From positions 1-64,000 of the forward strand of contig JAKOYD010000037.1 in NCBI GenBank assembly GCA_029780695.1: a DNA stretch of 64,000 nt, given 5' to 3'. The notes below the pieces were generated by a model, which saw nothing but the letters and a program-made list of their open reading frames with translations, was not told the origin of the DNA and made no database searches. This document shows positions 1 to 64,000 of the stretch, in pieces; the first letter of the stretch is position 1; every line of letters begins with the position of its first letter. This DNA comes from Pseudomonadota bacterium (lineage in GTDB: Bacteria; Pseudomonadota; Gammaproteobacteria; Burkholderiales; Burkholderiaceae_C). The position numbers and the translations under genes were made by a program.

Positions 1-29
1 GGGGGGGGGGGGGGGGGGGGGGGGGGGGG
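1..29. other. 29-base G homopolymer at the window edge
   Basis: The window starts with 29 consecutive G followed by a GC-rich stretch and a dispersed repeat. On the minus strand it would encode a run of prolines at the end of the truncated addA reading frame. A homopolymer of this length next to a repeat is most simply a contig end or a sequencing artefact rather than genomic sequence; this is inference. Confidence 0.7.
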
Positions 30-2070
30 CGGTGTGGGGCGGGGGCTGCCCCTCACCCCTGCCCTCTCCCCAGAGGGGCGAGGGAGTGGCATCGCGCACG
101 GTCAAAGCGATGCGCACCAGATCGTCATCGCTCAAGCCAAACAGCGGCGATTTCAGCGCCCGCGCCAGCGCCAGATCGTGCCCCGGCGACACCAGCGCAT
201 CGACCAGCGCCAGCACGTCCTGCACCGCGGGTTGCTCGCCCAGCAGTTGCTGCTCGGGCTGTTCGCAGGCGATGCCCAGTTGGCGCAATTCAGACTGCAA
301 CTCGCCCAACGGCAGGCGCTTGCGGGCCAGCACCATCAGGCGCTCGGGCGGCACGCCGGCGGCGATGCGGTGGGCGATCCAGCGGGCGGCCTGGCGGGAT
401 TCGAGGGTGCACAGGCTGTCTTCGAGCACCACGCGCGGGGTGGTCAGGCTGTCGCGCCACGCGGGCTCATCGCCCTCGTCGGTGGCGGCGCGATCAGGGC
501 GCGGGATGAGCGGCAGCGCGCCGATGTGGCCGCGCGCGGCGGATTCGGTGCTGTGCGCGCGATAGCCGCTGAACTCGTCGGCGGCCTGCGCTGCCAGCAT
601 CACTTCGTTGACGGCGCCCAGCACTTCGGGCGCGTTGCGGTGCGTGTGGTCGCAGGCCAGTCGGTCGCCGCCGAGCGCGTGCACGATGAAATCCTGCGCG
701 GCGATGAAGACCTGCGGGTCGGCGCGGCGAAAGCGGTAAATGCTTTGCTTGGGGTCGCCGACGATGAACACGCTGGGCGCGTCTTGCCCGCCCCCGGCGC
801 CCGCATAGGACGACAGCCACGCGTGCAGCGCCTGCCACTGCAGCGGGTTGGTGTCCTGAAACTCGTCGATGAGCAGGTGGCGAGTGCGCGCGTCCAGCCG
901 CTCTTGCACCCAGCCGCTCAAGAAGGGATCGGACAGCAGGGTGAGCGCGGCGCGCTCGACATCGCTCATGTCGACCCAGCCGCGCTCGCGTTTCAGCTCG
1001 GCAAACGATTCGATCAGCGGCCGCGTGAGGCGGGCCATGCGCTGGTGGTGTTGGCGCGCGGCGTGCTGGGCTTCAGCCGCCAATACGGCTTCGACCTCGT
1101 TTTGCGCGGCGCGGATGTCGTCGTGCGACTTGCCGAAGACGCGCGGCTTGCCGGCCTGGGTGAACAGCGCGGCGACCACGCCGCCCCAATCGCCCGCGTC
1201 GAGCGCCGCCAGCAGTTCGGCGCCCTTGGCGGCGTAGGTGCGGGCCATGGGGGCGAGCGCGCGGGCCGCGTCTTGCAGCAGGGCGCGGCCAGCGGCGCGT
1301 TGCAGTAACCATTCGGCGGGCTGGTCCACGCCGGCCAGGCACGGGTAAAGCACGTCGAACGGCGCCACGGCCTCATCGACGTGACCGGCCGCGTCGGCCA
1401 GCAGAAACTCCACGCGGCGGGCCAGCGCGCCTTCCAGCGCGGCGTGGGCGCGGTGGCGGCCCAGCGTGGCGACGAGCGCGGCGTAGTCGGCGCTTAAATG
1501 GGCATCGCCCGCCACGCGGCGCAGGTAGCGGCGCCAGACCTCGGCCACGGCGTCGGCATCGTCTTCGAGCAGCTCGTAGCTGGAGGGCAGCCCCAGTTGC
1601 TGCAACACCGACAGCGGCGCGCTGCGCAAGAGCGCGGCAAACCAGCTGTGGAAGGTGCGGATCTGCACCGGGCGGCCTTGGGCCAGCAGGGACTGGTATA
1701 AATTTTGTAGCTGCTCGCGCTGGCCTGGCAAGCGCTGGGGCTCGATTCCTCTTGCAATCAGCTCAGCGTCCAGGCGCGTTTGCCATTGCTCTGGTGTCTC
1801 GCCCGTGCGTGGCCGCGCGAAGTCGGCCAGCCACTGTTGCAGCCGCTCGCGCATCTCGCCGGCGGCCTTCTTGGTGAAGGTGATGGCGAGGATTTCTTGC
1901 GGCGCGGCGCCGTCGAGCAGCGCGCGCAGGATGCGCGAGACCAGCATCCACGTCTTGCCCGCGCCCGCGCAGGCCTCCACCGCCACGCTGCGGCGCGGGT
2001 CGCAAGCGATGGCGTAGAAGGCGGCGCGGCTGCAGGGGGCGCCGTTGTGTTCGTAGGCCGGATTGGTCAT
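1..2070 (-). CDS. addA: UvrD/RecB-type helicase-nuclease AddA-like, 3' end missing
   Basis: Superfamily I DNA helicase of the AddA/RecB group, expected to work with the AddB-like protein upstream in double-strand break resection. The minus-strand frame is open for all 690 codons from ATG at 2070 to the window edge. Visible motifs are Walker A ACAGAGKT (about residues 33-40), ITFTKKAAGEM, Walker B LLIDEFQDTN (D402, E403) and GDPKQSIYRFR near residue 438. The C-terminal helicase part and any nuclease domain lie outside the window. Two dispersed repeats are read in frame: residues about 111-125 (QREQLQNLY region) and the last readable part, where a palindromic repeat encodes a TPSPLWGEGRGEG-like stretch before the poly-G. 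Past that repeat the sequence may not be authentic. It lies 142 bases downstream of addB on the same strand, with a long hairpin repeat between them. Confidence 0.88.
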   Translation of the reverse strand, partial: MTNPAYEHNGAPCSRAAFYAIACDPRRSVAVEACAGAGKTWMLVSRILRALLDGAAPQEILAITFTKKAAGEMRERLQQWLADFARPRTGETPEQWQTRLDAELIARGIEPQRLPGQREQLQNLYQSLLAQGRPVQIRTFHSWFAALLRSAPLSVLQQLGLPSSYELLEDDADAVAEVWRRYLRRVAGDAHLSADYAALVATLGRHRAHAALEGALARRVEFLLADAAGHVDEAVAPFDVLYPCLAGVDQPAEWLLQRAAGRALLQDAARALAPMARTYAAKGAELLAALDAGDWGGVVAALFTQAGKPRVFGKSHDDIRAAQNEVEAVLAAEAQHAARQHHQRMARLTRPLIESFAELKRERGWVDMSDVERAALTLLSDPFLSGWVQERLDARTRHLLIDEFQDTNPLQWQALHAWLSSYAGAGGGQDAPSVFIVGDPKQSIYRFRRADPQVFIAAQDFIVHALGGDRLACDHTHRNAPEVLGAVNEVMLAAQAADEFSGYRAHSTESAARGHIGALPLIPRPDRAATDEGDEPAWRDSLTTPRVVLEDSLCTLESRQAARWIAHRIAAGVPPERLMVLARKRLPLGELQSELRQLGIACEQPEQQLLGEQPAVQDVLALVDALVSPGHDLALARALKSPLFGLSDDDLVRIALTVRDATPSPLWGEGRGEGQPPPHTAPPPPPPPPP
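49..86. repeat. Palindromic CCCTCACCCC/GAGGGG repeat inside addA
   Basis: An imperfect inverted repeat built of CCCCTCACCCC, CCCTCTCCCC and GAGGGGCGAGGG segments. It resembles a repeat dispersed in many beta- and gamma-proteobacterial genomes. Here it is in frame with addA and ends next to the poly-G, so it probably caused an assembly break. Confidence 0.6.
1697..1740. repeat. Dispersed repeat family A, in frame within addA
   Basis: Reads ATTTTGTAGCTGCTCGCGCT then GGCCTGGCAAGCGCTGG. It matches the other family A copies in the window: an AT-rich AGCTA part plus a GCGCT...AAGCGC hairpin. It encodes about residues 111-125 of AddA without breaking the frame. Confidence 0.65.
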
Positions 2071-2090
2071 TGGGCAGCCCCTCAAGACCC

Positions 2091-2200
2091 AACAGCCGGA
2101 CGCGAAGGGCGCGAAGGTTTCGCGAAGGACGCGAAGGGAAAACCAAAGATGTTTTTTTCGCGTCCTTCGCGAGCTTTTGCGTCCTTCGCGTCCGGCTGTT
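2091..2200. repeat. Hairpin repeat family B between addB and addA
   Basis: A 110-bp element with perfect 18-bp terminal arms AACAGCCGGACGCGAAGG (2091-2108) and its complement (2183-2200). The arms are made of repeated 9-base GGACGCGAA units, so the RNA would fold into a long hairpin. It lies in the gap between two co-directional genes. Two more copies are at 28735-28849 and 31202-31319. Confidence 0.85.
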
Positions 2201-2212
2201 TTGTATTCAGCA

Positions 2213-4753
2213 TCACCCTTGGCTCCAGAAATCCTTGCGGCACAAGCCCCGCGCATCGCACCAGTCGCACACGCTGCCTTCGCCGAGCGCGGGCAGCGGT
2301 TCGCCCACGGCAATTTGGGCCAGGTCGTGCGCCATACCTTCGTACAACTGCGCGGCCAATTCAGGCAGATCGGGCAATTCGTTCAGGCTGGGCGTTTCGC
2401 GTTCGGACAGGTTCAGGTAGGCAGCGCGCGGCGCGTCGGCGCCGGACAGCAGGGCGTAAAAGGGCAGTTGCGTGTCTTCGTTGCCGGCCTTGACGCGCTC
2501 GCGCGTGCGGGTGAGCGGCTCGGTCTTGTAGTCGATCAGCAGGGCGGCGCCGTCTTGCACGTCGTCGATGCGGTCGATCTGGCCTTTGAGCCGCAGCGGG
2601 CCGCGTTGGGTGTCGATGCTTTCTTCGGCCAGCTTGAAGCGCGCGCCGCTGGCCTCATGCTTGGCGAGCCATTGCAGATAGGCATCGCGCAGCGTGGGCC
2701 AAGCGACGGCAAAGGGCATGAATTCGCCCGGCTCCAGGCTGGGGCCGAGCCCCTCGGTGGCGGCTTCGGCGGCGGCGTCGATCAAGGCCAGACGGTCGGC
2801 ATCGGGCGCATCGCGCAGTGCTTCGTGAAAGCCGCGCAGCGTGTCGTGCAGCCAGTTGCCCCAGTCGCGTTTGTCGATGTCCACGTCCAGCTCGCCCTCT
2901 TCCGCCAGCCCCAACTGGCGCAGCGCGAAGAAGCGGTAAGGGCAGGCGCGCAGCATCTCGTAGCCGCTGGCCGACAGCGGCTGCGTGGGCAGCGCGTCAC
3001 CGCGGGGCTGCGGACGCTGGGTGGGGTGAATTTGAATGAAACGGGCCGCTCGCGCTTCTGTACCAAGCGCGGCCAGCTCCTGAAGTTGTAGCGACTGCAC
3101 CAGGGGCGAGGGCAGCAGCGGCTCGCCGTTGTCGTCGGCGTGGCGCCACAGCACATCCACCTGCGGCACGCGCAGCGCCAGCGCCCAGGCGGCGGCCTGC
3201 GCCTCGCGCAAGTCCTCGCGCGTGGGCAGGCGCAGGGCCTGGCGCTGCGCGGCGCTCCACGGGCCGGGCGGCTCGGGCGCGGCGGGCAGACGCTGCTCAT
3301 CGGCGCCGGGCAGCACCAGCGCAGCAAAGGGCCGGCCGAGCAACTGGGCCATGGGCAGCACCACGACCTGCGCGTCGGCCGGGTGCGGCGGGCGGAAGCT
3401 GGCGGCTTCCAGCGCATCGCCCACCCAGCGGGTGAATTCGGCCAGGCCCATGCGGCGCTGCGCGACGGGCCAGTCGCGCCAGTCGGCCAGCGCTTCATCG
3501 TTCAGCCCCAGGGCGTCGATGACGGCGTTGCCGGCGACGTCGGCCACCAGCAGCGGCCACAGGCCGCAGCCTTGCAGCAGCGTGCGCAGGGCGGCCAGCC
3601 AGTCGGCCAGCGGGCGCGCGGCGCTCATCGGCGCGCGCAGCGCTTCGATCTGCTGCGTGAGCGCTTGGTCGGCCGTGAGCAGCGCCGCCTGCGGCCAGCC
3701 GCGCACGGCATCGCGGCGCAGGCGGCGCTCCAGCCCGCGCTGCGGCTGCGCATCAAACGCGGGGGCGACCTTGAGCCAATCGAGCACCTCGTCGGTGGAC
3801 GCGCGCGGCGCCGAGGCGCGCAGCGCCGCCATCAGCTGCGCGGCGGCGTGGGTGGTGGAGAGCTTCCAGCCTGTTTCGTCACGCAAGGCCTCGCCCGCGC
3901 GCACGCCACGTTCGGCCAGCAGCGCATTGACGCGGCGCGTCAGCACGCGGTCGCCGGCGACCAGCGCCACCGGCACGCGGCCGGCGTCGATGTGGCGCAG
4001 CACGCAGGCGGCGGCGCGCTCGGCCTCGTCCTCGGCATCGGCGCAGGCGTGCAGGGCGATGTGGCCGGGGGGCGTGTCGGACTGCACGTTCAGCAGCACG
4101 GCCTTTTCAAAATAGTGCTCGGCCAGCGTTTCGGTCAGCGGATCGGGCAGCAGGCCGGGCACGATGAGCAGCGCATCGAGCGCGTCGACCACGCGCGGGG
4201 CGAACAGCACGTCGGTGGCGTAGTCCGAGTTGCCCGCCCAGGCGATGGCGATGCGGCCCACGGCGGCTTCGAGCGCCAGCGGGCCATCACCCACCGGCGG
4301 CAGCGCGGCGCGTGCCTGCTCGGCCCAGTCGGGGCGCAGCGCGGGCGGCAGGCTGGCAGCGATCTGGCCCAGCTGCGTGGCCTGTTCGACCAGCGGGCCG
4401 GCCAGCAGCGCGCGCTGCGCCGCCAGGCCCGCGCCGTCCAGCAACACGGCGGCGGTGAGCAGATCGCGCCCGTGGTCGAAGGTTAGGTCGTGCGGACCGG
4501 GCGCGAACCAGCCGACGCGTGCCGCCCAGTTGCGCGTGGTCTCGAAGCGCGGCGCAAAGCCGTCGGGACACTGCGCCGCCCACAGGCGCGCGGCCAGCGG
4601 CATCAGCTGCGCGTAGGGCAGCAGCACCACGCTGCGCGCGGGGTGCGCGGCCAGCGCGCGCAATTGGGCATTGACCCGCGCCAGCAAGTCGCGCCAGCCG
4701 CGCGTGACCCCGTCCAGCGGGGCGGGTGGCAAGGTTTCAGCTATCGTGGCCAT
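2213..4753 (-). CDS. addB: PD-(D/E)XK nuclease, AddB-like
   Basis: Predicted 846-aa nuclease subunit of an AddAB-type recombination complex acting on double-strand DNA ends. The C-terminal third has the PD-(D/E)XK nuclease core, with QIDRIDD and LLIDYKTEPL followed by QLPFYALL. It also has the spaced cysteines of an iron-sulfur nuclease: ACPYRFF before the nuclease core and VCDWCDARGLC at the end. The N-terminal part is a weakly conserved, degenerate helicase-like region. The ATG at 4753 was chosen; an in-frame TTG at 4780 would add nine residues. Residues about 554-573 are encoded by a dispersed family A repeat. addA follows on the same strand, and trxA is divergent with a 104-base gap. Confidence 0.85.
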   Translation of the reverse strand: MATIAETLPPAPLDGVTRGWRDLLARVNAQLRALAAHPARSVVLLPYAQLMPLAARLWAAQCPDGFAPRFETTRNWAARVGWFAPGPHDLTFDHGRDLLTAAVLLDGAGLAAQRALLAGPLVEQATQLGQIAASLPPALRPDWAEQARAALPPVGDGPLALEAAVGRIAIAWAGNSDYATDVLFAPRVVDALDALLIVPGLLPDPLTETLAEHYFEKAVLLNVQSDTPPGHIALHACADAEDEAERAAACVLRHIDAGRVPVALVAGDRVLTRRVNALLAERGVRAGEALRDETGWKLSTTHAAAQLMAALRASAPRASTDEVLDWLKVAPAFDAQPQRGLERRLRRDAVRGWPQAALLTADQALTQQIEALRAPMSAARPLADWLAALRTLLQGCGLWPLLVADVAGNAVIDALGLNDEALADWRDWPVAQRRMGLAEFTRWVGDALEAASFRPPHPADAQVVVLPMAQLLGRPFAALVLPGADEQRLPAAPEPPGPWSAAQRQALRLPTREDLREAQAAAWALALRVPQVDVLWRHADDNGEPLLPSPLVQSLQLQELAALGTEARAARFIQIHPTQRPQPRGDALPTQPLSASGYEMLRACPYRFFALRQLGLAEEGELDVDIDKRDWGNWLHDTLRGFHEALRDAPDADRLALIDAAAEAATEGLGPSLEPGEFMPFAVAWPTLRDAYLQWLAKHEASGARFKLAEESIDTQRGPLRLKGQIDRIDDVQDGAALLIDYKTEPLTRTRERVKAGNEDTQLPFYALLSGADAPRAAYLNLSERETPSLNELPDLPELAAQLYEGMAHDLAQIAVGEPLPALGEGSVCDWCDARGLCRKDFWSQG
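3034..3092. repeat. Dispersed repeat family A, in frame within addB
   Basis: Contains GCTCGCGCTTCTGTACCAAGCGC followed, on the plus strand, by CCAGCTCCTGAAGTTGTAGC, in the family A layout: GCGCTTG-like stem, then an AGCT/GTAGC AT-richer flank. It is divergent from the other copies, and encodes about 20 residues of AddB. Confidence 0.5.
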
Positions 4754-4857
4754 AGCGTTTGCGAGTCGCCGCCGTGGCAATGAGGAAAAGGCGTTTCTGT
4801 CACAATCATCGTCACTTTATCCTTACAGCGCCCGCGTGTTGCCGGGCCTTACCCACC

Positions 4858-5190
4858 ATGGCCAATGAATTGATCAAGCATGTGAGCGACAGCTCTTTTG
4901 AAACCGACGTCCTGAAGTCCGACAAGCCCGTGCTGGTCGATTTCTGGGCCGAATGGTGCGGGCCCTGCAAGGCCATCGCGCCAACGTTGGACGAACTGGC
5001 CACCACCTATAACGGCCGGCTGCAGATCGCCAAGGTCAACGTCGACGAGAACCGCGTCGTGCCGGCCAAGTTCGGCATCCGCGGGATCCCGACGCTGATG
5101 GTGTTCAAGAACGGCCAGCTGGCGGCCACCAAGGTGGGCGCGCTGACCAAGGCGCAGCTGGCGCAGTTCATCGACCAGCAACTGGCCTGA
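4858..5190 (+). CDS. trxA: Thioredoxin 1
   Basis: A 110-residue cytoplasmic thioredoxin that reduces protein disulfides, normally recycled by thioredoxin reductase with NADPH. The active site WCGPC is present (C34 and C37), as is the cis-proline motif GIPTLMVF, and length is normal for the family. The start MANELIKHV at 4858 fits family N-termini; longer readings upstream have no support. It is followed by a strong hairpin terminator and then rho, the trxA-rho arrangement common in proteobacteria. Confidence 0.97.
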
Positions 5191-5203
5191 CCGCGCCCTG
5201 CTG

Positions 5204-5230
5204 AACCGGCCCGTTGGCCGGTTTTCTTTT
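5204..5230 (+). terminator. Rho-independent terminator after trxA
   Basis: AACCGGCC-CGTT-GGCCGGTT hairpin followed by TTTCTTTT, 14 bases after the trxA stop. Confidence 0.85.
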
Positions 5231-5421
5231 GCTGTCATAATCTCTCTTCGAAAGCCGGTGCGCGACAGTCAGCGCCGGCCCGGCGCCTTGGTCGACAACG
5301 CGCCCGCAGCGAGGCCGCTTCACCAGCCTCGCCCCGCCTCCCCAATCTCTTTCTTCATCTCGCCGCTCCATCGATTGGCCGATCCCGCTGCTGGATCGCA
5401 GCCCACCGCAAGACGAACGCC

Positions 5422-6687
5422 ATGCACCTGAACGAACTGAAAGCACTGCACGTTTCCGAACTGCTGAAGCAGGCCGAAACGCTGGAAATCGACAACGCGG
5501 GCCGCATGCGCAAGCAGGAGCTGATGTTCGCCATCATCAAGAAGCGCGCCAAGGGCGGCGAGCAGGTGTTTGCCGACGGCGTGCTGGAGATCCTGCCCGA
5601 CGGCTTCGGTTTTTTGCGCAGCCCGGACAGCAGCTACACCGCCAGCACCGACGACATCTACATCAGCCCCAGCCAGGTGCGCCGCTTCAACCTGCACACC
5701 GGCGACATGATCGAGGGCGAGGTGCGCATCCCCAAGGATGGCGAGCGCTACTTTGCATTGACCAAGCTCGACATGGTCAACGGCGGCCCGGCCGAGCAGA
5801 ACAAGCACAAGGTGATGTTCGAGAACCTGACGCCGCTGTTCCCGCGCGAGCAGATGCGTCTGGAGCGCGATGCCTTCAAGGGCGAGGAGAACATCACCGG
5901 CCGCATCATCGACGTCATCGCGCCCATCGGCAAAGGCCAGCGCGCGCTGATCGTGGCGCCGCCCAAGAGCGGCAAGACGGTGATGATGCAAACCATCGCC
6001 CACGCCATCAGCGCCAACTACCCCGAGGCGCACATGATGGTGCTGCTGGTCGATGAGCGGCCTGAGGAAGTGACCGACATGCAGCGCTCGGTCAAAGGCG
6101 AGGTGATTGCCTCCACCTTTGACGAGCCGGCCGCGCGCCACGTGCACGTGGCCGAGATGGTGATCGAGCGCGCCAAGCGCCTGGTCGAGTTGAAGAAGGA
6201 CGTGGTCATCTTGCTCGACTCCATCACCCGCCTGGCGCGCGCCTACAACAACGTCGTGCCCTCGTCGGGCAAGGTGCTGACGGGTGGCGTCGATGCCAAC
6301 GCGCTGCACCGCCCCAAGCGCTTTCTGGGCGCGGCGCGCAACGTCGAAGAAGGCGGCAGCCTGACCATCATCGCCACCGCGCTGATCGACACCGGCAGCC
6401 GCATGGACGAAGTGATCTTTGAAGAATTCAAGGGCACCGGCAACAGCGAAATCCACCTGGACCGCCGCCTGTACGAAAAGCGCGTGTTCCCCAGCATCCA
6501 GCTCAACCGCTCGGGCACGCGCCGGGAAGAGCTGCTGCTGGCGCCCGAGGTGCTGCAAAAAACCCGCATCCTGCGCCAGTTCATGTACAACATGGACGAG
6601 ATTGAGGCGATGGAAATGGTCATCAAGAGCATGAAGGCGACCAAGACCAACGTCGAGTTTTTCGACATGATGAGAAGGGGCGGTTAA
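5422..6687 (+). CDS. rho: Transcription termination factor Rho
   Basis: A 421-aa RNA-dependent ATPase that forms a hexameric ring and ends transcription at C-rich untranslated RNA. The N-terminal Rho domain and cold-shock-like RNA-binding domain (GFGFLRSP near residue 61) are followed by the ATPase with Walker A APPKSGKT (about residues 180-187), Walker [11 protein letters not shown] and a Q-loop region before [11 protein letters not shown]. Length is typical. It has about 230 bases of untranslated leader after the trxA terminator; rho is often autoregulated through its leader, but I see no specific attenuator here. rpmE2 follows. Confidence 0.97.
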
Positions 6688-6772
6688 CCCCCTGAGTCGC
6701 CTGCGGCGCCTTCCCCCTTTTGCTGCGCAAGGGGACATCGCTGGTGGCCGGTACAAGCCCGGCCACGGCGAT
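6688..6772. repeat. GC-rich dispersed repeat after rho
   Basis: Begins CCCCCTGAGTCGCCTGCGGC, followed by CCTTCCCCCTTTTG, and contains a GGCCGG...CCGGCC hairpin. It resembles an intergenic element seen downstream of many Comamonadaceae genes. It may act as the rho terminator. Family assignment is from memory of similar sequences. Confidence 0.5.
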
Positions 6773-6803
6773 CACTGGCATGGCCTGCTCCGCGGCCATT
6801 CGA

Positions 6804-6830
6804 TTCGCTTCGTACGATATTCGGTATAAT
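6804..6830 (+). promoter_or_regulatory. Probable sigma-70 promoter for rpmE2
   Basis: A perfect TATAAT at 6825-6830 lies 71 bases before the rpmE2 start. The matching -35 is weak (TTCGCT at 6804-6809, 15-base spacer). Confidence 0.5.
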
Positions 6831-6901
6831 GCGCGGTTTCGTGGAAAGTACGTCGGATGGGCCGGCGCGGCTGCCGCAGTGAACACCCCAGGAAATTCAT
6901 C

Positions 6902-7153
6902 ATGCGTGAAGGCATTCACCCCAACTACCGCGAAGTGCTGTTCGTGGATCTGTCCAACGGCTTCAAGTTCGTGACGCGCTCGTGCGTCAACACGCGCGAA
7001 ACCGAGACGTTCGAGGGCAAGGAATACCCGCTGTACAAGCTGGACACCTCCAGCGAATCGCACCCCTTCTACACCGGCACGCAGAAGTCGGTCGACAACA
7101 TGGGTGGCCGCGTCGAGAAGTTCCGCAACCGCTACGGCAAGGTCGCACGCTGA
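6902..7153 (+). CDS. rpmE2: 50S ribosomal protein L31 type B
   Basis: An 83-aa ribosomal protein of the large subunit. It starts [14 protein letters not shown] and has the type B length. It lacks the CxxC zinc-binding pairs of the zinc form of L31 (only one Cys, in RSCVNTRE), which makes it the zinc-independent paralogue; such forms are often Zur-controlled, but I see no clear Zur site here. A good ribosome binding site (CAGGAAATTC) precedes the ATG at 6902. A strong terminator follows. Confidence 0.95.
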
Positions 7154-7190
7154 TCGCAACCGGCCCGACGAGGCCGGTCGTCACCCAAAA

Positions 7191-7219
7191 GGCAGCACGC
7201 CCGCGTGCTGCCTTTTTTT
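7191..7219 (+). terminator. Rho-independent terminator after rpmE2
   Basis: GGCAGCACG-CCCG-CGTGCTGCC stem followed by seven T. Confidence 0.9.
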
Positions 7220-7285
7220 CTGCCGGTGGATGAAGCTCCGGCAGAATTGTTGTTTTCGGCCCCTTCCCGTTCTTGCAGCCGTCCC

Positions 7286-9004
7286 TTGAGCACGCCCAGC
7301 CCCGCCATCGTCACGCAGGACGCGGTCCGGCGCCTGCCGCGCTGGGCGCTGCTGCTGCTGTGCGCGGCCTATGTCATTCCGGGTTACGTGGGGCGCGAGC
7401 CGTGGAAGAACGCGGACATTGCCAGCTTCGGCTACATGCTGGCGCTGCTGGATGCAGGCCACTGGCACCACTGGCTCAGTCCGACCCTGATGGGCATGGT
7501 GCCCGAAAGCAGCGCCCTGCTGCCCTATTGGCTGGGGGTTTGGGCAATGCAGTTGCTTACGCCACTGGGCGTGGCGCCCGACTTCGCCGCCCGCGTGCCG
7601 TTTGTGCTGATGTTGGCCGGCATGCTGACGGCCACCTGGTACGCGGTCTACCACTTGGCGCGCCACCCCGGCGCGCAGCCGGTGGCGTTTGCCTTTGGGG
7701 GCGAAGCCGAGCCGCGTGACTACGCGCGCGCGCTGGCCGACGGCGGACTGCTGGCGCTGATTGCCACGCTGGGGCTGGCGCAGTTCTCGCACGAGACCAC
7801 GCCGGCCCTGGCGCAGTTGTTCTTCGGTACGTTGGTGTTCTACGGGCTGGCGGCGCTGCCCACGCGTGCGCTGGCCTCGTCGCTCGCGCTGCTGGCGGGC
7901 CTGCCGGGTCTGACGCTGTCGGGCGCGCCGGCCACGGCGCTGATCTACGCCAGCCTCAGCCTGCTGGCGCTGGCGTTGCCCGGACGCGCCCCCTTGCGCG
8001 CAGCGGCACGCCGGCGCGGCTTGGGGGTGCTGCTGGCACTGATTGCGCTCTGCCTGGGGCTGTCGCTGAGCTTGTCGCTGCTGCGCTGGGACATCGCGCC
8101 GTGGCGCAGCAGCTGGACGGACTGGCGCGGGCTGGTCAAGATGGCGCTGTGGTTCACGTGGCCGGCCTGGCCGCTGGCGCTGTGGACGCTGTGGCGCTGG
8201 CGCCGCCAGTTGCTGGACGTGCGCGATCAGCGCCACCTGGGCCTGCCGCTGCTGATCGCCGGCGTACCGTTGATGACTACCGTGGCCACGCTGGCCGGCG
8301 ACCGCGCGCTGTTGCTGGCGCTGCCGGCATTGGCGGCGCTGGCGGCGCTGGCGCTGCCCACCTTCAGCCGCAGCGCGTCGTCGCTGATCGACTGGTTCAC
8401 CGTGCTGTTCTTCACCGGCTGGGCGCTGGTGATCTGGGTCGTGTGGGTGGCCATGCAGACGGGCGTGCCCGCCAAGCCGGCGGCCAACGTGGCGCGGCTG
8501 GCGCCGGGTTTCGAGCCGGTGTGGCAGTGGCCGGCCTTTTTGGCTGCGGCGGCCGCCACGCTGGCCTGGATTGGGCTGGCCCGCTGGCGCACCGGGCGCC
8601 ATCGCACCGCGCTGTGGAAGAGCCTGGTGCTGCCGGCCGCTGGCGCCGCGTTGTGCTGGCTGTTGCTGATGACGCTGTGGCTGCCGGCGCTGGACTACGC
8701 CCGCAGCTTTGCGCCGCAGATGCGCGAGATCCGCGCGCTGGTGGGCGACGCGCCCTGCGTGCAGGTGCACGGGTTGGGCGCGCCGCAGGTGGCGGCGGTG
8801 CGCTTTCATGGCCGCTGGCTGCCCGTGCCGGCGCGCGGGCCGGGGCAATGCCCTTGGCTGTTGGTCGACGTCGACGCCCAGTCCAGCCTGCCGGCCACGG
8901 TAAACCTGACCGACTGGCAGTTGCAAGCACGCGTGCGCCGCCCCACCGACGACAATGAAAGCCTGATGGTGTTCCGCCGCACCGCGCCCGCTGCCAGGCC
9001 ATGA
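7286..9004 (+). CDS. GT39/ArnT-like integral membrane protein
   Basis: A polytopic membrane protein of about 570 residues with some ten or more hydrophobic segments and a C-terminal periplasmic-type tail. The first loop, GREPWKNADIASFGYML, resembles the acidic first loop of family 39 glycosyltransferases (ArnT/PMT type), which use lipid-linked sugars. That gives a class, not a substrate. The TTG at 7286 is chosen because the longer reading from GTG 7205 starts inside the rpmE2 terminator; the true start is uncertain. A MATE exporter follows 114 bases later on the same strand, after a repeat. Confidence 0.7.
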   Translation: MSTPSPAIVTQDAVRRLPRWALLLLCAAYVIPGYVGREPWKNADIASFGYMLALLDAGHWHHWLSPTLMGMVPESSALLPYWLGVWAMQLLTPLGVAPDFAARVPFVLMLAGMLTATWYAVYHLARHPGAQPVAFAFGGEAEPRDYARALADGGLLALIATLGLAQFSHETTPALAQLFFGTLVFYGLAALPTRALASSLALLAGLPGLTLSGAPATALIYASLSLLALALPGRAPLRAAARRRGLGVLLALIALCLGLSLSLSLLRWDIAPWRSSWTDWRGLVKMALWFTWPAWPLALWTLWRWRRQLLDVRDQRHLGLPLLIAGVPLMTTVATLAGDRALLLALPALAALAALALPTFSRSASSLIDWFTVLFFTGWALVIWVVWVAMQTGVPAKPAANVARLAPGFEPVWQWPAFLAAAAATLAWIGLARWRTGRHRTALWKSLVLPAAGAALCWLLLMTLWLPALDYARSFAPQMREIRALVGDAPCVQVHGLGAPQVAAVRFHGRWLPVPARGPGQCPWLLVDVDAQSSLPATVNLTDWQLQARVRRPTDDNESLMVFRRTAPAARP

Positions 9005-9060
9005 GCGGGGTGACTGAAGGCGCTGGCAAGGCCCTGCCATCTGGCAGTGACGGCATGCGG

Positions 9061-9097
9061 TTAGCTATATTTTCAATAGCTATCTGCGAAGCAGGGA
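9061..9097. repeat. Dispersed repeat family A (partial)
   Basis: TTAGCTATATTTTCAATAGC followed by TATCTGCGAAGCAGG. It shows the AT-rich AGCTAT core of family A with a degenerate GC stem, between two co-directional genes. Confidence 0.55.
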
Positions 9098-9118
9098 TGC
9101 GCGCGCAGGCCTGATTGA

Positions 9119-10492
9119 ATGCCCAACGCCAGCCCCGCGGCCTTGGTCGCCCCCACCCGCGCCGCCGAATTGCGCACGCTTGGCAGCCATGCCGGCGTGG
9201 TGCTGGCCGGGCAACTGGCGGTCATGGCGTTCGGCGTTACCGACACCGTGGTCGCCGGCCGCTATGCCGAAGACGCGCTGGCGGCGCTGTCGGTGGGCAC
9301 GGCCGTCTACATCAGCGTGTATGTGGGGCTGATGGGCATTCTGCAGGCCTTGCTGCCGGTGTGGGCCGAGCTGCACGGCAGCCAGCGTGCGGCCGATGTC
9401 GGGCGGTCGGTGCGCCAGGCGCTTTACCTGTGCGCCGCCACCATCGTGGTCGGCATGGCGGCGCTGCTGTCACCGGGGCCGCTGCTGGACGCCACCGGCG
9501 TGCCCGCGCCGCTGCAGGTAGAAGTGCGGCGCTACCTGGCGGTACTGGCCTGGGCGCTGCCGCCGGCGTTGCTGTTTCGCATGTACAGCACGCTCAACCA
9601 GAGCCTGGGCAAACCGCGCCTGGTGTCGGCGCTGCAAATCGGCTCGTTGGGGCTGAAGGTGCCGCTGTCGGTCTGGTTCACCTTCGGCGGCGCCGGCATC
9701 GCACCGCAGGGCGCGGCCGGTTGCGCCTGGGCCACGCTGGTCGTCAACTACGCGCTGCTGGCCTTCGCCGTGTGGTTGCTGCGCACGCAGCACTTCTACC
9801 GCCCCTATGCACTGTGGAACCGGCTGGAACGGCCAGATGCGGCGCGCATCGGGGCCTTTCTGCGGCTGGGGCTGCCCGCGGGCCTGGCGGTGGCGGTGGA
9901 GGTGTCGTCGTTCACTGCCATGGCGCTGTTCATCTCGCGCATGGGCGCCACCGCGTCGGCGGCGCACCAGATCGCGTCGAACGTCGCGGCGGTGCTGTAC
10001 ATGGTGCCGCTGGCGCTGGGCATCGCCACCAGCGCGCGCACCAGCTACTGGATGGGCGCGGGGCAGCCGGCGCTGGCGCGGCGCGCCACGTGGCTGGGGC
10101 TGGGCGCCGCGGGCGTGATGGCGGCGGCCATGGCCGCCGCGCTGGCGCTGCTGGCGCGGCCGATTGCCGCGCTGTACGTCGAGCAACCCGCCGTGATTGC
10201 CGTGGCCGCGCCGCTGCTGACGTGGGTGGCCCTCTACCACCTGGGCGACGCGGTGCAGGCCGTCAGCCTGTTCGTGCTGCGCAGCTACCGCATCACACTG
10301 GCGCCGCTGTTGATCTACGGGGTGATCCTGTGGGGGCTGGGGTTGACCGGCGGCCTGCGCTGGGCTTTCCACGGCATCGGCGCATTGGGCCGCTGGCACG
10401 ATCCGGGCGCGTTCTGGCTGGCCAGCGCGGCGGCGCTGGGGGCGGTGGCGCTGCTGTTCGTGGGGCTGTTGCTGCGCGTCACGCGGCGCTGA
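9119..10492 (+). CDS. MATE family efflux transporter
   Basis: A 457-aa inner-membrane cation/drug antiporter, with about twelve transmembrane segments in two MatE repeats. Seen: the N-terminal segment AVMAFGVTDTVVAGRY, the central LNQSLGKPRL loop, and the second-half motif MGATASAAHQIASNVAAVLYMVP, all typical of NorM/DinF-like MATE proteins. The start MPNASPAALV at 9119 precedes the first helix by a normal distance. Its 3' end overlaps the convergent phoR by 14 bases. The substrate cannot be told from sequence. Confidence 0.9.
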   Translation: MPNASPAALVAPTRAAELRTLGSHAGVVLAGQLAVMAFGVTDTVVAGRYAEDALAALSVGTAVYISVYVGLMGILQALLPVWAELHGSQRAADVGRSVRQALYLCAATIVVGMAALLSPGPLLDATGVPAPLQVEVRRYLAVLAWALPPALLFRMYSTLNQSLGKPRLVSALQIGSLGLKVPLSVWFTFGGAGIAPQGAAGCAWATLVVNYALLAFAVWLLRTQHFYRPYALWNRLERPDAARIGAFLRLGLPAGLAVAVEVSSFTAMALFISRMGATASAAHQIASNVAAVLYMVPLALGIATSARTSYWMGAGQPALARRATWLGLGAAGVMAAAMAAALALLARPIAALYVEQPAVIAVAAPLLTWVALYHLGDAVQAVSLFVLRSYRITLAPLLIYGVILWGLGLTGGLRWAFHGIGALGRWHDPGAFWLASAAALGAVALLFVGLLLRVTRR

Positions 10493-11828
10493 CGGCGACG
10501 GCTGGCGGCGGCAGCGCGCGAACCCGCTGCGCCGGAAACACCAGCGCAAAGACCGATCCCCTGCCCTGCTGGCTGCTGATCTGCAATTCGCCGCCGTGGC
10601 GCTGCGCCACGTGCTTGGTGATCGCCAGCCCCAGCCCGGTGCCGCCCGATTCGCGCGAGCGGCTGCGGTCGACGCGGTAAAAGCGCTCGCCCAGGCGCGG
10701 CACGTGCTCGGGCGCGATGCCGGGGCCGGTATCCGTTACCACCATGCGCGCGCGGCCGTCCGGCAGCTGTTCCCAGCGCACGTCGATGCTGCCCCCCGCG
10801 GGCGTGTAGCGCACGGCGTTGTTGATCAGATTGGACATGGCGCTGCGCAACTCGCCCTCCGCGCCGGCCAGCTGGAACGGCGGCGGCGCGCCGAAGCGCA
10901 ATTGCTGCGGCTTGCCGTCGGGCGGATGCAGCAAGCCCGACAAGCCACGCGCCTCGGCCTCGCATTGCGCCATCAAGGCACCCAACTCGACCACGTCGCT
11001 GGCGCCTGGCGGCGGGCTACCCTCCAGCCGCGACAGGGTCAGCAGGTCATTGACCAAGGTCTGCATGCGCTCGGACTGCGCGGCCATCAGGGCCAGATAG
11101 CGTTCGCGCTCGCGCGCGTCCAAAGGCAGGCTCTGCATGGTCTCGACAAAGCCGGCCAGCACCGTCAACGGCGTGCGAATTTCGTGCGACACGTTGGCCA
11201 CGAAGTCGCGCCGCATGGCGTCAGCCTGCGCCAGCGCGGTCACGTCGATCGACAGCATCAACTGGTGGCCGCCGCCGTAGGAATGCAACTGCACCGACAG
11301 CTTGACCGGATGGCCCGGCTTGTCCTCGCGGCCGATCACCTTGACCGGGCGTTCGTAGTCCTTGCCGGCGTAGTAGGCGGCAAAAGCCGGCTCGCGCACC
11401 AGGTTGCCGATGTGCTGCAGCAGGTCGCGCTGCGGGTCAATGCCGAAGTGCCGGGCGGCAATGTCGTTGCACCACTCGATGCGGCCGTCCGGGTCGAGCA
11501 GGATGACGCCGTTGGGCGACGCCTGGATGGCCGACACGAACTCGCGCAGCCGCTCGTCGCTGTCGCGCGTCTTCTGCTGCTCGGCGCGCAGCGCGCGCAG
11601 CGCGCGGTAGGCGGCCTCTCCCCACAGGCCACGCAGCACGGGCACGTCGGTGACATCGGCCTGCCCCAGCCACCGCAGCACGCGGCCCGCGCGCCAGCTG
11701 TCCAGCGCCAGCATCAGCAGCGCGGCCAGCACCACCCCGCCGACCGCCCCCGGCCAGCCCAGCCACGCGCCGCCCAGCAGGCCAAGCGTCGCTTGCGACA
11801 GCAGCAGAAGAAAAAGCCGAAAAACCAT
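10479..11828 (-). CDS. phoR: Phosphate regulon sensor histidine kinase PhoR
   Basis: A 449-aa membrane kinase that senses phosphate status through the Pst transporter and PhoU and phosphorylates PhoB. Two N-terminal hydrophobic segments (residues 3-42) are followed by a PAS domain (IQASPNGVILLDPDGRIEW, about 101-119), the H-box FVANVSHEIRTPL with H215, and an ATPase domain with N-box LINNAVRYTP, DTGPGIAPEH and GGTGLGLAI. The gene is last in the pst-pho block, 60 bases after phoB, as in other Burkholderiales. Confidence 0.95.
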   Translation of the reverse strand: MVFRLFLLLLSQATLGLLGGAWLGWPGAVGGVVLAALLMLALDSWRAGRVLRWLGQADVTDVPVLRGLWGEAAYRALRALRAEQQKTRDSDERLREFVSAIQASPNGVILLDPDGRIEWCNDIAARHFGIDPQRDLLQHIGNLVREPAFAAYYAGKDYERPVKVIGREDKPGHPVKLSVQLHSYGGGHQLMLSIDVTALAQADAMRRDFVANVSHEIRTPLTVLAGFVETMQSLPLDARERERYLALMAAQSERMQTLVNDLLTLSRLEGSPPPGASDVVELGALMAQCEAEARGLSGLLHPPDGKPQQLRFGAPPPFQLAGAEGELRSAMSNLINNAVRYTPAGGSIDVRWEQLPDGRARMVVTDTGPGIAPEHVPRLGERFYRVDRSRSRESGGTGLGLAITKHVAQRHGGELQISSQQGRGSVFALVFPAQRVRALPPPAVAVSAA

Positions 11829-11888
11829 GAAAGATCGCGCGCCGCGGCGTGGCGGTGCGTCAGTGCGCCAGCCGCATCATCGCCGCTT

Positions 11889-12599
11889 TCAAGCGTTCTG
11901 TATCTGCACCAGCGGTTGCGCCGTGAGCCGATAGCCGGCGCCACGCACGGTTTCGATCAGCACCCCGGCGGGGCCCAGGGCCTCGCGCAGGCGCTTGACG
12001 TGCACGTCCACCGTGCGCTCTTCGATGAACACGTGGTCGCCCCACACCTTGTCGAGCAACTGGCCGCGGCTGTGCACGCGCTCGGCGTTCTTCATGAAAT
12101 AGTGCAGCAGCTTGAACTCGGTCGGCCCCATCTTGAGCATTTGCCCGTCGTAGGACACGCGGTGCGTGGCGGCGTCGAGCAGCAACGCACCGATGGCCAC
12201 CGAGCCGCCGTCCTGCTCGGGCGCGCGGCGGCGCAGCACGGCGCGAATGCGCGCCAGCATTTCCTTGGTCGAAAAGGGTTTGACGATGTAATCGTCGGCG
12301 CCGGCGTCCAGCCCCGCCACGCGGTCAACCTCGTCGCCGCGCGCGGTCAGCATCAGGATCGGCACGCCCTTGGTGCGCGGGTCCTTGCGCCACTTGCGCG
12401 CCAGCGACAGGCCGCTTTCGCCGGGCAGCATCCAGTCCAGCAGGATCACGTCGGGCAACACCGCGTCGAGCTCGCGCTGGGCGGTTTCGCTGTCCATCGC
12501 CCATGTCGGCTGAAAACCGTTGTGGCGCAGGTTGACCGCGATCAGCTCTGCGATGGGTGCCTCATCCTCGACGATGAGGACACGTGGCATGGTTCTCAT
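11889..12599 (-). CDS. phoB: Phosphate regulon response regulator PhoB
   Basis: A 236-aa OmpR-family transcription activator of the Pho regulon. The receiver domain has VEDEAP acidic residues, phospho-acceptor D55 in ILLDWMLPG, and the KPF motif; the C-terminal winged helix has HVFIEERTVDVHVKRLREAL and GAGYRL. The ATG at 12599 overlaps the phoU stop (ATGA), suggesting translational coupling; a second in-frame ATG at 12590 gives the N-terminus MPRVLIVEDE. Confidence 0.96.
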   Translation of the reverse strand: MRTMPRVLIVEDEAPIAELIAVNLRHNGFQPTWAMDSETAQRELDAVLPDVILLDWMLPGESGLSLARKWRKDPRTKGVPILMLTARGDEVDRVAGLDAGADDYIVKPFSTKEMLARIRAVLRRRAPEQDGGSVAIGALLLDAATHRVSYDGQMLKMGPTEFKLLHYFMKNAERVHSRGQLLDKVWGDHVFIEERTVDVHVKRLREALGPAGVLIETVRGAGYRLTAQPLVQIQNA

Positions 12600-13297
12600 C
12601 GGTCCAGTGACTCCACCCGTTCCAGCGCGCCGTGGCGCACGTCGGCGCCCTTGACGATGTAGATGATGAATTCGGCAATGTTCTTGGCGTGATCGCCGAT
12701 GCGCTCGATCGCCTTGGCCAGCGTCAGCAGGTCCAGCGCGGCCGATATCGTGCGCGGGTCTTCCATCATGTAGGTGATGAGCTTGCGCACGAAACCGTCG
12801 AATTCGGCGTCGACCTGGTCATCGTCGCGGATGACGGACACGGCGTCATCGACCGACAGGCGCGCAAAGGCGTCCAGCGCGCGGCGCAGTTGCTGCGCCG
12901 CCAGGTCGGCCGCGTGGCGCAACTCGCCCGTGGGCAGCAGGCGCGACTTGCCTGAGTCGATGATGCGCTTGACCATGCGGGCGATTTTTGCCGCCTCGTC
13001 GCCCACGCGCTCCAGGTTGGCCGTGGCCTTGGAGATCGCCAGCAGCAGACGCAGGTCGATGGCGGTGGGCTGGCGTCGCGCGATGATGTTGGACAGCTCT
13101 CGATCGATCTCCAGCTCCAGCGCGTTCACGCGCCCTTCGTCTTTTTCAACCTGGTCGGCCACCTCGATGCTGAATTCCGACAGCGCATAGATGGCCTGAC
13201 GGATCTGCATTTCGACCAGGCCACCCAGTTCCAGCACGTTGGACGACACACGGTTGAGCTCGTTGTCGAACTGGCTGGACAAATGCTTGTCGTACAT
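12596..13297 (-). CDS. phoU: Phosphate transport regulator PhoU
   Basis: A 233-aa cytoplasmic protein of two similar three-helix bundles that links the PstSCAB transporter to PhoR and keeps the Pho regulon off when phosphate is plentiful. Both bundles carry the metal-site signature: ANLERVGDEAAKIA in the first and KAIERIGDHAKNIAEF in the second. It starts 17 bases after pstB and its stop overlaps phoB. Confidence 0.96.
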   Translation of the reverse strand: MYDKHLSSQFDNELNRVSSNVLELGGLVEMQIRQAIYALSEFSIEVADQVEKDEGRVNALELEIDRELSNIIARRQPTAIDLRLLLAISKATANLERVGDEAAKIARMVKRIIDSGKSRLLPTGELRHAADLAAQQLRRALDAFARLSVDDAVSVIRDDDQVDAEFDGFVRKLITYMMEDPRTISAALDLLTLAKAIERIGDHAKNIAEFIIYIVKGADVRHGALERVESLDR

Positions 13298-13314
13298 GGG
13301 GCATGTCTCCTGTA

Positions 13315-14136
13315 TTAGCCGAAGCGGCCGGTAATGTAATCCTCGGTTTCCTTGCGCTTGGGCTTGAAGAACAGCTCCTCGGTGGCACCGAACTCGATCA
13401 GCTCGCCCAGGTACATGTAGGCCGTGTAGTCGCTCACGCGCGCGGCCTGCTGCATGTTGTGCGTGACGATGGCGATGGTGTAGTCGCGCTTGAGCTCATG
13501 CACCAGTTCCTCGACCTTGCCGGTCGATATCGGGTCGAGTGCCGAGGTTGGCTCGTCCAGCAACAGGATCGAAGGCTTGACCGCCACGCTGCGCGCGATG
13601 CACAGCCGCTGCTGCTGGCCGCCCGACAACGACAGGCCACTTTGGCCCAGCTTGTCCTTGACTTCGCCCCACAGCGCGGCCTTGGCCAGCGCCCATTCGA
13701 CGCGCTCGTCCATGTCGGCCTTGTTCAGGTTCTCGTACAGACGCACGCCAAAGGCGATGTTCTCGTAGATCGTCATCGGAAACGGCGTCGGCTTCTGGAA
13801 CACCATGCCGATGCTGGCGCGCAGCAGGTTGACGTCGACGCTGGGATCGAGGATGTTCTTGCCGTAGAACAGGATCTCGCCTTCGGCGCGCTGGCCCGGG
13901 TACAGGCTGTACATGCGGTTGAGCGTGCGCAGCAGGGTCGACTTGCCGCAGCCCGACGGGCCGATGAACGCCGTGGCCTTGTGCTCAGGGATGCCGAGCT
14001 GGATGCCCTTCAGGCCCTGAAAGCCGTTGCCGTAGAAGAAGTTGAGGTTCTTGATCTCGAGCGCCAGGCGTTCCTGATCGAAGCTGACGCCATTGCCGCG
14101 GATCGCGGCCTGGGGCACGTGGGTGGCGACTTCCAT
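13315..14136 (-). CDS. pstB: Phosphate ABC transporter ATP-binding protein PstB
   Basis: The 273-aa ATPase that powers high-affinity phosphate uptake with PstA and PstC. Present are Walker [10 protein letters not shown], the PstB-type loop [18 protein letters not shown], signature LSGGQQQR, Walker [14 protein letters not shown] and the switch histidine in [12 protein letters not shown]. The ATG at 14136 (MEVATHVPQ) is preferred over an in-frame TTG at 14169. It follows pstA by about 55 bases and precedes phoU. Confidence 0.97.
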
Positions 14137-14190
14137 GGAGATTCTTTCTGGGAAGGTTGTGGGGGCCAATGGTGGATGTGAGGTGGCCGA

Positions 14191-15057
14191 TCAGTGGCCT
14201 GCCGTTTTTTCACGGAAGAACACCCGCGCCACGATGTTGATGGCCAGCACGGTGAGCGTGATGAGCAGCGCGCCGCCCCAGGCCAGGCGAATCCAGTTGT
14301 CGTACGGGCTCATGGCGAACTGGAAGATCACCACCGGCAGGTTGGCCATGGGCTGGCTCATGTTGGTGCTGAAGAACTGGTTGTTGAGCGCGGTGAACAG
14401 CAGCGGCGCGGTTTCGCCGGAGACGCGGGCAATGGCCAGCAGCAGACCGGTGATGACACCGCTCTTGGCCGCGCGCAGGGTGATCATCAGCGCGACTTTC
14501 CAGCGTGGCGCACCCAGCGCGGCGGCGGCCTCACGCAGGCTGCCGGGCACCAGGCGCAGCATGTTTTCGGTGGTGCGCACCACCACCGGAATGGCGATCA
14601 GCGACAGCGCCAGCGAGCCGGCGAAGCCCGAGAAATGCCCCATTGGCGCCACCAGGATGGCGTACACGAACAGGCCCAGCACGATGGACGGCGCCGACAG
14701 CATGATGTCGGTGACGAAGCGCGTGAGTTCGGCGGTCTTGCTCTCGTCGCCGTATTCGGCCAGGTAGATACCGGCAAGGATGCCGATGGGCGTGGACACC
14801 AGCACCGTCAGGCCCAGCATCATCAGGCTGCCGACGATGGCGTTGCGCAGACCACCGCCCTCGGAGCCCGGCGCCGGGGTGTCGCGCGTGAACATGTTCA
14901 GGTCCACCGCGGCCAGCCCCTTGCTGAGCAGCACGAACAGGATCCACAGCAGCACCACCAGGCCCAGCACCATGGCGGCCATGGACAGCGCCAGACCAAT
15001 GGCGTTGGTGGCGCGGCGCTTCTTGTACAGCGCGGTTTCGGCTTGCAAGCTATTCAT
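14191..15057 (-). CDS. pstA: Phosphate ABC transporter permease PstA
   Basis: A 288-aa inner-membrane permease with six predicted helices. The binding-protein-dependent transport loop [19 protein letters not shown] (EAA motif) couples to PstB. It begins one base after the pstC stop, so the two permease genes are probably co-translated. Confidence 0.96.
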
Positions 15058-15058
15058 C

Positions 15059-16072
15059 TCAGGTGCCTTTGGCGCGCTCGGCGCGAATGATCATGATCTT
15101 GGCCAGCGACAGCACGACGAAGGTGATGATGAACAACAGGAAGCCGAGCGCGAACAGCGTGGTCAGGTGCAGGTCGGCGGCTTCGCCGAATTCGTTGGCC
15201 AGCACCGACGCGATCGAGGTGCCGGGCGAAAACAGCGACGTGGGCATGCGGTTGGCGTTGCCGATGACGAAGGTCACCGCCATGGTTTCGCCCAGCGCGC
15301 GGCCCAGGCCCAGCATGATGCCGCCGATGACGCCTTTTTGCGTGTACGGCAGCACCACCTTGCGCACCACTTCCCAGGTGGTGCAGCCCAGGCCATAGGC
15401 CGATTCGCGCAGGATGGGCGGCACGATCTCGAACACGTCGCGCATGACGGCGGCGATGTAGGGCAGGATCATGAAGGCCAGCACGATGCCGGCCGCCAGG
15501 ATGCCCATGCCGTTGATGGCGCCACCAAACAGCCAGCCCACCAGCGGCATGCCGCCCAGCACTTGCTGCAGCGGCGTCTGCAGGTAGTCGGCAAAGATCG
15601 GTGCGAACACGAACAGGCCGAACATGCCGTAGATGATGGACGGCACGGCAGCCAGCAACTCGATGGCGGTGCCCAGCGGGCGGCGCAGCCAGGCGGGGCA
15701 GTTCTCGGTCAGGAACAGCGCGACGCCGAAAGCCAGCGGCACGGCCAGCACCAGCGCGATGCCGGCACTCAACACCGTGCCGACGATGGCGATGGCGGCG
15801 CCAAACTGCTCGTTGACGACGTCCCACTCCACCGTCCACAGAAACTTCAGACCGAACGTCTTGAAAGTCGGCCAGGCGCTGATGAACAGCGACACCATGA
15901 TGCCGATCAGCGCCAGCAGCACCAGCAGCGAAAAGGCCTGCGTGCCCCGGTGAAAAAGTATGTCCTGCCAGCGTTGCCGGCGGGCTATCGCTTCCATGCC
16001 GGGAGAGACGATGGCGGTAGCCTCGTCACGGGATGGCCCTCTGTTGTCCATGGTTGTCATGCCCACGCTCAT
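15059..16072 (-). CDS. pstC: Phosphate ABC transporter permease PstC
   Basis: A 337-aa permease partner of PstA, with six helices and the EAA-type loop [21 protein letters not shown]. The N-terminus from ATG 16072 includes about 45 cytoplasmic residues before the first helix; a second ATG at 16060 is possible. The pstS-pstC gap holds a hairpin with a T tract on the coding strand. Confidence 0.95.
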
Positions 16073-16104
16073 GCAGTCCTCGTCGCTGTCATTATGGTGT
16101 CGCC

Positions 16105-16144
16105 CAAAAAACGACCCAACGCACCGTCAAAGGCCGTCGGGTCG
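16105..16144 (-). terminator. Hairpin terminator/attenuator between pstS and pstC
   Basis: On the minus strand, CGACCCGACG pairs with CGTTGGGTCG (one mismatch-type bulge), followed by six T. It sits 17 bases after the pstS stop inside the operon. It may lower pstCAB expression relative to the binding protein. Confidence 0.7.
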
Positions 16145-16161
16145 CTGGACAAGCCGCGGGA

Positions 16162-17190
16162 TTACTTGGCGATCTGCGACCAGACCTTCGAGCGAATCTC
16201 GTTGGTCAGGGTGTCGGGCAGCGGCACGTAATCCAGGTCGGCGGCCATCTTCTTGCCGTTCTTGAACGACCAGTCGAAGAACTTCAGCACTTCGGCGCTT
16301 TGCGCCTTGTCGGCCGGGTCCTTGTACATCAGGATGAACGAGGCGGTGGAGATGGGCCAGGACTTGTCGCCCTTGGCATTGACCATCGACACGCCCATGC
16401 CCGGCACGCTGAACCAGTCCACGCCGGCGGCGGCGGCGGCAAAGGCGTCGTCGTCGGGCGTGATGTACTTGCCGGCCTGGTTCTGCACCTGCATGTAGTT
16501 CAACTTGTTCTTCTTGGCGTAGGCGTACTCGACGTAGCCAATGGCGCCCTTGATGCGGCCGACGTTGGCGGCCACGCCCTCGTTGCCCTTGCCACCGACC
16601 GAGGTGGCGGCCGGCCACTTGACGGCGTTGCCCTTGCCCACCTTGTCGGCAAAGTCCTTGCTGACGGTGGCCAGGTAGTCGGTCCAGTTGAAGGTGGTGC
16701 CCGAGCCGTCGGCACGGTGCACCACGGTAATGGCCTGGTCAGGCAGGGCCTTGCCGGGGTTCAGGGCGACGAACTTGGGGTCATTCCACTTGCTGATGGT
16801 GCCCAGGAACATTTCGGCCAGCACCGGGCCGGTGACACGCAGCTCGCCCGGCTTGAAGCCGTCGATGTTCAGCACCGGCACGGTGCCGCCGATGATGGCC
16901 GGAAACTGCACCAGGCCGTCCTTGCCCAGCTCGTCGCCCGACAGCGGCGAGTCGGTGGCACCGAAGGCCACGGTCTTGGCGCGAATCTGGCGCACGCCGC
17001 CCGACGAACCGATCGACTGGTAGTTCAGGCCCGTGCCCGTGGCGGCCTTGTAGCCTTCGGCCCACTTGGCGTAGATGGGGTACGGAAAGCTGGCGCCGGC
17101 GCCCGTGATGTCGGCGGCCAAGGCAACGGTGGCAAAGGAAGAACCCAGGGCAACAGTGGCCAGGGCCTTGAGGAAAACTCGCTTCATCAT
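16162..17190 (-). CDS. pstS: Phosphate ABC transporter substrate-binding protein PstS
   Basis: A 342-aa periplasmic phosphate-binding protein. A Sec signal peptide, MMKRVFLKALATVALG through VALA, is cut before ADITGAGASFPYPIYAKW. Phosphate-contacting motifs are visible: GAGASFP, GSSGGVRQI, GATDSPLS and RADGSGTTFNWTDYL. It is first in the pst-pho block, behind a PHO-box-like site. Confidence 0.97.
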   Translation of the reverse strand: MMKRVFLKALATVALGSSFATVALAADITGAGASFPYPIYAKWAEGYKAATGTGLNYQSIGSSGGVRQIRAKTVAFGATDSPLSGDELGKDGLVQFPAIIGGTVPVLNIDGFKPGELRVTGPVLAEMFLGTISKWNDPKFVALNPGKALPDQAITVVHRADGSGTTFNWTDYLATVSKDFADKVGKGNAVKWPAATSVGGKGNEGVAANVGRIKGAIGYVEYAYAKKNKLNYMQVQNQAGKYITPDDDAFAAAAAGVDWFSVPGMGVSMVNAKGDKSWPISTASFILMYKDPADKAQSAEVLKFFDWSFKNGKKMAADLDYVPLPDTLTNEIRSKVWSQIAK

Positions 17191-17241
17191 GGAATACCTT
17201 CAGAATGGTTGAGGCAGATGAAGGCAATGTATTTAGTCAAT

Positions 17242-17259
17242 GTGACAGCTTCGTGACGT
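17242..17259 (-). promoter_or_regulatory. PHO-box-like site upstream of pstS
   Basis: Minus strand reads ACGTCAC-GAAG-CTGTCAC: two 7-mers four bases apart, the layout of the PhoB site CTGTCAT-N4-CTGTCAC. An A/T-rich -10-like TAAATA follows at the expected distance, and the pstS ATG lies about 50 bases downstream. ppx is divergent, so the site could affect both genes. Confidence 0.55.
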
Positions 17260-17387
17260 CATATCGCGGACATTCTTGCGCCGCGTCAGCCAAGTGCCAA
17301 CGCATGCCCGAAGCGGGCGCGGAATGCGCCACAATCGACGCCGCTTCCCGTTCGCCGCCTTTGCGCGGTCCATCCACGCCCCGCCTT

Positions 17388-18887
17388 ATGCAATCCGGCA
17401 TCCGCCTTGCCGCTGTGGACCTCGGCTCCAACAGCTTCCGTCTCGAAATCGCCCGGCTCGAACTGGGCCAGCTCCAGCGCACCGAATACCACAAGGAAAC
17501 CGTGCGCCAGGGCGCCGGCCTGGACGCCGACCGCCGGCTGTCGCAAGACGCCATGCAGCGCGGCTGGAACTGCCTGGCGCGCTTTGCCGAGCGTCTGGCC
17601 GGCTTTCAGCCCAACCAGGTGCGCGCCGTGGCCACGCAGACCTTGCGCGAGGCGCGCAACCGCGACGAATTCCTCGCCGTCGCCCAGCAGATCCTGGGTT
17701 TCCCCATCGACGTCATCGCCGGGCGCGAGGAAGCGCGGCTCATCTACCAGGGCGTGGTGCACCTGCTGCCGCAGTCGGACGAACGCCGCCTGGTGCTGGA
17801 CATTGGCGGGCGCTCGACCGAGCTGATCATTGGCCGCGGCTACGCGGCGGGCACCATGGAGTCGTACCGCGTGGGCAGCGTGGCCTGGTCGATGCGCTAT
17901 TTCGGCGACGGGGTGATGACCGCCAAGCATTTCGAGCGCGCCGAGATCGCCGCCAAGGCGGTGCTGGACGACGCCATCTCCACCCACGGGCGTCGACACT
18001 GGGACGTGGCTTATGGCTGCTCGGGCACCGTGGGCGCCATCGCCGACACGCTGCTGCTGGCCGGCCGCGTGCCGACGCGCTATCAGATCACGCGCGATGG
18101 CCTCGACTGGATGCGCGACAAGCTGATCAAGGCGCACCGCTTCGACGCCATCAAGCTCGAAGGCATCAAGGACGAGCGCAAGGCGGTGATCGCCGGCGGC
18201 CTGGCCGTGCTGCGCGCGCTGTTCGACCTGCTGGACATCGAGCAGCTTCAGTACGCCTACGGCGCGCTGCGCCACGGCGCGCTGTACGACATGCTGGATC
18301 GCCAGCACGAAAAGACCGACGTGCGCGCCAGCGCCATTGCCGCGCTGGCCGCCAAGTTCAGCACCGACGCGGCGCAGGGCGAGCGCGTGTCGCGCACCGC
18401 GCTGCACCTGTTCGGCCAGCTGGTGCCGCAGCTGAAGAAAAAGCAGCGCCTGGAAGCCGAGCGCCAGCTCGACTGGGCCGCGCGCTTGCACGAGATTGGC
18501 TCGCGCATTTCGCATTCCGACCCGCACAAGCACGGCGCCTACATCCTCGACCACGCCGACGTCGCCGGCTTCGCCATGCACGAGTTGCACGCGCTGAGCC
18601 AGCTGGTGCTGGGCCACCGCGGCAAGCTGCGCAAGCTGGAGCCGCGCTTTGGCGACGCGCTGTTCATGCGCCAGCTGCTGGCGCTGCGGCTGGCCGTCAT
18701 CTTGTGCCATGCACGGCAAGACCCGGACGACCAGGGCATCGCGCTCAGCGCCGATGCCGAGCCGGCGCACGGCTTCACGCTGGGCCTGCGCGACGGCTGG
18801 GCCAAGGCGTGGCCGCAGTCGGCGCACCTGCTGCGCGAAGAAGTGCTGGCGTGGCAAAAGACGCCGTGGGGCCTGCGCCTGAGCTGA
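17388..18887 (+). CDS. ppx: Exopolyphosphatase Ppx/GppA family
   Basis: A 499-aa enzyme that releases phosphate from polyphosphate chains (or hydrolyses pppGpp; the family does both). The actin-like ATPase fold shows AAVDLGSNSFRLEI at the N-terminus, LDIGGRSTELIIG near residue 140 and YGCSGTVGAI, followed by the C-terminal HD-like region (HEIGSRISHSDPHKHGAYIL). The ATG at 17388 (MQSGIRLAAVDLG) fits the family N-terminus; the open frame extends further upstream without support. Divergence from pstS fits a role in phosphate homeostasis. Confidence 0.94.
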   Translation: MQSGIRLAAVDLGSNSFRLEIARLELGQLQRTEYHKETVRQGAGLDADRRLSQDAMQRGWNCLARFAERLAGFQPNQVRAVATQTLREARNRDEFLAVAQQILGFPIDVIAGREEARLIYQGVVHLLPQSDERRLVLDIGGRSTELIIGRGYAAGTMESYRVGSVAWSMRYFGDGVMTAKHFERAEIAAKAVLDDAISTHGRRHWDVAYGCSGTVGAIADTLLLAGRVPTRYQITRDGLDWMRDKLIKAHRFDAIKLEGIKDERKAVIAGGLAVLRALFDLLDIEQLQYAYGALRHGALYDMLDRQHEKTDVRASAIAALAAKFSTDAAQGERVSRTALHLFGQLVPQLKKKQRLEAERQLDWAARLHEIGSRISHSDPHKHGAYILDHADVAGFAMHELHALSQLVLGHRGKLRKLEPRFGDALFMRQLLALRLAVILCHARQDPDDQGIALSADAEPAHGFTLGLRDGWAKAWPQSAHLLREEVLAWQKTPWGLRLS

Positions 18888-18908
18888 ACCTGGATTCTTG
18901 AAGAAAAA

Positions 18909-18965
18909 AGCGCGCCAGCGCTTGCTCACACTGCACTTACAGCTATCAATAATATAGCTAAAGCG
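18909..18965. repeat. Dispersed repeat family A
   Basis: GCGCGCCAGCGCTTGCTCAC, a short spacer, then CAGCTATCAATAATATAGC. A typical copy between convergent ppx and the phosphatase gene; it reaches into the phosphatase stop codon. Confidence 0.7.
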
Positions 18966-19722
18966 AGGCAGGCATGGGGCGCGTCAAATACAGCTCGGCC
19001 AGCCGCGCGCGCTGCGGCGCGCGCACACCCAGTTGTCCCGTCAGGTAGGCGTCGATGCCGCCAAAGTCGTGTTCCACGGCCTGCAGCGCGGCGTCCAGAA
19101 AGTCCGCCTGCACGCGCCACAGCACGTTCAGCACGTCGCGCGGCGCGCGTGCCTCGGGCAACGCGGGCATGCGGTAGTAGTCGTTGGTCAGCAGGTAGTC
19201 TTGCATCACCACGTCGCGCGGCACGCCCAGCGCCAGCAGGATCAGCGCGGCGGCAAAGCCGGTGCGGTCCTTGCCCGCCGTGCAGTGAAACACCAGCGGC
19301 GCGTCGCTGTCGACCAGGTGCTCGAACAACTGGGCAAACGCCGCCGCGTTGTCGTGCACGAAGGCGCGGTAGGTCTGCTGCATCAGCCCCACGGCCTGCG
19401 CGGGCGTCACGGTCTGGCCGGCGTCCAGCAGGTCTTTCATGCGTTGCACCACGGTGGGCTCGATGGGCAGCGCGTGCTGCCGCACGCCCGGCAAGTCGTA
19501 GGGCACGGCAGCGCGCTCGGACGTGCCGCGAAAGTCGACGACGCGCGTCACGCCCAAGGCCTGAAACACCGCGGCGTCATCGGCGGTCAGCGCGGCCAGG
19601 TGGTCGGAGCGGAACAGCCGGCGCCAGCGCACGGGCTGCCCGTGCGCGCCGGCGTAGCCGCCCAGGTCGCGAAAATTGCTGGCGCCGCTGAGGCGCAGGG
19701 AGCGTTCAGGGTGCTGGGTCAT
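18958..19722 (-). CDS. Tyrosine-protein phosphatase (dual-specificity type)
   Basis: A 254-aa cytoplasmic phosphatase of the Y_phosphatase3 type. It begins with the family motif LSGASNFRDLGGY and carries the P-loop HCTAGKDRTG (catalytic Cys and Arg) in VFHCTAGKDRTGFAAALILLALG-like context. No signal peptide is visible. ATG 19722 was chosen over an in-frame TTG at 19734. Its natural substrate is unknown; the next gene upstream on the same strand is a GT39 membrane enzyme. Confidence 0.88.
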   Translation of the reverse strand: MTQHPERSLRLSGASNFRDLGGYAGAHGQPVRWRRLFRSDHLAALTADDAAVFQALGVTRVVDFRGTSERAAVPYDLPGVRQHALPIEPTVVQRMKDLLDAGQTVTPAQAVGLMQQTYRAFVHDNAAAFAQLFEHLVDSDAPLVFHCTAGKDRTGFAAALILLALGVPRDVVMQDYLLTNDYYRMPALPEARAPRDVLNVLWRVQADFLDAALQAVEHDFGGIDAYLTGQLGVRAPQRARLAELYLTRPMPASL

Positions 19723-19797
19723 GGGAGCCTGCAAGACATGGTTGGCCGGATTGTCGCGCCGATGGCGCCGCGGCCGCGCGCAACGCGCGCTGCTTGC

Positions 19798-21351
19798 TCA
19801 ACCGCCGCGCGCGCGGGCGCAGGCGGCGGGCACATAGGCGCGCCAGTGCACCGTGAACGGGCGGCCGGCTGGCTCGCGCGGCCAGGGCACTTGCCAGGTG
19901 CCGTCGTGCGGCCGCAGGTCGGCCTGTGCCGCCACGCGGTTCAGCGGCTCGGGCGGCACGTCGGAGGCGTCGTCGTCCGTCCAGATCCACAGCGCACCGC
20001 CGGCCTGCAGACGCGCCGGCGTGACCCAGGGTGAATAGCGCGGGTCGCCGTGGATCAGCACCGACGGCTGCCGCGGCGACAAGGCCACGGCCAGCGTGCC
20101 GGCCAGGTGGTATTCGCCCGCCACCACATCGAGCGGGCACTGCGACACGCCGTCCCAGCTGGCCTGCGCGTGCGCGGCCAGCGCGGCCGACGGCCAGTCG
20201 GTGCGCACCGGCCGCTGGCGCCATTGGGCAATGAAGGCCAGGTAGGCGCCCGACAACACCGAAATCAGCACCAACCACACCAGCAGACCGCGCGACAGGC
20301 GCGGGCGGGCCACGCCTAGCCACGCCGTCGGCAAGCACGCGACCGCCAGCAGGCCACTGAAAGTCCACATGGGCACGCCCCACATGTCGCGCACCCGGGC
20401 GATGCCGGCCAGGCCCAGCAGCGCCGTCAGCAAACCCGGCGCCAGCGCCAGCACCAGCAGGTAGCCCGGCCAGTCGGTGTGCAGCCGGGTGGCCGCGCGC
20501 ACGCCGGCCTCAACGGGCTTGGCCCGCCGCGCCTGGCGCCAGGCCGGCAGCACGGCCCACAGCACGATCAGCAGCAGCGGCACATGGTTGATGAACTGCA
20601 TGCCCAGAAAGCCCCATGCATCGGCGCGCGGGTGGCCCACGTCCGCGCCGGCGCGGCTGCTGACGTAGGCAAACGGCAGCCCACCGTGCTGCCACAACCA
20701 GCGCAGGTGCGGCGCCAGCACCGCCACGGCCAGCAGCACGGCCAGCCACGGCCCCGGGGTGCGCAGCACGCGGCGTTGCGGCGTGGCCAGCACGTACACG
20801 CCCAGGCAGGCCAGCAGCAAGGCGCCCGAATACTTGGTCAACAAACACAGCCCCGCCAGCAGGCCCAGCAGCAGCCACTGGCGCAGCCGGCCGTCCTGCA
20901 AGGCCGCCAGCAGCGCCCAGCCAATGCCGGCCCACAACGGCAGTTGCGCTACGTTGTGGTTGAACTCCAGCGCCGGGCGCGTAAGAAACACCGTGCCCAT
21001 GGTCAACGCCGCGCCCAGCCAGGCGCGCTCGCGCGTCATCAGGCGGCGTCCGGTCAGCCACACCAGCCACAGCGTGAAGCCGATGCACACCTGGCTCAGC
21101 AGGTAAGGCCCGGCACGGCCGAATACGCGGTAGAACACGTACAGCACCCAGGGTGCCATCGGCGGGTGCTTGTAATAGCCCCACTCCCCTTCGTGGCCCC
21201 AGGTCAGGCTTTCGACCACGTCCAGCGGAAATCCGGCGGTGACCCAGGGCGGCACCAGCGACCAGGCCGCCGCGTACAGCGCCGCCGCCACCAGCAGCGC
21301 GCGCGGCACGCGGGCGTCGGACGCGGATCGCGGATCGGTCAGGGTGGACAC
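19798..21351 (-). CDS. GT39 family glycosyltransferase (ArnT-like)
   Basis: An integral membrane protein of about 517 residues that probably transfers a sugar from a polyprenyl phosphate carrier. After the first helix comes the family loop DVVESLTWGHEGEWGYYKHPP, where the acidic pair and YYKHPP are diagnostic of GT39. About ten more hydrophobic segments follow, then a soluble C-terminal domain. No ATG gives a sensible N-terminus; GTG 21351 (VSTLTDPRS) was taken, with TTG 21369 as alternative. The longer open frame to 21609 runs over the divergent neighbour's start. Confidence 0.8.
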   Translation of the reverse strand: MSTLTDPRSASDARVPRALLVAAALYAAAWSLVPPWVTAGFPLDVVESLTWGHEGEWGYYKHPPMAPWVLYVFYRVFGRAGPYLLSQVCIGFTLWLVWLTGRRLMTRERAWLGAALTMGTVFLTRPALEFNHNVAQLPLWAGIGWALLAALQDGRLRQWLLLGLLAGLCLLTKYSGALLLACLGVYVLATPQRRVLRTPGPWLAVLLAVAVLAPHLRWLWQHGGLPFAYVSSRAGADVGHPRADAWGFLGMQFINHVPLLLIVLWAVLPAWRQARRAKPVEAGVRAATRLHTDWPGYLLVLALAPGLLTALLGLAGIARVRDMWGVPMWTFSGLLAVACLPTAWLGVARPRLSRGLLVWLVLISVLSGAYLAFIAQWRQRPVRTDWPSAALAAHAQASWDGVSQCPLDVVAGEYHLAGTLAVALSPRQPSVLIHGDPRYSPWVTPARLQAGGALWIWTDDDASDVPPEPLNRVAAQADLRPHDGTWQVPWPREPAGRPFTVHWRAYVPAACARARGG

Positions 21352-21472
21352 GGCAGGCTGCGTGGACAAAGGGCGCGATTGTAGGACGGAGTACCTATCT
21401 CGCCCAGGCTGCGCCGCCTCACGCCGTCGTCCTACAGCGCCGCGGGGACCGCTTGCCGACAATCCGCTGCGC

Positions 21473-23878
21473 ATGCCCGCCCGCCCCGACACCCCACCGC
21501 CCGCCGACCCCGCGTCGGCGTCCGAGCGCGATTTGCCGCCGCCCGACGACACGATGGCGCAAGCCGCGCGCCAGCCGCTGGCGTATGGGCTGGTCAGCGC
21601 CGCCGTCATCGTGGCGGCGCTTTATTTTGGGCGCGACGTGCTGATGCCGCTGGCGCTGGCGGTGCTGGTGGGCTTCGTGCTCGACCCGATGGTGTCGTGG
21701 CTCAAGCGGCGCGGCGTGCCGCGCCTGGCGGCGGTGATCGTCGTCGTGCTTTCGACGCTGGCGCTGCTGGCGGCCACGGGGTTTTTCATCTTCACGCAGT
21801 TGCGCCAGATCAGCAACGACTTGCCGGTCTATGAAACCAACATCACGCGCAAGCTGCGCAGCTTCGGCCAGCAGCTGCGCCAGCCGGGCCTGCTGGACCA
21901 GTACTCGCGCGTGGTGAACCAGGTCGAACGCGAGATCGAGGAAACCCAGCGCAAGGCAGAACCGCCCAAGGCCAAGAGCGAGCAGCCCATGCGCGTCGAG
22001 GTGGTTGGGCAGACCGTCAAGCCCTGGCAGCGCCTGCTGGCCTGGGCCGAGACCTTTACCACCCCGCTGGCCATGGCCGGCATCGTGTTCCTGTTCGTGG
22101 TGCTGATCCTGCTGGACAAGGGCGAACTGCGCGACAAGGTACTGCGCCTGCTGGGCGGCGGAAACCTGCACCGCAGCACCGATGCGCTGGGCGACGCCGC
22201 GCAGCGCGTCAGCAAGTACCTGACGATGCAACTGGTGGTCAACGCCACCTACGGCATCCCGATGGCGCTGGGGCTGCTGTTCATCGGCGTGCCGGGCGCG
22301 CTGGTGTGGGGGCTGCTGGCGGCGGTGCTGCGTTTCGTGCCATATCTGGGGCCGGTGATCGGGGCGGTGTTTCCGCTGACGCTGGCCTTCGCCGTTGACC
22401 CTGGCTGGGACATGGTGCTGTGGACGGTGGCGCTCATCGTGACGCTGGAGCTGATCAGCAACAACCTTGTCGAGCCTTGGCTGTATGGCACCAGCACCGG
22501 CATGTCCACGCTGTCGCTGATTCTGGCGGCCATGTTCTGGACCGCGCTGTGGGGCCCCATCGGCCTAGTGCTGGCCACCCCCATCACCGTGGTGCTGCTG
22601 GCGCTGGGCCACCATCTGCCGCAGTTGCGGATACTCGAAGTGTTGCTGGGCAGCGCCGGCGCGCTGGACGAGTCCACGCGCCTGCACCAGCGCCTGCTGG
22701 CGGGCGACGTGGAAGAAGCGGCCGAACTGGCCGCGCGCCACGCCGACGAAGAGTCGCCGCAGGTGTTTTACGACGGCATCGCCATGGGCGCGTTGCGCCT
22801 GGCCTCCAGCGCGTATGGCACCGTCGCCACGGCCGAGCAGCGGCATCGCGTGGTCTCGGGCATGGAACGCGTGATCGAGGAGCTGCGCGAACAGCACCCG
22901 CCGCCCGCCGACTTGCCGGTGCGCGTGGCCTGCATCGGCGGGCGCTGGGCGGTCGATTCGCTGGCGGCCGACATGGCCGCGCACGTTCTGGCGCTCGAGG
23001 GCATTGGCGCGCGCGTGGTGCAGTCCGGCCTGCCGTCGGCCGACTACTTTGCCCGGCTGGACCTCAAGGGCATCGAGATGCTCTGCCTTTGCTATTTTTC
23101 GCCCGAGCCGACCACGCAGGCCAAATACTTCGTGCGCCGCCTCAAGCGCCATTGGCCACAGGTGCAGGTGCTGCTGGCGGCATGGAATTTTCAGCTCGGG
23201 CCGGCCGGTGCCAACACGGCGCAGGCCATTGGTGTCGACGCGCTGGTCACCTCGCTGGGCGAATTGGTGGCGCAGGCGCAGGCACGCCTGGTGCACGCCG
23301 ACGGCACGCCTTTTCAACCCGCCCCGATGCCCGAAAACGAACGCCAGCGCCTAGTGGCGCTGCACGGCAGCGGCGTGCTAGATGCCGAGCTGCGTGGCCG
23401 CTTCGACGCCATCGCCAAGCGCGCCGCCGATGCGTTTGACACGCCGGTCGCGTTGGTCTCCTTGATCGGCGACGAATGGCAGATCACGCACGGCGACGCC
23501 AGCGCCGCCGGCCGCCCTGAGGTTGGCGAGCCCGAGCGCGGCGCGCCACGGCCGCTGTCGCTGTGCGGCCACGTGGTGGCGGGCGAATCAACGCTGGTGG
23601 TGCCCGACGTGCTGCGCGACGCCCGCTTTGCCGCCAACCCGGTGCTGAAGGAGCGCGGCATCCGCTTCTACGCCGGCGCGCCGCTGAAAGACGCGGACGG
23701 TCTGGTGCTGGGCACGCTGTGCCTGCTCGACACCGCGCCGCGCACCCTGACCCCGCGCGACGTGCTGCTGCTCGAAAACATGGCTGCCGAAGTCATGAGC
23801 GCCGTCGAAAAGCGCGTGGCGCGGCAGGGCGACGACAAGGCACCCGCGGGCACCGCCGCTTTGCCGGCCGGCGCCTGA
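21473..23878 (+). CDS. AI-2E/PerM-type transporter fused to a GAF domain
   Basis: An 801-aa fusion. Residues about 30-390 are an AI-2E transporter (PerM/TqsA/UPF0118) with paired N-terminal helices, the long soluble segment 130-200, and the conserved LVEPWLYGTSTGMSTLSLI stretch. Residues about 400-470 are helical. Residues about 480-605 look like a Rossmann-type, B12-binding-like fold (RVACIGGRWAVDSLAADMAAH). Residues about 620-790 form a GAF domain (FYAGAPLKDADGLVLGTLCLLD). The ATG at 21473 fits the transporter N-terminus. Transport substrate and GAF ligand are unknown; a sensor-gated permease is inference. Confidence 0.85.
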   Translation: MPARPDTPPPADPASASERDLPPPDDTMAQAARQPLAYGLVSAAVIVAALYFGRDVLMPLALAVLVGFVLDPMVSWLKRRGVPRLAAVIVVVLSTLALLAATGFFIFTQLRQISNDLPVYETNITRKLRSFGQQLRQPGLLDQYSRVVNQVEREIEETQRKAEPPKAKSEQPMRVEVVGQTVKPWQRLLAWAETFTTPLAMAGIVFLFVVLILLDKGELRDKVLRLLGGGNLHRSTDALGDAAQRVSKYLTMQLVVNATYGIPMALGLLFIGVPGALVWGLLAAVLRFVPYLGPVIGAVFPLTLAFAVDPGWDMVLWTVALIVTLELISNNLVEPWLYGTSTGMSTLSLILAAMFWTALWGPIGLVLATPITVVLLALGHHLPQLRILEVLLGSAGALDESTRLHQRLLAGDVEEAAELAARHADEESPQVFYDGIAMGALRLASSAYGTVATAEQRHRVVSGMERVIEELREQHPPPADLPVRVACIGGRWAVDSLAADMAAHVLALEGIGARVVQSGLPSADYFARLDLKGIEMLCLCYFSPEPTTQAKYFVRRLKRHWPQVQVLLAAWNFQLGPAGANTAQAIGVDALVTSLGELVAQAQARLVHADGTPFQPAPMPENERQRLVALHGSGVLDAELRGRFDAIAKRAADAFDTPVALVSLIGDEWQITHGDASAAGRPEVGEPERGAPRPLSLCGHVVAGESTLVVPDVLRDARFAANPVLKERGIRFYAGAPLKDADGLVLGTLCLLDTAPRTLTPRDVLLLENMAAEVMSAVEKRVARQGDDKAPAGTAALPAGA

Positions 23879-23931
23879 GGCGCGGCGCGGACGAGCGCCC
23901 TTTCACCCCAAAAATATGGGGCTTTCGTGGC

Positions 23932-23976
23932 CCTGACGCTTGTCCCTACAACGTCTATAGCTATCTTTTTGAGAGC
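23932..23976. repeat. Dispersed repeat family A
   Basis: CTGACGCTTGTCCCTACAAC then GTCTATAGCTATCTTTTTG, between the convergent transporter and kinase genes. Confidence 0.6.
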
Positions 23977-23982
23977 TTCACG

Positions 23983-25323
23983 TTATTCGGACACCGCGGG
24001 TGCCGCAGGAAGCTCGACCCGTATCGCCAGCCCCGGCGAGGCGTTGCGCACGCTCATCGTGCCCCCGTGCGCCTGCGCCACCAGCCGCACCAGGTACAGC
24101 CCCAGGCCGACGCCGCCGGTGCCGCGTTGACGCGCGCTGTCGGTGCGATAGAACGGCTCCGACAAGTGCGCCAGTTGCTCGGGCAGCACGCCGGGGCCAT
24201 GGTCGCGCACCTCGATGGCGACGCCGCCGCCGGGCATCGGACCCAGGTGCAGCTCAGGCGGCGCTGCATCGCCCGGGCTGTGGCGCAGCGCGTTGTCGAG
24301 CAAGTTGCGCAGCAGCAGGCGCACACGGCCCGCGTCCAGCCGCAGCGCGGGCGGCAGGACGGCGTCCACGTGCAGGGCCACCGCCGGTGCGGCAGGGTGC
24401 GCGGCGGCCACGGACGCCGCCAGCTCGCGCGCCAGCGCCGCCACGTCGGTCGGCTCGCGCTGCAAGGCGGCGTGCGGGCTGGCCAGGCGCTCGCTCTCCA
24501 GCAGGTCGGCGATCAGTTCGCGCATCAAGGCCAGGTCGCGCAGCAGCGCGGCGCGGGTCGGCTCGGTGGCGGCGTCGTCGGGCAGCAATTCGGCGTTGAG
24601 GCGCGCGCGGGTCAGCGGGCTGCGCAGCTCGTGGCTGATGGCCAGCAGCAGGCCGCGCTTGGCGTCCAGCATCTGGCGGATGTCGGCGGCCATCTGGTTC
24701 ACGCTGCGCGCCAGCTCGCTCAGTTCGTCGGGGTGGCGCGCGTGCGGCACGTCGATGGGCGGCTCGAACTGGCCGGCGCCGAAGCGTCGCACACCGGCAC
24801 CGATGTCGCGGATCGGCCGCAGCATGCGGTGCACGGCCGCGTAGGCCAGCGCCGTCAACGCCAGCAGCGCCGCCAGCGTGATCCACACCGTGCGGCGCGG
24901 CTCGTCGTGTTCGGCACGCGCGCGCAACGACAGCGTGATGCGGTGGCCGTCGGCGGTCTGGCGCACCACGGCGCGGTGCCCGGCGCCCTCGCCCTGCGCC
25001 CACGGCGGCCCGTGGCGTGGCGCGGGGCCCGACGCCCAGTTGACCTGCGGGCCTTCGATGCGAATCACCACCGGCAGCTGCTCGGCCAGGGCGCGTGCGC
25101 GGTCGATGCGCGGGGGCGAGCCGATGTCGGCCACCAGCCGGTCGGCGTAGTCGCCCACCAGCGGATCGACCGCCGCGCGCCAGCCCACCGAGAACGCGCG
25201 GCCGATGCCGCCCAGAAACGCCGCGCTCATCGCCAGCGCCAGCAGCACAAACAGCAACACCAGCCGCACGCGCAGCGAATGGCGCGCGCGCCGCCACCAG
25301 CCGCGCCTGTCGCTGCCGCTCAT
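23983..25323 (-). CDS. Sensor histidine kinase (CpxA/EnvZ-like)
   Basis: A 446-aa inner-membrane kinase with a helix at residues about 19-42, a periplasmic domain of about 110 residues, a second helix near 150-170, a HAMP domain (RMLRPIRDIGAGVRRFG), the H-box LLAISHELRSPLTRAR, and an ATPase domain with LLDNALRHSP, DHGPGVLPEQ and GGVGLGLYL. Its ATG overlaps the stop of the response regulator gene (ATGA). With the Spy-like lipoprotein gene upstream, the set looks like a Cpx-type envelope stress system. Confidence 0.92.
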   Translation of the reverse strand: MSGSDRRGWWRRARHSLRVRLVLLFVLLALAMSAAFLGGIGRAFSVGWRAAVDPLVGDYADRLVADIGSPPRIDRARALAEQLPVVIRIEGPQVNWASGPAPRHGPPWAQGEGAGHRAVVRQTADGHRITLSLRARAEHDEPRRTVWITLAALLALTALAYAAVHRMLRPIRDIGAGVRRFGAGQFEPPIDVPHARHPDELSELARSVNQMAADIRQMLDAKRGLLLAISHELRSPLTRARLNAELLPDDAATEPTRAALLRDLALMRELIADLLESERLASPHAALQREPTDVAALARELAASVAAAHPAAPAVALHVDAVLPPALRLDAGRVRLLLRNLLDNALRHSPGDAAPPELHLGPMPGGGVAIEVRDHGPGVLPEQLAHLSEPFYRTDSARQRGTGGVGLGLYLVRLVAQAHGGTMSVRNASPGLAIRVELPAAPAVSE

Positions 25324-26000
25324 GGCGCGCGCCGCGCCAGCGCCAGCGTGTAGCCGGCGTTGCGCAGGGTCTTGATGGCGTCCAGCGGCTCCAGCTTCTT
25401 GCGCAGGCGGCTGACCACGATATCCACCGCGCGGGTGTACAGGTCGGCGTCGTGCCCGCGCAGCGCCGACAGGATGTCGTCGCGGCTGAACACGCTGCCG
25501 GGCGAGCGCGCCAGCAGGTGCAGCAGGTCGAACTCGGTGCTGGTCAATTCCACCGGCTGGCCCAGCCGGCGCACGGTGCGTGTGGCGGCGTCGACGCTAA
25601 GACCGTCGAAGTGCAGCGCATGGGCCGCTGGCGGCGCGGCCACGCGGCGGCGCAGGATGGTTTGCACGCGCGCCACCAGCTCGCGCGGCTCGAACGGCTT
25701 GGGCAGGTAATCGTCGGCACCCAGCTCCAGCCCCACCACGCGGTCGGTCAGCTCGCCGCGCGCGGTCAGCATCAGGATCGGGATGTCGCTGCCCTGTCGG
25801 ATGATGCGGCACAGCTGAAAGCCATCCATCTCGGGCAGCATGACGTCCAGGATGACGGCGTCGAAGCCCCCTTCGGCCAGCCGCGCCAGTCCGGCGCTGG
25901 GCGCCAGCGCGTGTTCCAGCGCCATATCGAACCGCGCGAAATAGGCGGCCAGCGGACCGCCCAGTTCGGCGTCGTCATCGATCAGCAGGATGCGGGGCAT
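25320..26000 (-). CDS. OmpR-family response regulator (CpxR-like)
   Basis: A 226-aa transcription factor. The receiver has IDDDAE acidic residues, the phospho-acceptor Asp in AVILDVMLPEMDG, and KPFEPREL; the winged-helix domain ends with AVDIVVSRLRKKL and NAGYTLAL. ATG 26000 (MPRILLIDDD) was chosen over an in-frame TTG at 26021. It lies 62 bases after the lipoprotein gene and overlaps the kinase by four bases. Confidence 0.93.
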   Translation of the reverse strand: MPRILLIDDDAELGGPLAAYFARFDMALEHALAPSAGLARLAEGGFDAVILDVMLPEMDGFQLCRIIRQGSDIPILMLTARGELTDRVVGLELGADDYLPKPFEPRELVARVQTILRRRVAAPPAAHALHFDGLSVDAATRTVRRLGQPVELTSTEFDLLHLLARSPGSVFSRDDILSALRGHDADLYTRAVDIVVSRLRKKLEPLDAIKTLRNAGYTLALARRAP

Positions 26001-26062
26001 GGGAGTGGATTGTGGCGCCAAGGCCTGCGCAGTGACGCCGCTGCAACTGCACGCCGTTCAAT

Positions 26063-26542
26063 TCACCCGCGCGGCCCGCCGTGGCCCCAGCGCCCGCGCC
26101 GCTGCATGAATTCGCGCACCTTCTGCTGCTGTGCGGGGTTCAGGCTGTCGTAGAAGTCGCCCAGCGCGGCGATCACTTCGGGGCTGCCGGCGCGCACGGC
26201 GTCGGTCTTCTGCTGCACCAGGGCCTGCGCCTTCGCGCGGTCGAAGGTCGTGCCGGACACCAGCGCCTGCACGTCGGCGCGCGGATCTGCGCCGCCGCGC
26301 ACGGCCAGGCGCTGCGTGTGCAGCTTTTCGCCCAGCGTGGCCAGCTTGGCTTTCTGCGCGGCGTCCAGGTCCAGCTTGCCGGCAATGCGGTCGACCATCT
26401 TGCCGCGCCACTCGGCCTGCTGCTCGGGCGTGGCGTGGCTGCCCATGCCGTGGTGCATGCGGTGGCCACAGGCGGCCACACCGCCCAGCGCGATGACGGC
26501 GCCGGTCAGGCCGATGAGGGTGCGTTTGATCCAGGTTTTCAT
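26063..26542 (-). CDS. Spy/CpxP-like periplasmic lipoprotein
   Basis: A 159-aa small helical protein. The N-terminus MKTWIKRTLIGLTG leads into a hydrophobic stretch ending LGGVAAC, a lipobox, so a membrane-anchored lipoprotein is likely. The mature part has a Met/His-rich start (HRMHHGMGSH) and two LTxxQ-like repeats (LDLDAAQKAKL and LNPAQQQKVREF), the signature of Spy/CpxP chaperones and heavy-metal-resistance proteins. ATG 26542 was chosen; the longer frame adds 14 residues. It precedes the two-component genes and may feed back on the kinase, as CpxP does; the His/Met cluster suggests metal binding. Confidence 0.82.
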   Translation of the reverse strand: MKTWIKRTLIGLTGAVIALGGVAACGHRMHHGMGSHATPEQQAEWRGKMVDRIAGKLDLDAAQKAKLATLGEKLHTQRLAVRGGADPRADVQALVSGTTFDRAKAQALVQQKTDAVRAGSPEVIAALGDFYDSLNPAQQQKVREFMQRRGRWGHGGPRG

Positions 26543-26643
26543 GACGGTGCTCCTTGTCGTGAGCGTGTTGAACATGTCCGTCATGGTGCCGGCCGCAGGG
26601 CGCGGCGTCTTCTCGGTGCGGTCTCGGTTTGTTTCGTTATTTT

Positions 26644-27672
26644 TCAGCCGGGCGGGGCGCCGAAATCTTCGGTGTCGACTTCGCGCCGGGCCTGTTCGGC
26701 ATAGCGGTGGCCGCTGACGGTGCGCTGGTTGATCAGCGCGTCCAGCCGCGCCAGCAGGGCACTGTCGAGCGCGACGTCGGCGGCGGCGAAGTTCTCGATG
26801 GCGTGCGCGAGCGAGCGCGTGCCCGGAATCGGCAGCACGTCGGCGCCCTGGTGCAGCAGCCAGGCGAGCGCCAGCTGCGCGGGCGTGCAGCCGGCTTCGT
26901 CGGCCAGTTGACGGTACGACGCCAGCAGCGGCAGGTTGCGCGCGTGATGATCGGGCGCAAAGCGCGGCATCGGGCGGCGGATGTCCTTGTCGGGCAGGGC
27001 CTCGACCGCCGCCACATCAGGCAACGCGCCGGCCAGAAAGCCGCGCCCCAGCGGGCTGAAGGCGACAAAGCTCACGCCCAGGTCGCGGCAGGCCTGCAGC
27101 ACGGCGATTTCGGGGTTGCGCGTCCACAGCGAATATTCGGTCTGCAGCGCAGCAATGGGGTGCACCGCGTGCGCCCGGCGCAGCGTGGCCGCGGACACTT
27201 CGGACAGGCCGATGGTGCGGATCTTGCCCGCGCGCACCAGATCGGACAGCGCGCCCACGCTGTCTTCGATAGGCACCTGCTTGTCCCAGCGGTGCAGGTA
27301 GCACAGGTCGATCACGTCGGTCTTCAGGCGCCGCAGCGAGCCTTCGCAGGTCGCGCGCAGCGACTCGGGCCGCCCGTTGATCACGCGGCCGGGCTTCACG
27401 CTGCCATCGCCCGCCTCCACCGTCATGCCGCATTTGCTGGCCAGGGTGAAGCGGCTGCGCTGCGGACCCAGTACGCGGCCCACCAGCGATTCGCTGACAC
27501 CGAAGCCGTACAGCGCGGCGGTGTCGAAGTGCGTGCAGCCGGCATCGAGCGCGCCGCGCAGCACGCGCTCGGCCTCGTCGGCCGAAATGGGCGTGCCGTA
27601 GGCATGGCAGATGTTCATGCAGCCCAGGCCGATGGCGCCGACCTGGAACGGACCCAATGCGCGCTGTTTCAT
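26644..27672 (-). CDS. Aldo/keto reductase
   Basis: A 342-aa NADPH-dependent oxidoreductase of the Tas/YajO type. The catalytic tetrad is visible: Asp and Tyr in HFDTAALYGFGVSE, Lys in TLASKCG, and His in CYLHRWD; the cofactor loop IPGTRSLAHAIENF is near the C-terminus. The ATG at 27672 was chosen because the longer frame reads into a dispersed repeat. It is the last gene of the pmd operon strand, 57 bases after pmdC; a role in protocatechuate-related aldehyde reduction is possible but unproven. Confidence 0.88.
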   Translation of the reverse strand: MKQRALGPFQVGAIGLGCMNICHAYGTPISADEAERVLRGALDAGCTHFDTAALYGFGVSESLVGRVLGPQRSRFTLASKCGMTVEAGDGSVKPGRVINGRPESLRATCEGSLRRLKTDVIDLCYLHRWDKQVPIEDSVGALSDLVRAGKIRTIGLSEVSAATLRRAHAVHPIAALQTEYSLWTRNPEIAVLQACRDLGVSFVAFSPLGRGFLAGALPDVAAVEALPDKDIRRPMPRFAPDHHARNLPLLASYRQLADEAGCTPAQLALAWLLHQGADVLPIPGTRSLAHAIENFAAADVALDSALLARLDALINQRTVSGHRYAEQARREVDTEDFGAPPG

Positions 27673-27691
27673 GGTTTCAATGGCAAATCGG

Positions 27692-27737
27692 CCGCTGGCG
27701 CTTGCAGGACAAGCGCATTCAGCTATCATTTATGCAG
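27692..27737. repeat. Dispersed repeat family A
   Basis: CCGCTGGCGCTTGCAGGAC AAGCGCATTCAGCTATCATTT: near-complete copy with GCGCTTG/CAAGCGC stem. It overlaps the pmdC stop codon and lies just before the reductase start. Confidence 0.8.
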
Positions 27738-28701
27738 CATTCAGCTGCTGCTCCAGGTCGTGCAGCACCTGGTAGCAGGCCAGCACCTGTGCCACGCTGC
27801 TGTTGGGTTCGCGGCCTTCGCGGATGGCGGCAAAGAACTCGCGGTCCTGCAGCTCGATGCCGTTCATCGACACATCGACCTTGCTCACATCGACCACCGT
27901 CTCCGGACCCTTGGCGTGCGTCTGCACCAGGTCGTCGTAGCGGGCGATGTAGGTCGCCGTGTCGCCGATGTAGCGAAAGAAGGTGCCCAGCGGGCCGTCG
28001 TTGTTGAAGCTGAGGGACAGCGTGCAGATGGCGCCGTTGGCGGCCTGCAGCTGGATGCTCATGTCCATGGCGATGCCCAGGTCCTTGTGGATCGGCCCCT
28101 GCACGGCGTTGGCCTTGACGATGGGCGAGCCGCACTGGTAGGCGAACAGGTCCACCGTGTGCGCGGCATGGTGCCACAGCAGGTGGTCGGTCCACGAGCG
28201 CGGCTGGCCCAGCGCGTTCATGTTGGTGCGGCGGAAGAAGTAGGTCTGCACATCCATCTGCTGGATGTTGAACTCGCCCCGCAGGATGCGGTTGTGCACG
28301 TACTGGTGGCTGGGGTTGAAGCGGCGCGTGTGGCCGCACATGGCGACCAAGCCGGTCTTCTTTTGCAGGTCGACGACGGCCTGCGCGCCGGCCAGCGAAT
28401 CGGCCAGCGGAATCTCGACCTGCACGTGCTTGCCGGCCTGCAGGCACTGCATCGTCTGCTCGGCGTGCATCTGCGTGGGCGTGCAGAGGATGACGGCGTC
28501 GACGTCGGGCCGCGCCAGGCTGTCGGCCAGGTCGGTGGTGACGTGGCCGATGCCGTACTGGTTGGCCACTTCCTGCGTCTTGCCCAGGTCGCGGCTGATC
28601 AGCGAGACGACTTTGACGCCGTCGATGTTCTGGATGCCGTCCAGGTGCTTGATGCCGAAGGCGCCGGCACCGGCCAGCGCGACGTTGATGGGTTGGGTCA
28701 T
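27730..28701 (-). CDS. pmdC: 4-carboxy-2-hydroxymuconate-6-semialdehyde dehydrogenase (LigC/PmdC)
   Basis: A 323-aa Gfo/Idh/MocA-family NADP dehydrogenase that oxidises the protocatechuate ring-cleavage product to 2-pyrone-4,6-dicarboxylate. The N-terminal Rossmann motif is GAGAFGIKHLDG; the Gfo/Idh signature is VQVEIPLADS (the usual EKP replaced by EIP, as in LigC); the GHTRRFNPSHQYVH segment is typical of LigC. ATG 28701 fits the family. A 154-base gap with a hairpin repeat separates it from pmdAB upstream. Confidence 0.93.
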   Translation of the reverse strand: MTQPINVALAGAGAFGIKHLDGIQNIDGVKVVSLISRDLGKTQEVANQYGIGHVTTDLADSLARPDVDAVILCTPTQMHAEQTMQCLQAGKHVQVEIPLADSLAGAQAVVDLQKKTGLVAMCGHTRRFNPSHQYVHNRILRGEFNIQQMDVQTYFFRRTNMNALGQPRSWTDHLLWHHAAHTVDLFAYQCGSPIVKANAVQGPIHKDLGIAMDMSIQLQAANGAICTLSLSFNNDGPLGTFFRYIGDTATYIARYDDLVQTHAKGPETVVDVSKVDVSMNGIELQDREFFAAIREGREPNSSVAQVLACYQVLHDLEQQLNAA

Positions 28702-28734
28702 GGTGTTCCTTGTCGAGATGGAAAGGCTGCAATC

Positions 28735-28849
28735 AACAGCCGGACGCGAAGGACGCAAAAGTGACGCGAAGGACGCGAAAGAAAACCAAAAATTCTTGGC
28801 TGCCCCTTTTGCGTCCTTCGCGAATCCTTCGCGTCCTTCGCGTCCGGCA
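28735..28849. repeat. Hairpin repeat family B between pmdAB and pmdC
   Basis: AACAGCCGGACGCGAAGGAC at the left and CCTTCGCGTCCGGC at the right, with more GGACGCGAA units inside each arm. It occupies almost the whole gap between the two genes. Confidence 0.85.
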
Positions 28850-28855
28850 TTTCTC

Positions 28856-31176
<2,321 letters not shown>

Positions 31177-31201
31177 GATGTTTGGATGTAGATGCCGAAT
31201 A

Positions 31202-31319
31202 CCGGACGCGAAGAACGCGAAGGATTCGCGAAGGACGCAAAAAAAGGAACAGCCAAAAATTTTTTGGTTTTCTTTTGCGTCCTTCGCGTCACTTTTGCGC
31301 CCTTCGCGTCCGGCTGTTC
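31202..31319. repeat. Hairpin repeat family B between pmdF and pmdD
   Basis: CCGGACGCGAAGAACGCGAA on the left and GCGCCCTTCGCGTCCGG CTGTT on the right, with A-rich then T-rich centre. It fills the gap between the two genes. Confidence 0.85.
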
Positions 31320-31321
31320 AA

Positions 31322-32014
31322 TCAGTCGATGTAGCGCAGCCCCGCCTTGGCCAGCGGCTCGCGCATCTTGTAATAGTCCAGCCCCAGCGTGCCCGAGGCG
31401 AACTCGGCGCGCTTGGCGCCTTCGTTGGCTTCGCGCGCGGTGGCGGCTTGCAGCGTTTTCTCGGCGATGGCACGCGGCACGCAGACCACGCCGTCGTCGT
31501 CGGCCACGATCACGTCGCCGGGGTGCACGATCTGGCCCGCACACACCACGGGAATGTTGACGCTGCCCAGTGTGGCCTTGATGCAGCCCTTTGAGCTGAT
31601 GGACTTGCTCCAGACCGGGAACTGGATCTCGTGCTGCAGCATGCGCACGTCGCGCACGCCGGCGTCGATGACCAGCGCGCGCGCACCGCGCGCCTTGAAG
31701 CTGGTGGCCAGCAGGTCGCCAAAGTAGCCGTCGGTGCACTCTGACGTGACGCCGGCCACCACGATGTCGCCCGGGCGGATCTGCTCGGCCGCCACGTGCA
31801 GCATCCAGTTGTCGCCGGGTTGCAGCAACACGGTGACGGCGGTGCCGCTGACCGGCGCGCCCGAATAAATCGGCCGCATGTAGGGCTTGAGCAGGCCGAC
31901 GCGGCCCATCGCCTCGTGCACGGTGGCGCTGCCGAAGGCGGCCAAGGCGTCGGCGGTGGCCGCATCGGCGCGCTGGATGTTGCGGTAAACGACTCCGAGT
32001 TCGTACATGCTCAT
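31322..32014 (-). CDS. pmdF: 4-carboxy-4-hydroxy-2-oxoadipate aldolase (LigK/PmdF)
   Basis: A 230-aa RraA-like class II aldolase that splits 4-carboxy-4-hydroxy-2-oxoadipate into pyruvate and oxaloacetate, and may decarboxylate oxaloacetate. Family motifs are [42 protein letters not shown] (substrate Arg and metal Asp) and [11 protein letters not shown]. The ATG at 32014 overlaps the pmdE stop (ATGA); MYELG at 32008 is an alternative start. Confidence 0.94.
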
Positions 32015-33039
32015 TTCCCCTTTGCTTTCAGCGCGGCATCCAGGCGCGGAAACACCCGGCGCGCGTTGCCTTCATAAACCTTGAAGCGCTCTTCCTCGCT
32101 CAGATTGGCAGTGGCCTGCACGTAGCGCTTGGTGTCGTCGTAGTAGTGGCCGGATTCGGGGTCGATCCCGCGCACGGCGCCGATCATCTCGCTGGCAAAC
32201 AGGATGTTGTCGACCGGAATCACCTTGGTCAGCAAATCGATGCCCGGCTGGTGGTAGACGCAGGTGTCGAAGAAGATGTTGTTCAGCAGATGGTCTTGCA
32301 GCAGGGGCTTTTTCATCTCTTGCGCCAGGCCGCGGAAGCGCCCCCAGTGATACGGCACCGCGCCGCCGCCGTGCGGGATGACGAACTTGAGCGTCGGAAA
32401 GTCCTTGAACAAATCGCCCTGCAGGCACTGCATGAAAGCCGTGGTGTCGGCGTTCAGGTAATGCGCGCCGGTGGTGTGAAAGCACGCGTTGCAACTGGTG
32501 CTGACGTGGATCATCGCGGGGATGTCGTACTCGACCATCTTCTCGTAGATCGGGTACCAGTGGCGGTCGGTCAGTGGCGGGCTGGTCCAGTGGCCGCCGC
32601 TCGGGTCGGGGTTCAGGTTGATGCCGACGAAACCATAATCCTTGACGCACTTTTCCAACTCAGGGATGCACGTCGCCGGATCGACGCCGGGCGACTGCGG
32701 CAGCATGGCGGCGCCGATGAAATGGTCGGGAAACAGCTGGCTGACGCGGTAGCACAGCTCGTTGCAGATCGCCGCCCACGTGCTGCTGACCTCAAAGTCG
32801 CCAATGTGGTGCGCCATGAAGCTGGCGCGCGGGCTGAAGATGGTCAGGTCGCTGCCGCGCTCTTTCATCAGGCGCAGCTGGTTGGTCTCGATCGACTCGC
32901 GCAGTTCGTCGTCGGAAATCTTCAGGTCAGCCACCTTGGGCTTGGCCGACGGGTCCTTGATGCCGGCAATCTGCTGGTTGCGCCAGCTTTCCAGCGCCTT
33001 GGGCGCGGTGGTGTAGTGGCCGTGGCAATCGATGATCAT
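32011..33039 (-). CDS. pmdE: 4-oxalomesaconate hydratase (LigJ/PmdE)
   Basis: A 342-aa amidohydrolase-fold hydratase that adds water to 4-oxalomesaconate to give 4-carboxy-4-hydroxy-2-oxoadipate. It starts [16 protein letters not shown] with the metal-binding HxH, and has [15 protein letters not shown], the His in MIHVSTSCN, and [16 protein letters not shown], typical of LigJ. ATG 33039 has a purine-rich ribosome binding site (GAGGAGACACC); the upstream extension is discounted. Coupled to pmdF by a four-base overlap. Confidence 0.95.
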
Positions 33040-33103
33040 GGTGGTGGTGTCTCCTCGGAAAGCGATCGAAAACAAAACGGGATGTCGTGGACTGCGGGCA
33101 GTT

Positions 33104-34507
33104 TCAGTGTGCGGTGACGTCCTCGAAGCTCACCTTGTCCGCCTTGCGTTCGGGATGAACCCACTGCTTGACGAACAAGGCCGCCGCGGCGATCAGCGCC
33201 GGCACCGCCATGGTGAGGAACACGCCTTCGAAGCCCATCTTGCGCCGCGCGAGTTCCGCCACCAGAAAAGACCCGGCGATGCCGCCGAAGCGGCCGAACG
33301 CCATCATCCACGATACCCCGGTCGCCCGTCCCTGCGTCGGATAGAAGGCCGCCGCCAGCGAGGGCAAGGACGACTGCGAGGTGTTCATGATGACACCCGC
33401 CACGAACACCGCCAGCATCAGCATGGCAATGCCGCCCGTCGCCTGGCCGATCAGGGCCACGGTCACGGCGGTCAGGGCAAAGCCCACGCCGACGATGATG
33501 TTGGCGTTGAAGCGGTCCATCAGAAAGCCGAAGAAGATGGCGCCCACGCCGCCCAGCGAAAACAGCGCGGCGATGAGCGTGGCCTGCGCCTGCGGCACGC
33601 CGGCTTCCTTGAACAGCACCGGCATCCAGTTGACCAGTCCGTAGAAGATGACCAGGCCCATGAAATAAGCCACCCACAGCATCAGCGTGCCGACGAGGTA
33701 GCGACCGGACATGACCAGCGCCACCCCGCTTTGCTGCCCCTGGGCTGCCGACGGCGCCGACTCGGGCAGCACAAAGCGCTGGGCCTGATCGGCACTGGCA
33801 TGGATGCGCCGCAGCACGCGGCGCAGGCGGTCGGCCGAATAGCCCCGGCTGACCATGTAGCGCGCCGACTCGGGCAGCGCGACGACCATGACCAGCGCCA
33901 GCAGCAGCGGCACCACGCCGCCGAGAATGAGCACGCTGCGCCAGCCGAACTGGGGAATCATCCACGCCGCCAAAAAGCCGCCAAACGCCGCCCCCAGCGG
34001 AAAGCCGCAGAACATGGTGTTGGTGATGATGGCACGGCGCGCATCGGGGCAGTATTCGCTCATCAGCGTCACCGCGTTGGGCATGGCCGCGCCCAGGCCC
34101 AGGCCGGTGACGAAACGCCACACCGTCAGCGTCGACAGCTCGCCCGAAAACGCCGACGCCAGGCAGGCGCCGCCCATCACCAGCACGGCCGCCACCAGCA
34201 CCGCCTTGCGGCCAAAGCGGTCGGCCAGCGGGCCGGCGGCCATGGCGCCGCCCGCCAGGCCGAACAGCGCCGCGCTCAGCACCGGGGCCAGCGCCGGCTT
34301 GGCAATGCCCCATTCACCCAGCAGCGAGGGCGCGATGTAGCCAATCGCCGCAGTGTCAAAACCGTCCAGCAGAACGATCAGAAAGCACACGCCAAACACC
34401 AGCCACTGGTAGGCTGAAAACGGCTGGGTGTTGAGAAAGCGTTGCACATCGAGCGTGCCGCTCGCGGGCAGCGTCGAGCTATCGACGGAAGGGACGGTGG
34501 CGTTCAT
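33104..34507 (-). CDS. pmdK: Aromatic acid/H+ symporter, AAHS family MFS (PmdK)
   Basis: A 467-aa inner-membrane transporter with twelve predicted helices, likely importing protocatechuate or a related hydroxybenzoate. The first helix carries the AAHS signature LLDGFDTAAIGYIAPSL and the 2-3 loop has GPLADRFGRK, both as in PcaK. It is the first gene of the operon (pmdK-E-F-D-AB-C), matching its place in Comamonas pmd clusters, and is divergent from a LysR gene. ATG 34507 was chosen for the family N-terminus. Confidence 0.92.
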   Translation of the reverse strand: MNATVPSVDSSTLPASGTLDVQRFLNTQPFSAYQWLVFGVCFLIVLLDGFDTAAIGYIAPSLLGEWGIAKPALAPVLSAALFGLAGGAMAAGPLADRFGRKAVLVAAVLVMGGACLASAFSGELSTLTVWRFVTGLGLGAAMPNAVTLMSEYCPDARRAIITNTMFCGFPLGAAFGGFLAAWMIPQFGWRSVLILGGVVPLLLALVMVVALPESARYMVSRGYSADRLRRVLRRIHASADQAQRFVLPESAPSAAQGQQSGVALVMSGRYLVGTLMLWVAYFMGLVIFYGLVNWMPVLFKEAGVPQAQATLIAALFSLGGVGAIFFGFLMDRFNANIIVGVGFALTAVTVALIGQATGGIAMLMLAVFVAGVIMNTSQSSLPSLAAAFYPTQGRATGVSWMMAFGRFGGIAGSFLVAELARRKMGFEGVFLTMAVPALIAAAALFVKQWVHPERKADKVSFEDVTAH

Positions 34508-34652
34508 GGTTTTGTCTCCGGCCCGCGTGCTCACATCGGCACATGCTGGGCTGCGTCAATTGTCGGCAGTCCGTTCAATCTTAAACAGATGGAATAACAC
34601 ACTATCAGATATAAACTTATTCAATATCTTGTTGGCAGTGTGGGCCCCACCG
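34508..34652. promoter_or_regulatory. Divergent AT-rich control region between pmdK and the LysR gene
   Basis: A 145-base gap, far more AT-rich than its surroundings around 34575-34630. It has an AATAA (34593-34597) / TTATT (34617-34621) dyad and a smaller ATAA-AC-TTAT at 34611-34620. The layout suits a LysR-type operator controlling both directions; the exact binding site is not resolved. Confidence 0.45.
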
Positions 34653-35579
34653 ATGGATCTCAAGCAACTCGACTACTTCGTCCGCGTGGCCGAGCTGGGC
34701 AGCTTTACCCGCGCCGCCGCCGCGCTGGGCGTGGCCCAGCCCGCGCTGAGCCGGCAGGTGCGACTGCTGGAAGTCGAACTGCGCCAGAACCTGTTGACGC
34801 GCAACGGCCGCGGCGCGGTGCCGACCGACGCCGGCCAGCTGCTGCTGGAGCACGCGCGCGGCATCTTGCACCAGATCGAGCGCACGCGCGAAGACCTGGC
34901 CCGCATGCGCGGCGGCCTGGCCGGGCGGGTGGCGCTGGGTTTGCCGCCCAGCGTGGCGCGCGCGCTGGCGGTGCCGCTGGTGCACGCCTTCCGGGCCGAA
35001 CTGCCCGACGCCCGGCTCACGCTGTCGGAAGGGCTGTCGACCCGCATGACCGAACAAGTGGCCCACGGCGAGCTGGACCTGGCCGTGCTGTACAACGCGC
35101 AGCCGGTGGCCGAACTGGAAATCGCCCCGCTGGCGCGCGAAGAATTGCTGCTGGTGCAACGCGCTGCGGGCGCGCCGGACGAAACGGCCGCACCGGTCAC
35201 CCTGGCCGAATTGGCCAACGTGCCCCTGGTCATCCCCAGCCGCCCCAACGCGATCCGCATGCACGTCGAGGCAGAACTGGCGGCCGCGGGCCTCAAGCCC
35301 GGCGTAGCGCTGGAGATTGACGGCGTGGCCGCCATCCTCGATCTGGTGGCGGACGGCGCCGGTTGCGCCATCCTGTCGCGCCACGCCGTCGCCAGCGCGC
35401 CGCGACCCGACGTGTTGGCAATGCGCGGCATTGCCGGGCGGCAGGGGCCACTCACCATCGCGCTGTACACCGCCGCCAGCGCCCTGCGGCCGGCCACCGG
35501 CACGCAGCAGCAGGTGTTGGCGCTGGTGCGCCGCCTGGCCCGCCAGCGCATGGCGTCGGACGAGGGAACCACGGGCTGA
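34653..35579 (+). CDS. LysR-family regulator of the pmd operon
   Basis: A 308-aa LysR-type transcription factor. The helix-turn-helix is at residues about 3-60 (MDLKQLDYFVRVAELGSFTRAAAALGVAQPALSRQVRLLE region), followed by the effector-binding domain. ATG 34653 is the standard LysR start; the frame extends upstream through the control region. Its divergent position suggests it activates pmdK-E-F-D-AB-C in response to protocatechuate or a pathway intermediate, as LysR regulators of such operons do. It may be equivalent to PmdR; this was not verified. Confidence 0.9.
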   Translation: MDLKQLDYFVRVAELGSFTRAAAALGVAQPALSRQVRLLEVELRQNLLTRNGRGAVPTDAGQLLLEHARGILHQIERTREDLARMRGGLAGRVALGLPPSVARALAVPLVHAFRAELPDARLTLSEGLSTRMTEQVAHGELDLAVLYNAQPVAELEIAPLAREELLLVQRAAGAPDETAAPVTLAELANVPLVIPSRPNAIRMHVEAELAAAGLKPGVALEIDGVAAILDLVADGAGCAILSRHAVASAPRPDVLAMRGIAGRQGPLTIALYTAASALRPATGTQQQVLALVRRLARQRMASDEGTTG

Positions 35580-35711
35580 GCGCCTGCTCGTCACCAGCCC
35601 GGACAGCACAGCATCCCGATTTGGCAATCGTTCAACGGCTTGACGTTAGTCGGCACATCGTTGCACTGCATGCACGCCTGCCGTCAGCAGACTATGCTGC
35701 CCAATAGCGCC

Positions 35712-37325
35712 CTACAGCAACGGCTTCAACCCCAGTTCCAGCAAGAACGCGTTGTGCTTGTCTCTCGCCGCCGCAATCGCCTTTTCAATCTCCACCAGCT
35801 CTTGGTGCGTCGCATCCAGATCAATCTCCGCCTCGCCCACTGCGGTGCTGATGTAGCGTGAGATGTTCAGGTTGAAATCGTTCTTCTCGATTTCCGCCAT
35901 CTCCACCTTGCGTGAATAGCTCGGCTCATCTTTGCGAGACTGGTAAGTCTGGATGATCCTGTCGATGTGCTCGGGCTTGAGCTGGTTCTGCCGCTTGCCC
36001 TTTTCAAAGTGCTCGGCGGCGTTGATGAACAGCACGTCATTCGGCTTCTTGCACTTCTTCAGCACTAGGATGCAGACCGGGATGCCAGTCGAATAGAACA
36101 GGTTGGCGGGCAGGCCAATCACGGTGTCAATGTGCCCATCCTTCAGCAGCTTGGTGCGGATGCGTTCTTCCGCCCCGCCCCTGAACAGCACGCCGTGCGG
36201 CAGGATGATGGCCATCACGCCTTCATCTTTAAGGTAGTGAAAGCCGTGCAGCAAAAACGCAAAGTCGGCCGCCGACTTGGGCGCCAGCCCGTGGCTTTTG
36301 AAGCGCACATCGTCGGCCAGCGCGTCGGTCGGCTCCCAGCGGTAGCTGAACGGCGGGTTGGCCACGATGGCGTCAAAGCTCGGCTTTTTGGCCGGGTTCT
36401 GCTCGCGCATCATGTCCCACTCGTTGAGCAGGGTGTCGCCGTGGAAGATCTCGAACTCGGTGTCCTTCACCCCGTGCAGCAGCATGTTCATGCGCGCCAG
36501 GTTGTAGGTGGTGATGTTCTTTTCCTGGCCAAAAATCTTGCCAATCGTCCCACCGGCCTTTGCCACCTGCTTGCGCACGTTCAGCAACAGCGAGCCCGAG
36601 CCACAGGCAAAGTCCAGCACGCTGTCCAGCCGCGGTCTGGGGCCGGTTTTTGGCTCCTGACTGTCCAGCGTGACGATGCCGGAGAGGATGTCCGAAATTT
36701 GCTGCGGCGTGTAGAACTCGCCCGCCTTCTTGCCCGAGCCGGCGGCAAACTGGCCGATCAGGTATTCATACGCATCGCCCAGCGTGTCCATGTCGGTCGA
36801 AAACTCCGCCAGCCCCTCGGCAATCCTGGTGATGATGGCGCAGAGCTTGGCGTTGCGGTCGGCGTAGGTTTTGCCCAGCTTGGGCGAACCCAGGTCAATC
36901 TCGGAAAACAGCCCTTGGAAGGTGCTTTCAAACGATTCCGTCTCGATGTACTTGAAGCCCGCTTGCAGCGTGTTGAGCAGTTCCGCGTTCTGCGTGCGCG
37001 CCATGTTGGCCACGCTGTTCCACAAGTGCTCGGGCTGAATCACATAGTGCACTTTGCGGCGCATTTGCTTCTCGAACGCCGGAACGTCGTCCACGTTGTT
37101 GGCGTACCAAAGCGCCAGCGGAACCTTGCGCGCGTCGCCGCCCACATCGGGGTAGTCGCGCCCCAGTTCCTTCCTGGCTGCCGCCTCATAGTTGTCCGAG
37201 AGGTAGCGCAGGAACAAGAACGACAGCATGTAGTCGCGGAAGTCGTCCGCATCCATCGCCCCGCGCAGTTGGTCGGCAATGCTCCACAGCGTGTTGCCCA
37301 GTTGTTTTTGGTTGGCTTCCGTCAT
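35712..37325 (-). CDS. hsdM: Type I restriction-modification DNA methyltransferase HsdM
   Basis: A 537-aa N6-adenine methyltransferase, forming the M2S core with HsdS. The N-terminal HsdM helical domain (LWSIADQLRGAMDADDFRDY) is followed by motif I DFACGSGSLLLN near residue 240 and motif IV NPPF near residue 321 (IVANPPFSYRW). Length is complete. It is the last gene of the operon and overlaps rhuM by four bases. Confidence 0.95.
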   Translation of the reverse strand: MTEANQKQLGNTLWSIADQLRGAMDADDFRDYMLSFLFLRYLSDNYEAAARKELGRDYPDVGGDARKVPLALWYANNVDDVPAFEKQMRRKVHYVIQPEHLWNSVANMARTQNAELLNTLQAGFKYIETESFESTFQGLFSEIDLGSPKLGKTYADRNAKLCAIITRIAEGLAEFSTDMDTLGDAYEYLIGQFAAGSGKKAGEFYTPQQISDILSGIVTLDSQEPKTGPRPRLDSVLDFACGSGSLLLNVRKQVAKAGGTIGKIFGQEKNITTYNLARMNMLLHGVKDTEFEIFHGDTLLNEWDMMREQNPAKKPSFDAIVANPPFSYRWEPTDALADDVRFKSHGLAPKSAADFAFLLHGFHYLKDEGVMAIILPHGVLFRGGAEERIRTKLLKDGHIDTVIGLPANLFYSTGIPVCILVLKKCKKPNDVLFINAAEHFEKGKRQNQLKPEHIDRIIQTYQSRKDEPSYSRKVEMAEIEKNDFNLNISRYISTAVGEAEIDLDATHQELVEIEKAIAAARDKHNAFLLELGLKPLL

Positions 37326-38332
37326 TTTTTGGGGCGTCGTTTCAGTTGGGCTTCCAGCGCTTGCAAATCGGCCTCGTCCTGCTGGTCGGCCGCAATGGCT
37401 TCGCGCCGCTTGCGGTCGTGGTCAAACTGCACGTACAGCTCGCCTGTGCGCGCCTCCATCTGCGCATGGCTGACCGTGCCTGCGTGCGTGAGCAGCGGAA
37501 AGCCGTTGGAGGTGATGATCTGATCCACGTTCTGTCGCCAGAACGCCATGCGCGTCTCTTGCTTAGCCTTGGCGCGCAGTGCGGCGGTTTCCAGAAAGAT
37601 GACCACCAGCCGGTTCAGCGTGTCGATCTCGTCCTCGGTCAGGTAGTTCTTGGCGACCACGATGTCGGTCTTACGCACCTTGTCACCCTTCCACGCCATC
37701 AGGCCAAAGTGCGGGTCGGCCGCATTCGCCCGCGCCATGATCAGCTCGGCAGCCGTCTGTTGTGTCACGGCAAAGATCAACTGGTTCTGCACCGTGGCAA
37801 AGAACACCTGCGTGGCCTGGTCCGTCTTGTCGTAGTCGCTGGACAGGGCAAACAGCTCGCGCACCTTTTGGTAAAAACGCTTTTCCGACGCCCGAATGTC
37901 GCGGATGCGTGCCAGCATCTCGTCAAAGTAGTCCGGGCGGCCGTCCGGGTTCTTCAGCCGCTCGTCGTCCATCGCAAAGCCCTTGGTCAGGTACTCCTTC
38001 AGAACGGTCGATGCCCAGCGGCGGAACTGCACCCCGCGCGGCGAGCGCACCCGGTAGCCTACGGCCAGGATGGCGTCGAGCTTGTAGAGCGTGACGAGGC
38101 GCTGCACCTCTCGCCCGCCTTCGGTTTGAACTACCGAGGATTCCTCGGTAGTTGCCTCCCGGCTCAGTTCCCCATCCTCGAAGATGTTCTTCAAGTGCAG
38201 CCCCACGTTGTCCGTGCTCACGTCAAAGAGCTGGGCCATTTCACGCTGCGTCAGCCAGACCGTCTGGTCTTTCGCCCGCAGCTTGATCTGGCTGCGGCCG
38301 TCTTCGGTGGTGTAGAGAATCAGGGCGCTCAT
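37322..38332 (-). CDS. rhuM: RhuM family protein
   Basis: A 336-aa protein of the virulence RhuM family, first named in a Salmonella pathogenicity island and often found beside type I restriction genes. It opens with a MvaI/Bro-N-like DNA-binding-type segment (VWLTQREMAQLFDVSTDNVGLHLKNI), then RSPRGVQFRRWASTVLKEYL, and ends in a charged coiled helix. No transmembrane segment or signal peptide is seen. Its biochemical role is not established. It overlaps DUF559 upstream and hsdM downstream by four bases each, so it is translated as part of the hsd operon. Confidence 0.9.
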   Translation of the reverse strand: MSALILYTTEDGRSQIKLRAKDQTVWLTQREMAQLFDVSTDNVGLHLKNIFEDGELSREATTEESSVVQTEGGREVQRLVTLYKLDAILAVGYRVRSPRGVQFRRWASTVLKEYLTKGFAMDDERLKNPDGRPDYFDEMLARIRDIRASEKRFYQKVRELFALSSDYDKTDQATQVFFATVQNQLIFAVTQQTAAELIMARANAADPHFGLMAWKGDKVRKTDIVVAKNYLTEDEIDTLNRLVVIFLETAALRAKAKQETRMAFWRQNVDQIITSNGFPLLTHAGTVSHAQMEARTGELYVQFDHDRKRREAIAADQQDEADLQALEAQLKRRPKK

Positions 38333-38700
38333 GCCTGTACCGCCCCGGGCGTTTCCAAAAGCTGCTGCATCAAGAACCTAATGACAGCAGCCATGTTGTG
38401 CTTGACGTCTTTGTCCAGAATGCGAATCACGCGCAGACCAATCCCCCCAAGAAAGGCATCACGCTGCGCGTCGTACTCGGCTTTGTCGTCGTGGCTGCCG
38501 CCATCCACCTCGATCACAGCGCCCTTCTCGGCACAGTAAAAGTCCACAATGTAATTCCCGATGATCTTTTGCCGATCAAAATCCAAGCCCTTGAATTGCC
38601 CGTTTTTCAATTGATTCCAGAGCAAGACTTCGGCCAGATTGCCAGCTTTGCGCAATGCTTTGGCACGCGCTTTCAATGCAGGATTGAAAGGCAAAGCCAT
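38329..38700 (-). CDS. DUF559 (Vsr-like endonuclease fold) protein
   Basis: A 123-aa predicted nuclease-fold protein. It begins MALPFNPALKARAKALRK and contains the DUF559 core FDRQKIIGNYIVDFYC, VIEVDGGSHD and AQRDAFLGGIGLRVIRI, where D, E and H/Q residues match the Vsr/PD-(D/E)XK fold. The ATG at 38700 gives the usual family length. The frame continues upstream to ATG 38880 through a GC-rich repeat cluster, which would add 60 low-complexity residues and is less likely to be translated. It sits between hsdS and rhuM, overlapping the latter by four bases. Confidence 0.82.
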   Translation of the reverse strand: MALPFNPALKARAKALRKAGNLAEVLLWNQLKNGQFKGLDFDRQKIIGNYIVDFYCAEKGAVIEVDGGSHDDKAEYDAQRDAFLGGIGLRVIRILDKDVKHNMAAVIRFLMQQLLETPGAVQA

Positions 38701-38768
38701 ATAGCTTCTGGTAAAGCGCGTTCCATTTGCTTGAGGCGGCTCCAAATTCCCGTCGTGTGCAGGATTAG

Positions 38769-38929
38769 GCCGCAGGCGGGGGGTGGATTCCCCTCCCGTG
38801 GAGGCGTGCGCCGAATTCCCCTCCTCTGGAGGGGTACGCCGTAGGCGGGGGGTGGTTGCCTTAGGGTCTCGCTGTGTCATCAAACCACCCCGTCAGGCTT
38901 CGCCTGACACCCCTCCAACGGAGGGGAAT
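38769..38929. repeat. Cluster of GGAGG/CCTCC palindromic repeat units
   Basis: Two direct copies of GCC(G)YAGGCGGGGGGTGG (38769-38786 and 38838-38855) and three CCCCTCC-N-GGAGG hairpins, plus GTCAGGCTTCGCCTGAC. It forms the 3' end of hsdS and the region before DUF559. Similar elements are dispersed in Burkholderiales. Confidence 0.65.
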
Positions 38930-40203
38930 AGCTGCTGCATCAGCCCTTGTTTGTGGATTTTGAGGGCGTCGAGCTTTTGGTTTTCGGCGGTGATCCGGGC
39001 GTCGAGGCTGCTCAGGCAGGCTGTAACTTTGCGCTGTTCTTCATCGTCTGGCGGGAATGCGAACCGGATGTCTCTGATGAGTCCTTGGCTGAGATTTTCC
39101 TGTCCGCCGCTGTTGCTCATCTCTCTGATTTCTTCGTATCTCCCGGCCAGATTCAGAAAAACGAAATATGGATCAATGTCCTTGCGCGGAAGGATTGCAG
39201 CACATGCTTGATTAGTTGCAGCCTCGATTCCCAATAAGGCGACTTGGCCGCGTGTCTTGCCTTGGCCATACATCGCCATCAAAACCGTGCCTTGTGGAAA
39301 GCGTTTTGCCGAAGAGTTTTTCAAACCTTCTGAAGTTATGAACTCTTCTGCGCTGGTGATCACGGTGAAGTTCACCAGAGAAGTGGTGACCCACGGCACA
39401 TCTCCATTCCAGTACGCTCTCTCAGTGCGACTGGGGGTACCTCCCGAGGTGGTCTCGAATATGTTGCCGAGCGAATCACTCACCCACTCCCCGACGTTTT
39501 GAAATTCGGAAAATCGGAGGAGAGGTTGGGTTTCGCCTTCGCGGGGGAAAAGCTGCTGCATCAGCCCTTTTTTATGGGTCTTGAGGGCATCCACTTTCCG
39601 CGCTTGCGCGGCGATCAGCTCGTCCACCGAACTCAGGCAATCGACGATTTTTTGTTGTTCGGTGACAGGTGGAGTAGGGATTTCTATGCCGAAGAACGTT
39701 TCCTTGCTGATGTTTAGCAAGCCATTGCTGCGCGCGCCGCTTGTGATGTGGCGCTTTAACTGTCTACCATGTTGGTTTTGCTCAAAGCACTGCTGATAAA
39801 ACGCGCTTAAGTAACCGGCTTTTAGTCTGAAGCATATGAATACATTTGGCGCAGCGACCCGTCCCCAACCCTGTAATATATAAACGCAACCTTGCGGAAA
39901 TTTGAGTGAGTTCCCTTTATTGAAAACAAAATCGCCATCATTGACCAAGGTGTAGAGTTCATATTGTTTGCCTGAGATGTCCCTGCCGAATTTTTCGGCC
40001 TGTGGGACAAAGCCAATCCCGGCTGAGATGCTTACTGGCGTAAGCTTCTTTTCCCCGACACGCTCCGTCACCGGCGTGGATGCTTCCTTGAGGGTGATGG
40101 GCTTCCACGCCTCCGCTCCGCGAAACTCCGGAAACCGCAATTTCGGCACCAGCGCGGGCCTTGGTTCTCCATTCGTGCCCGTGGTTTTCGTCTTACTACT
40201 CAT
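38893..40203 (-). CDS. hsdS: Type I restriction-modification specificity subunit HsdS
   Basis: A 436-aa DNA recognition subunit that sets the target of both methylation and cleavage. Two target-recognition domains (about residues 30-200 and 240-405) are each followed by a conserved helix: KVDALKTHKKGLMQQLFP near residue 215 and KLDALKIHKQGLMQQLFP near 415. The two helices are nearly identical in DNA as well. The recognition domains are clearly lower in GC than neighbouring genes, a sign of transfer. The C-terminal tail (SVGGVSGEA) comes from the GC-rich repeat cluster. It overlaps hsdR by eight bases. Confidence 0.94.
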   Translation of the reverse strand: MSSKTKTTGTNGEPRPALVPKLRFPEFRGAEAWKPITLKEASTPVTERVGEKKLTPVSISAGIGFVPQAEKFGRDISGKQYELYTLVNDGDFVFNKGNSLKFPQGCVYILQGWGRVAAPNVFICFRLKAGYLSAFYQQCFEQNQHGRQLKRHITSGARSNGLLNISKETFFGIEIPTPPVTEQQKIVDCLSSVDELIAAQARKVDALKTHKKGLMQQLFPREGETQPLLRFSEFQNVGEWVSDSLGNIFETTSGGTPSRTERAYWNGDVPWVTTSLVNFTVITSAEEFITSEGLKNSSAKRFPQGTVLMAMYGQGKTRGQVALLGIEAATNQACAAILPRKDIDPYFVFLNLAGRYEEIREMSNSGGQENLSQGLIRDIRFAFPPDDEEQRKVTACLSSLDARITAENQKLDALKIHKQGLMQQLFPSVGGVSGEA

Positions 40204-43200
40204 ACGCCCTCAACCCTGAAATCTCACGCCCCCCAGCGCGTTGGGTCAGCAGCGGAACCAAATCCGCCATCAACGCCAGTTCCGCCTGGCTGCGCGCTTT
40301 CCAGCCCAGGTCCAGCGGCGCCATCAGGTCGCTGAGCTGCTCTCCATCAAAAATCATGCGGTCGAGAATGCCGTCCACAAAGGCTTGCAGCGCGGCGGTG
40401 GCCAGGCCGTTCCTGGCGGCGATGTCGGCGATTTCCTTGGCGTTCTTCTCGGCCTTGAAGCGGGTGTAGCCGTCGCGGATGGTGGCTTCTGACAAGCCCT
40501 CGCCCGCCTTGAGCGTGCCGATGTAGTCGGCAATGTCGTCCCGCTCGTCGATGAACTTGGCATCGGCGCTGATGAGGCCGATGAGCTCTTCGCGCGTCAT
40601 GCGGGCCTTGTCGGGCCCTTTGCCCAGCTCACCCGCCGAATACCTGGCGATCAGGCCCATGATGTAGTCGTAGTCGATGACGGCGGAGGCGAACAGGACG
40701 AACTCGAAGTCGAGCTGGTCCACGGCGTCGCCCTCGGCGCTGCCCGGGCCGCTGGTCTTGCCTTGCTGGTCGCGGAGTTGCTTGGCGGTTTCGAGGTACT
40801 GGCCTTTGAAGCCGCGCAGGCTGGCGTTGGGCAGTATGTGCTCGATGGTGGCCTGGTCTTCGCCCGTGAGGTCGGTGTACTGGTCGAGCTGGGTTTTGAG
40901 GCGCTGCACTTCCTTGAAATGGGTGACGAAGGCGGCGCGGGCGGCGTCGCCCTTGAGGTTGGCCACCTCGGAGGGCGCGCAAGCCAGGCCCTGAGATGCC
41001 ATGAAGTCCTGAAGCTTCTGCACGGCGGCTTGCAGCTTGTGGATGACGACCGGCGCCTGGTCCACCAGCCAGATTTCGCGCGCCTGCTCGCCCGTTTTTT
41101 CGCCCGAGAACAGGGCAATGGCGGCATCCACCGCATCCTGCTGCTGGCGGAAGTCGAGAATGTTGCCGTAGGGCTTGGTGCCGTTGAGCACGCGGTTGGT
41201 GCGCGAAAAAGCCTGAATCAGGCCGTGGTGCTTGAGATTTTTGTCGACGTACAGCGTGTTCAAAAACTTGGAGTCAAAGCCAGTGAGCAGCATGTCGACC
41301 ACGATGGTGATGTCGATCTTTTGCGCGGCGGGGTAGTCGGCATTGGGCCACTGCTGGTCTTTGATGCGCTTTTGCACATCCTGGTAGTACAGGTCGAACT
41401 CGCTGAGGCGGTGGTTCGTGCCATAGCGGGCGTTGTAGTCGGCCAGGATGGCCTTGAGCGCGGCTTTCTTTCCCTCGGGGTCTTCGGTGTTGTCGGCCTG
41501 CTCCTGCGGCAGGTCTTCCTGGATTTGCTTGACATCGGGGTCGCCCTCGGCGGGCGGCGAAAAGACGCAGGCAATGTTCAGCGGCTTGAAGTCGGCATCG
41601 GCGGCCTGCCTGTCGGCCTGCATGGTTTTGAACAGCGCGTGGTATTCGATGGCGTCGTTGATGGACGCGGTGGCGAGGATGGCGTTGAAGAGGCGCCCGC
41701 CCGTGGCGGCGTCGTGCTTGGCGAGGATGGCTTCGATGACGGCCTTCTTGGCCAGGGCTTCGCCCGGCTTGGGCGGGTTTTTACCCTCGGGCTTGTAGTA
41801 GTCGACGTGAAAGCGCAGGACGTTGCCGTCTTCAATGGCGTGGGTGATGGTGTAGGCGTGCAGTTGCTTTTGGAACAGGTCTTGGGTGGTGACCCGCATC
41901 TTTTCCGCGTCCTCGGAGTGGTCCTGGGATGCGATTCTGGCGACAGTCGCGTTGTCTTTGAAGATGGGTGTGCCGGTAAAGCCGAACAGTTGCGCCCTGG
42001 GGAAGAACGCCTTGATGGCCTTGTGGTTCTCGCCAAACTGTGAGCGGTGGCATTCGTCAAAGATGAAGACGATGCGCTGGTCTTGCAGCGCTTCGAGTTG
42101 CTGTTTGTACGTGGCCTGGCCGCCCTTGCTGCGCTGCTGGTTGCGCTTGCTGTTTTCGTCCAGCGCCAGCCCCAGCTTCTGGATGGTGGTGACGATCACC
42201 TTGTCGGCGTAGTCGTCTGACAGCAGGCGGCGCACGAGGGCGGCGGTGTTGGTGTTTTCTTCGACACAGCCTTCCTGGAAGCGGTTGAATTCTTCGCGCG
42301 TCTGGCGGTCGAGGTCTTTGCGATCGACCACGAACACGCATTTGTGGATGTGCTCGTTTTCCTTCAGCAGCGTGGACGCCTTGAAGGAGGTGAGCGTTTT
42401 GCCGCTGCCCGTGGTGTGCCAGATGTAGCCGTTGCCGTTGTCCTGGTCGATGCACTCGACGATGCGCTGCACGGCATAGATCTGGTAGGCCCGCATGATC
42501 ATGAGCTTTTGCTCGCCCGCCAGCAGCACCATGTAGCGGCTGATGGTGCGGCCCAGGCTGCACTTCTTTAGAAAGTGCTCGGCAAACTCGTCGAGCTGGG
42601 TGATCTTGCGGTTGCCTTCGTCGGCAAATTCATAAATGGGCAAAAAGCGCTCGTCGGCATTGAAGGCGAAGTGGCGGGCGTTGTTGTTGGCAAAGTAATA
42701 GGTGCGGTCGCGGTTGCTGACGATGAACAGCTGCATGAAGCACAGCAGCGTGTTGGCGTAGCCGTTGCCGCGGTCCTGCTTGTATTCGACGATCTGCTCC
42801 ATGGCGCGCCGTGGGTTCACGCCCAGGGTTTTCAACTCGATCTGCACGCACGGCACGCCGTTGATGAGGATGAGGACGTCGTAGCAGTGGTGGCTGCTGT
42901 GGGTGTTGATGCGCAACTGGCGCACCACCTCGAAATGGTTCTTGCACCAGTCCCTGATGTTCACCAGCGTGTAGTTCAGCGGCGTGCCGTCGTCGCGCAT
43001 AAACGCACTGATGCCGCGCAGGGTCTTGGCGGCGGCGAAGACATCGGGGGTGACAATTTCATCAAGCAGCCTTGCGAACTCGGTCTCGGTCAGCTTGACG
43101 CGGTTGAGGGCTTCGAACTTCTCGCGGAAGTTCTGTTCCAGCGCGGCGCGATCGCGGATGTCTTCGCGGTATTCGTACTTCAAGCCCTGGAGCTTGCCGA

Positions 43201-43285
43201 TGAAGCCGTATTCGATGTGCTGTTCGCGGACTATGTGGCTCGGTGCGCCGGAATGGACATCGTAGGTGAACGTGGGTGAGGACAT
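40196..43285 (-). CDS. hsdR: Type I restriction endonuclease HsdR
   Basis: A 1029-aa translocating restriction subunit that cuts unmethylated DNA at a distance from the site. The N-terminal nuclease motif is VQIELKTLG; the SF2 helicase has Walker A WHTTGSGKTLTSF (about residue 295), DECH box IFIFDECHRS-like segment near residue 408, motif III GFTGTPIF, and the C-terminal lobe with DMLLTGFDSKFLNTLYVDK and QAFSRTNRV. ATG 43285 (MSSPTFTYDV) was taken rather than the ORF's extreme start. It is the first gene of hsdR-hsdS-DUF559-rhuM-hsdM. Confidence 0.94.
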   Translation of the reverse strand: MSSPTFTYDVHSGAPSHIVREQHIEYGFIGKLQGLKYEYREDIRDRAALEQNFREKFEALNRVKLTETEFARLLDEIVTPDVFAAAKTLRGISAFMRDDGTPLNYTLVNIRDWCKNHFEVVRQLRINTHSSHHCYDVLILINGVPCVQIELKTLGVNPRRAMEQIVEYKQDRGNGYANTLLCFMQLFIVSNRDRTYYFANNNARHFAFNADERFLPIYEFADEGNRKITQLDEFAEHFLKKCSLGRTISRYMVLLAGEQKLMIMRAYQIYAVQRIVECIDQDNGNGYIWHTTGSGKTLTSFKASTLLKENEHIHKCVFVVDRKDLDRQTREEFNRFQEGCVEENTNTAALVRRLLSDDYADKVIVTTIQKLGLALDENSKRNQQRSKGGQATYKQQLEALQDQRIVFIFDECHRSQFGENHKAIKAFFPRAQLFGFTGTPIFKDNATVARIASQDHSEDAEKMRVTTQDLFQKQLHAYTITHAIEDGNVLRFHVDYYKPEGKNPPKPGEALAKKAVIEAILAKHDAATGGRLFNAILATASINDAIEYHALFKTMQADRQAADADFKPLNIACVFSPPAEGDPDVKQIQEDLPQEQADNTEDPEGKKAALKAILADYNARYGTNHRLSEFDLYYQDVQKRIKDQQWPNADYPAAQKIDITIVVDMLLTGFDSKFLNTLYVDKNLKHHGLIQAFSRTNRVLNGTKPYGNILDFRQQQDAVDAAIALFSGEKTGEQAREIWLVDQAPVVIHKLQAAVQKLQDFMASQGLACAPSEVANLKGDAARAAFVTHFKEVQRLKTQLDQYTDLTGEDQATIEHILPNASLRGFKGQYLETAKQLRDQQGKTSGPGSAEGDAVDQLDFEFVLFASAVIDYDYIMGLIARYSAGELGKGPDKARMTREELIGLISADAKFIDERDDIADYIGTLKAGEGLSEATIRDGYTRFKAEKNAKEIADIAARNGLATAALQAFVDGILDRMIFDGEQLSDLMAPLDLGWKARSQAELALMADLVPLLTQRAGGREISGLRAYE

Positions 43286-43462
43286 GGGGAAGGAAAGGTG
43301 CGCTAACTCTGGGCCTACGGACGATGCGGGCGACTCGTTGGTATCGATTGTGACGGTTGGCCGTGATGCGCACCGCCAAACACCATCCCCATTGTCAATC
43401 GACACCTACAGACGCCCCGCCCAGCCCCGCTTAGACTGGACTTAAGGCTCCGAACTTTCCGG

Positions 43463-43489
43463 TTAGCACTCAATCCAAGAGAGCGCTAA
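43463..43489 (+). promoter_or_regulatory. CIRCE operator (HrcA site) over the rpoH promoter
   Basis: TTAGCACTC-N9-GAGCGCTAA: the canonical CIRCE inverted repeat with one mismatch in the right arm. It overlaps a candidate promoter TTAGCA (43463-43468) - 17 bases - TAAAAT (43486-43491). HrcA binding here would block rpoH transcription until heat shock. Confidence 0.85.
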
Positions 43490-43521
43490 AATACCCGACA
43501 ATGATTGAAGGACATTCAAAG

Positions 43522-44460
<939 letters not shown>

Positions 44461-44486
44461 GCCTGCCGTCTGCCGTCTGCCGATCA

Positions 44487-44517
44487 AGCGACCGTCCTTT
44501 TGGGCGGTCGCTTTTTT
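44487..44517 (+). terminator. Rho-independent terminator after rpoH
   Basis: AGCGACCG-loop-CGGTCGCT stem followed by six T, 27 bases after the stop codon. Confidence 0.9.
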
Positions 44518-44567
44518 CATGGGTGTTTGCGAGATCAGCAGCGCTATAGGGTAAGTTGAACGCAGAC

Positions 44568-44663
44568 TTCACCGCAGAGGCGCAGAGATCGCAGAGGATT
44601 CGCAGACAAAGAACCACAAGAACCCTCTGCGAAGCGCTGCGTTCTCTGCGCCTCTGCGGTGAA
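44568..44663. repeat. Hairpin repeat with perfect 21-bp arms
   Basis: Arms at 44568-44588 and 44643-44663 are exact reverse complements, beginning TTCACCGCAGAGGCGCAG. The interior repeats CGCAGAG units, in the same style as family B but with a different unit. It lies in the 344-base gene-free gap between rpoH and the Bug gene; the rest of that gap holds the rpoH terminator and a family A repeat, and nothing else is visible. Confidence 0.85.
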
Positions 44664-44699
44664 TGGGCTTCTGTGAATCCGCCACAGCGGACAGATTAG

Positions 44700-44757
44700 C
44701 CCCTGGCGCTTGCCCATCAAGCACGAGCAGCTATCAAAACAAAAGCAAACAGCAGGC
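44700..44757. repeat. Dispersed repeat family A (near-complete)
   Basis: CCCCTGGCGCTTGCCCATCA then AGCACGAGCAGCTATCAAAAC. The best-preserved copy: GCGCTTG stem, spacer, AGCAGCTATCAAAA. Confidence 0.85.
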
Positions 44758-44804
44758 GGGATAATCACCGCATTCGCTGTGCAACCACCCGCCGACTGCC
44801 GCCC

Positions 44805-45791
44805 ATGACCACCCCTCGCCTGCCCCGCCGCGCCGCGCTTGCCACCCTTGCTGCCCTGTGTGTTGCCGGCCCCGCGCTTGCGCAGGACGCGGCGGCGTGG
44901 CCAAGCAAACCGCTGCGCATCATCGTCGGCTTTCCGGCCGGCTCATCGCCCGATCTGACGGCGCGCGCGCTGGCCGAGCCGCTGGAAAAGGCGCTGGGCC
45001 AGCCCGTCATCGTCGACAACCGCGTCGGCGCGGGCGGCAACATCGGCGCCGATGCGGTGGCCAAGGCGACCGACGGCCACACCCTGGGGCTGATGATCAA
45101 CGGCAACATGACCATCGCCCGGCTGCTCAACCCGGCCGTGCGCTACGACCCTTTGACCGACCTGGCGCCGGTCAGCCTGGTTGGCGTGGCGCCGCTGGTG
45201 CTGGCGGCGCCCGCCGGCGCACCCGGCGCCGACGCGCGCGCCTTTCTGGACGCGGCGCGCAGCGCGGGCGACAAGTGGAGCTACGGCTCACCCGGCGTGG
45301 GCACCGTCGGCCACATCGGCATGGAACTGCTGAAGCGCCGCGCCGGCATCGCGCCGCTGCACGTGCCCTACCCCGGCTACCCGCAGGTCTTCAACGCCAT
45401 GGTGGCAGGTGATCTCCAACTGTCGATGCTGCCGCCCGCGCTGGCCAACGCGCAGATCAAGGCCGGCAAGCTGCGCGGCATTGGCGTCACGTCCAGCGGG
45501 CGCAGCACCCTGGCGCCCGACCTGCCCAGCCTGGGCGAAGCGGGCGTGAAGAACTTCAACCTGGAAATCTGGAACGCCGTCGCCGCCCCGGCCAGCATGC
45601 CCAAGGCCCACGTCGACAAGCTCGCCGCCGCCGTCGGCGCCATCGTGCGCACGCCCGAGATGCGCCAACGGCTGTTTCAGCAAGGCTGGCAGGCGGTCGG
45701 CTCGTCGCCGCAAGGCCTGGCCAACCGCATTCAGGCCGATACGCAGGTGCTGGGCGGCATCATCCGGGCGCAGAAGATTTCGGCGCAGTGA
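44805..45791 (+). CDS. Tripartite tricarboxylate transporter substrate-binding protein (Bug family)
   Basis: A 328-aa periplasmic binding protein of the Bug/TctC type, abundant in Burkholderiales. A twin-Arg-containing signal peptide (MTTPRLPRRAALATLAALC to ALA) precedes QDAAAWPSKPLRIIVGFPAG; conserved Bug motifs are GGNIGADAVAKATDGHTL, YGSPGVGTVGHIGMELLK and PGYPQVFNAM. No TctA/TctB membrane genes are nearby, as is usual for orphan Bug proteins. The ligand is unknown. Confidence 0.92.
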   Translation: MTTPRLPRRAALATLAALCVAGPALAQDAAAWPSKPLRIIVGFPAGSSPDLTARALAEPLEKALGQPVIVDNRVGAGGNIGADAVAKATDGHTLGLMINGNMTIARLLNPAVRYDPLTDLAPVSLVGVAPLVLAAPAGAPGADARAFLDAARSAGDKWSYGSPGVGTVGHIGMELLKRRAGIAPLHVPYPGYPQVFNAMVAGDLQLSMLPPALANAQIKAGKLRGIGVTSSGRSTLAPDLPSLGEAGVKNFNLEIWNAVAAPASMPKAHVDKLAAAVGAIVRTPEMRQRLFQQGWQAVGSSPQGLANRIQADTQVLGGIIRAQKISAQ

Positions 45792-45798
45792 GCGCCGT

Positions 45799-45855
45799 CG
45801 CTTGCTATCTATTTAGAAGCTATCTGCGCTTGCCTGGCAAGCGCTGGGCGCTTAT
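45799..45855. repeat. Dispersed repeat family A
   Basis: GCTATCTATTTAGAAGCTAT followed by CTGCGCTTGCCTGGCAAGCGCTGGGCGCTT-like stem in two parts. Lies between the convergent Bug and sco genes. Confidence 0.8.
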
Positions 45856-45892
45856 TTGAATCGGCACACAGGCGCGCCGCGCCCGCCCGCCG

Positions 45893-46510
45893 TCAAACGC
45901 CCTTGAGCAGCAGCCTGACGTCGTCCGCCATCGCCTCGGCCCCGCTGCCGTAGCGGCTGTACAGGCGCAGGCGGCCCTGCGGGTCGTAAACGTAGCTGGC
46001 GGCGGTGTGGTCCATGGTGTAGCTGGTGGGGGTCTTGCCGTCGACCTTCTTGTAGTAGACCTTGTAGTCCTTGGACAGCGCGGCCAGCGCCTCGGGCGAC
46101 GCGGCGTACAGGCCCAGAAAGCCGGGGTCGAAGCTGGCCATGTAGGCCTTCAGCACCTCGGGCGTGTCGCGCTCGGGGTCGATGCTGATGAACAGCACTT
46201 GCAGCTTGTCGCCCTCCGGCCCCAGCAGCTTCTTGACTTGCGCCATCTCGCCCATGGTGGTGGGGCAGACGTCGGGACATTGCGTGTAGCCGAAGAAGAC
46301 CACCACCACCTTGCCCTTGAAGTCGGCCAGGCTGCGCGGCTTTCCGTCGAAGTCGGTCAACTGAAAGCCCTGCGCGTAGTCGGCGCCAGTGATGTCGATG
46401 GCGCGAAACTGGGGTTTGTCGGGCTGGCAAGCGGTTAACAGGCCGCCAGCGCTTGTCAGAAAAGCGCCTCCAGCTATTAATTCAAGAGCGAATCGGCGGG
46501 ACAAAGTCAT
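45893..46510 (-). CDS. sco: SCO1/SenC copper chaperone for cytochrome oxidase
   Basis: A 205-aa membrane-anchored thioredoxin-fold protein that delivers copper to the CuA site of subunit II. The lipoprotein-type signal ends LLTAC (C28); the copper motif is CPDVC in [18 protein letters not shown], and the third ligand is the His of [18 protein letters not shown] 46510 overlaps the ctaB stop (ATGA). Residues about 9-22, the hydrophobic core of the signal, are encoded by a dispersed family A repeat. Last gene of the assembly cluster. Confidence 0.94.
46444..46485. repeat. Dispersed repeat family A encoding the Sco signal core
   Basis: GCCAGCGCTTGTCAGAAAAG then CGCCTCCAGCTATTAATTC. The family A layout is intact and in frame with sco. 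Confidence 0.65.
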
Positions 46511-47412
46511 ATCAGGTAATGATCGACCAGCAGCGCCGCAAACAGCAGCGACAGGTGGATCAGTGAAAAGCGGAAGGTTTTGCGCGCCTGCTGGTCTGAA
46601 TAGTGCCGCCACAGCTGGAAGGCGTGCCAGATGAAGCCGGCGTTGAGCACCACGGCCGCCACCAGGTACAGCCAGCCGCTCAGCCGGTAGATGAAGGGCA
46701 GCAGGCAGGCCGCCAGCAGGATGAAGGTGTAGAGCAGGATCTGCAGGCGCGTGAACTCGTTGCCGTGCGTCACCGGCAGCATGGGCAGGCCGCTCTTGCG
46801 GTAGTCCTCGACGCGGTACAGCGCCAGCGCCCAGAAGTGCGGCGGCGTCCACAGGAAGATGATGAGGAACAGGATCAGCGGCTCGGGCCCGACCATGTCG
46901 GTCATGGCGGTCCAGCCCAGCACCGGCGGCATGGCGCCGCTGGCGCCGCCGATGACGATGTTCTGCGGCGTCAGCGGCTTGAGGATGACGGTGTAGATGA
47001 CCGCATAGCCGACGAAGGTGGCAAACGTCAGCCACATGGTGAGCGGGTTGACCCAGACGTACAGAATGGCCGAGCCGATGGCGCACAGCACCACCGAGAA
47101 CGCCAGCGCCTGTCGGTCGCTCAGCTCGCCACGCGCGGTGGGGCGCCACGCGGTGCGCTTCATCTTGGCGTCGATGGTTTTCTCGATCAGGCAGTTGAAG
47201 GCCGCCGCCGCGCCGGCCACCAGCCAGATGCCGGCGCTGGCAATCGCCATACGGCCCAACGCCGCGCCATTGGGCAGGCCGGGCACGGCCAGTACCATGC
47301 CGATGAGGGCGCAGAACACGATCAGTTGCACCACGCGCGGCTTGGTCAGCACGTAGTACTGACGCCAGACGGGCATGGCAGGCAAGGCGGTGGCGGGCGC
47401 GCTGGTGCTCAT
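46507..47412 (-). CDS. ctaB: Heme O synthase (protoheme IX farnesyltransferase)
   Basis: A 301-aa UbiA-family membrane prenyltransferase that adds farnesyl to heme B. About eight helices are predicted. The first Asp-rich motif is [20 protein letters not shown] (the N-x3-D-x3-M-x-RT pattern), and the second conserved region is [31 protein letters not shown] 47412 overlaps the ctaA stop and its own stop overlaps sco, so ctaA-ctaB-sco are probably co-translated. Confidence 0.95.
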
Positions 47413-48602
47413 GCTTTCAGGCCTGCAGCGCTTGCCGGTATTGCGTTGGCAGCTATGGTTTTTGCGTTTTCCTCGGTCGCCGCCCGACTGGCGCACAGCG
47501 CCCAGGCCAGCACGGTCATCAGGGCGGCCGCGCCGCCGGTGTGCAGCACGGCGGCCAGCAGCGGCCAGTCGAGCACCACGTTGGACAGGCCGGTGACGAG
47601 TTGCAGCGCTGCCAGCGCGATCAGCCAGCGCCGCTGCGGCGCCAGCCGCCCGGCCCGCTGCAATTGCCACGCCAGCACGCCCAGCGCCACGAACACGGCG
47701 TACGCGAACAGGCGGTGCGTGTAGTGAATGGCGGTGAGGGCGTGAAACTCCAGCTGCAAGCCGTCGGCCGACCGGCCCAGCGGGCGCCACAGCTCAAAGC
47801 CCTGCGCGAAGTCCATCTCGGGCCACCAGCTGCCCTGGCACATGGGGAAGGTGTTGCACACCAGCACGGCGTAGTTGGTGCTGACCCAGCCGCCAAGCGC
47901 GATCTGCACGGCGACCATCGCCGTGGTCAGCCACAGCAGCCCGCGCAGGCCGGCGCCCAGCGGCTGCCGCACCGCGCCGGCCGATTGGCGGTAGCTTTCG
48001 GCCTGCACCACCAGCAGCACCAGCAGCCCCACGCCGCCCAGCAGGTGCAGCGTGACGATGGCGGGAAACAGCTTCATGGTCACCGTCAGCGCGCCAAACG
48101 CGCCCTGGGCGCACACCCACAGCAGCGTGACGCTGGGCCACGCCGGGTGCACGATGAAGCCGCGCGGGCCGGTCCCGGCGCGCTGGCGCCGCCACAGCAC
48201 CCACGTCGCCACGGCCAGCACGACGATCAGCACGCCGACGCCGGTGGCCAGGTAGCGGTGAATCATCTCGACCCAGGCCTTGCCGTGCGTGACCGGGCCG
48301 GTCGGCATGGCGGCCTGCGCGGCGGCGATGTGGTCGCGCGCGCCGACCGGGCTGGCCTTGCCGTAGCAACCGGGCCAGTCGGGGCAGCCCAGGCCGGAAT
48401 CGGTGAGCCGCGTGAAGGCGCCAAACAGCACCAGGTCGAAGGTGAGAAACAGCGTCAGCAGCGTCAGCGCCTGCAGTCGGCGCGCGGGGCCGGCGCCGGA
48501 GTGGCGCAGCCACAGCCAGGCCAGCGGGCCGGCGGCCACCATCAGGCCCATGCCCATCAGGCGCAGCGCCGGGCTCAGGTCGTACAGCGAGGTCGCGTCC
48601 AT
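47409..48602 (-). CDS. ctaA: Heme A synthase CtaA
   Basis: A 397-aa membrane oxygenase that converts heme O to heme A. Eight helices are predicted; heme-ligand histidines appear in [37 protein letters not shown] and [11 protein letters not shown], and the cysteine loop [10 protein letters not shown] is present. The last about 20 residues ([17 protein letters not shown]) are encoded by a dispersed family A repeat and are not part of the family core. Overlaps ctaB by four bases. Confidence 0.95.
47418..47470. repeat. Dispersed repeat family A forming the CtaA C-terminus
   Basis: CCTGCAGCGCTTGCCGGTAT then TGCGTTGGCAGCTATGGTTT. It is in frame and supplies the C-terminal tail of CtaA. Confidence 0.65.
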
Positions 48603-48609
48603 CGTCGTC

Positions 48610-49221
48610 TCAGCGGCCCGGCTGGTCCCAGCTGGCCGACGCGCGCAGCAGGCGTTCCAGGTCGCGCTTGGCCTTGGCGGCGGTGGATTTGTCGAGGTTG
48701 GCCGGAAAGCGCATCATCCAGTGGCCCATCGGGTCGACCACGTACAGATGATCGGCCAGCTGATGCCCGCCAGCCGGTGACAGCCAGCGCGCCAGCGCGT
48801 CGGCCGGCACGCGTGCCACGGTGGCTTGGCTGAGCGCGGGGCGGAGCGCGTCGGCGACGGGCGCGTCGTCACTGACCAGCCAGACCCAGTCGAGCCGGTC
48901 CTTGTCGCGGCCCAGGGTTTCGCGCAACTGGCGCTGCAGATACAGGTTGTTCTGGCAGGCGGCATGGCAGGCGCCCCCCGCCACGCTGACCAGCAGCCAC
49001 TGGCCCTTGAGCGACTGCAGATCGAACGGCTGACCGTTGAGGTCGGTGGCCGGCGCGGCGGGGATGGCGCGTTGCGGCTCGATGAGTTCGCCAACGTTGC
49101 GCCGGCCCTCGGGCCGCACCACGTAGTAGCCGATGTACGACGCGATGACCGGCGCCGCGCATACCAGCGCCAGCAACAGCATTTGCCAGCGGCCGGCCCG
49201 GGTGCGCCGCGCGTCGGGCAT
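48610..49221 (-). CDS. SCO-like membrane-anchored thioredoxin-fold protein
   Basis: A 203-aa protein with one N-terminal helix (about residues 14-32) and a periplasmic domain. It keeps a CxxxC pair (GGACHAACQNN), the position of the SCO copper motif, and a downstream His in ADHLYVVDPMGHW, like the third SCO ligand. It is too diverged to name, and homologues are usually listed as hypothetical oxidase-cluster proteins. ATG 49221 was chosen; the frame extends into the SURF1 gene. It lies between SURF1 and ctaA, which suggests a copper or redox role in oxidase assembly. Confidence 0.78.
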   Translation of the reverse strand: MPDARRTRAGRWQMLLLALVCAAPVIASYIGYYVVRPEGRRNVGELIEPQRAIPAAPATDLNGQPFDLQSLKGQWLLVSVAGGACHAACQNNLYLQRQLRETLGRDKDRLDWVWLVSDDAPVADALRPALSQATVARVPADALARWLSPAGGHQLADHLYVVDPMGHWMMRFPANLDKSTAAKAKRDLERLLRASASWDQPGR

Positions 49222-49288
49222 GGGGGCGTCGCCCGGCGTGGGCAGCGCATGCACCGTCAGGCCCAGCGGCTCGTCGCGGCGGGCGGCG

Positions 49289-50050
49289 TCAGGCGCGGTG
49301 GCGTTGGCGCGAGCGGTAGAGAGGTCTGACAACTTGAAACCACAAAAAAAGCAGGCCAATCAACGTGCACAGGCCAAACCACTGGAAGGCGTAGCCGTAG
49401 TGCTTGTCGACGCCGGAGGCGGCCGCTGGCCAGTCGCGACGCAAGCCTTCGGAGGCGGGATCCGTCTGCAGCACCATCACGCTGGCCAGCGGCAGGCCGG
49501 TTTCGGCGCGGAAGGCGTCGAGGTCGAGATTTTGCCGGATCGGCCCGCCCGGGTCAGCGCCCAGTTCATAGACCCTGGGCGGATGTTCGGCCACGCGGCC
49601 GACGACCTGCACCGGGCCGGCGGGCGTGACGACGGGCGGAAGCGTTTCGCGCCGCGTCTGGTGGCGCGGCGCCCAACCGCGCTGCACCAGCACCACGGTG
49701 TCGCTGCCCGCCAGTCGGAGCGGCGTGAGCACGAAGAACCCCGCCTGCCCCTGCATCGGCCGGTTGTCGAGGAAGATGGTGCGGTCGGCCAGCCATTCGC
49801 CGCGCAGCGTGATGGCGCGGTGCAGCAGATCGCCCGCCTGGCCAGGCGCCAGGGGTCGCGCCAGCGTGGCGCCGTCCAGCGGCGCCTGCTGCTGGCGCTG
49901 CGCAATGGCTGCCTGCAGAGCCTGCTTGCCGGCAGCGCGCGACAGCTGCCAGCGGCCGAGTGAAAACGTGACCGCCACCGCCAACAGCGTGGCGAGCAGC
50001 AGTACCCAGTAGCGCCAACCAGGTGGGCGAGCGGCCATGGCGTCAGTCAT
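49289..50050 (-). CDS. SURF1 family oxidase assembly protein
   Basis: A 253-aa inner-membrane protein with two helices, one near the N-terminus (RYWVLLLATLLAVAVTF) and one at the C-terminus (GYAFQWFGLCTLIGLLFLW), flanking a periplasmic SURF1 domain. Family motifs are LGRWQLSRAAGKQAL, LDNRPMQGQAGFFVLTPL and VLVQRGWAPRH. SURF1 helps insert heme A into subunit I. ATG 50050 is used; 50038 is another in-frame ATG. Faces the DUF2909 gene divergently. Confidence 0.92.
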   Translation of the reverse strand: MTDAMAARPPGWRYWVLLLATLLAVAVTFSLGRWQLSRAAGKQALQAAIAQRQQQAPLDGATLARPLAPGQAGDLLHRAITLRGEWLADRTIFLDNRPMQGQAGFFVLTPLRLAGSDTVVLVQRGWAPRHQTRRETLPPVVTPAGPVQVVGRVAEHPPRVYELGADPGGPIRQNLDLDAFRAETGLPLASVMVLQTDPASEGLRRDWPAAASGVDKHYGYAFQWFGLCTLIGLLFLWFQVVRPLYRSRQRHRA

Positions 50051-50130
50051 GCCTGGGCGCAATGCCCGCCACAAGCAGTTGCCAAAGGCACAGGGCACGC
50101 CGCGTGCCGGTCGGCCGCATAATGGGTCTC

Positions 50131-50367
50131 ATGAAACAAGTGCTGGTTGGCCTCGCGTTCGTGGGCATTCTGGGCAGTCTGGCGTCAGCACTGTTCTTCA
50201 TGTTGAAGCATGGCAAACCGGGCGAGGCGCCCGACGCACAGCGTGCCGGCAACATGATGCGCGCGCTGGCTTTGCGGGTGGGCTTGTCGGTGCTGCTGTT
50301 CATCTGCATATTGCTGGCTTGGCAACTGGGCTGGATCCAGCCGACGGGCATCGCGTCTGGCGGGTAA
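50131..50367 (+). CDS. Twin transmembrane protein, DUF2909
   Basis: A 78-aa protein with two hydrophobic helices (LVGLAFVGILGSLASALFF and VGLSVLLFICILLAWQLGW) around a short polar loop with Arg residues. This DUF2909 type is regularly found beside ctaE in beta-proteobacteria. It is the only plus-strand gene within the oxidase cluster. Function unknown; an assembly or small-subunit role is inferred from location. Confidence 0.85.
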   Translation: MKQVLVGLAFVGILGSLASALFFMLKHGKPGEAPDAQRAGNMMRALALRVGLSVLLFICILLAWQLGWIQPTGIASGG

Positions 50368-50415
50368 CCCCCGACGATGGCTGCGGCCGGTTGCGCGGGC
50401 CGCCGATGCAAGCAA

Positions 50416-50439
50416 AAAGAGCGCCGCGCGGCGCTCTTT
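50416..50439 (-). terminator. Terminator after ctaE (possibly bidirectional)
   Basis: AAAGAGCGCC-GCG-CGGCGCTCTTT inverted repeat; on the minus strand it ends in TTTTTGC, 24 bases after the ctaE stop. It may also stop DUF2909 transcription. Confidence 0.8.
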
Positions 50440-50462
50440 GCTGCCAGGGCCAGGGGCCGGGC

Positions 50463-51344
50463 TTACATCCAGTACACCAGGATGTATAGGCCCAACCACA
50501 CCACGTCGACGAAGTGCCAGTACCAGGCTGCGCCTTCAAAACCGAAGTGACGCTGTGGCGTGAAATGGCCGCGCATCAGGCGCAGCGTGATGAACAGCAG
50601 CATCAGCATGCCGACCAGCACGTGGAAGCCGTGGAAACCCGTCAGCATGTAGAAAGTGGAGCCGTACACGCCTGAGCTGAGTTTGAGGTTCAGGTCGCTG
50701 TAGGCGTGGGCGTATTCGTAGCCTTGCACGCACAGGAAGGTGGCGCCCAGCAGCACGGTAATCCACATGAAGGCGATGCAGCGCGCACGATGGTTGGCCA
50801 GCAACGCGTGGTGGGCAATGGTCAGCGTGACGCCGGAGGTCAACAGCAATGCCGTGTTGATGGTCGGCAGCCAGAACGGCCCCATGGTCTGGAACGGCTC
50901 GACCGTGCCAGCGGGCGAGGCCGTGGCACCTGCCACCACGCTGGGCCAGACGGCCTTGAAGTCGGGCCACAGCAGGGCGTTGTCGAGGCTGCCGAGCGCC
51001 GGCACCGAATGCACGCGCGCCCACCACAACGCCGTGAAAAAGGCGCCGAAGAACATCACTTCGGAGAAAATGAACCAGCTCATGCTCCAGCGGTACGAAA
51101 GATCGATCTTGCGGCCGTACAGGCCGCCTTCGCTCTCGCGGATGGCGTCGCCAAACCACTGGTACAGCACGAACAGCCACCACACCAGTCCGAGGAAGAA
51201 CGCGTACGGCCCCCACGACGCGCCGTTGATCCATTGCGCCGCGCCCGTGATGAGGAAAAACAGCCCGATGGCGGCCATCACCGGATGGCGGGATTCGGCC
51301 GGAACGTAGTAATACGGCGTGCGGCCGTGTGCGGTGGTGGACAT
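50463..51344 (-). CDS. ctaE: Cytochrome c oxidase subunit III
   Basis: A 293-aa integral membrane subunit of the aa3-type oxidase, with seven predicted helices. Motifs typical of COX3 are SWFIFSEVMFFGAFFTALWW, the FGFEGAAWYWHFVDVVWL end and YMLTGFHGFHVLVGM. ATG 51344 has AGGAG ten bases upstream; GTG 51350 is too close to it. A repeat and DUF2970 lie upstream. Confidence 0.96.
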   Translation of the reverse strand: MSTTAHGRTPYYYVPAESRHPVMAAIGLFFLITGAAQWINGASWGPYAFFLGLVWWLFVLYQWFGDAIRESEGGLYGRKIDLSYRWSMSWFIFSEVMFFGAFFTALWWARVHSVPALGSLDNALLWPDFKAVWPSVVAGATASPAGTVEPFQTMGPFWLPTINTALLLTSGVTLTIAHHALLANHRARCIAFMWITVLLGATFLCVQGYEYAHAYSDLNLKLSSGVYGSTFYMLTGFHGFHVLVGMLMLLFITLRLMRGHFTPQRHFGFEGAAWYWHFVDVVWLGLYILVYWM

Positions 51345-51364
51345 CTTCACTTCACTCCTGTGCT

Positions 51365-51410
51365 CTTGAATTCGTAGCTGTTCGCGCTTGTATCAAACCT
51401 GTCAACGCCG
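51365..51410. repeat. Dispersed repeat family A (degenerate)
   Basis: TTGAATTCGTAGCTGTTCGC then GCTTGTATCAAACCTGTC, between DUF2970 and ctaE; may overlap the ctaE leader. Confidence 0.5.
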
Positions 51411-51428
51411 TCATCGAGATGCGAGGTC

Positions 51429-51674
51429 CTAGCCTGCCGGTGCCGTGCCAGACAGCACCCAGTGGACGATCCCCAGCAGCAGCAGCACCAGCAGCACCGC
51501 GCCCAGAATGCCTGCCACGACCACGTGGAAGGGATTGACCTGGGCCAGGTCGCGCTGGTATTCGCTGCTTTTGCGCACCCCCAGAAAACCCCAGCCGACC
51601 ACGCGCAGCGAGCGCCAGAACGACGGCCGCGCGTTCGGCGCCGACGATGTGGGACGCGTCGGCTGCCCGGTCAT
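51429..51674 (-). CDS. DUF2970 small membrane protein
   Basis: An 81-aa protein with a polar N-terminus containing SFWRSLRVVGWGFLGVRKSSEY and one C-terminal helix (VVVAGILGAVLLVLLLLGIVHW). The DUF2970 family occurs in beta-proteobacterial oxidase clusters. Its ATG overlaps the ctaG stop (ATGA). Role unknown; membrane-located by its helix. Confidence 0.85.
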   Translation of the reverse strand: MTGQPTRPTSSAPNARPSFWRSLRVVGWGFLGVRKSSEYQRDLAQVNPFHVVVAGILGAVLLVLLLLGIVHWVLSGTAPAG

Positions 51675-52285
51675 GCATCGACCTCGGTGCGCACGAACGT
51701 GATGGCGCTGGCCTCGGGTGCGGGCGGCGTCTTGCCGCCCACCTCGAAGAAGGTGTAGGACAGCGTGATGGTGGTCACGTCCTTCGGAATGCGCGGGTCG
51801 ATGACGAAGGCCACCGGCCATTGCTTTTTCTCGCCGGGCTCCAGCGTGTATTGGTTAAAGCAAAAGCATTCCAGCTTGTTGAAGTGCGCCGTGGCCTGGG
51901 CTGGCGCGTAGCTGGGGATGGCTTGCGCGGCCATGCGCCGATCCTGCACGTTCTGAAACTCGTACATCACCGTGGCCAGCTCGCCCGGATGCACCTGCAG
52001 CGTGCGCAGCGCCGGCTTGAATTGCCACGGACCACGCGCGTTGGCGTCAAACTCGACGGTGATGGTGCGGCTCTTGTCGACTTGGCTGTTGCGCAGCACC
52101 TCGGCGGCTTTGCCGGCCTTGCCATTGCCCGGCACTTGCCGCTCGGCCAGCGAGAGGATGTTGATGCCGGTGGCTTCGCAGATGGCGCGATACAGCGGAA
52201 TCATGGCGTAGCCAAAGGCGAACATGCCCGCCGCCACCACGGCCAGCTTGCCCATGATGCGAACGTTTTCGCTGCGCAGGCCCAT
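51671..52285 (-). CDS. ctaG: Cytochrome c oxidase assembly protein CtaG (Cox11)
   Basis: A 204-aa copper chaperone that supplies CuB to subunit I. One N-terminal helix (KLAVVAAGMFAFGYAMIPLY) anchors a periplasmic domain. The copper motif is CFCFNQ in LECFCFNQYTLEPGEKKQWP. The ending DPRIPKDVTTITLSYTFFEV is also typical. ATG 52285 is chosen; GTG 52291 is in frame. Overlaps DUF2970 by four bases. Confidence 0.95.
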   Translation of the reverse strand: MGLRSENVRIMGKLAVVAAGMFAFGYAMIPLYRAICEATGINILSLAERQVPGNGKAGKAAEVLRNSQVDKSRTITVEFDANARGPWQFKPALRTLQVHPGELATVMYEFQNVQDRRMAAQAIPSYAPAQATAHFNKLECFCFNQYTLEPGEKKQWPVAFVIDPRIPKDVTTITLSYTFFEVGGKTPPAPEASAITFVRTEVDA

Positions 52286-52300
52286 CGCCACCGGCTCCCT

Positions 52301-52411
52301 TCAGCCGCCCAGCAGCATCATGCGCGCGATGAAGCCGATGAAGAACACCAGCGCCACCGTGCCCAGGATCAGCCCTAGGCGAATGTTGCGCTTGCGTTGC
52401 TCGTCGTTCAT
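52301..52411 (-). CDS. 36-aa cytochrome oxidase small assembly protein
   Basis: A short gene reading MNDEQRKRNIRLGLILG and then a hydrophobic helix ending RMMLLGG. It has a charged N-terminus and one transmembrane segment. Its place between ctaD and ctaG matches the small oxidase assembly protein annotated there in Comamonadaceae. The stop lies 15 bases before ctaG. Confidence 0.75.
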   Translation of the reverse strand: MNDEQRKRNIRLGLILGTVALVFFIGFIARMMLLGG

Positions 52412-52438
52412 CGTGGTCGTCACTGGCGGCATGGTCGA

Positions 52439-54070
52439 TCAACCCACCACGCGCGTGGCGGTGGCGTCCAGCTTGGGCGGGTTCTCGAAGGTGTGGAAGG
52501 GCGCGGGCGACGGCACTTCCCATTCGAGGCCTTCGGCACCTTCCCAGGGGCGCTGCGGCGCCTTCTGGCCCTGGCCGCGCATGACGGGCATGACCACCGC
52601 CACGAAGAAGTAGACCTGCGCCAGGCCGAACAGGAAGCCACCAATCGAGGCGACCATGTTGAAGTCGGCGAACTGCATGGGATAGTCGGCGTAGCGACGC
52701 GGCATGCCAGCCAGACCCAGGAAGTGCATCGGGAAGAAGGTCAGGTTGAAGGAGAGCATCGACCACCAGAAGTGAATCTTGCCGCGGCCCTCGTTGTACA
52801 TGACGCCGGTCCACTTGGGCGCCCAATAGTAGAAGCCGGCGTACAGCGCGAACAGCGAGCCGGCCACCAGCACGTAGTGGAAGTGGGCGATGATGTAGTA
52901 GGTGTCCTGGATCTGCGTGTCGATCGGCGCCACGGCCGGAATCAGACCGGTGAAGCCGCCGATGGTGAACACGAAGATGAAGCCGACCGCGAACAGCATG
53001 GGCGTCTCGAAGGTCATCGAGCCGCGCCACATGGTGGCGATCCAGTTGAAAATCTTCACGGCCGTGGGCACCGCGATCAGCATGGTGGCGTACATGAAGA
53101 ACAGCTGGCCCGTGACCGGCATGCCGGTGGTGAACATGTGGTGGGCCCAGACGATGAACGAAAGGATGGCAATGGCCGCCACCGCATACACCATCGACGC
53201 GTAGCCGAACAAGCGCTTGCGGGCAAACGCCGGCACCACCTGGCTGATGATGCCGAAGGCGGGCAGGATCATGATGTAGACCTCGGGGTGGCCGAAGAAC
53301 CAGAAGATGTGCTGGTACATCACCGGGTCGCCGCCACCGGCGGGGTTGAAGAAGCTGGTGCCGAAGTGGCGGTCGGTCAGCGTCATGGTGATGGCGCCGG
53401 CCAGCACGGGCATCACGGCGATCAGCAGGTAGGCGGTGATCAGCCAGGTCCAGCAGAACATGGGCATTTTCATCAGCGTCATGCCGGGCGCGCGCATGTT
53501 CAGGATGGTGACGATGATGTTGATCGCACCCATGATGGAACTGGCGCCCATGATGTGCATGGCGAAGATGGAGGCGTCCATCGACGGGCCCATCTGCAGC
53601 GTCAGCGGCGCATAAAGCGTCCAGCCGGCGGCAGGAGCGCCACCGGGCATGAAGAACGAGCCCACCAGCGTCAGGCCAGCCGGAATCAGCAGCCAGAAGC
53701 TGAAGTTGTTCATGCGCGCGAACGCCATGTCGGACGCGCCGATCTGCAACGGGATCATCCAGTTGGCGAAGCCCACGAAGGCCGGCATGATGGCGCCGAA
53801 CACCATGATCAGGCCGTGCATGGTGGTCAGCTGGTTGAACAGCTCGGGGTTGACCAGCTGCAGGCCGGGCTGGAACAGCTCGGCGCGAATCAGCATCGCC
53901 AGCACGCCGCCGATCATCAGCATCGTGAACGAGAACAACAGGTACAGCGTACCGATGTCCTTGTGGTTGGTGGCGAACACCCAGCGCCGCCATCCGGTGG
54001 GCGCGTGGTGATGGTCGTCGTGCGCGTGGTCGTGGTGGCCAGCGTGGGAGTTAGGAAGAACGGCGCTCAT
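52439..54070 (-). CDS. ctaD: Cytochrome c oxidase subunit I
   Basis: A 543-aa catalytic subunit of the aa3-type oxidase with twelve helices. Heme a and a3/CuB ligands are visible: HGLIMVFGAIMP, WFFGHPEVYIMILP (CuB His cross-linked Tyr), the HH pair in VWAHHMFTTGMP, and AHFHYVLVAGSLFA. The K-pathway and PTAVKIFNW segments are normal. The N-terminus is unusually His-rich (HAGHHDHAHDDHHHAP), possibly metal-binding. Follows ctaC by about 48 bases. Confidence 0.97.
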   Translation of the reverse strand: MSAVLPNSHAGHHDHAHDDHHHAPTGWRRWVFATNHKDIGTLYLLFSFTMLMIGGVLAMLIRAELFQPGLQLVNPELFNQLTTMHGLIMVFGAIMPAFVGFANWMIPLQIGASDMAFARMNNFSFWLLIPAGLTLVGSFFMPGGAPAAGWTLYAPLTLQMGPSMDASIFAMHIMGASSIMGAINIIVTILNMRAPGMTLMKMPMFCWTWLITAYLLIAVMPVLAGAITMTLTDRHFGTSFFNPAGGGDPVMYQHIFWFFGHPEVYIMILPAFGIISQVVPAFARKRLFGYASMVYAVAAIAILSFIVWAHHMFTTGMPVTGQLFFMYATMLIAVPTAVKIFNWIATMWRGSMTFETPMLFAVGFIFVFTIGGFTGLIPAVAPIDTQIQDTYYIIAHFHYVLVAGSLFALYAGFYYWAPKWTGVMYNEGRGKIHFWWSMLSFNLTFFPMHFLGLAGMPRRYADYPMQFADFNMVASIGGFLFGLAQVYFFVAVVMPVMRGQGQKAPQRPWEGAEGLEWEVPSPAPFHTFENPPKLDATATRVVG

Positions 54071-54117
54071 GGAGGACTCTCCGGGGAAAACTCTGAAATT
54101 CGGGCTAACGGGTTCGA

Positions 54118-55746
54118 TCAGCTGGCGGCGGCGATGTCGACGCGGCGGGCTTCACGGTCCGGACCCTGGCCGGCGGTGATGGTCTGGGGCTTGCGCAGGT
54201 CGATGCGCTCAGCGGCGATGCCAGCCGCCTGCAGCGCGCCCTGCACGGCCTGCGCGCGCTGCTTGGCCAGCTCGGCGTTCTGGTCGGCGTTGCCGGTCGA
54301 ATCGACGAAGCCGGACAGCGCGACCTTGACGTCCGGGTGCGCCTTCAGGTAATCGGCCGCGGCCTTCAGCGTGGCGTTGGCTTCGGCATCCAGCGCGGTT
54401 TGGCCGGTGGCGAAGAAGACCTGGAACGGCATGCCTGCCGCGGGCGCGGTGGCCGTGACCGATGCCGCGGGTGCCGGTGCAGCCGCCGGTGCGGGCGCTG
54501 CAGCAGCAGGCGCTGCAGCCGAGCCGCCGGCGGGGAACTGGCCCGCGCGCGCGGCCTTGAACTCTGCCGGCTGGATCATCTTGCCGGTCTTGTTCGTCCA
54601 ATGGTTCTTGGTGTAGGTGGCAACCGCCGCCAGCTCGACGTCGGACAGCTGCTTCCACGACGGCATGGCGCCGTTGTTGCGGCCTTCCAGCAGCACATGC
54701 ATCTGGTCGGCCAGGGGGCCGAGCACGATGGGGCTGCCGTCCAGCGCCTTGATGGCGCCGCCGCCCTTGCCGCTTTCCTGGTGGCAGGCAGCGCAGTTGG
54801 CGGCGTAGACCTTTTCGCCGCGCGCGACCAGCTCGGGCAGCGTCCAGACCTTGTTGGGGTCGTCGGCCAGCGCGGCCTGACGCTTTTTCTGCTGCTCGAC
54901 CCAGGCCGTGTATTCGGCCGCCGGCAGCACCTTCACGTGGATCGGCATGTAGGCGTGTTCCTTGCCGCACAGCTCGGCGCACTGGCCGTAGAAGTCGCCC
55001 GTCTGCTCGGCGCGGAACCAGGTGTCGCGCACGAAGCCGGGAATGGCGTCCTGCTTGACGCCGAAGGCCGGCACCATCCACGCGTGGATGACGTCGTTGG
55101 CGGTGGTGATGATGCGCACCTTCTTGCCCACCGGCACCACCAGCGGGTTGTCGACGCGCAGCAGGTAGTCGTCACCGGCCGGCTTGCCGGCGTTGGACAG
55201 CGCGCGCTGCGACGAATCCAGCGTGGACAGAAAGCCAATGCCGGCGCCTTCGCCGTTCAGGTAGTCGTAGCCCCACTTCCACTGGTAGCCGGTGGCCTTG
55301 ATGGTGAGGTCGGCGTTGGTGGTGTCTTTCTGTGCCACTACCACCTTGGTGGCGGGCAGGGCCATGCCGATGACGATCAGGAAGGGCACGATGGTCCAGG
55401 CCACCTCGACCGCCACCGATTCGTGGAAGGTGGCCGACTTGGCGCCCTGCGACTTGCGGTGCTTCCAGATCGAATAGAACATCACCGAGAACACGGCGAC
55501 GAACACCACCGTGCAGATGATCAGCATCATCCAGTGCAGCCAATGCTGCGCCTCGGCGATCTTGGTGACCGGCGGATGCAGGTTGAGCTGGCGCACCGCG
55601 GGGCCGCCCGGAAGATCGTTGACCTGCGCCTGCGCGCTGCCCACGGCCAGCCACGCCCCGCCCCACACGGCCATACGCGCCGGCATGCCGGCCAGCCTGT
55701 TTGCAATGCTCTTCATCGTGCCCACGTCGTTTGCTGCTTCAACCAT
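54118..55746 (-). CDS. ctaC: Cytochrome c oxidase subunit II with cytochrome c and OmpA-like domains
   Basis: A 542-aa fusion. The signal peptide and two helices (LHWMMLIICTVVFVAVF; VAVEVAWTIVPFLIVIGM) anchor a CuA domain with C256, C260, H264 and M267 (CAELCGKEHAYM). A cytochrome c domain follows with heme motif CAACH (C318-H322) and a Met-containing GAMPSWKQL. After an Ala/Pro linker (about 405-435), residues about 440-540 are OmpA-like: FATGQTALDAEANATLKAAA, then FVDSTG and NAELAKQRA. D482 and R497 are 15 residues apart, as in the peptidoglycan-binding pair of OmpA. GTG 55755 and ATG 55716 are alternative starts; 55746 has GGAAG eight bases upstream. Confidence 0.93.
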   Translation of the reverse strand: MVEAANDVGTMKSIANRLAGMPARMAVWGGAWLAVGSAQAQVNDLPGGPAVRQLNLHPPVTKIAEAQHWLHWMMLIICTVVFVAVFSVMFYSIWKHRKSQGAKSATFHESVAVEVAWTIVPFLIVIGMALPATKVVVAQKDTTNADLTIKATGYQWKWGYDYLNGEGAGIGFLSTLDSSQRALSNAGKPAGDDYLLRVDNPLVVPVGKKVRIITTANDVIHAWMVPAFGVKQDAIPGFVRDTWFRAEQTGDFYGQCAELCGKEHAYMPIHVKVLPAAEYTAWVEQQKKRQAALADDPNKVWTLPELVARGEKVYAANCAACHQESGKGGGAIKALDGSPIVLGPLADQMHVLLEGRNNGAMPSWKQLSDVELAAVATYTKNHWTNKTGKMIQPAEFKAARAGQFPAGGSAAAPAAAAPAPAAAPAPAASVTATAPAAGMPFQVFFATGQTALDAEANATLKAAADYLKAHPDVKVALSGFVDSTGNADQNAELAKQRAQAVQGALQAAGIAAERIDLRKPQTITAGQGPDREARRVDIAAAS

Positions 55747-55761
55747 TGAATTCACTTCCGA

Positions 55762-56277
55762 TCAGCGCAGCGGGCCATGACCCGCGGCCTGCAAGGCCCT
55801 GCGCAGCTCCCCGGCCACCACCGGCCGAAATTCCGGCCGCACGTGCCGCCCCAGATCCACCCGCCGACCGTGCGCGGTGACCTGGATCAGGCCTTGCGCG
55901 CCGGTCGGTGGCGCGATACGGACGTGCGCGCAACCGAACTCCATCTTCTCCCGCCTGCCGGCGACTTCCCGCACCACGGTCAGCCGCCCGTCCTGCAGCG
56001 AAACCGTTTCGCCGTCGGCGGCGTGCCGCGCATAGACCAGAAAGGCCGCGCCCACCGCCAACAGTTCGAGTCCCGCGAAACCCAATACCAGCCTGGCGCC
56101 GATCATCCAGAAACCGACGCCGATGGCAAGGGAGACGCCGCAAAGCCCCAGGTACAACAGGCCCAACTGGCGCGGCGTGACACTGCAGTTGCGCCGCATT
56201 TGCCAAGCCAGTGCCTGCCCGCTGACGCGGGCCCACCGATAAGCCGAAGGTTCCTGCAAGGCGAATTGTCTCCCCAC
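55762..56277 (-). CDS. DUF2244 membrane protein
   Basis: A protein of about 171 aa with two adjacent helices (LGLLYLGLCGVSLAIGVGFW and GLELLAVGAAFLVYA) followed by a cytoplasmic beta-rich domain (FGCAHVRIAPPT). This DUF2244 family precedes ctaC in many alpha- and beta-proteobacteria. The start is uncertain: GTG 56277, TTG 56259 and ATG 56199 are in frame, and only the last is ATG. Function unknown. Confidence 0.78.
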   Translation of the reverse strand: MGRQFALQEPSAYRWARVSGQALAWQMRRNCSVTPRQLGLLYLGLCGVSLAIGVGFWMIGARLVLGFAGLELLAVGAAFLVYARHAADGETVSLQDGRLTVVREVAGRREKMEFGCAHVRIAPPTGAQGLIQVTAHGRRVDLGRHVRPEFRPVVAGELRRALQAAGHGPLR

Positions 56278-56349
56278 CTTGGCCGGGCAACACACCCAGC
56301 GCCTTAGAGGCGGCAGTGTACTCCAGTCGCCCCGGTGCTTTGACAAATC

Positions 56350-57273
56350 TCAAACAGAGGGCAAGTTCTTATTGCGCTGTCGCAAGGATGCCTTGAGGTC
56401 ATCCAGCGCGATGGCCGTTTCGCCCTGCACGGTGTGGCGCGGCGGCGCCTTGAGGGCGTGGCCATAGATGATCTCGAAGGTCAGCGCCAGGGGGCCATCG
56501 GGTGCCGGCGTGCGCAACTGCGCGGCCAGCGCGGCCTCCAGACGTTGGCGCCAGGCCGGCGTGCGCAGACCGCCGAAGCGCCCCGGATGCAGGTTGCGGC
56601 CCAGTTCGCGCAGTTCCTGCAGCAGTCGCGCAGGCGACGCAAAAGTGAGCGTAATGTGTTCCATGTCCATCACCGGCTCCGAAAAGCCGGCGGCGGCCAG
56701 CTGGTCGCCCCAGTCGTGCAGGTCGGTGAAGTCCTGCGCGGGCGGCGGCCAGCCGTGTTGGGCGTACAGCGGGCGCAGTTCCTTCAGCGTGTCCGGCCCC
56801 AGCGCCGAAAACATCACGAAGCCATCCACCGCCAGCGCGCGGTGCCAGTCGGCCATCAGCGATGTCGGGTCGGCGTGCTGGTGAATCAGCATGTTGGCCC
56901 ACACCATCTGCACCGACGCGGGCGGCGGCTGCGCCACGTCGGTCACGCGGGCGGGTGTGCGCCGCAGGCGCTGCCACCAGCCTTTTGCTTCTTTTTTTAT
57001 AGCTTCTTGCCCAATACCAGCGTGCGGCAGCACACGAAAGCATTCGGCATCCGGGTAATGCGCCGCCACCCGATCGTGGCCTTGCAGGCCGCCACGCACC
57101 GGCTCCCAGTCGGCCCAGCGCTGCACCGGCACGCGAATCACTGCCAGCCGCTCGGCCATGCGCCGCGCCACTTCCTCGTGCAGCCAGGGCGATGCCGTGC
57201 GCGTCCGCGTGGCCCAGCGTTGCGCCGCCACCGGGTCGATGGTGGGCGGTCGGTCGGTGGCAGGCCCGGACAT
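56350..57273 (-). CDS. BioC-like SAM-dependent methyltransferase
   Basis: A 307-aa cytoplasmic methyltransferase resembling malonyl-ACP O-methyltransferase BioC. Motifs: R-rich N-terminus, EVARRMAERLAVIRV, VQMVWANMLIHQHADPTSLMADWHRALAVDG and MFSALGPDTLKELRPLY. The usual BioC glycine motif I (G-x-G-x-G) is not evident, so SAM binding is degenerate or altered. Residues about 81-98 (GIGQEAIKKEAKGWW) are encoded by a family A repeat. Divergent from comF. Confidence 0.8.
   Translation of the reverse strand: MSGPATDRPPTIDPVAAQRWATRTRTASPWLHEEVARRMAERLAVIRVPVQRWADWEPVRGGLQGHDRVAAHYPDAECFRVLPHAGIGQEAIKKEAKGWWQRLRRTPARVTDVAQPPPASVQMVWANMLIHQHADPTSLMADWHRALAVDGFVMFSALGPDTLKELRPLYAQHGWPPPAQDFTDLHDWGDQLAAAGFSEPVMDMEHITLTFASPARLLQELRELGRNLHPGRFGGLRTPAWRQRLEAALAAQLRTPAPDGPLALTFEIIYGHALKAPPRHTVQGETAIALDDLKASLRQRNKNLPSV
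56981..57032. repeat. Dispersed repeat family A within the methyltransferase gene
   Basis: CTTTTGCTTCTTTTTTTATA then GCTTCTTGCCCAATACCAGC. A family A copy whose AT-rich side is intact; in frame. Confidence 0.6.
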
Positions 57274-57313
57274 GGCGGGCAGTATATTGACCGCGCTGCC
57301 CTCACATTGCCCG

Positions 57314-58057
57314 ATGCACCTGTTCACGCACCTGCTGCCCCGCCCTGACGGCCGACCGGCCGCGCGCGCGGGGGGCTGGCCCAGCCAGTGCCTGGTATGC
57401 CACGCCTGGCCGGCCGAGCGGCTGTGCCGCGCGTGCGTGGCGCGCTTCAAGCCCGCCGTGGCCCGCTGCCGCACCTGCGCCCTGCCCGTGGCGCATGGCG
57501 TGGCGGTGTGCGGCGCCTGCCTGCGCACGCCGCCGCCGATGGCGCTGTGCCTGGCCGCGCTGGACTATGCGTGGCCCTGGTCGATGTGCATCGGCCGCTG
57601 GAAGTTCGACGGCGACGTTGGGCTGACGCGTCCGCTGGCGGCGCTGCTGTGGGCCGCACCGGGTGTTCCGGCGGCGCTGGACGCGGTCGATCTGGTGCTG
57701 CCGATGCCGCTGTCACCGCAACGCCTGGCCGAGCGCGGCCACAACCCGGCGCTGCTGCTGGCGCGGCGCCTGGCGCCCGGCCGCGTGCAGGCCGGGCTGC
57801 TGCTGCGCACACGCCATACGCCGCCGCAGCGCAGCCTGCCGCGCGCCGAGCGGCTGAAGAACGTGCGCGGCGCGTTCCAGGTCGATCCGCTGCGGGTGGC
57901 CGAACTGACGGGGCGCCGCGTGGCGCTGGTCGACGACGTGATGACCACCGGCGCCAGCGTGCGCGAGTCCGCGTCCGCGCTGCAGTCCGCCGGCGCCGCC
58001 GACGTCACCGTGCTGGTGCTGGCGCGCACCGACGAAGCGCGGCATGGCGCGGCATAA
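57314..58057 (+). CDS. comF: ComF family phosphoribosyltransferase-like protein
   Basis: A 247-aa protein of the ComF/GntX type, linked to DNA uptake in naturally competent bacteria. An N-terminal zinc-ribbon-like region has Cys pairs (CLVCHAW, CRAC, CRTC, CGAC), followed by a phosphoribosyltransferase domain with LVDDVMTTGAS, the PRPP-binding motif. ATG 57314 was taken because the Cys region starts soon after. It is divergent from the methyltransferase and followed by trmL after nine bases. Confidence 0.9.
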   Translation: MHLFTHLLPRPDGRPAARAGGWPSQCLVCHAWPAERLCRACVARFKPAVARCRTCALPVAHGVAVCGACLRTPPPMALCLAALDYAWPWSMCIGRWKFDGDVGLTRPLAALLWAAPGVPAALDAVDLVLPMPLSPQRLAERGHNPALLLARRLAPGRVQAGLLLRTRHTPPQRSLPRAERLKNVRGAFQVDPLRVAELTGRRVALVDDVMTTGASVRESASALQSAGAADVTVLVLARTDEARHGAA

Positions 58058-58066
58058 AGTACGGGC

Positions 58067-58534
58067 ATGTTCCACATCGTCCTGGTCGAGCCCGAGATTC
58101 CGCCCAACACCGGCAACGTGATCCGCCTGGCGGCCAACACCGGCTGCACGCTGCACCTGATCGAGCCGCTGGGTTTTTCGATGGACGACAAGCTGCTGCG
58201 CCGCGCGGGGCTGGACTACCACGAGTACGCCCCGGTGCGCCGCCATGCCGGTTGGGATGCGTTCATCGCCGACGCGCGGCCCGATGCCGCCCGGCTGTTC
58301 GCGCTGACCACGCGCGGCACGCGCCAGGTGCACGACGTGGCGTTCGGGCCCGGCGACTGGCTGGTGTTTGGCGCCGAAACGCGCGGGTTGCCGCCCCGCG
58401 TGCGCGAATCCATCGCCCCGACGCAACAGTTGCGCCTGCCCATGCGCGCCGGTCAGCGCAGCCTCAACCTGTCCAACGCCGTCGCGGTGACGGTGTTCGA
58501 GGCCTGGCGGCAGAACGGCTTCGGCGCGGCGTAG
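58067..58534 (+). CDS. trmL: tRNA (cytidine/uridine-34 2'-O)-methyltransferase TrmL
   Basis: A 155-aa SPOUT-class enzyme that methylates the wobble ribose of tRNA-Leu isoacceptors using SAM. Motifs: VEPEIPPNTGNVIRLAANTG, IEPLGFSMDDK, the knot region FGAETRGLP and RSLNLSNAVAVTVFEAWRQ. Length is normal. It follows comF by nine bases on the same strand. Confidence 0.95.
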   Translation: MFHIVLVEPEIPPNTGNVIRLAANTGCTLHLIEPLGFSMDDKLLRRAGLDYHEYAPVRRHAGWDAFIADARPDAARLFALTTRGTRQVHDVAFGPGDWLVFGAETRGLPPRVRESIAPTQQLRLPMRAGQRSLNLSNAVAVTVFEAWRQNGFGAA

Positions 58535-58543
58535 CGCCCGCGC

Positions 58544-58996
58544 TCAGACGTAGTAGCGCGACAGCGGCTCGGCCACGCACACCGGCTTGTCGGCGCCTTC
58601 GCGCTCGATGGTGCACTGCCAGGCGATCTGCATGCCGCCTTCGATCGGCTCGGTGCCCAGCAGGTGCACGCGCACACGCAGGCGGCTGCCGGCGGGCACG
58701 GGCGACATGAAGCGCACCTTGTTCAGCCCGTAGTTGATGCCCATGCGCACGCCCTTGACCTTGACCGAGCGGTCGAAGAAGCCGGCCAGCATCGACAGCG
58801 TCAGGTAACCGTGCGCGATGGTGGTGCCGAAGGGCCCGGCCTTGGCGCGCTCGACATCGACGTGAATCCACTGATGGTCGCCCGTGGCGTCGGCAAACTG
58901 GTCGATGTGCTGCTGGGTCACGGCGTACCAGTCGGTCACGGTGACTTCCTGGCCTGCGCAGGCGGCCAGCTCGGCGAGGGTTTCGAAGGTTTTCAT
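58544..58996 (-). CDS. MaoC-type (R)-hydratase
   Basis: A 150-aa hotdog-fold enzyme that hydrates enoyl thioesters. The catalytic Asp/His motif is FADATGDHQWIHVD, followed by IAHGYLTLSMLAGFF, characteristic of MaoC/PhaJ. ATG 58996 starts MKTFETLAEL. Its substrate chain length cannot be told. Convergent with trmL by nine bases. Confidence 0.9.
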   Translation of the reverse strand: MKTFETLAELAACAGQEVTVTDWYAVTQQHIDQFADATGDHQWIHVDVERAKAGPFGTTIAHGYLTLSMLAGFFDRSVKVKGVRMGINYGLNKVRFMSPVPAGSRLRVRVHLLGTEPIEGGMQIAWQCTIEREGADKPVCVAEPLSRYYV

Positions 58997-59063
58997 GCGC
59001 TGCAATCTACCCGCAGCGCGGGCACGCCGCTGTCCGGCGCGTGACTGGCGGCGCGGTGGCGCT

Positions 59064-59687
59064 TCAGGCGGGCGTGTCGAGCCAGTCGCGGATGCCCTGC
59101 CACTGTTCCAGGTCGCGCGCCACGCGGCCGGGCGCAATGTCGAAGATCGTCAGCCCGCGCGCCGCCAGGTACACGTAGTTCTGCGTCGGCCGCAGCATGC
59201 CCAGCACCGGCAGGCCCAGGTCTTCGGTGAACTGGCGCAGCTGCTCGGCGGCGATGGTGCGTTCGTCCACCCGCACGCCCACCAGGCCAATGTCGCGGCG
59301 GCTGGCGCCCTTGGCGTCGACCAGCTGGTCGATGAATTCGCGTGTGGCGTAGATGTCGAAGATGCTGGGCTGCAGCGGCACCAGCACCTTGTCGGCGATG
59401 CGCAGCACCTCGCGCAGCTTGCCGCCGTGCAGGCCGGCGGGCGTGTCCAGCACCACGTGCGTCGTGCCGCGCGGCGGCCGCACGATCAGGTCGCGCTGCA
59501 CGTCCCACGACGTGATGGGCCGTGCAGCAGGCGGGCGCAGGCCCAGCCACAGGCGCGACGACTGCTGACGATCCACGTCGCCCAGCATCACGGCATGGCC
59601 CTGGCTGGCCCAATAGCCCGCGACGTTGGTGGACAGCGTGGATTTGCCCACGCCCCCCTTGGGATTGGCGACAACCAGCACCGGCAT
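59064..59687 (-). CDS. Orphan ParA-family ATPase
   Basis: A 207-aa deviant Walker-type ATPase. The P-loop is KGGVGKST at residues 10-17, with the signature lysine K10; the A' motif has DVDRQQSSRLW, and Walker B is VVLDTPAG. It resembles ParA/MinD-like proteins placed singly on chromosomes, for example those that position cargo such as carboxysomes or chemotaxis arrays. No parB or centromere-like repeats lie nearby. The partner is unknown. Confidence 0.85.
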   Translation of the reverse strand: MPVLVVANPKGGVGKSTLSTNVAGYWASQGHAVMLGDVDRQQSSRLWLGLRPPAARPITSWDVQRDLIVRPPRGTTHVVLDTPAGLHGGKLREVLRIADKVLVPLQPSIFDIYATREFIDQLVDAKGASRRDIGLVGVRVDERTIAAEQLRQFTEDLGLPVLGMLRPTQNYVYLAARGLTIFDIAPGRVARDLEQWQGIRDWLDTPA

Positions 59688-59739
59688 CGGGCGCCCTCCT
59701 CGTCAGTTTCGGTTGCAGAAATTACGGTAATGTTAGGCT

Positions 59740-60384
59740 ATGCCCGATCTGCCCAGCACGCCGCCGCCCGCGCCCGGCGCCGCCATCTACGTCGTCGCGG
59801 CGCACCCCCACTGGAGCACATCGCGCGTCAACGGCAGCGTGCTGGACGCGGTGCGCGGCCAAGCGGGTGTGCTCGTCAACGACCTCTACGCCAGCTACCC
59901 CGATTACGACATCGACGTCGAGCGCGAACAGGCCCGGCTGGCCGCCGCGCGGCTGGTGGTGCTGCAGTTTCCGGTGCACTGGTATGCGGTGCCGCCGCTG
60001 CTCAAGCTGTGGCTGGACGACGTGCTGACCCTGGGCTGGGCCTACGGCCGCGCCGGCGTGGCGCTGCAGGGCAAGGACCTGTGGGTGGTGGCCAGCACCG
60101 GCGGCCCGCAGGAGGCGTATGCGCCGGGCGGCTACAACCGCCACCCCATCGACGACTACCTGCTGCCACTGCACCAGGTGGCGCGCCTGTGCGGCATGCG
60201 CTGGCTGCCGCCGCTGGTGCTGCACGGCGCCAACGGCGTCACGCAGGACCGCATTGCCCAACACGCCGCGCAGGTAGGCGAGCACCTGCGCACCTGGCCG
60301 GCGTGGGCCATGGCAGCGGCCGTCGACCGCGCCGAGATTCCGGCATCCGACAGGCCGGCAGCGCAAGCCCAGTCTGCGCAATAA
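59740..60384 (+). CDS. kefF: NAD(P)H:quinone oxidoreductase/KefF-type ancillary protein
   Basis: A 214-aa flavodoxin-like oxidoreductase. Motifs: VVAAHPHWSTSRVN, DLYASYPDYDIDVEREQARL, FPVHWYAVPPLLKLWLDDVL and ASTGGPQEAY, as in KefF. In E. coli KefF binds and activates KefC. ATG 59740 begins 52 bases after the divergent parA start region. It is followed 25 bases later by kefC, consistent with a kefFC operon. Confidence 0.88.
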   Translation: MPDLPSTPPPAPGAAIYVVAAHPHWSTSRVNGSVLDAVRGQAGVLVNDLYASYPDYDIDVEREQARLAAARLVVLQFPVHWYAVPPLLKLWLDDVLTLGWAYGRAGVALQGKDLWVVASTGGPQEAYAPGGYNRHPIDDYLLPLHQVARLCGMRWLPPLVLHGANGVTQDRIAQHAAQVGEHLRTWPAWAMAAAVDRAEIPASDRPAAQAQSAQ

Positions 60385-60409
60385 GCTACAATAACAATAG
60401 CATTTCATC

Positions 60410-62290
60410 ATGGAACACCTGCCCGGCTGGCTGAGCGCGAGCCTGATCTTCCTGGCCGCTGCCGTGGCCGCCGTACCGCTGTCCAAGGCACTCGGACTGG
60501 GCGCCATCATTGGCTACCTGGCGGCCGGCATCGTCATCGGGCCGTGGGGCGTGGGCCTGGTCAGCGATGTGCAGACCATCCTGCACTTTGCCGAATTCGG
60601 CGTGGTGCTGATGCTGTTTCTGGTCGGGCTGGAGCTGGAACCCAGCCGCCTGTGGAAGCTGCGCGGCCCCATCTTCGGCTGGGGCAGCGCGCAGGTGCTA
60701 GGCTGCGCCGCCTTGCTGGCCGGCGCCGCCCTGCTGGCCGGCGTGCCGTGGCGCGTGGCCGTGGTGGCGGCGCTGGGACTGGCGCTGTCGTCCACCGCCA
60801 TCGCGATGCAGGTGATGGGCGAGCGCAACCTGCTGCGCACGCCCAGCGGCGAGGCGGGTTTTGCCATCCTGCTGTTCCAGGACGTGGCGGCCATCCCCAT
60901 CCTGGCGCTGGTGCCGCTGCTGGGCGTGCCCGACGCCGCCGCGCACAGCGGCCTTCCGGTGTGGCTGGAGGCGCTGAAGATCGTCGGCGTCATCGCCGCC
61001 ATCGTGCTGGGCGGCCGCTTGTTGCTGCGCCCCGCCCTGCGCTGGATCGCCCGCAGCGACACGCCGGAGATCTTTACCGCCGCCGCGCTGCTGCTGGTGG
61101 TGGCCATCGCGGCGCTGATGCAGGTGGTGGGGCTTTCGATGGCGCTGGGCGCTTTCCTGGCCGGTGTGCTGCTATCAGAAAGCGAGTACCGGCGCGAGCT
61201 GGAGACCGACATCGAGCCCTTCAAGGGCCTGCTGCTGGGCCTGTTCTTCATCGCCGTCGGCATGAGCATCGACTTTGGCGTGCTGTTGAAAAACCCCGGC
61301 TTGATCGCGCTGGTCGTGGTCGCCTTCATGGCGCTGAAGGCGGTGGCGATCTGGCTCGTCGCGCGCTGGATGGGCCTGCCGCCAGCCGAGCGCCCGGTGT
61401 TCACGCTGCTGCTGGCGCAGGGCGGTGAATTCGCCTTCGTCGTCTTTCAGGCCGCCACCGGCGCGCGCGTGTTCAGCGCCGACACGGCGTCGCTGCTGAT
61501 CGGTGCGGTGGCGCTGTCGATGCTGCTGTCGCCGCTGGTGCTGATCGCCATCGACCGGCTGGTGCTTCCGCGCTACGCCCGGCTGGGCGTGAAAACGGCC
61601 GAGGAAATCTCCGAGCCGCAGGACGCGCCGGTCATCGTCGCCGGCTTCGGGCGCTACGGGCAGATCGTGGCGCGCGTGCTGGCGGCGCAGGGCGTGCGCA
61701 CCACCATCCTCGACCACGACGTCGACATCCTGGAAGCCGCGCGCACCCTGGGCAGCCAGGTGTTCTATGGCGACGCCACGCGGCTCGACCTGCTGCGCAT
61801 CGCCGGCGCCGACAGCGCGCGCCTGCTGGTGGTGGCCATCGACGACGTGGAGCAGTCGCTGGCGCTGGTTGACCTGGCGCGCGAGCATTTTCCGCAGCTG
61901 GAAGTGGTGGCACGGGCGCGCGACATGATCCACTGGTACCAGCTGCGCGAACGCGGCGTGCTGCGCGTGCAGCGCGAGCTGTTCGAATCCAGCCTGATGA
62001 GCGCACGCAGCGTGCTGGAGGCGCTGGGCCACCCCGCCGCCGAGGCGCGCCGAGCCGCCATGGGCTTCAGGCGCCACAACCTGTCGCTGGCCGAGCGCCT
62101 GCGCCCGCTGCAGAAAGACCGCGCCAAGCTGGTCGCCACCATCCAGGCCGGCCGCGCGCAGTTCGAAGAACAGATGGCGCAAGAGCGCGCCGACCGCGCC
62201 GCGCTGCGGCAGGCGGCGGCCGAAGGTTCGTTGGCGGACTGGTCAAGCGGCGGGTCGGCCCGCCGCCCCCCCGGCGACGTGCGCAGCTGA
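60410..62290 (+). CDS. kefC: Glutathione-gated K+/H+ antiporter KefC
   Basis: A 626-aa membrane antiporter that releases K+ and acidifies the cytoplasm when glutathione adducts form. Twelve or so helices (residues about 1-385; VGLELEPSRLWKLRG, GAFLAGVLLSESEYR) are followed by an RCK/TrkA-N domain starting VIVAGFGRYGQIVARVLA near residue 405 with a NAD(P)-binding glycine loop and acidic D. A charged coiled tail ends the protein. Follows kefF. Confidence 0.93.
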   Translation: MEHLPGWLSASLIFLAAAVAAVPLSKALGLGAIIGYLAAGIVIGPWGVGLVSDVQTILHFAEFGVVLMLFLVGLELEPSRLWKLRGPIFGWGSAQVLGCAALLAGAALLAGVPWRVAVVAALGLALSSTAIAMQVMGERNLLRTPSGEAGFAILLFQDVAAIPILALVPLLGVPDAAAHSGLPVWLEALKIVGVIAAIVLGGRLLLRPALRWIARSDTPEIFTAAALLLVVAIAALMQVVGLSMALGAFLAGVLLSESEYRRELETDIEPFKGLLLGLFFIAVGMSIDFGVLLKNPGLIALVVVAFMALKAVAIWLVARWMGLPPAERPVFTLLLAQGGEFAFVVFQAATGARVFSADTASLLIGAVALSMLLSPLVLIAIDRLVLPRYARLGVKTAEEISEPQDAPVIVAGFGRYGQIVARVLAAQGVRTTILDHDVDILEAARTLGSQVFYGDATRLDLLRIAGADSARLLVVAIDDVEQSLALVDLAREHFPQLEVVARARDMIHWYQLRERGVLRVQRELFESSLMSARSVLEALGHPAAEARRAAMGFRRHNLSLAERLRPLQKDRAKLVATIQAGRAQFEEQMAQERADRAALRQAAAEGSLADWSSGGSARRPPGDVRS

Positions 62291-62373
62291 AGCCGCTGGC
62301 AGCGTTGCGCGCTGTGATGGCGGCCCGGTGGGCCGCCGCCTTTGGCGCAGCCAGCACGCGCGCAAGCCGGCGT

Positions 62374-63336
62374 TTACATCAGCACGCGCAATTCGGGGAT
62401 GCGCTGACGATAGAAGCGGGTCCAGCACCGGTTGCGTGCGATTTCAAACTGCTCGCCCGTGCCCGCCGCCGTGGCTTCCTTAAAGCAGGTCGCTTCCTTG
62501 GCGGCATTGAACGCGCGCTGCGCCTCCAGGTGGGCATCACGCACCGCCTTGGGCAGGGATTTCCACACCACGTTGATCTCGCGTTCGGCCGACTGATATT
62601 CGGCCGCGCTGGCGTCCAGCGCGGCGCTGGACGGCACCGGCGCACCTTGAACCGCGGGCGCCAGCGGCGCCGGCGCGGCGGCATCGACGACGGCGGGCGC
62701 CACGGGCGCAGGCGCAGGCGCCGTGGCGGCGGCCTGGATGGACGAGGTCCGCACCTCACCCTGGCGCAGGTTCACCGCGGCCCAGATCACGGCCTCGGCC
62801 ACCAGCTCCTGTGCGCCGGAACTGCCTTCAAGGCCCACGTACACCTTTTTCCCATCGTCCGTGGGTTGCACGTTGTAGGCCACCTTCTTGGTGAACTTGT
62901 TTAGGTCGGCTTTGAAGTTGGCGTCTTCGGCCACCGTCTTGATGGCGTTCTTGCCCACTTCCTTGCGCTTGTCGTTGGCACTGGCCAGCGTGCTTTCGGG
63001 CACGCGGATGGTCAGGCTGCCCTCGCAGAATTTCTTTGTGCTGTTGGGGTCGTTCTTGGTGGTGATGACGTCCTGCAGGTCGAATTGCACCTCGCCGGCC
63101 AGCGCGCGTATCTTGCTCAGGTCAAGCCGGTTGGCTTCGGGCAGGTCCTTGTTCTCTTCACGCGCGCGCGCCTCCACGCTGTCGTTGATGATTTCGGTGA
63201 TCAGCTTCACCGCCGACGGGCTGGAACAACTGGCCTCCAGCGCCGGCGCCGCGGACGGGCTGTGGCCGCCCTTGTCGCAACCGATGAGCGCGCTGGCGCC
63301 CAAACATGCCAAAGCCAATGTAAGTGAACGGTGCAT
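62374..63336 (-). CDS. Lipoprotein with C-terminal LprI/DUF1311-like domain
   Basis: A 320-aa predicted lipoprotein. The signal peptide MHRSLTLALACLGASALIGC ends in a lipobox. The first domain has a single Cys pair (ASCSSPSAV, KKFCEGSL). An Ala/Pro-rich linker (about residues 205-245) leads to a C-terminal segment with NVVWKSLP, QRAFNAAKEATC and NRCWTRFYRQRIPEL, like the lysozyme-inhibitor LprI/DUF1311 fold. The closest characterised relatives are unknown to me. Monocistronic by appearance. Confidence 0.7.
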   Translation of the reverse strand: MHRSLTLALACLGASALIGCDKGGHSPSAAPALEASCSSPSAVKLITEIINDSVEARAREENKDLPEANRLDLSKIRALAGEVQFDLQDVITTKNDPNSTKKFCEGSLTIRVPESTLASANDKRKEVGKNAIKTVAEDANFKADLNKFTKKVAYNVQPTDDGKKVYVGLEGSSGAQELVAEAVIWAAVNLRQGEVRTSSIQAAATAPAPAPVAPAVVDAAAPAPLAPAVQGAPVPSSAALDASAAEYQSAEREINVVWKSLPKAVRDAHLEAQRAFNAAKEATCFKEATAAGTGEQFEIARNRCWTRFYRQRIPELRVLM

Positions 63337-63406
63337 CGAACAAGTCCTCGCCGGTCGGTGGGTTGCAACAAAATGCAAGTTTAAATGCATGCCGCTGCAA
63401 TGGCGC

Positions 63407-64000
63407 TCAGGCGCCCAGCGCGTCCCACACCAGTTTGATACCCGTCAACGCCATGCCCGCGTAGATGAAGCGGTAGAACAGCTTTTGATCGATGCGGCGC
63501 GCAATGCGCACACCCGTCCACACGCCCAGCGGCGCCAGCGGCAGCAGCACCAGCGACGTCGCCAGGTTGCGCCAGTCCAGCAGGCCAAGCCAGCCATACG
63601 GCACCCACTTGGCCAGGTTGATGGCAAAGAAGAAAAACGCCATGGTGCCGGTAAATCGAATCGGCGACAGGCCGAGCGGAATCACGTACGCATTGATGGG
63701 CGGGCCGCCCGCGTGCGCCACGAAGCTGGTAAAGCCCGAGGTGGCCGACAGCAGCGCGCCGGCCCAGCGCGGCGGCGCCGGCCTGTCGGCCCGGGGCGGA
63801 AACAGCAGGCGCTGCGCCAGAAACAGCAGCGTGAACACGCCCACGATGCCGGCCACCCACTGCGGCCTGAGCAGGCTGAACGACAGCGTGCCCACCACGA
63901 TGCCGACCAACCCCCATGGCAACAGAAACTTGAGCAGCGCGCGGTCAAAATCCTTGCGGAAGGCGGCAATGCCCAGCAAATCCATCACCAGCAGCACCGG
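63407..64000 (-). CDS. TauE/SafE (DUF81) membrane permease, 5' part cut off
   Basis: The C-terminal 197 residues of a sulfite/sulfonate-export-type permease; the start lies beyond the window. Five or six helices are visible, with TauE/SafE motifs FTSFVAHAGGPPINAYVIPLGL and GVWTGVRIARRIDQKLFYRFIY. The frame is open to the last base. The transported ion is not determined. Confidence 0.9.
   Translation of the reverse strand, partial: PVLLVMDLLGIAAFRKDFDRALLKFLLPWGLVGIVVGTLSFSLLRPQWVAGIVGVFTLLFLAQRLLFPPRADRPAPPRWAGALLSATSGFTSFVAHAGGPPINAYVIPLGLSPIRFTGTMAFFFFAINLAKWVPYGWLGLLDWRNLATSLVLLPLAPLGVWTGVRIARRIDQKLFYRFIYAGMALTGIKLVWDALGA

Follow-up and report, generated by a model that had tools for sequence, protein, structure and literature searches.

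A motif of about 65-75 bp held at orthologous positions in and between genes of Ottowia, Acidovorax and relatives: a candidate DNA-uptake signal

To our knowledge, no uptake signal is known outside the Neisseriaceae and the Pasteurellaceae, whose signals, respectively DUS and USS, are spaced more regularly than chance. Among palindromic repeats, the short elements of the REP/RAYT type favour the 3' ends of genes. DUS and USS are described as occurring in hundreds to thousands of chromosomal copies, on both strands, at permissive spots of conserved genes and in spacers, and as being conserved (Treangen 2008, PMC2397512; Frye 2013, PMC3630211). The Rickettsia palindromic elements (RPE) are presented in a review of MITEs (PMC10969869) as a palindromic repeat lying in-frame in unrelated proteins, and BRE, an interspersed repeat of Acidovorax, Polaromonas, Delftia and Bordetella with some intragenic copies, is reported to be about 90 bp long, to have a GC content of 69% in Bordetella and to stand in tandem at some loci (Hot 2011, PMC3110155).

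The repeat family analyzed here, termed family A, is like DUS and USS in its chromosomal over-representation and in being kept at permissive spots of conserved genes (addA, sco and pmdAB, among other groups), but it differs from them in length (their cores measure 9-12 bp), in having no enriched free core in genes, in its irregular spacing, in belonging to another order of bacteria and in that its role in uptake is putative. With RPE it shares the presence of an in-frame palindromic repeat within unrelated proteins; unlike RPE, it is shorter than about 150 bp, is length-neutral at its best sites in the DNA studied, has no near-identical copies and is read on both strands and in several frames, the conserved peptide in one frame of RPE not being found. 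In contrast to REP/RAYT, many copies of family A are intragenic and the arms of its palindrome do not covary. Its GC content, 0.488 (49%) in one relative (G015) and 0.455 (46%) in another genome (G120), sets it apart from BRE as described in print.

Family A is one real repeat family, a double-stranded DNA motif of about 65-75 bp. With up to two mismatches, its core matches 196 times in the source genome of the window (that is, the whole 64,000-nt stretch of DNA analyzed here), against one match for the reversed pattern. Core matches number 367 in G015 and 148 in Acidovorax temperans DSM 7270, where the reversed pattern has none. With one mismatch, the core is present in 39 of 150 genomes of the family and occurs at least five times in 20 of those 39, counts that are underestimates wherever copies have decayed; the reversed pattern has a single match in each of six genomes. 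A profile search detects 182 copies (E<2e-3) in an 800-kb sample of G015, which extrapolates to about 980 per genome, and 56 (E<1e-3) in 400 kb of G120, the reversed samples giving ten matches, every one between 5 and 10 bits, and none. Some genomes of Ottowia, Acidovorax and their relatives carry hundreds of copies. No description of the motif was found in the open-access literature among the matches listed, those for the core letters being unrelated by their titles, and Rfam returned eight sub-threshold matches of up to E 5, with none at the gathering score and none at a family A copy.

A sequence-only reading of the window had placed family A in six of its genes. Scanning with nhmmer and a profile built from 30 copies elsewhere in the source genome locates seven places in the window at E<1e-3 (the best in the reversed window has E 0.54), and for four of the genes, with E-values from 3e-11 to 5e-5, the window alone bears the proposal out. 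The first copy (addA site 1, positions 1692-1759, plus strand, E 3.4e-11) lies antisense within addA, a gene on the minus strand truncated by the contig end (2-2070) that keeps its earlier name and has matches in 20 of the 20 genomes of the genus searched; among 21 members of the genus, 10 match at the same codons with at least 13.6 bits. The weaker addB copy (3028-3078, minus strand, E 5e-5) is in sense in an addB-like frame (2213-4780, minus strand), so called from the earlier naming and from its position beside addA, and it was compared through the copies that G170 and G152 hold at the orthologous place. In the fused protocatechuate 4,5-dioxygenase alpha/beta gene pmdAB (28856-30223, minus strand; NCBIfam NF009912, E 9.2e-233, 773 bits against a cut-off of 837), the copy is antisense in the linker between PmdA and PmdB (29737-29778, plus strand, E 1.5e-6), and G157 has a 40.6-bit match at the same linker. 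The fourth copy (46436-46494, minus strand, E 4.7e-9) encodes in sense the core of the lipoprotein signal peptide of Sco, whose gene (45893-46510, minus strand) carries its earlier name and has orthologues by blastp; it reaches at least 13.5 bits in 11 of 16 usable rows of the genus, the G156 row having been left out for its wrong frame and 28% identity. A protein of G120 whose start looks Sco-like by eye also bears a copy.

The remaining two genes, ctaA and the methyltransferase gene, are seen to carry the motif only through relatives, and their copies are best described as weak or decayed, since the same codons match well in relatives and poorly in the window. The copy in the C-terminal tail of CtaA (47412-47477, minus strand; gene at 47409-48602, minus strand, named as in the earlier reading and with matches in 31 of 41 genomes) has E 1.1 in the window, and its codons give 1.7e-7 in G015 and 3.6e-5 in G166. 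The half-matching copy in a loop of a BioC-like methyltransferase (56985-57043, plus strand; gene at 56350-57273, minus strand; TIGR02072, 78.6 bits against a cut-off of 185) has no profile match in the window; its codons score 33.4 bits (E 1.5e-7) in G015, and the comparison found no such gene in the stretches of G164, G167, G163 and G165 that were used.

Between genes, where about eight further copies had been proposed, three are strong: 27676-27745 (minus strand, E 1.3e-14; with orthologues in G170 and G164 and a weak one in G152), 44693-44752 (minus strand, E 1.3e-12; with orthologues in G015 and G170 and a weak one in G164) and 45825-45862 (plus strand, E 5.8e-7; orthologous in G170). The copy at 27676-27745, upstream of a gene that looks by eye like an aldo/keto reductase, is most likely intergenic, because the frame at 26644-27729 covers its 27692-27737 segment only through an early start judged unlikely and because the G170 orthologue is called intergenic. 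Two copies are weak, at 51354-51397 (plus strand; E 0.045 over 51361-51391) and 18893-18967 (minus strand; two pieces, E 0.11 and 0.13, over 18897-18963). For the former, a G015 copy (33122) lies at the orthologous place and is grouped with copies in G146, G159, G166 and G167; for the latter, copies of G015 and G170 are placed in the same spacer and one of G159 nearby. Two further AGCTATC words, at 9078 and 23959, are absent from the list of profile matches, and the intergenic count is accordingly between three and seven.

The proposal that a single family is read in unrelated proteins stands far above chance, at permissive spots (a loop, a linker, a signal peptide and a tail), and the absence of frameshifts holds in the sense that the frames stay open. 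In samples of two relatives, 20 and 23 copies lie in coding sequence, against at most two and one in ten synonymous-codon shuffles each, which implies that the match in coding sequence is not explained by the protein. The motif is shared at orthologous positions, in and between genes, by several species and, in addA, by several genera: 118 matches yield 19 orthologous groups with 2-11 species each. Orthologues of AddA were present in 18 of the 25 genomes of other genera searched, the seven without one being the motif bearers G120, G004, G128, G141 and G121 and the non-bearers G013 and G139. Site 1 or site 2 of addA scores at least 9 bits in all eight motif-bearing other genera and at most 3.5 bits in all ten non-bearing ones, limits that were chosen after the scores had been seen; site 2 is missing from the piece of G100 used. 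AddA identity to Ottowia is 57-69% in bearing genera and 43-59% in non-bearing ones, so that bearers are on the whole the closer, which counts against the reading preferred below. Informative positions of the motif are also more conserved between species than uninformative ones. Orthologous copies differ at 0.195 of high-information columns, 0.461 of low-information columns and 0.413 of flanking positions, and without selecting the compared species the informative and uninformative columns differ at 0.298 and 0.438. A point on the other side is that in the unselected comparison the flanks, which are partly coding, differ at 0.324, barely above the informative columns.

Given these observations, we favour, with a probability of roughly 0.4, the reading that family A is a protein-recognized chromosomal signal kept in place, most likely for DNA uptake, and not a set of recent insertions. 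Some component of the cell would recognize the motif, and copies would thereby be held at hundreds of chromosomal positions. The recognizer would be the DNA-uptake machinery, with the DNA receptor of the type IV pilus as the candidate, and motif-bearing DNA from kin would be preferentially taken up and then recombined. As with the DUS of Neisseria and the USS of Haemophilus, such an uptake drive would make or repair copies where the protein or the spacer tolerates them; one would hence expect coding copies to occupy loops, linkers, tails and signal peptides and transformation to be species-specific. A. temperans is reported to be transformable solely by DNA of its own species, and selective DNA binding has been suggested in Verminephrobacter (Davidson 2014, PMC4212676), although a homology barrier to recombination could be an alternative source of the specificity of A. 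temperans. A more specific proposal, tentative and well short of even odds, is that an uptake signal of about 70 bp with spaced A/T tracts, belonging to a branch of the Comamonadaceae (Acidovorax, Ottowia, Simplicispira, Comamonas and kin), may explain this species-specific transformation and may have shaped AddA, Sco, PmdAB and other proteins without insertion. If family A is a recognition signal, a requirement at the level of DNA would have left its mark on codons of conserved proteins in several genera, with selection on DNA shaping protein; if the signal serves uptake, a third bacterial group would be available for the study of kin-only DNA uptake, with A. temperans as a named competent organism. 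ComEC was discarded as a discriminator because it matches bearers and non-bearers alike (34 of 34 genomes: 18/18 bearers, 12/12 non-bearers and four with unknown copy number; the matches in G003 and G152 are in fragments).

The alternative that survives best, which we nevertheless consider unlikely, is an old mobile palindromic element (REP/MITE or of the Rickettsia type) that would have spread before the genera split, mostly between genes and sometimes in-frame, and would now be decaying or domesticated. Such an element would be a discrete unit, and free core 9-mers are indeed not in excess in genes outside profile matches, either in G015 (GATAGCTGC, 2 seen against 1.6 expected; ATAGCTGCT, 1 against 1.3) or in G120 (1 against 1.9 and 0 against 1.5). 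Moreover, about 90% of the sequence is coding in the G015 sample, yet 135 of its 182 copies fall between genes. Gene lengths speak on both sides. In GluQRS, which lies outside the window, six species that lack the motif have a loop with 12-17 fewer residues, and two more have one with 2 and 5 fewer; the TlyA loop is 8-11 residues shorter in three species without the motif; and PaaD, TlyA and CobU run 17-23 residues beyond their profiles, one copy of the motif spanning about 22. On the other hand, the loops of GluQRS in G168 and of TlyA in G169 are no shorter than in bearers despite lacking the motif. Within the window, the insertion of the copies in the manner of Rickettsia, as the earlier reading had it, is not supported by the search for empty sites in relatives, which revealed no clean empty site of element length at any of the six genes. 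A single length of the addA segment is shared by 38 of 39 species (21 of the genus and 18 of other genera), bearers or not, the lone exception being a non-bearer with nine extra residues; the Sco signal peptide and the PmdAB linker differ by at most three codons, except for Sco in G157, which is five codons shorter; and the ctaA tail, where an insertion may have occurred, is of variable length, being 18 residues shorter in G164. Repeats that are read in frame need not be insertions. The shorter GluQRS loops are compatible with in-frame gain or loss in some genes.

The copies themselves also argue against a mobile element, in that they suggest separate draws from one motif and not a family of copies. 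Among 181 copies of G015, one segmental duplicate having been removed, the top pairwise identity is 78%, against 71-77% after column shuffling, and no near-identical unrelated pairs occur among the compared copies. On the other side, pairwise similarity spreads somewhat more widely than for shuffled columns: its standard deviation is 0.066 against 0.052 in G015 and 0.072 against 0.052 in G120, with maxima just over the shuffled range. Mutual information is restricted to neighbours within 3 bp: out of 2415 pairs farther apart, two exceed 0.13, which lies within the shuffle range. The conservation described above is position-specific, not the uniform decay of a degenerating element, and the sole Y1-type transposase (Y1_Tnp) found in the source genome, which is 84% complete, lies in a 3.3-kb locus free of copies, so that it was rejected as a REP/RAYT partner.

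A third possibility, more doubtful still, is that the copies are binding sites of an abundant chromosomal protein, such as a nucleoid organizer or a segregation or replication factor, acting independently of uptake. The same evidence of maintenance in place and of sequence constraint would fit this explanation; the alternation of A- and T-tracts, one of which varies between AAAA and TTTT, would suggest recognition of DNA shape; and the copies in co-directional spacers face both ways about equally often with respect to genes (43 against 41). Against it, there is no candidate protein. IHF was rejected as the binder, its consensus being found in 2 of 181 copies on the tested strand and in none on the other. 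An RNA hairpin or a transcription terminator at gene ends is very improbable, for the palindrome GCGCTTG-N5-CAAGCGC, the preference for convergent over divergent spacers (0.49 against 0.11 copies per spacer) and the stop being the nearest gene end for 93 of 128 copies are set against arms without covariation (observed pairing about as expected, mutual information at most 0.06), the lack of orientation to genes and of Rfam matches at copies, and 44 of the 182 copies lying inside genes.

These 44 coding copies of G015 divide into 23 sense and 21 antisense and encode varied peptides. A regular spacing apparent in a 400-kb sample (P 0.005) was gone in 800 kb of G015 (P 0.65, 0.69 and 0.42 for three window sizes). 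Among plasmid records, 3 of the best 30 of 1807 are from Comamonadaceae, a figure without a denominator, as is that for phage records (0 of 10). No excess of DNA-maintenance genes was apparent among bearing genes: uvrA, dprA and an ada/alkA-like gene are among the 38 scanned (out of 42) and none so named is among 20 scanned controls (out of 30 drawn), a sample with too few cases. Copies lie at residue 1092 of the UvrA frame of G015 and at residue 1093 of a similar-looking frame of G120.

Four of the six genes in which the sequence-only reading had placed family A (addA, addB, pmdAB and sco; several gene names used here are those given in that reading) contain copies at E<1e-3, whereas ctaA and the methyltransferase gene are not significant when taken alone. 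With a profile built from the first 30 copies fetched, seven places in the window reach this level, the best value in the reversed window being 0.54. The core, GATAGCTGCTNGCGCTTG, has 196 matches with up to two mismatches in the window's genome (84% complete, 180 contigs), against a single match for the reversed pattern. All seven window copies have a counterpart in the genus relative G170, and seven of the nine placeable G170 copies have one in the window's genome.

The consensus is approximately TTGCTAT-N-AATTT-GATAGCTGCT-N-GCGCTTG-N5-CAAGCGC-TAGAGGCC-N-ATTT, and the information per position is highly uneven, alike in coding (42) and intergenic (105) copies. Among 181 copies from G015, another genus relative (one segmental duplicate taken out), the closest pair is 78% identical, compared with a maximum of 71-77% once each column is shuffled. 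The standard deviation of pairwise identity exceeds that of the shuffled sets in G015 (0.066 versus 0.052) and in G120, from another genus (0.072 versus 0.052), an excess that is far smaller at uninformative columns (0.098 versus 0.092) and that we read as neighbour coupling plus unequal decay. Columns are linked only to neighbours within 3 bp, the 2 of 2415 more distant pairs above 0.13 lying inside the shuffle range, and one tract switches between AAAA (23 copies), TTTT (60) and ATTT (56). Covariation between the hairpin arms was looked for among the copies, and none was found. These marks fit a recognised double-stranded DNA motif more than they fit RNA structure or a family of transposons. 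Base use differs between G015 and G120 at several positions (e.g. C at element position +29, 0.91 versus 0.59), possibly as a dialect.

At orthologous sites in 19 groups, differences amount to 0.195 at informative positions, compared to 0.461 at uninformative positions and 0.413 in flanking columns, a comparison biased by the fact that both sequences had to score as motif. Between species not used in site choice (59 focal matches, 1954 overlapping species pairs), the informative and uninformative values are 0.298 and 0.438, with 0.324 in the flanks, which are partly conserved coding sequence.

The coding copies of the window had been taken for insertions, a claim that the comparison of orthologues within the genus and beyond does not bear out: no clean element-length empty site was found at any of the six window sites, with ctaA ambiguous. 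Insertions of other repeats seem to be visible at this distance, since the spacer holding the 44693 copy is longer in the window's genome than in G170 (186 bases) and G015 (168 bases), and an adjoining GCAGAGG-type palindrome (44562-44667) probably accounts for the extra length, likely as an insertion in the window's genome. Outside the window, a motif copy scoring at least 23 bits is present in GluQRS of 8 out of 20 species. In six species that lack it, the GluQRS loop falls 12-17 residues short of that in motif-bearers; in two further ones the deficit is 2 and 5 residues, and in another (G168) there is none. In TlyA, three species without the motif have a loop shortened by 8-11 residues, a fourth (G169) has one of equal length, and in four species the loop holds a longer unrelated insert. 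Because the copies in both genes span about 22 residues, these differences do not correspond to one element; a copy may nevertheless have been inserted or deleted in some genes.

In AddA, the 23-residue segment under the copy at 1692-1759 (site 1) keeps its length in 38 of 39 species, the exception being a non-bearer (G020) with nine additional residues, and this site scores at least 13.6 bits in 10 of 21 genus members. An AddA orthologue is present in 18 of the 25 other-genus genomes searched. Each of the eight in which the core occurs at least 24 times reaches a minimum of 9 bits at site 1 or at a further addA position (site 2), and all ten with zero core copies score at most 3.5 bits at these sites, both limits having been chosen after the scores were known. 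So clean a random split has a chance of 2.3e-5, with the genera sharing ancestry and thus not being independent; AddA identity to Ottowia, the most likely genus of the window's genome, is 57-69% in bearers and 43-59% in non-bearers, overlapping only at about 55-60%. Some species have addA copies at three positions. In this GC-rich genus, the core codon CTA is retained in 13 of 21 AddA rows, and of the 16 Sco rows that could be used 9 retain ATA at the core, the adjacent codons being variable in both. The Sco signal peptide matches the motif in 11 of the 16 rows, with equal length in all matching rows but one (one extra codon), and a G120 protein with a Sco-like start, judged by eye, also bears a copy. 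The PmdAB fusion is matched from end to end in 12 of the 20 genus genomes that were searched; its linker varies by at most three codons and, in 6 of 13 rows, reaches a motif score of at least 15 bits. The CtaA tail matches the motif in two genus relatives (G015 and G166) and is 18 residues shorter in a third (G164).

An 800 kb sample of G015 contains 182 copies (E<2e-3), of which 135 are intergenic, 44 lie in genes (23 sense, 21 antisense) and three are partial, against ten matches, each below 10 bits, in the reversed sample. A 400 kb sample of G120 yields 56 copies, 20 of them in genes and the other 36 intergenic or partial, and none in reverse. Gene calls in these samples come from our simple codon-usage caller, and copies-per-genome figures are extrapolated. 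Coding matches exceed those in synonymous-codon shuffles in two genome samples (20 versus 0-2 and 23 versus 0-1). In G015, convergent spacers hold more intergenic copies (0.49 per spacer) than co-directional (0.29) and divergent ones (0.11), and copies in co-directional spacers show no orientation bias relative to genes (43 versus 41). The core was found in 39 of 150 family genomes, at least five times in 20, and its reversed pattern once each in six; bearers among the matches listed include Acidovorax, Simplicispira, Giesbergeria, Paenacidovorax, Extensimonas and Comamonas granuli.

We favour a putative role for the family A motif as a DNA uptake signal, in view of A. temperans, which is transformed only by DNA of its own species (Davidson et al. 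2014, PMC4212676) and whose strain DSM 7270 contains the core 148 times (the reversed pattern, 0). For Verminephrobacter, the relevant passages of that paper describe results that point to selective binding of DNA, and they name no signal sequence (Davidson et al. 2014, PMC4212676). The species-limited transformation of A. temperans could also stem from a homology requirement. ComEC, matched in 34 of 34 genomes, bearers and non-bearers alike, neither helps nor harms the uptake reading. Unlike DUS, the motif shows no enrichment of a free short core in genes and no regularity of copy spacing (800 kb of G015); for these reasons, and with the uptake role only putative, it is not filed as a DUS member. 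Opposite-orientation copy pairs sharing one spacer (7693-7793 of a stretch of G152, a genus relative; L295:2142-2300; L308:9771-9920) resemble the paired uptake sequences of Neisseria.

Two G015 genes contain two copies each, EarP (L286:10619-11803) and the gene for a 1259-residue protein (L278:6706-10485), and in a FosX-like G015 gene (L271:2373-2819) a copy forms the last codons. Plasmid pCTX-M3 carries a full-length copy (L371:1495-1558, E 1.3e-11) within a DUF1010 cassette gene located between dfrA12 and aadA2 in a class 1 integron, which hints at a Comamonadaceae-type chromosome as the source of the cassette; the same 46-base match occurs in 27 of the 30 plasmid records listed, among 1807 with any match. 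Other repeats were also observed: a second family of CGGACGCGAAGGACGCGAAGG palindromes (approximately 120 bp) has three intergenic copies in the window (2087-2205, 28733-28854 and 31196-31324), and a G164 stretch (L113, L114) contains repeated TGAGCGTTGA units, one spacer included. The G run at 1-29, at the contig end, where the broken addA frame seems to finish in polyproline, is probably an assembly artefact.
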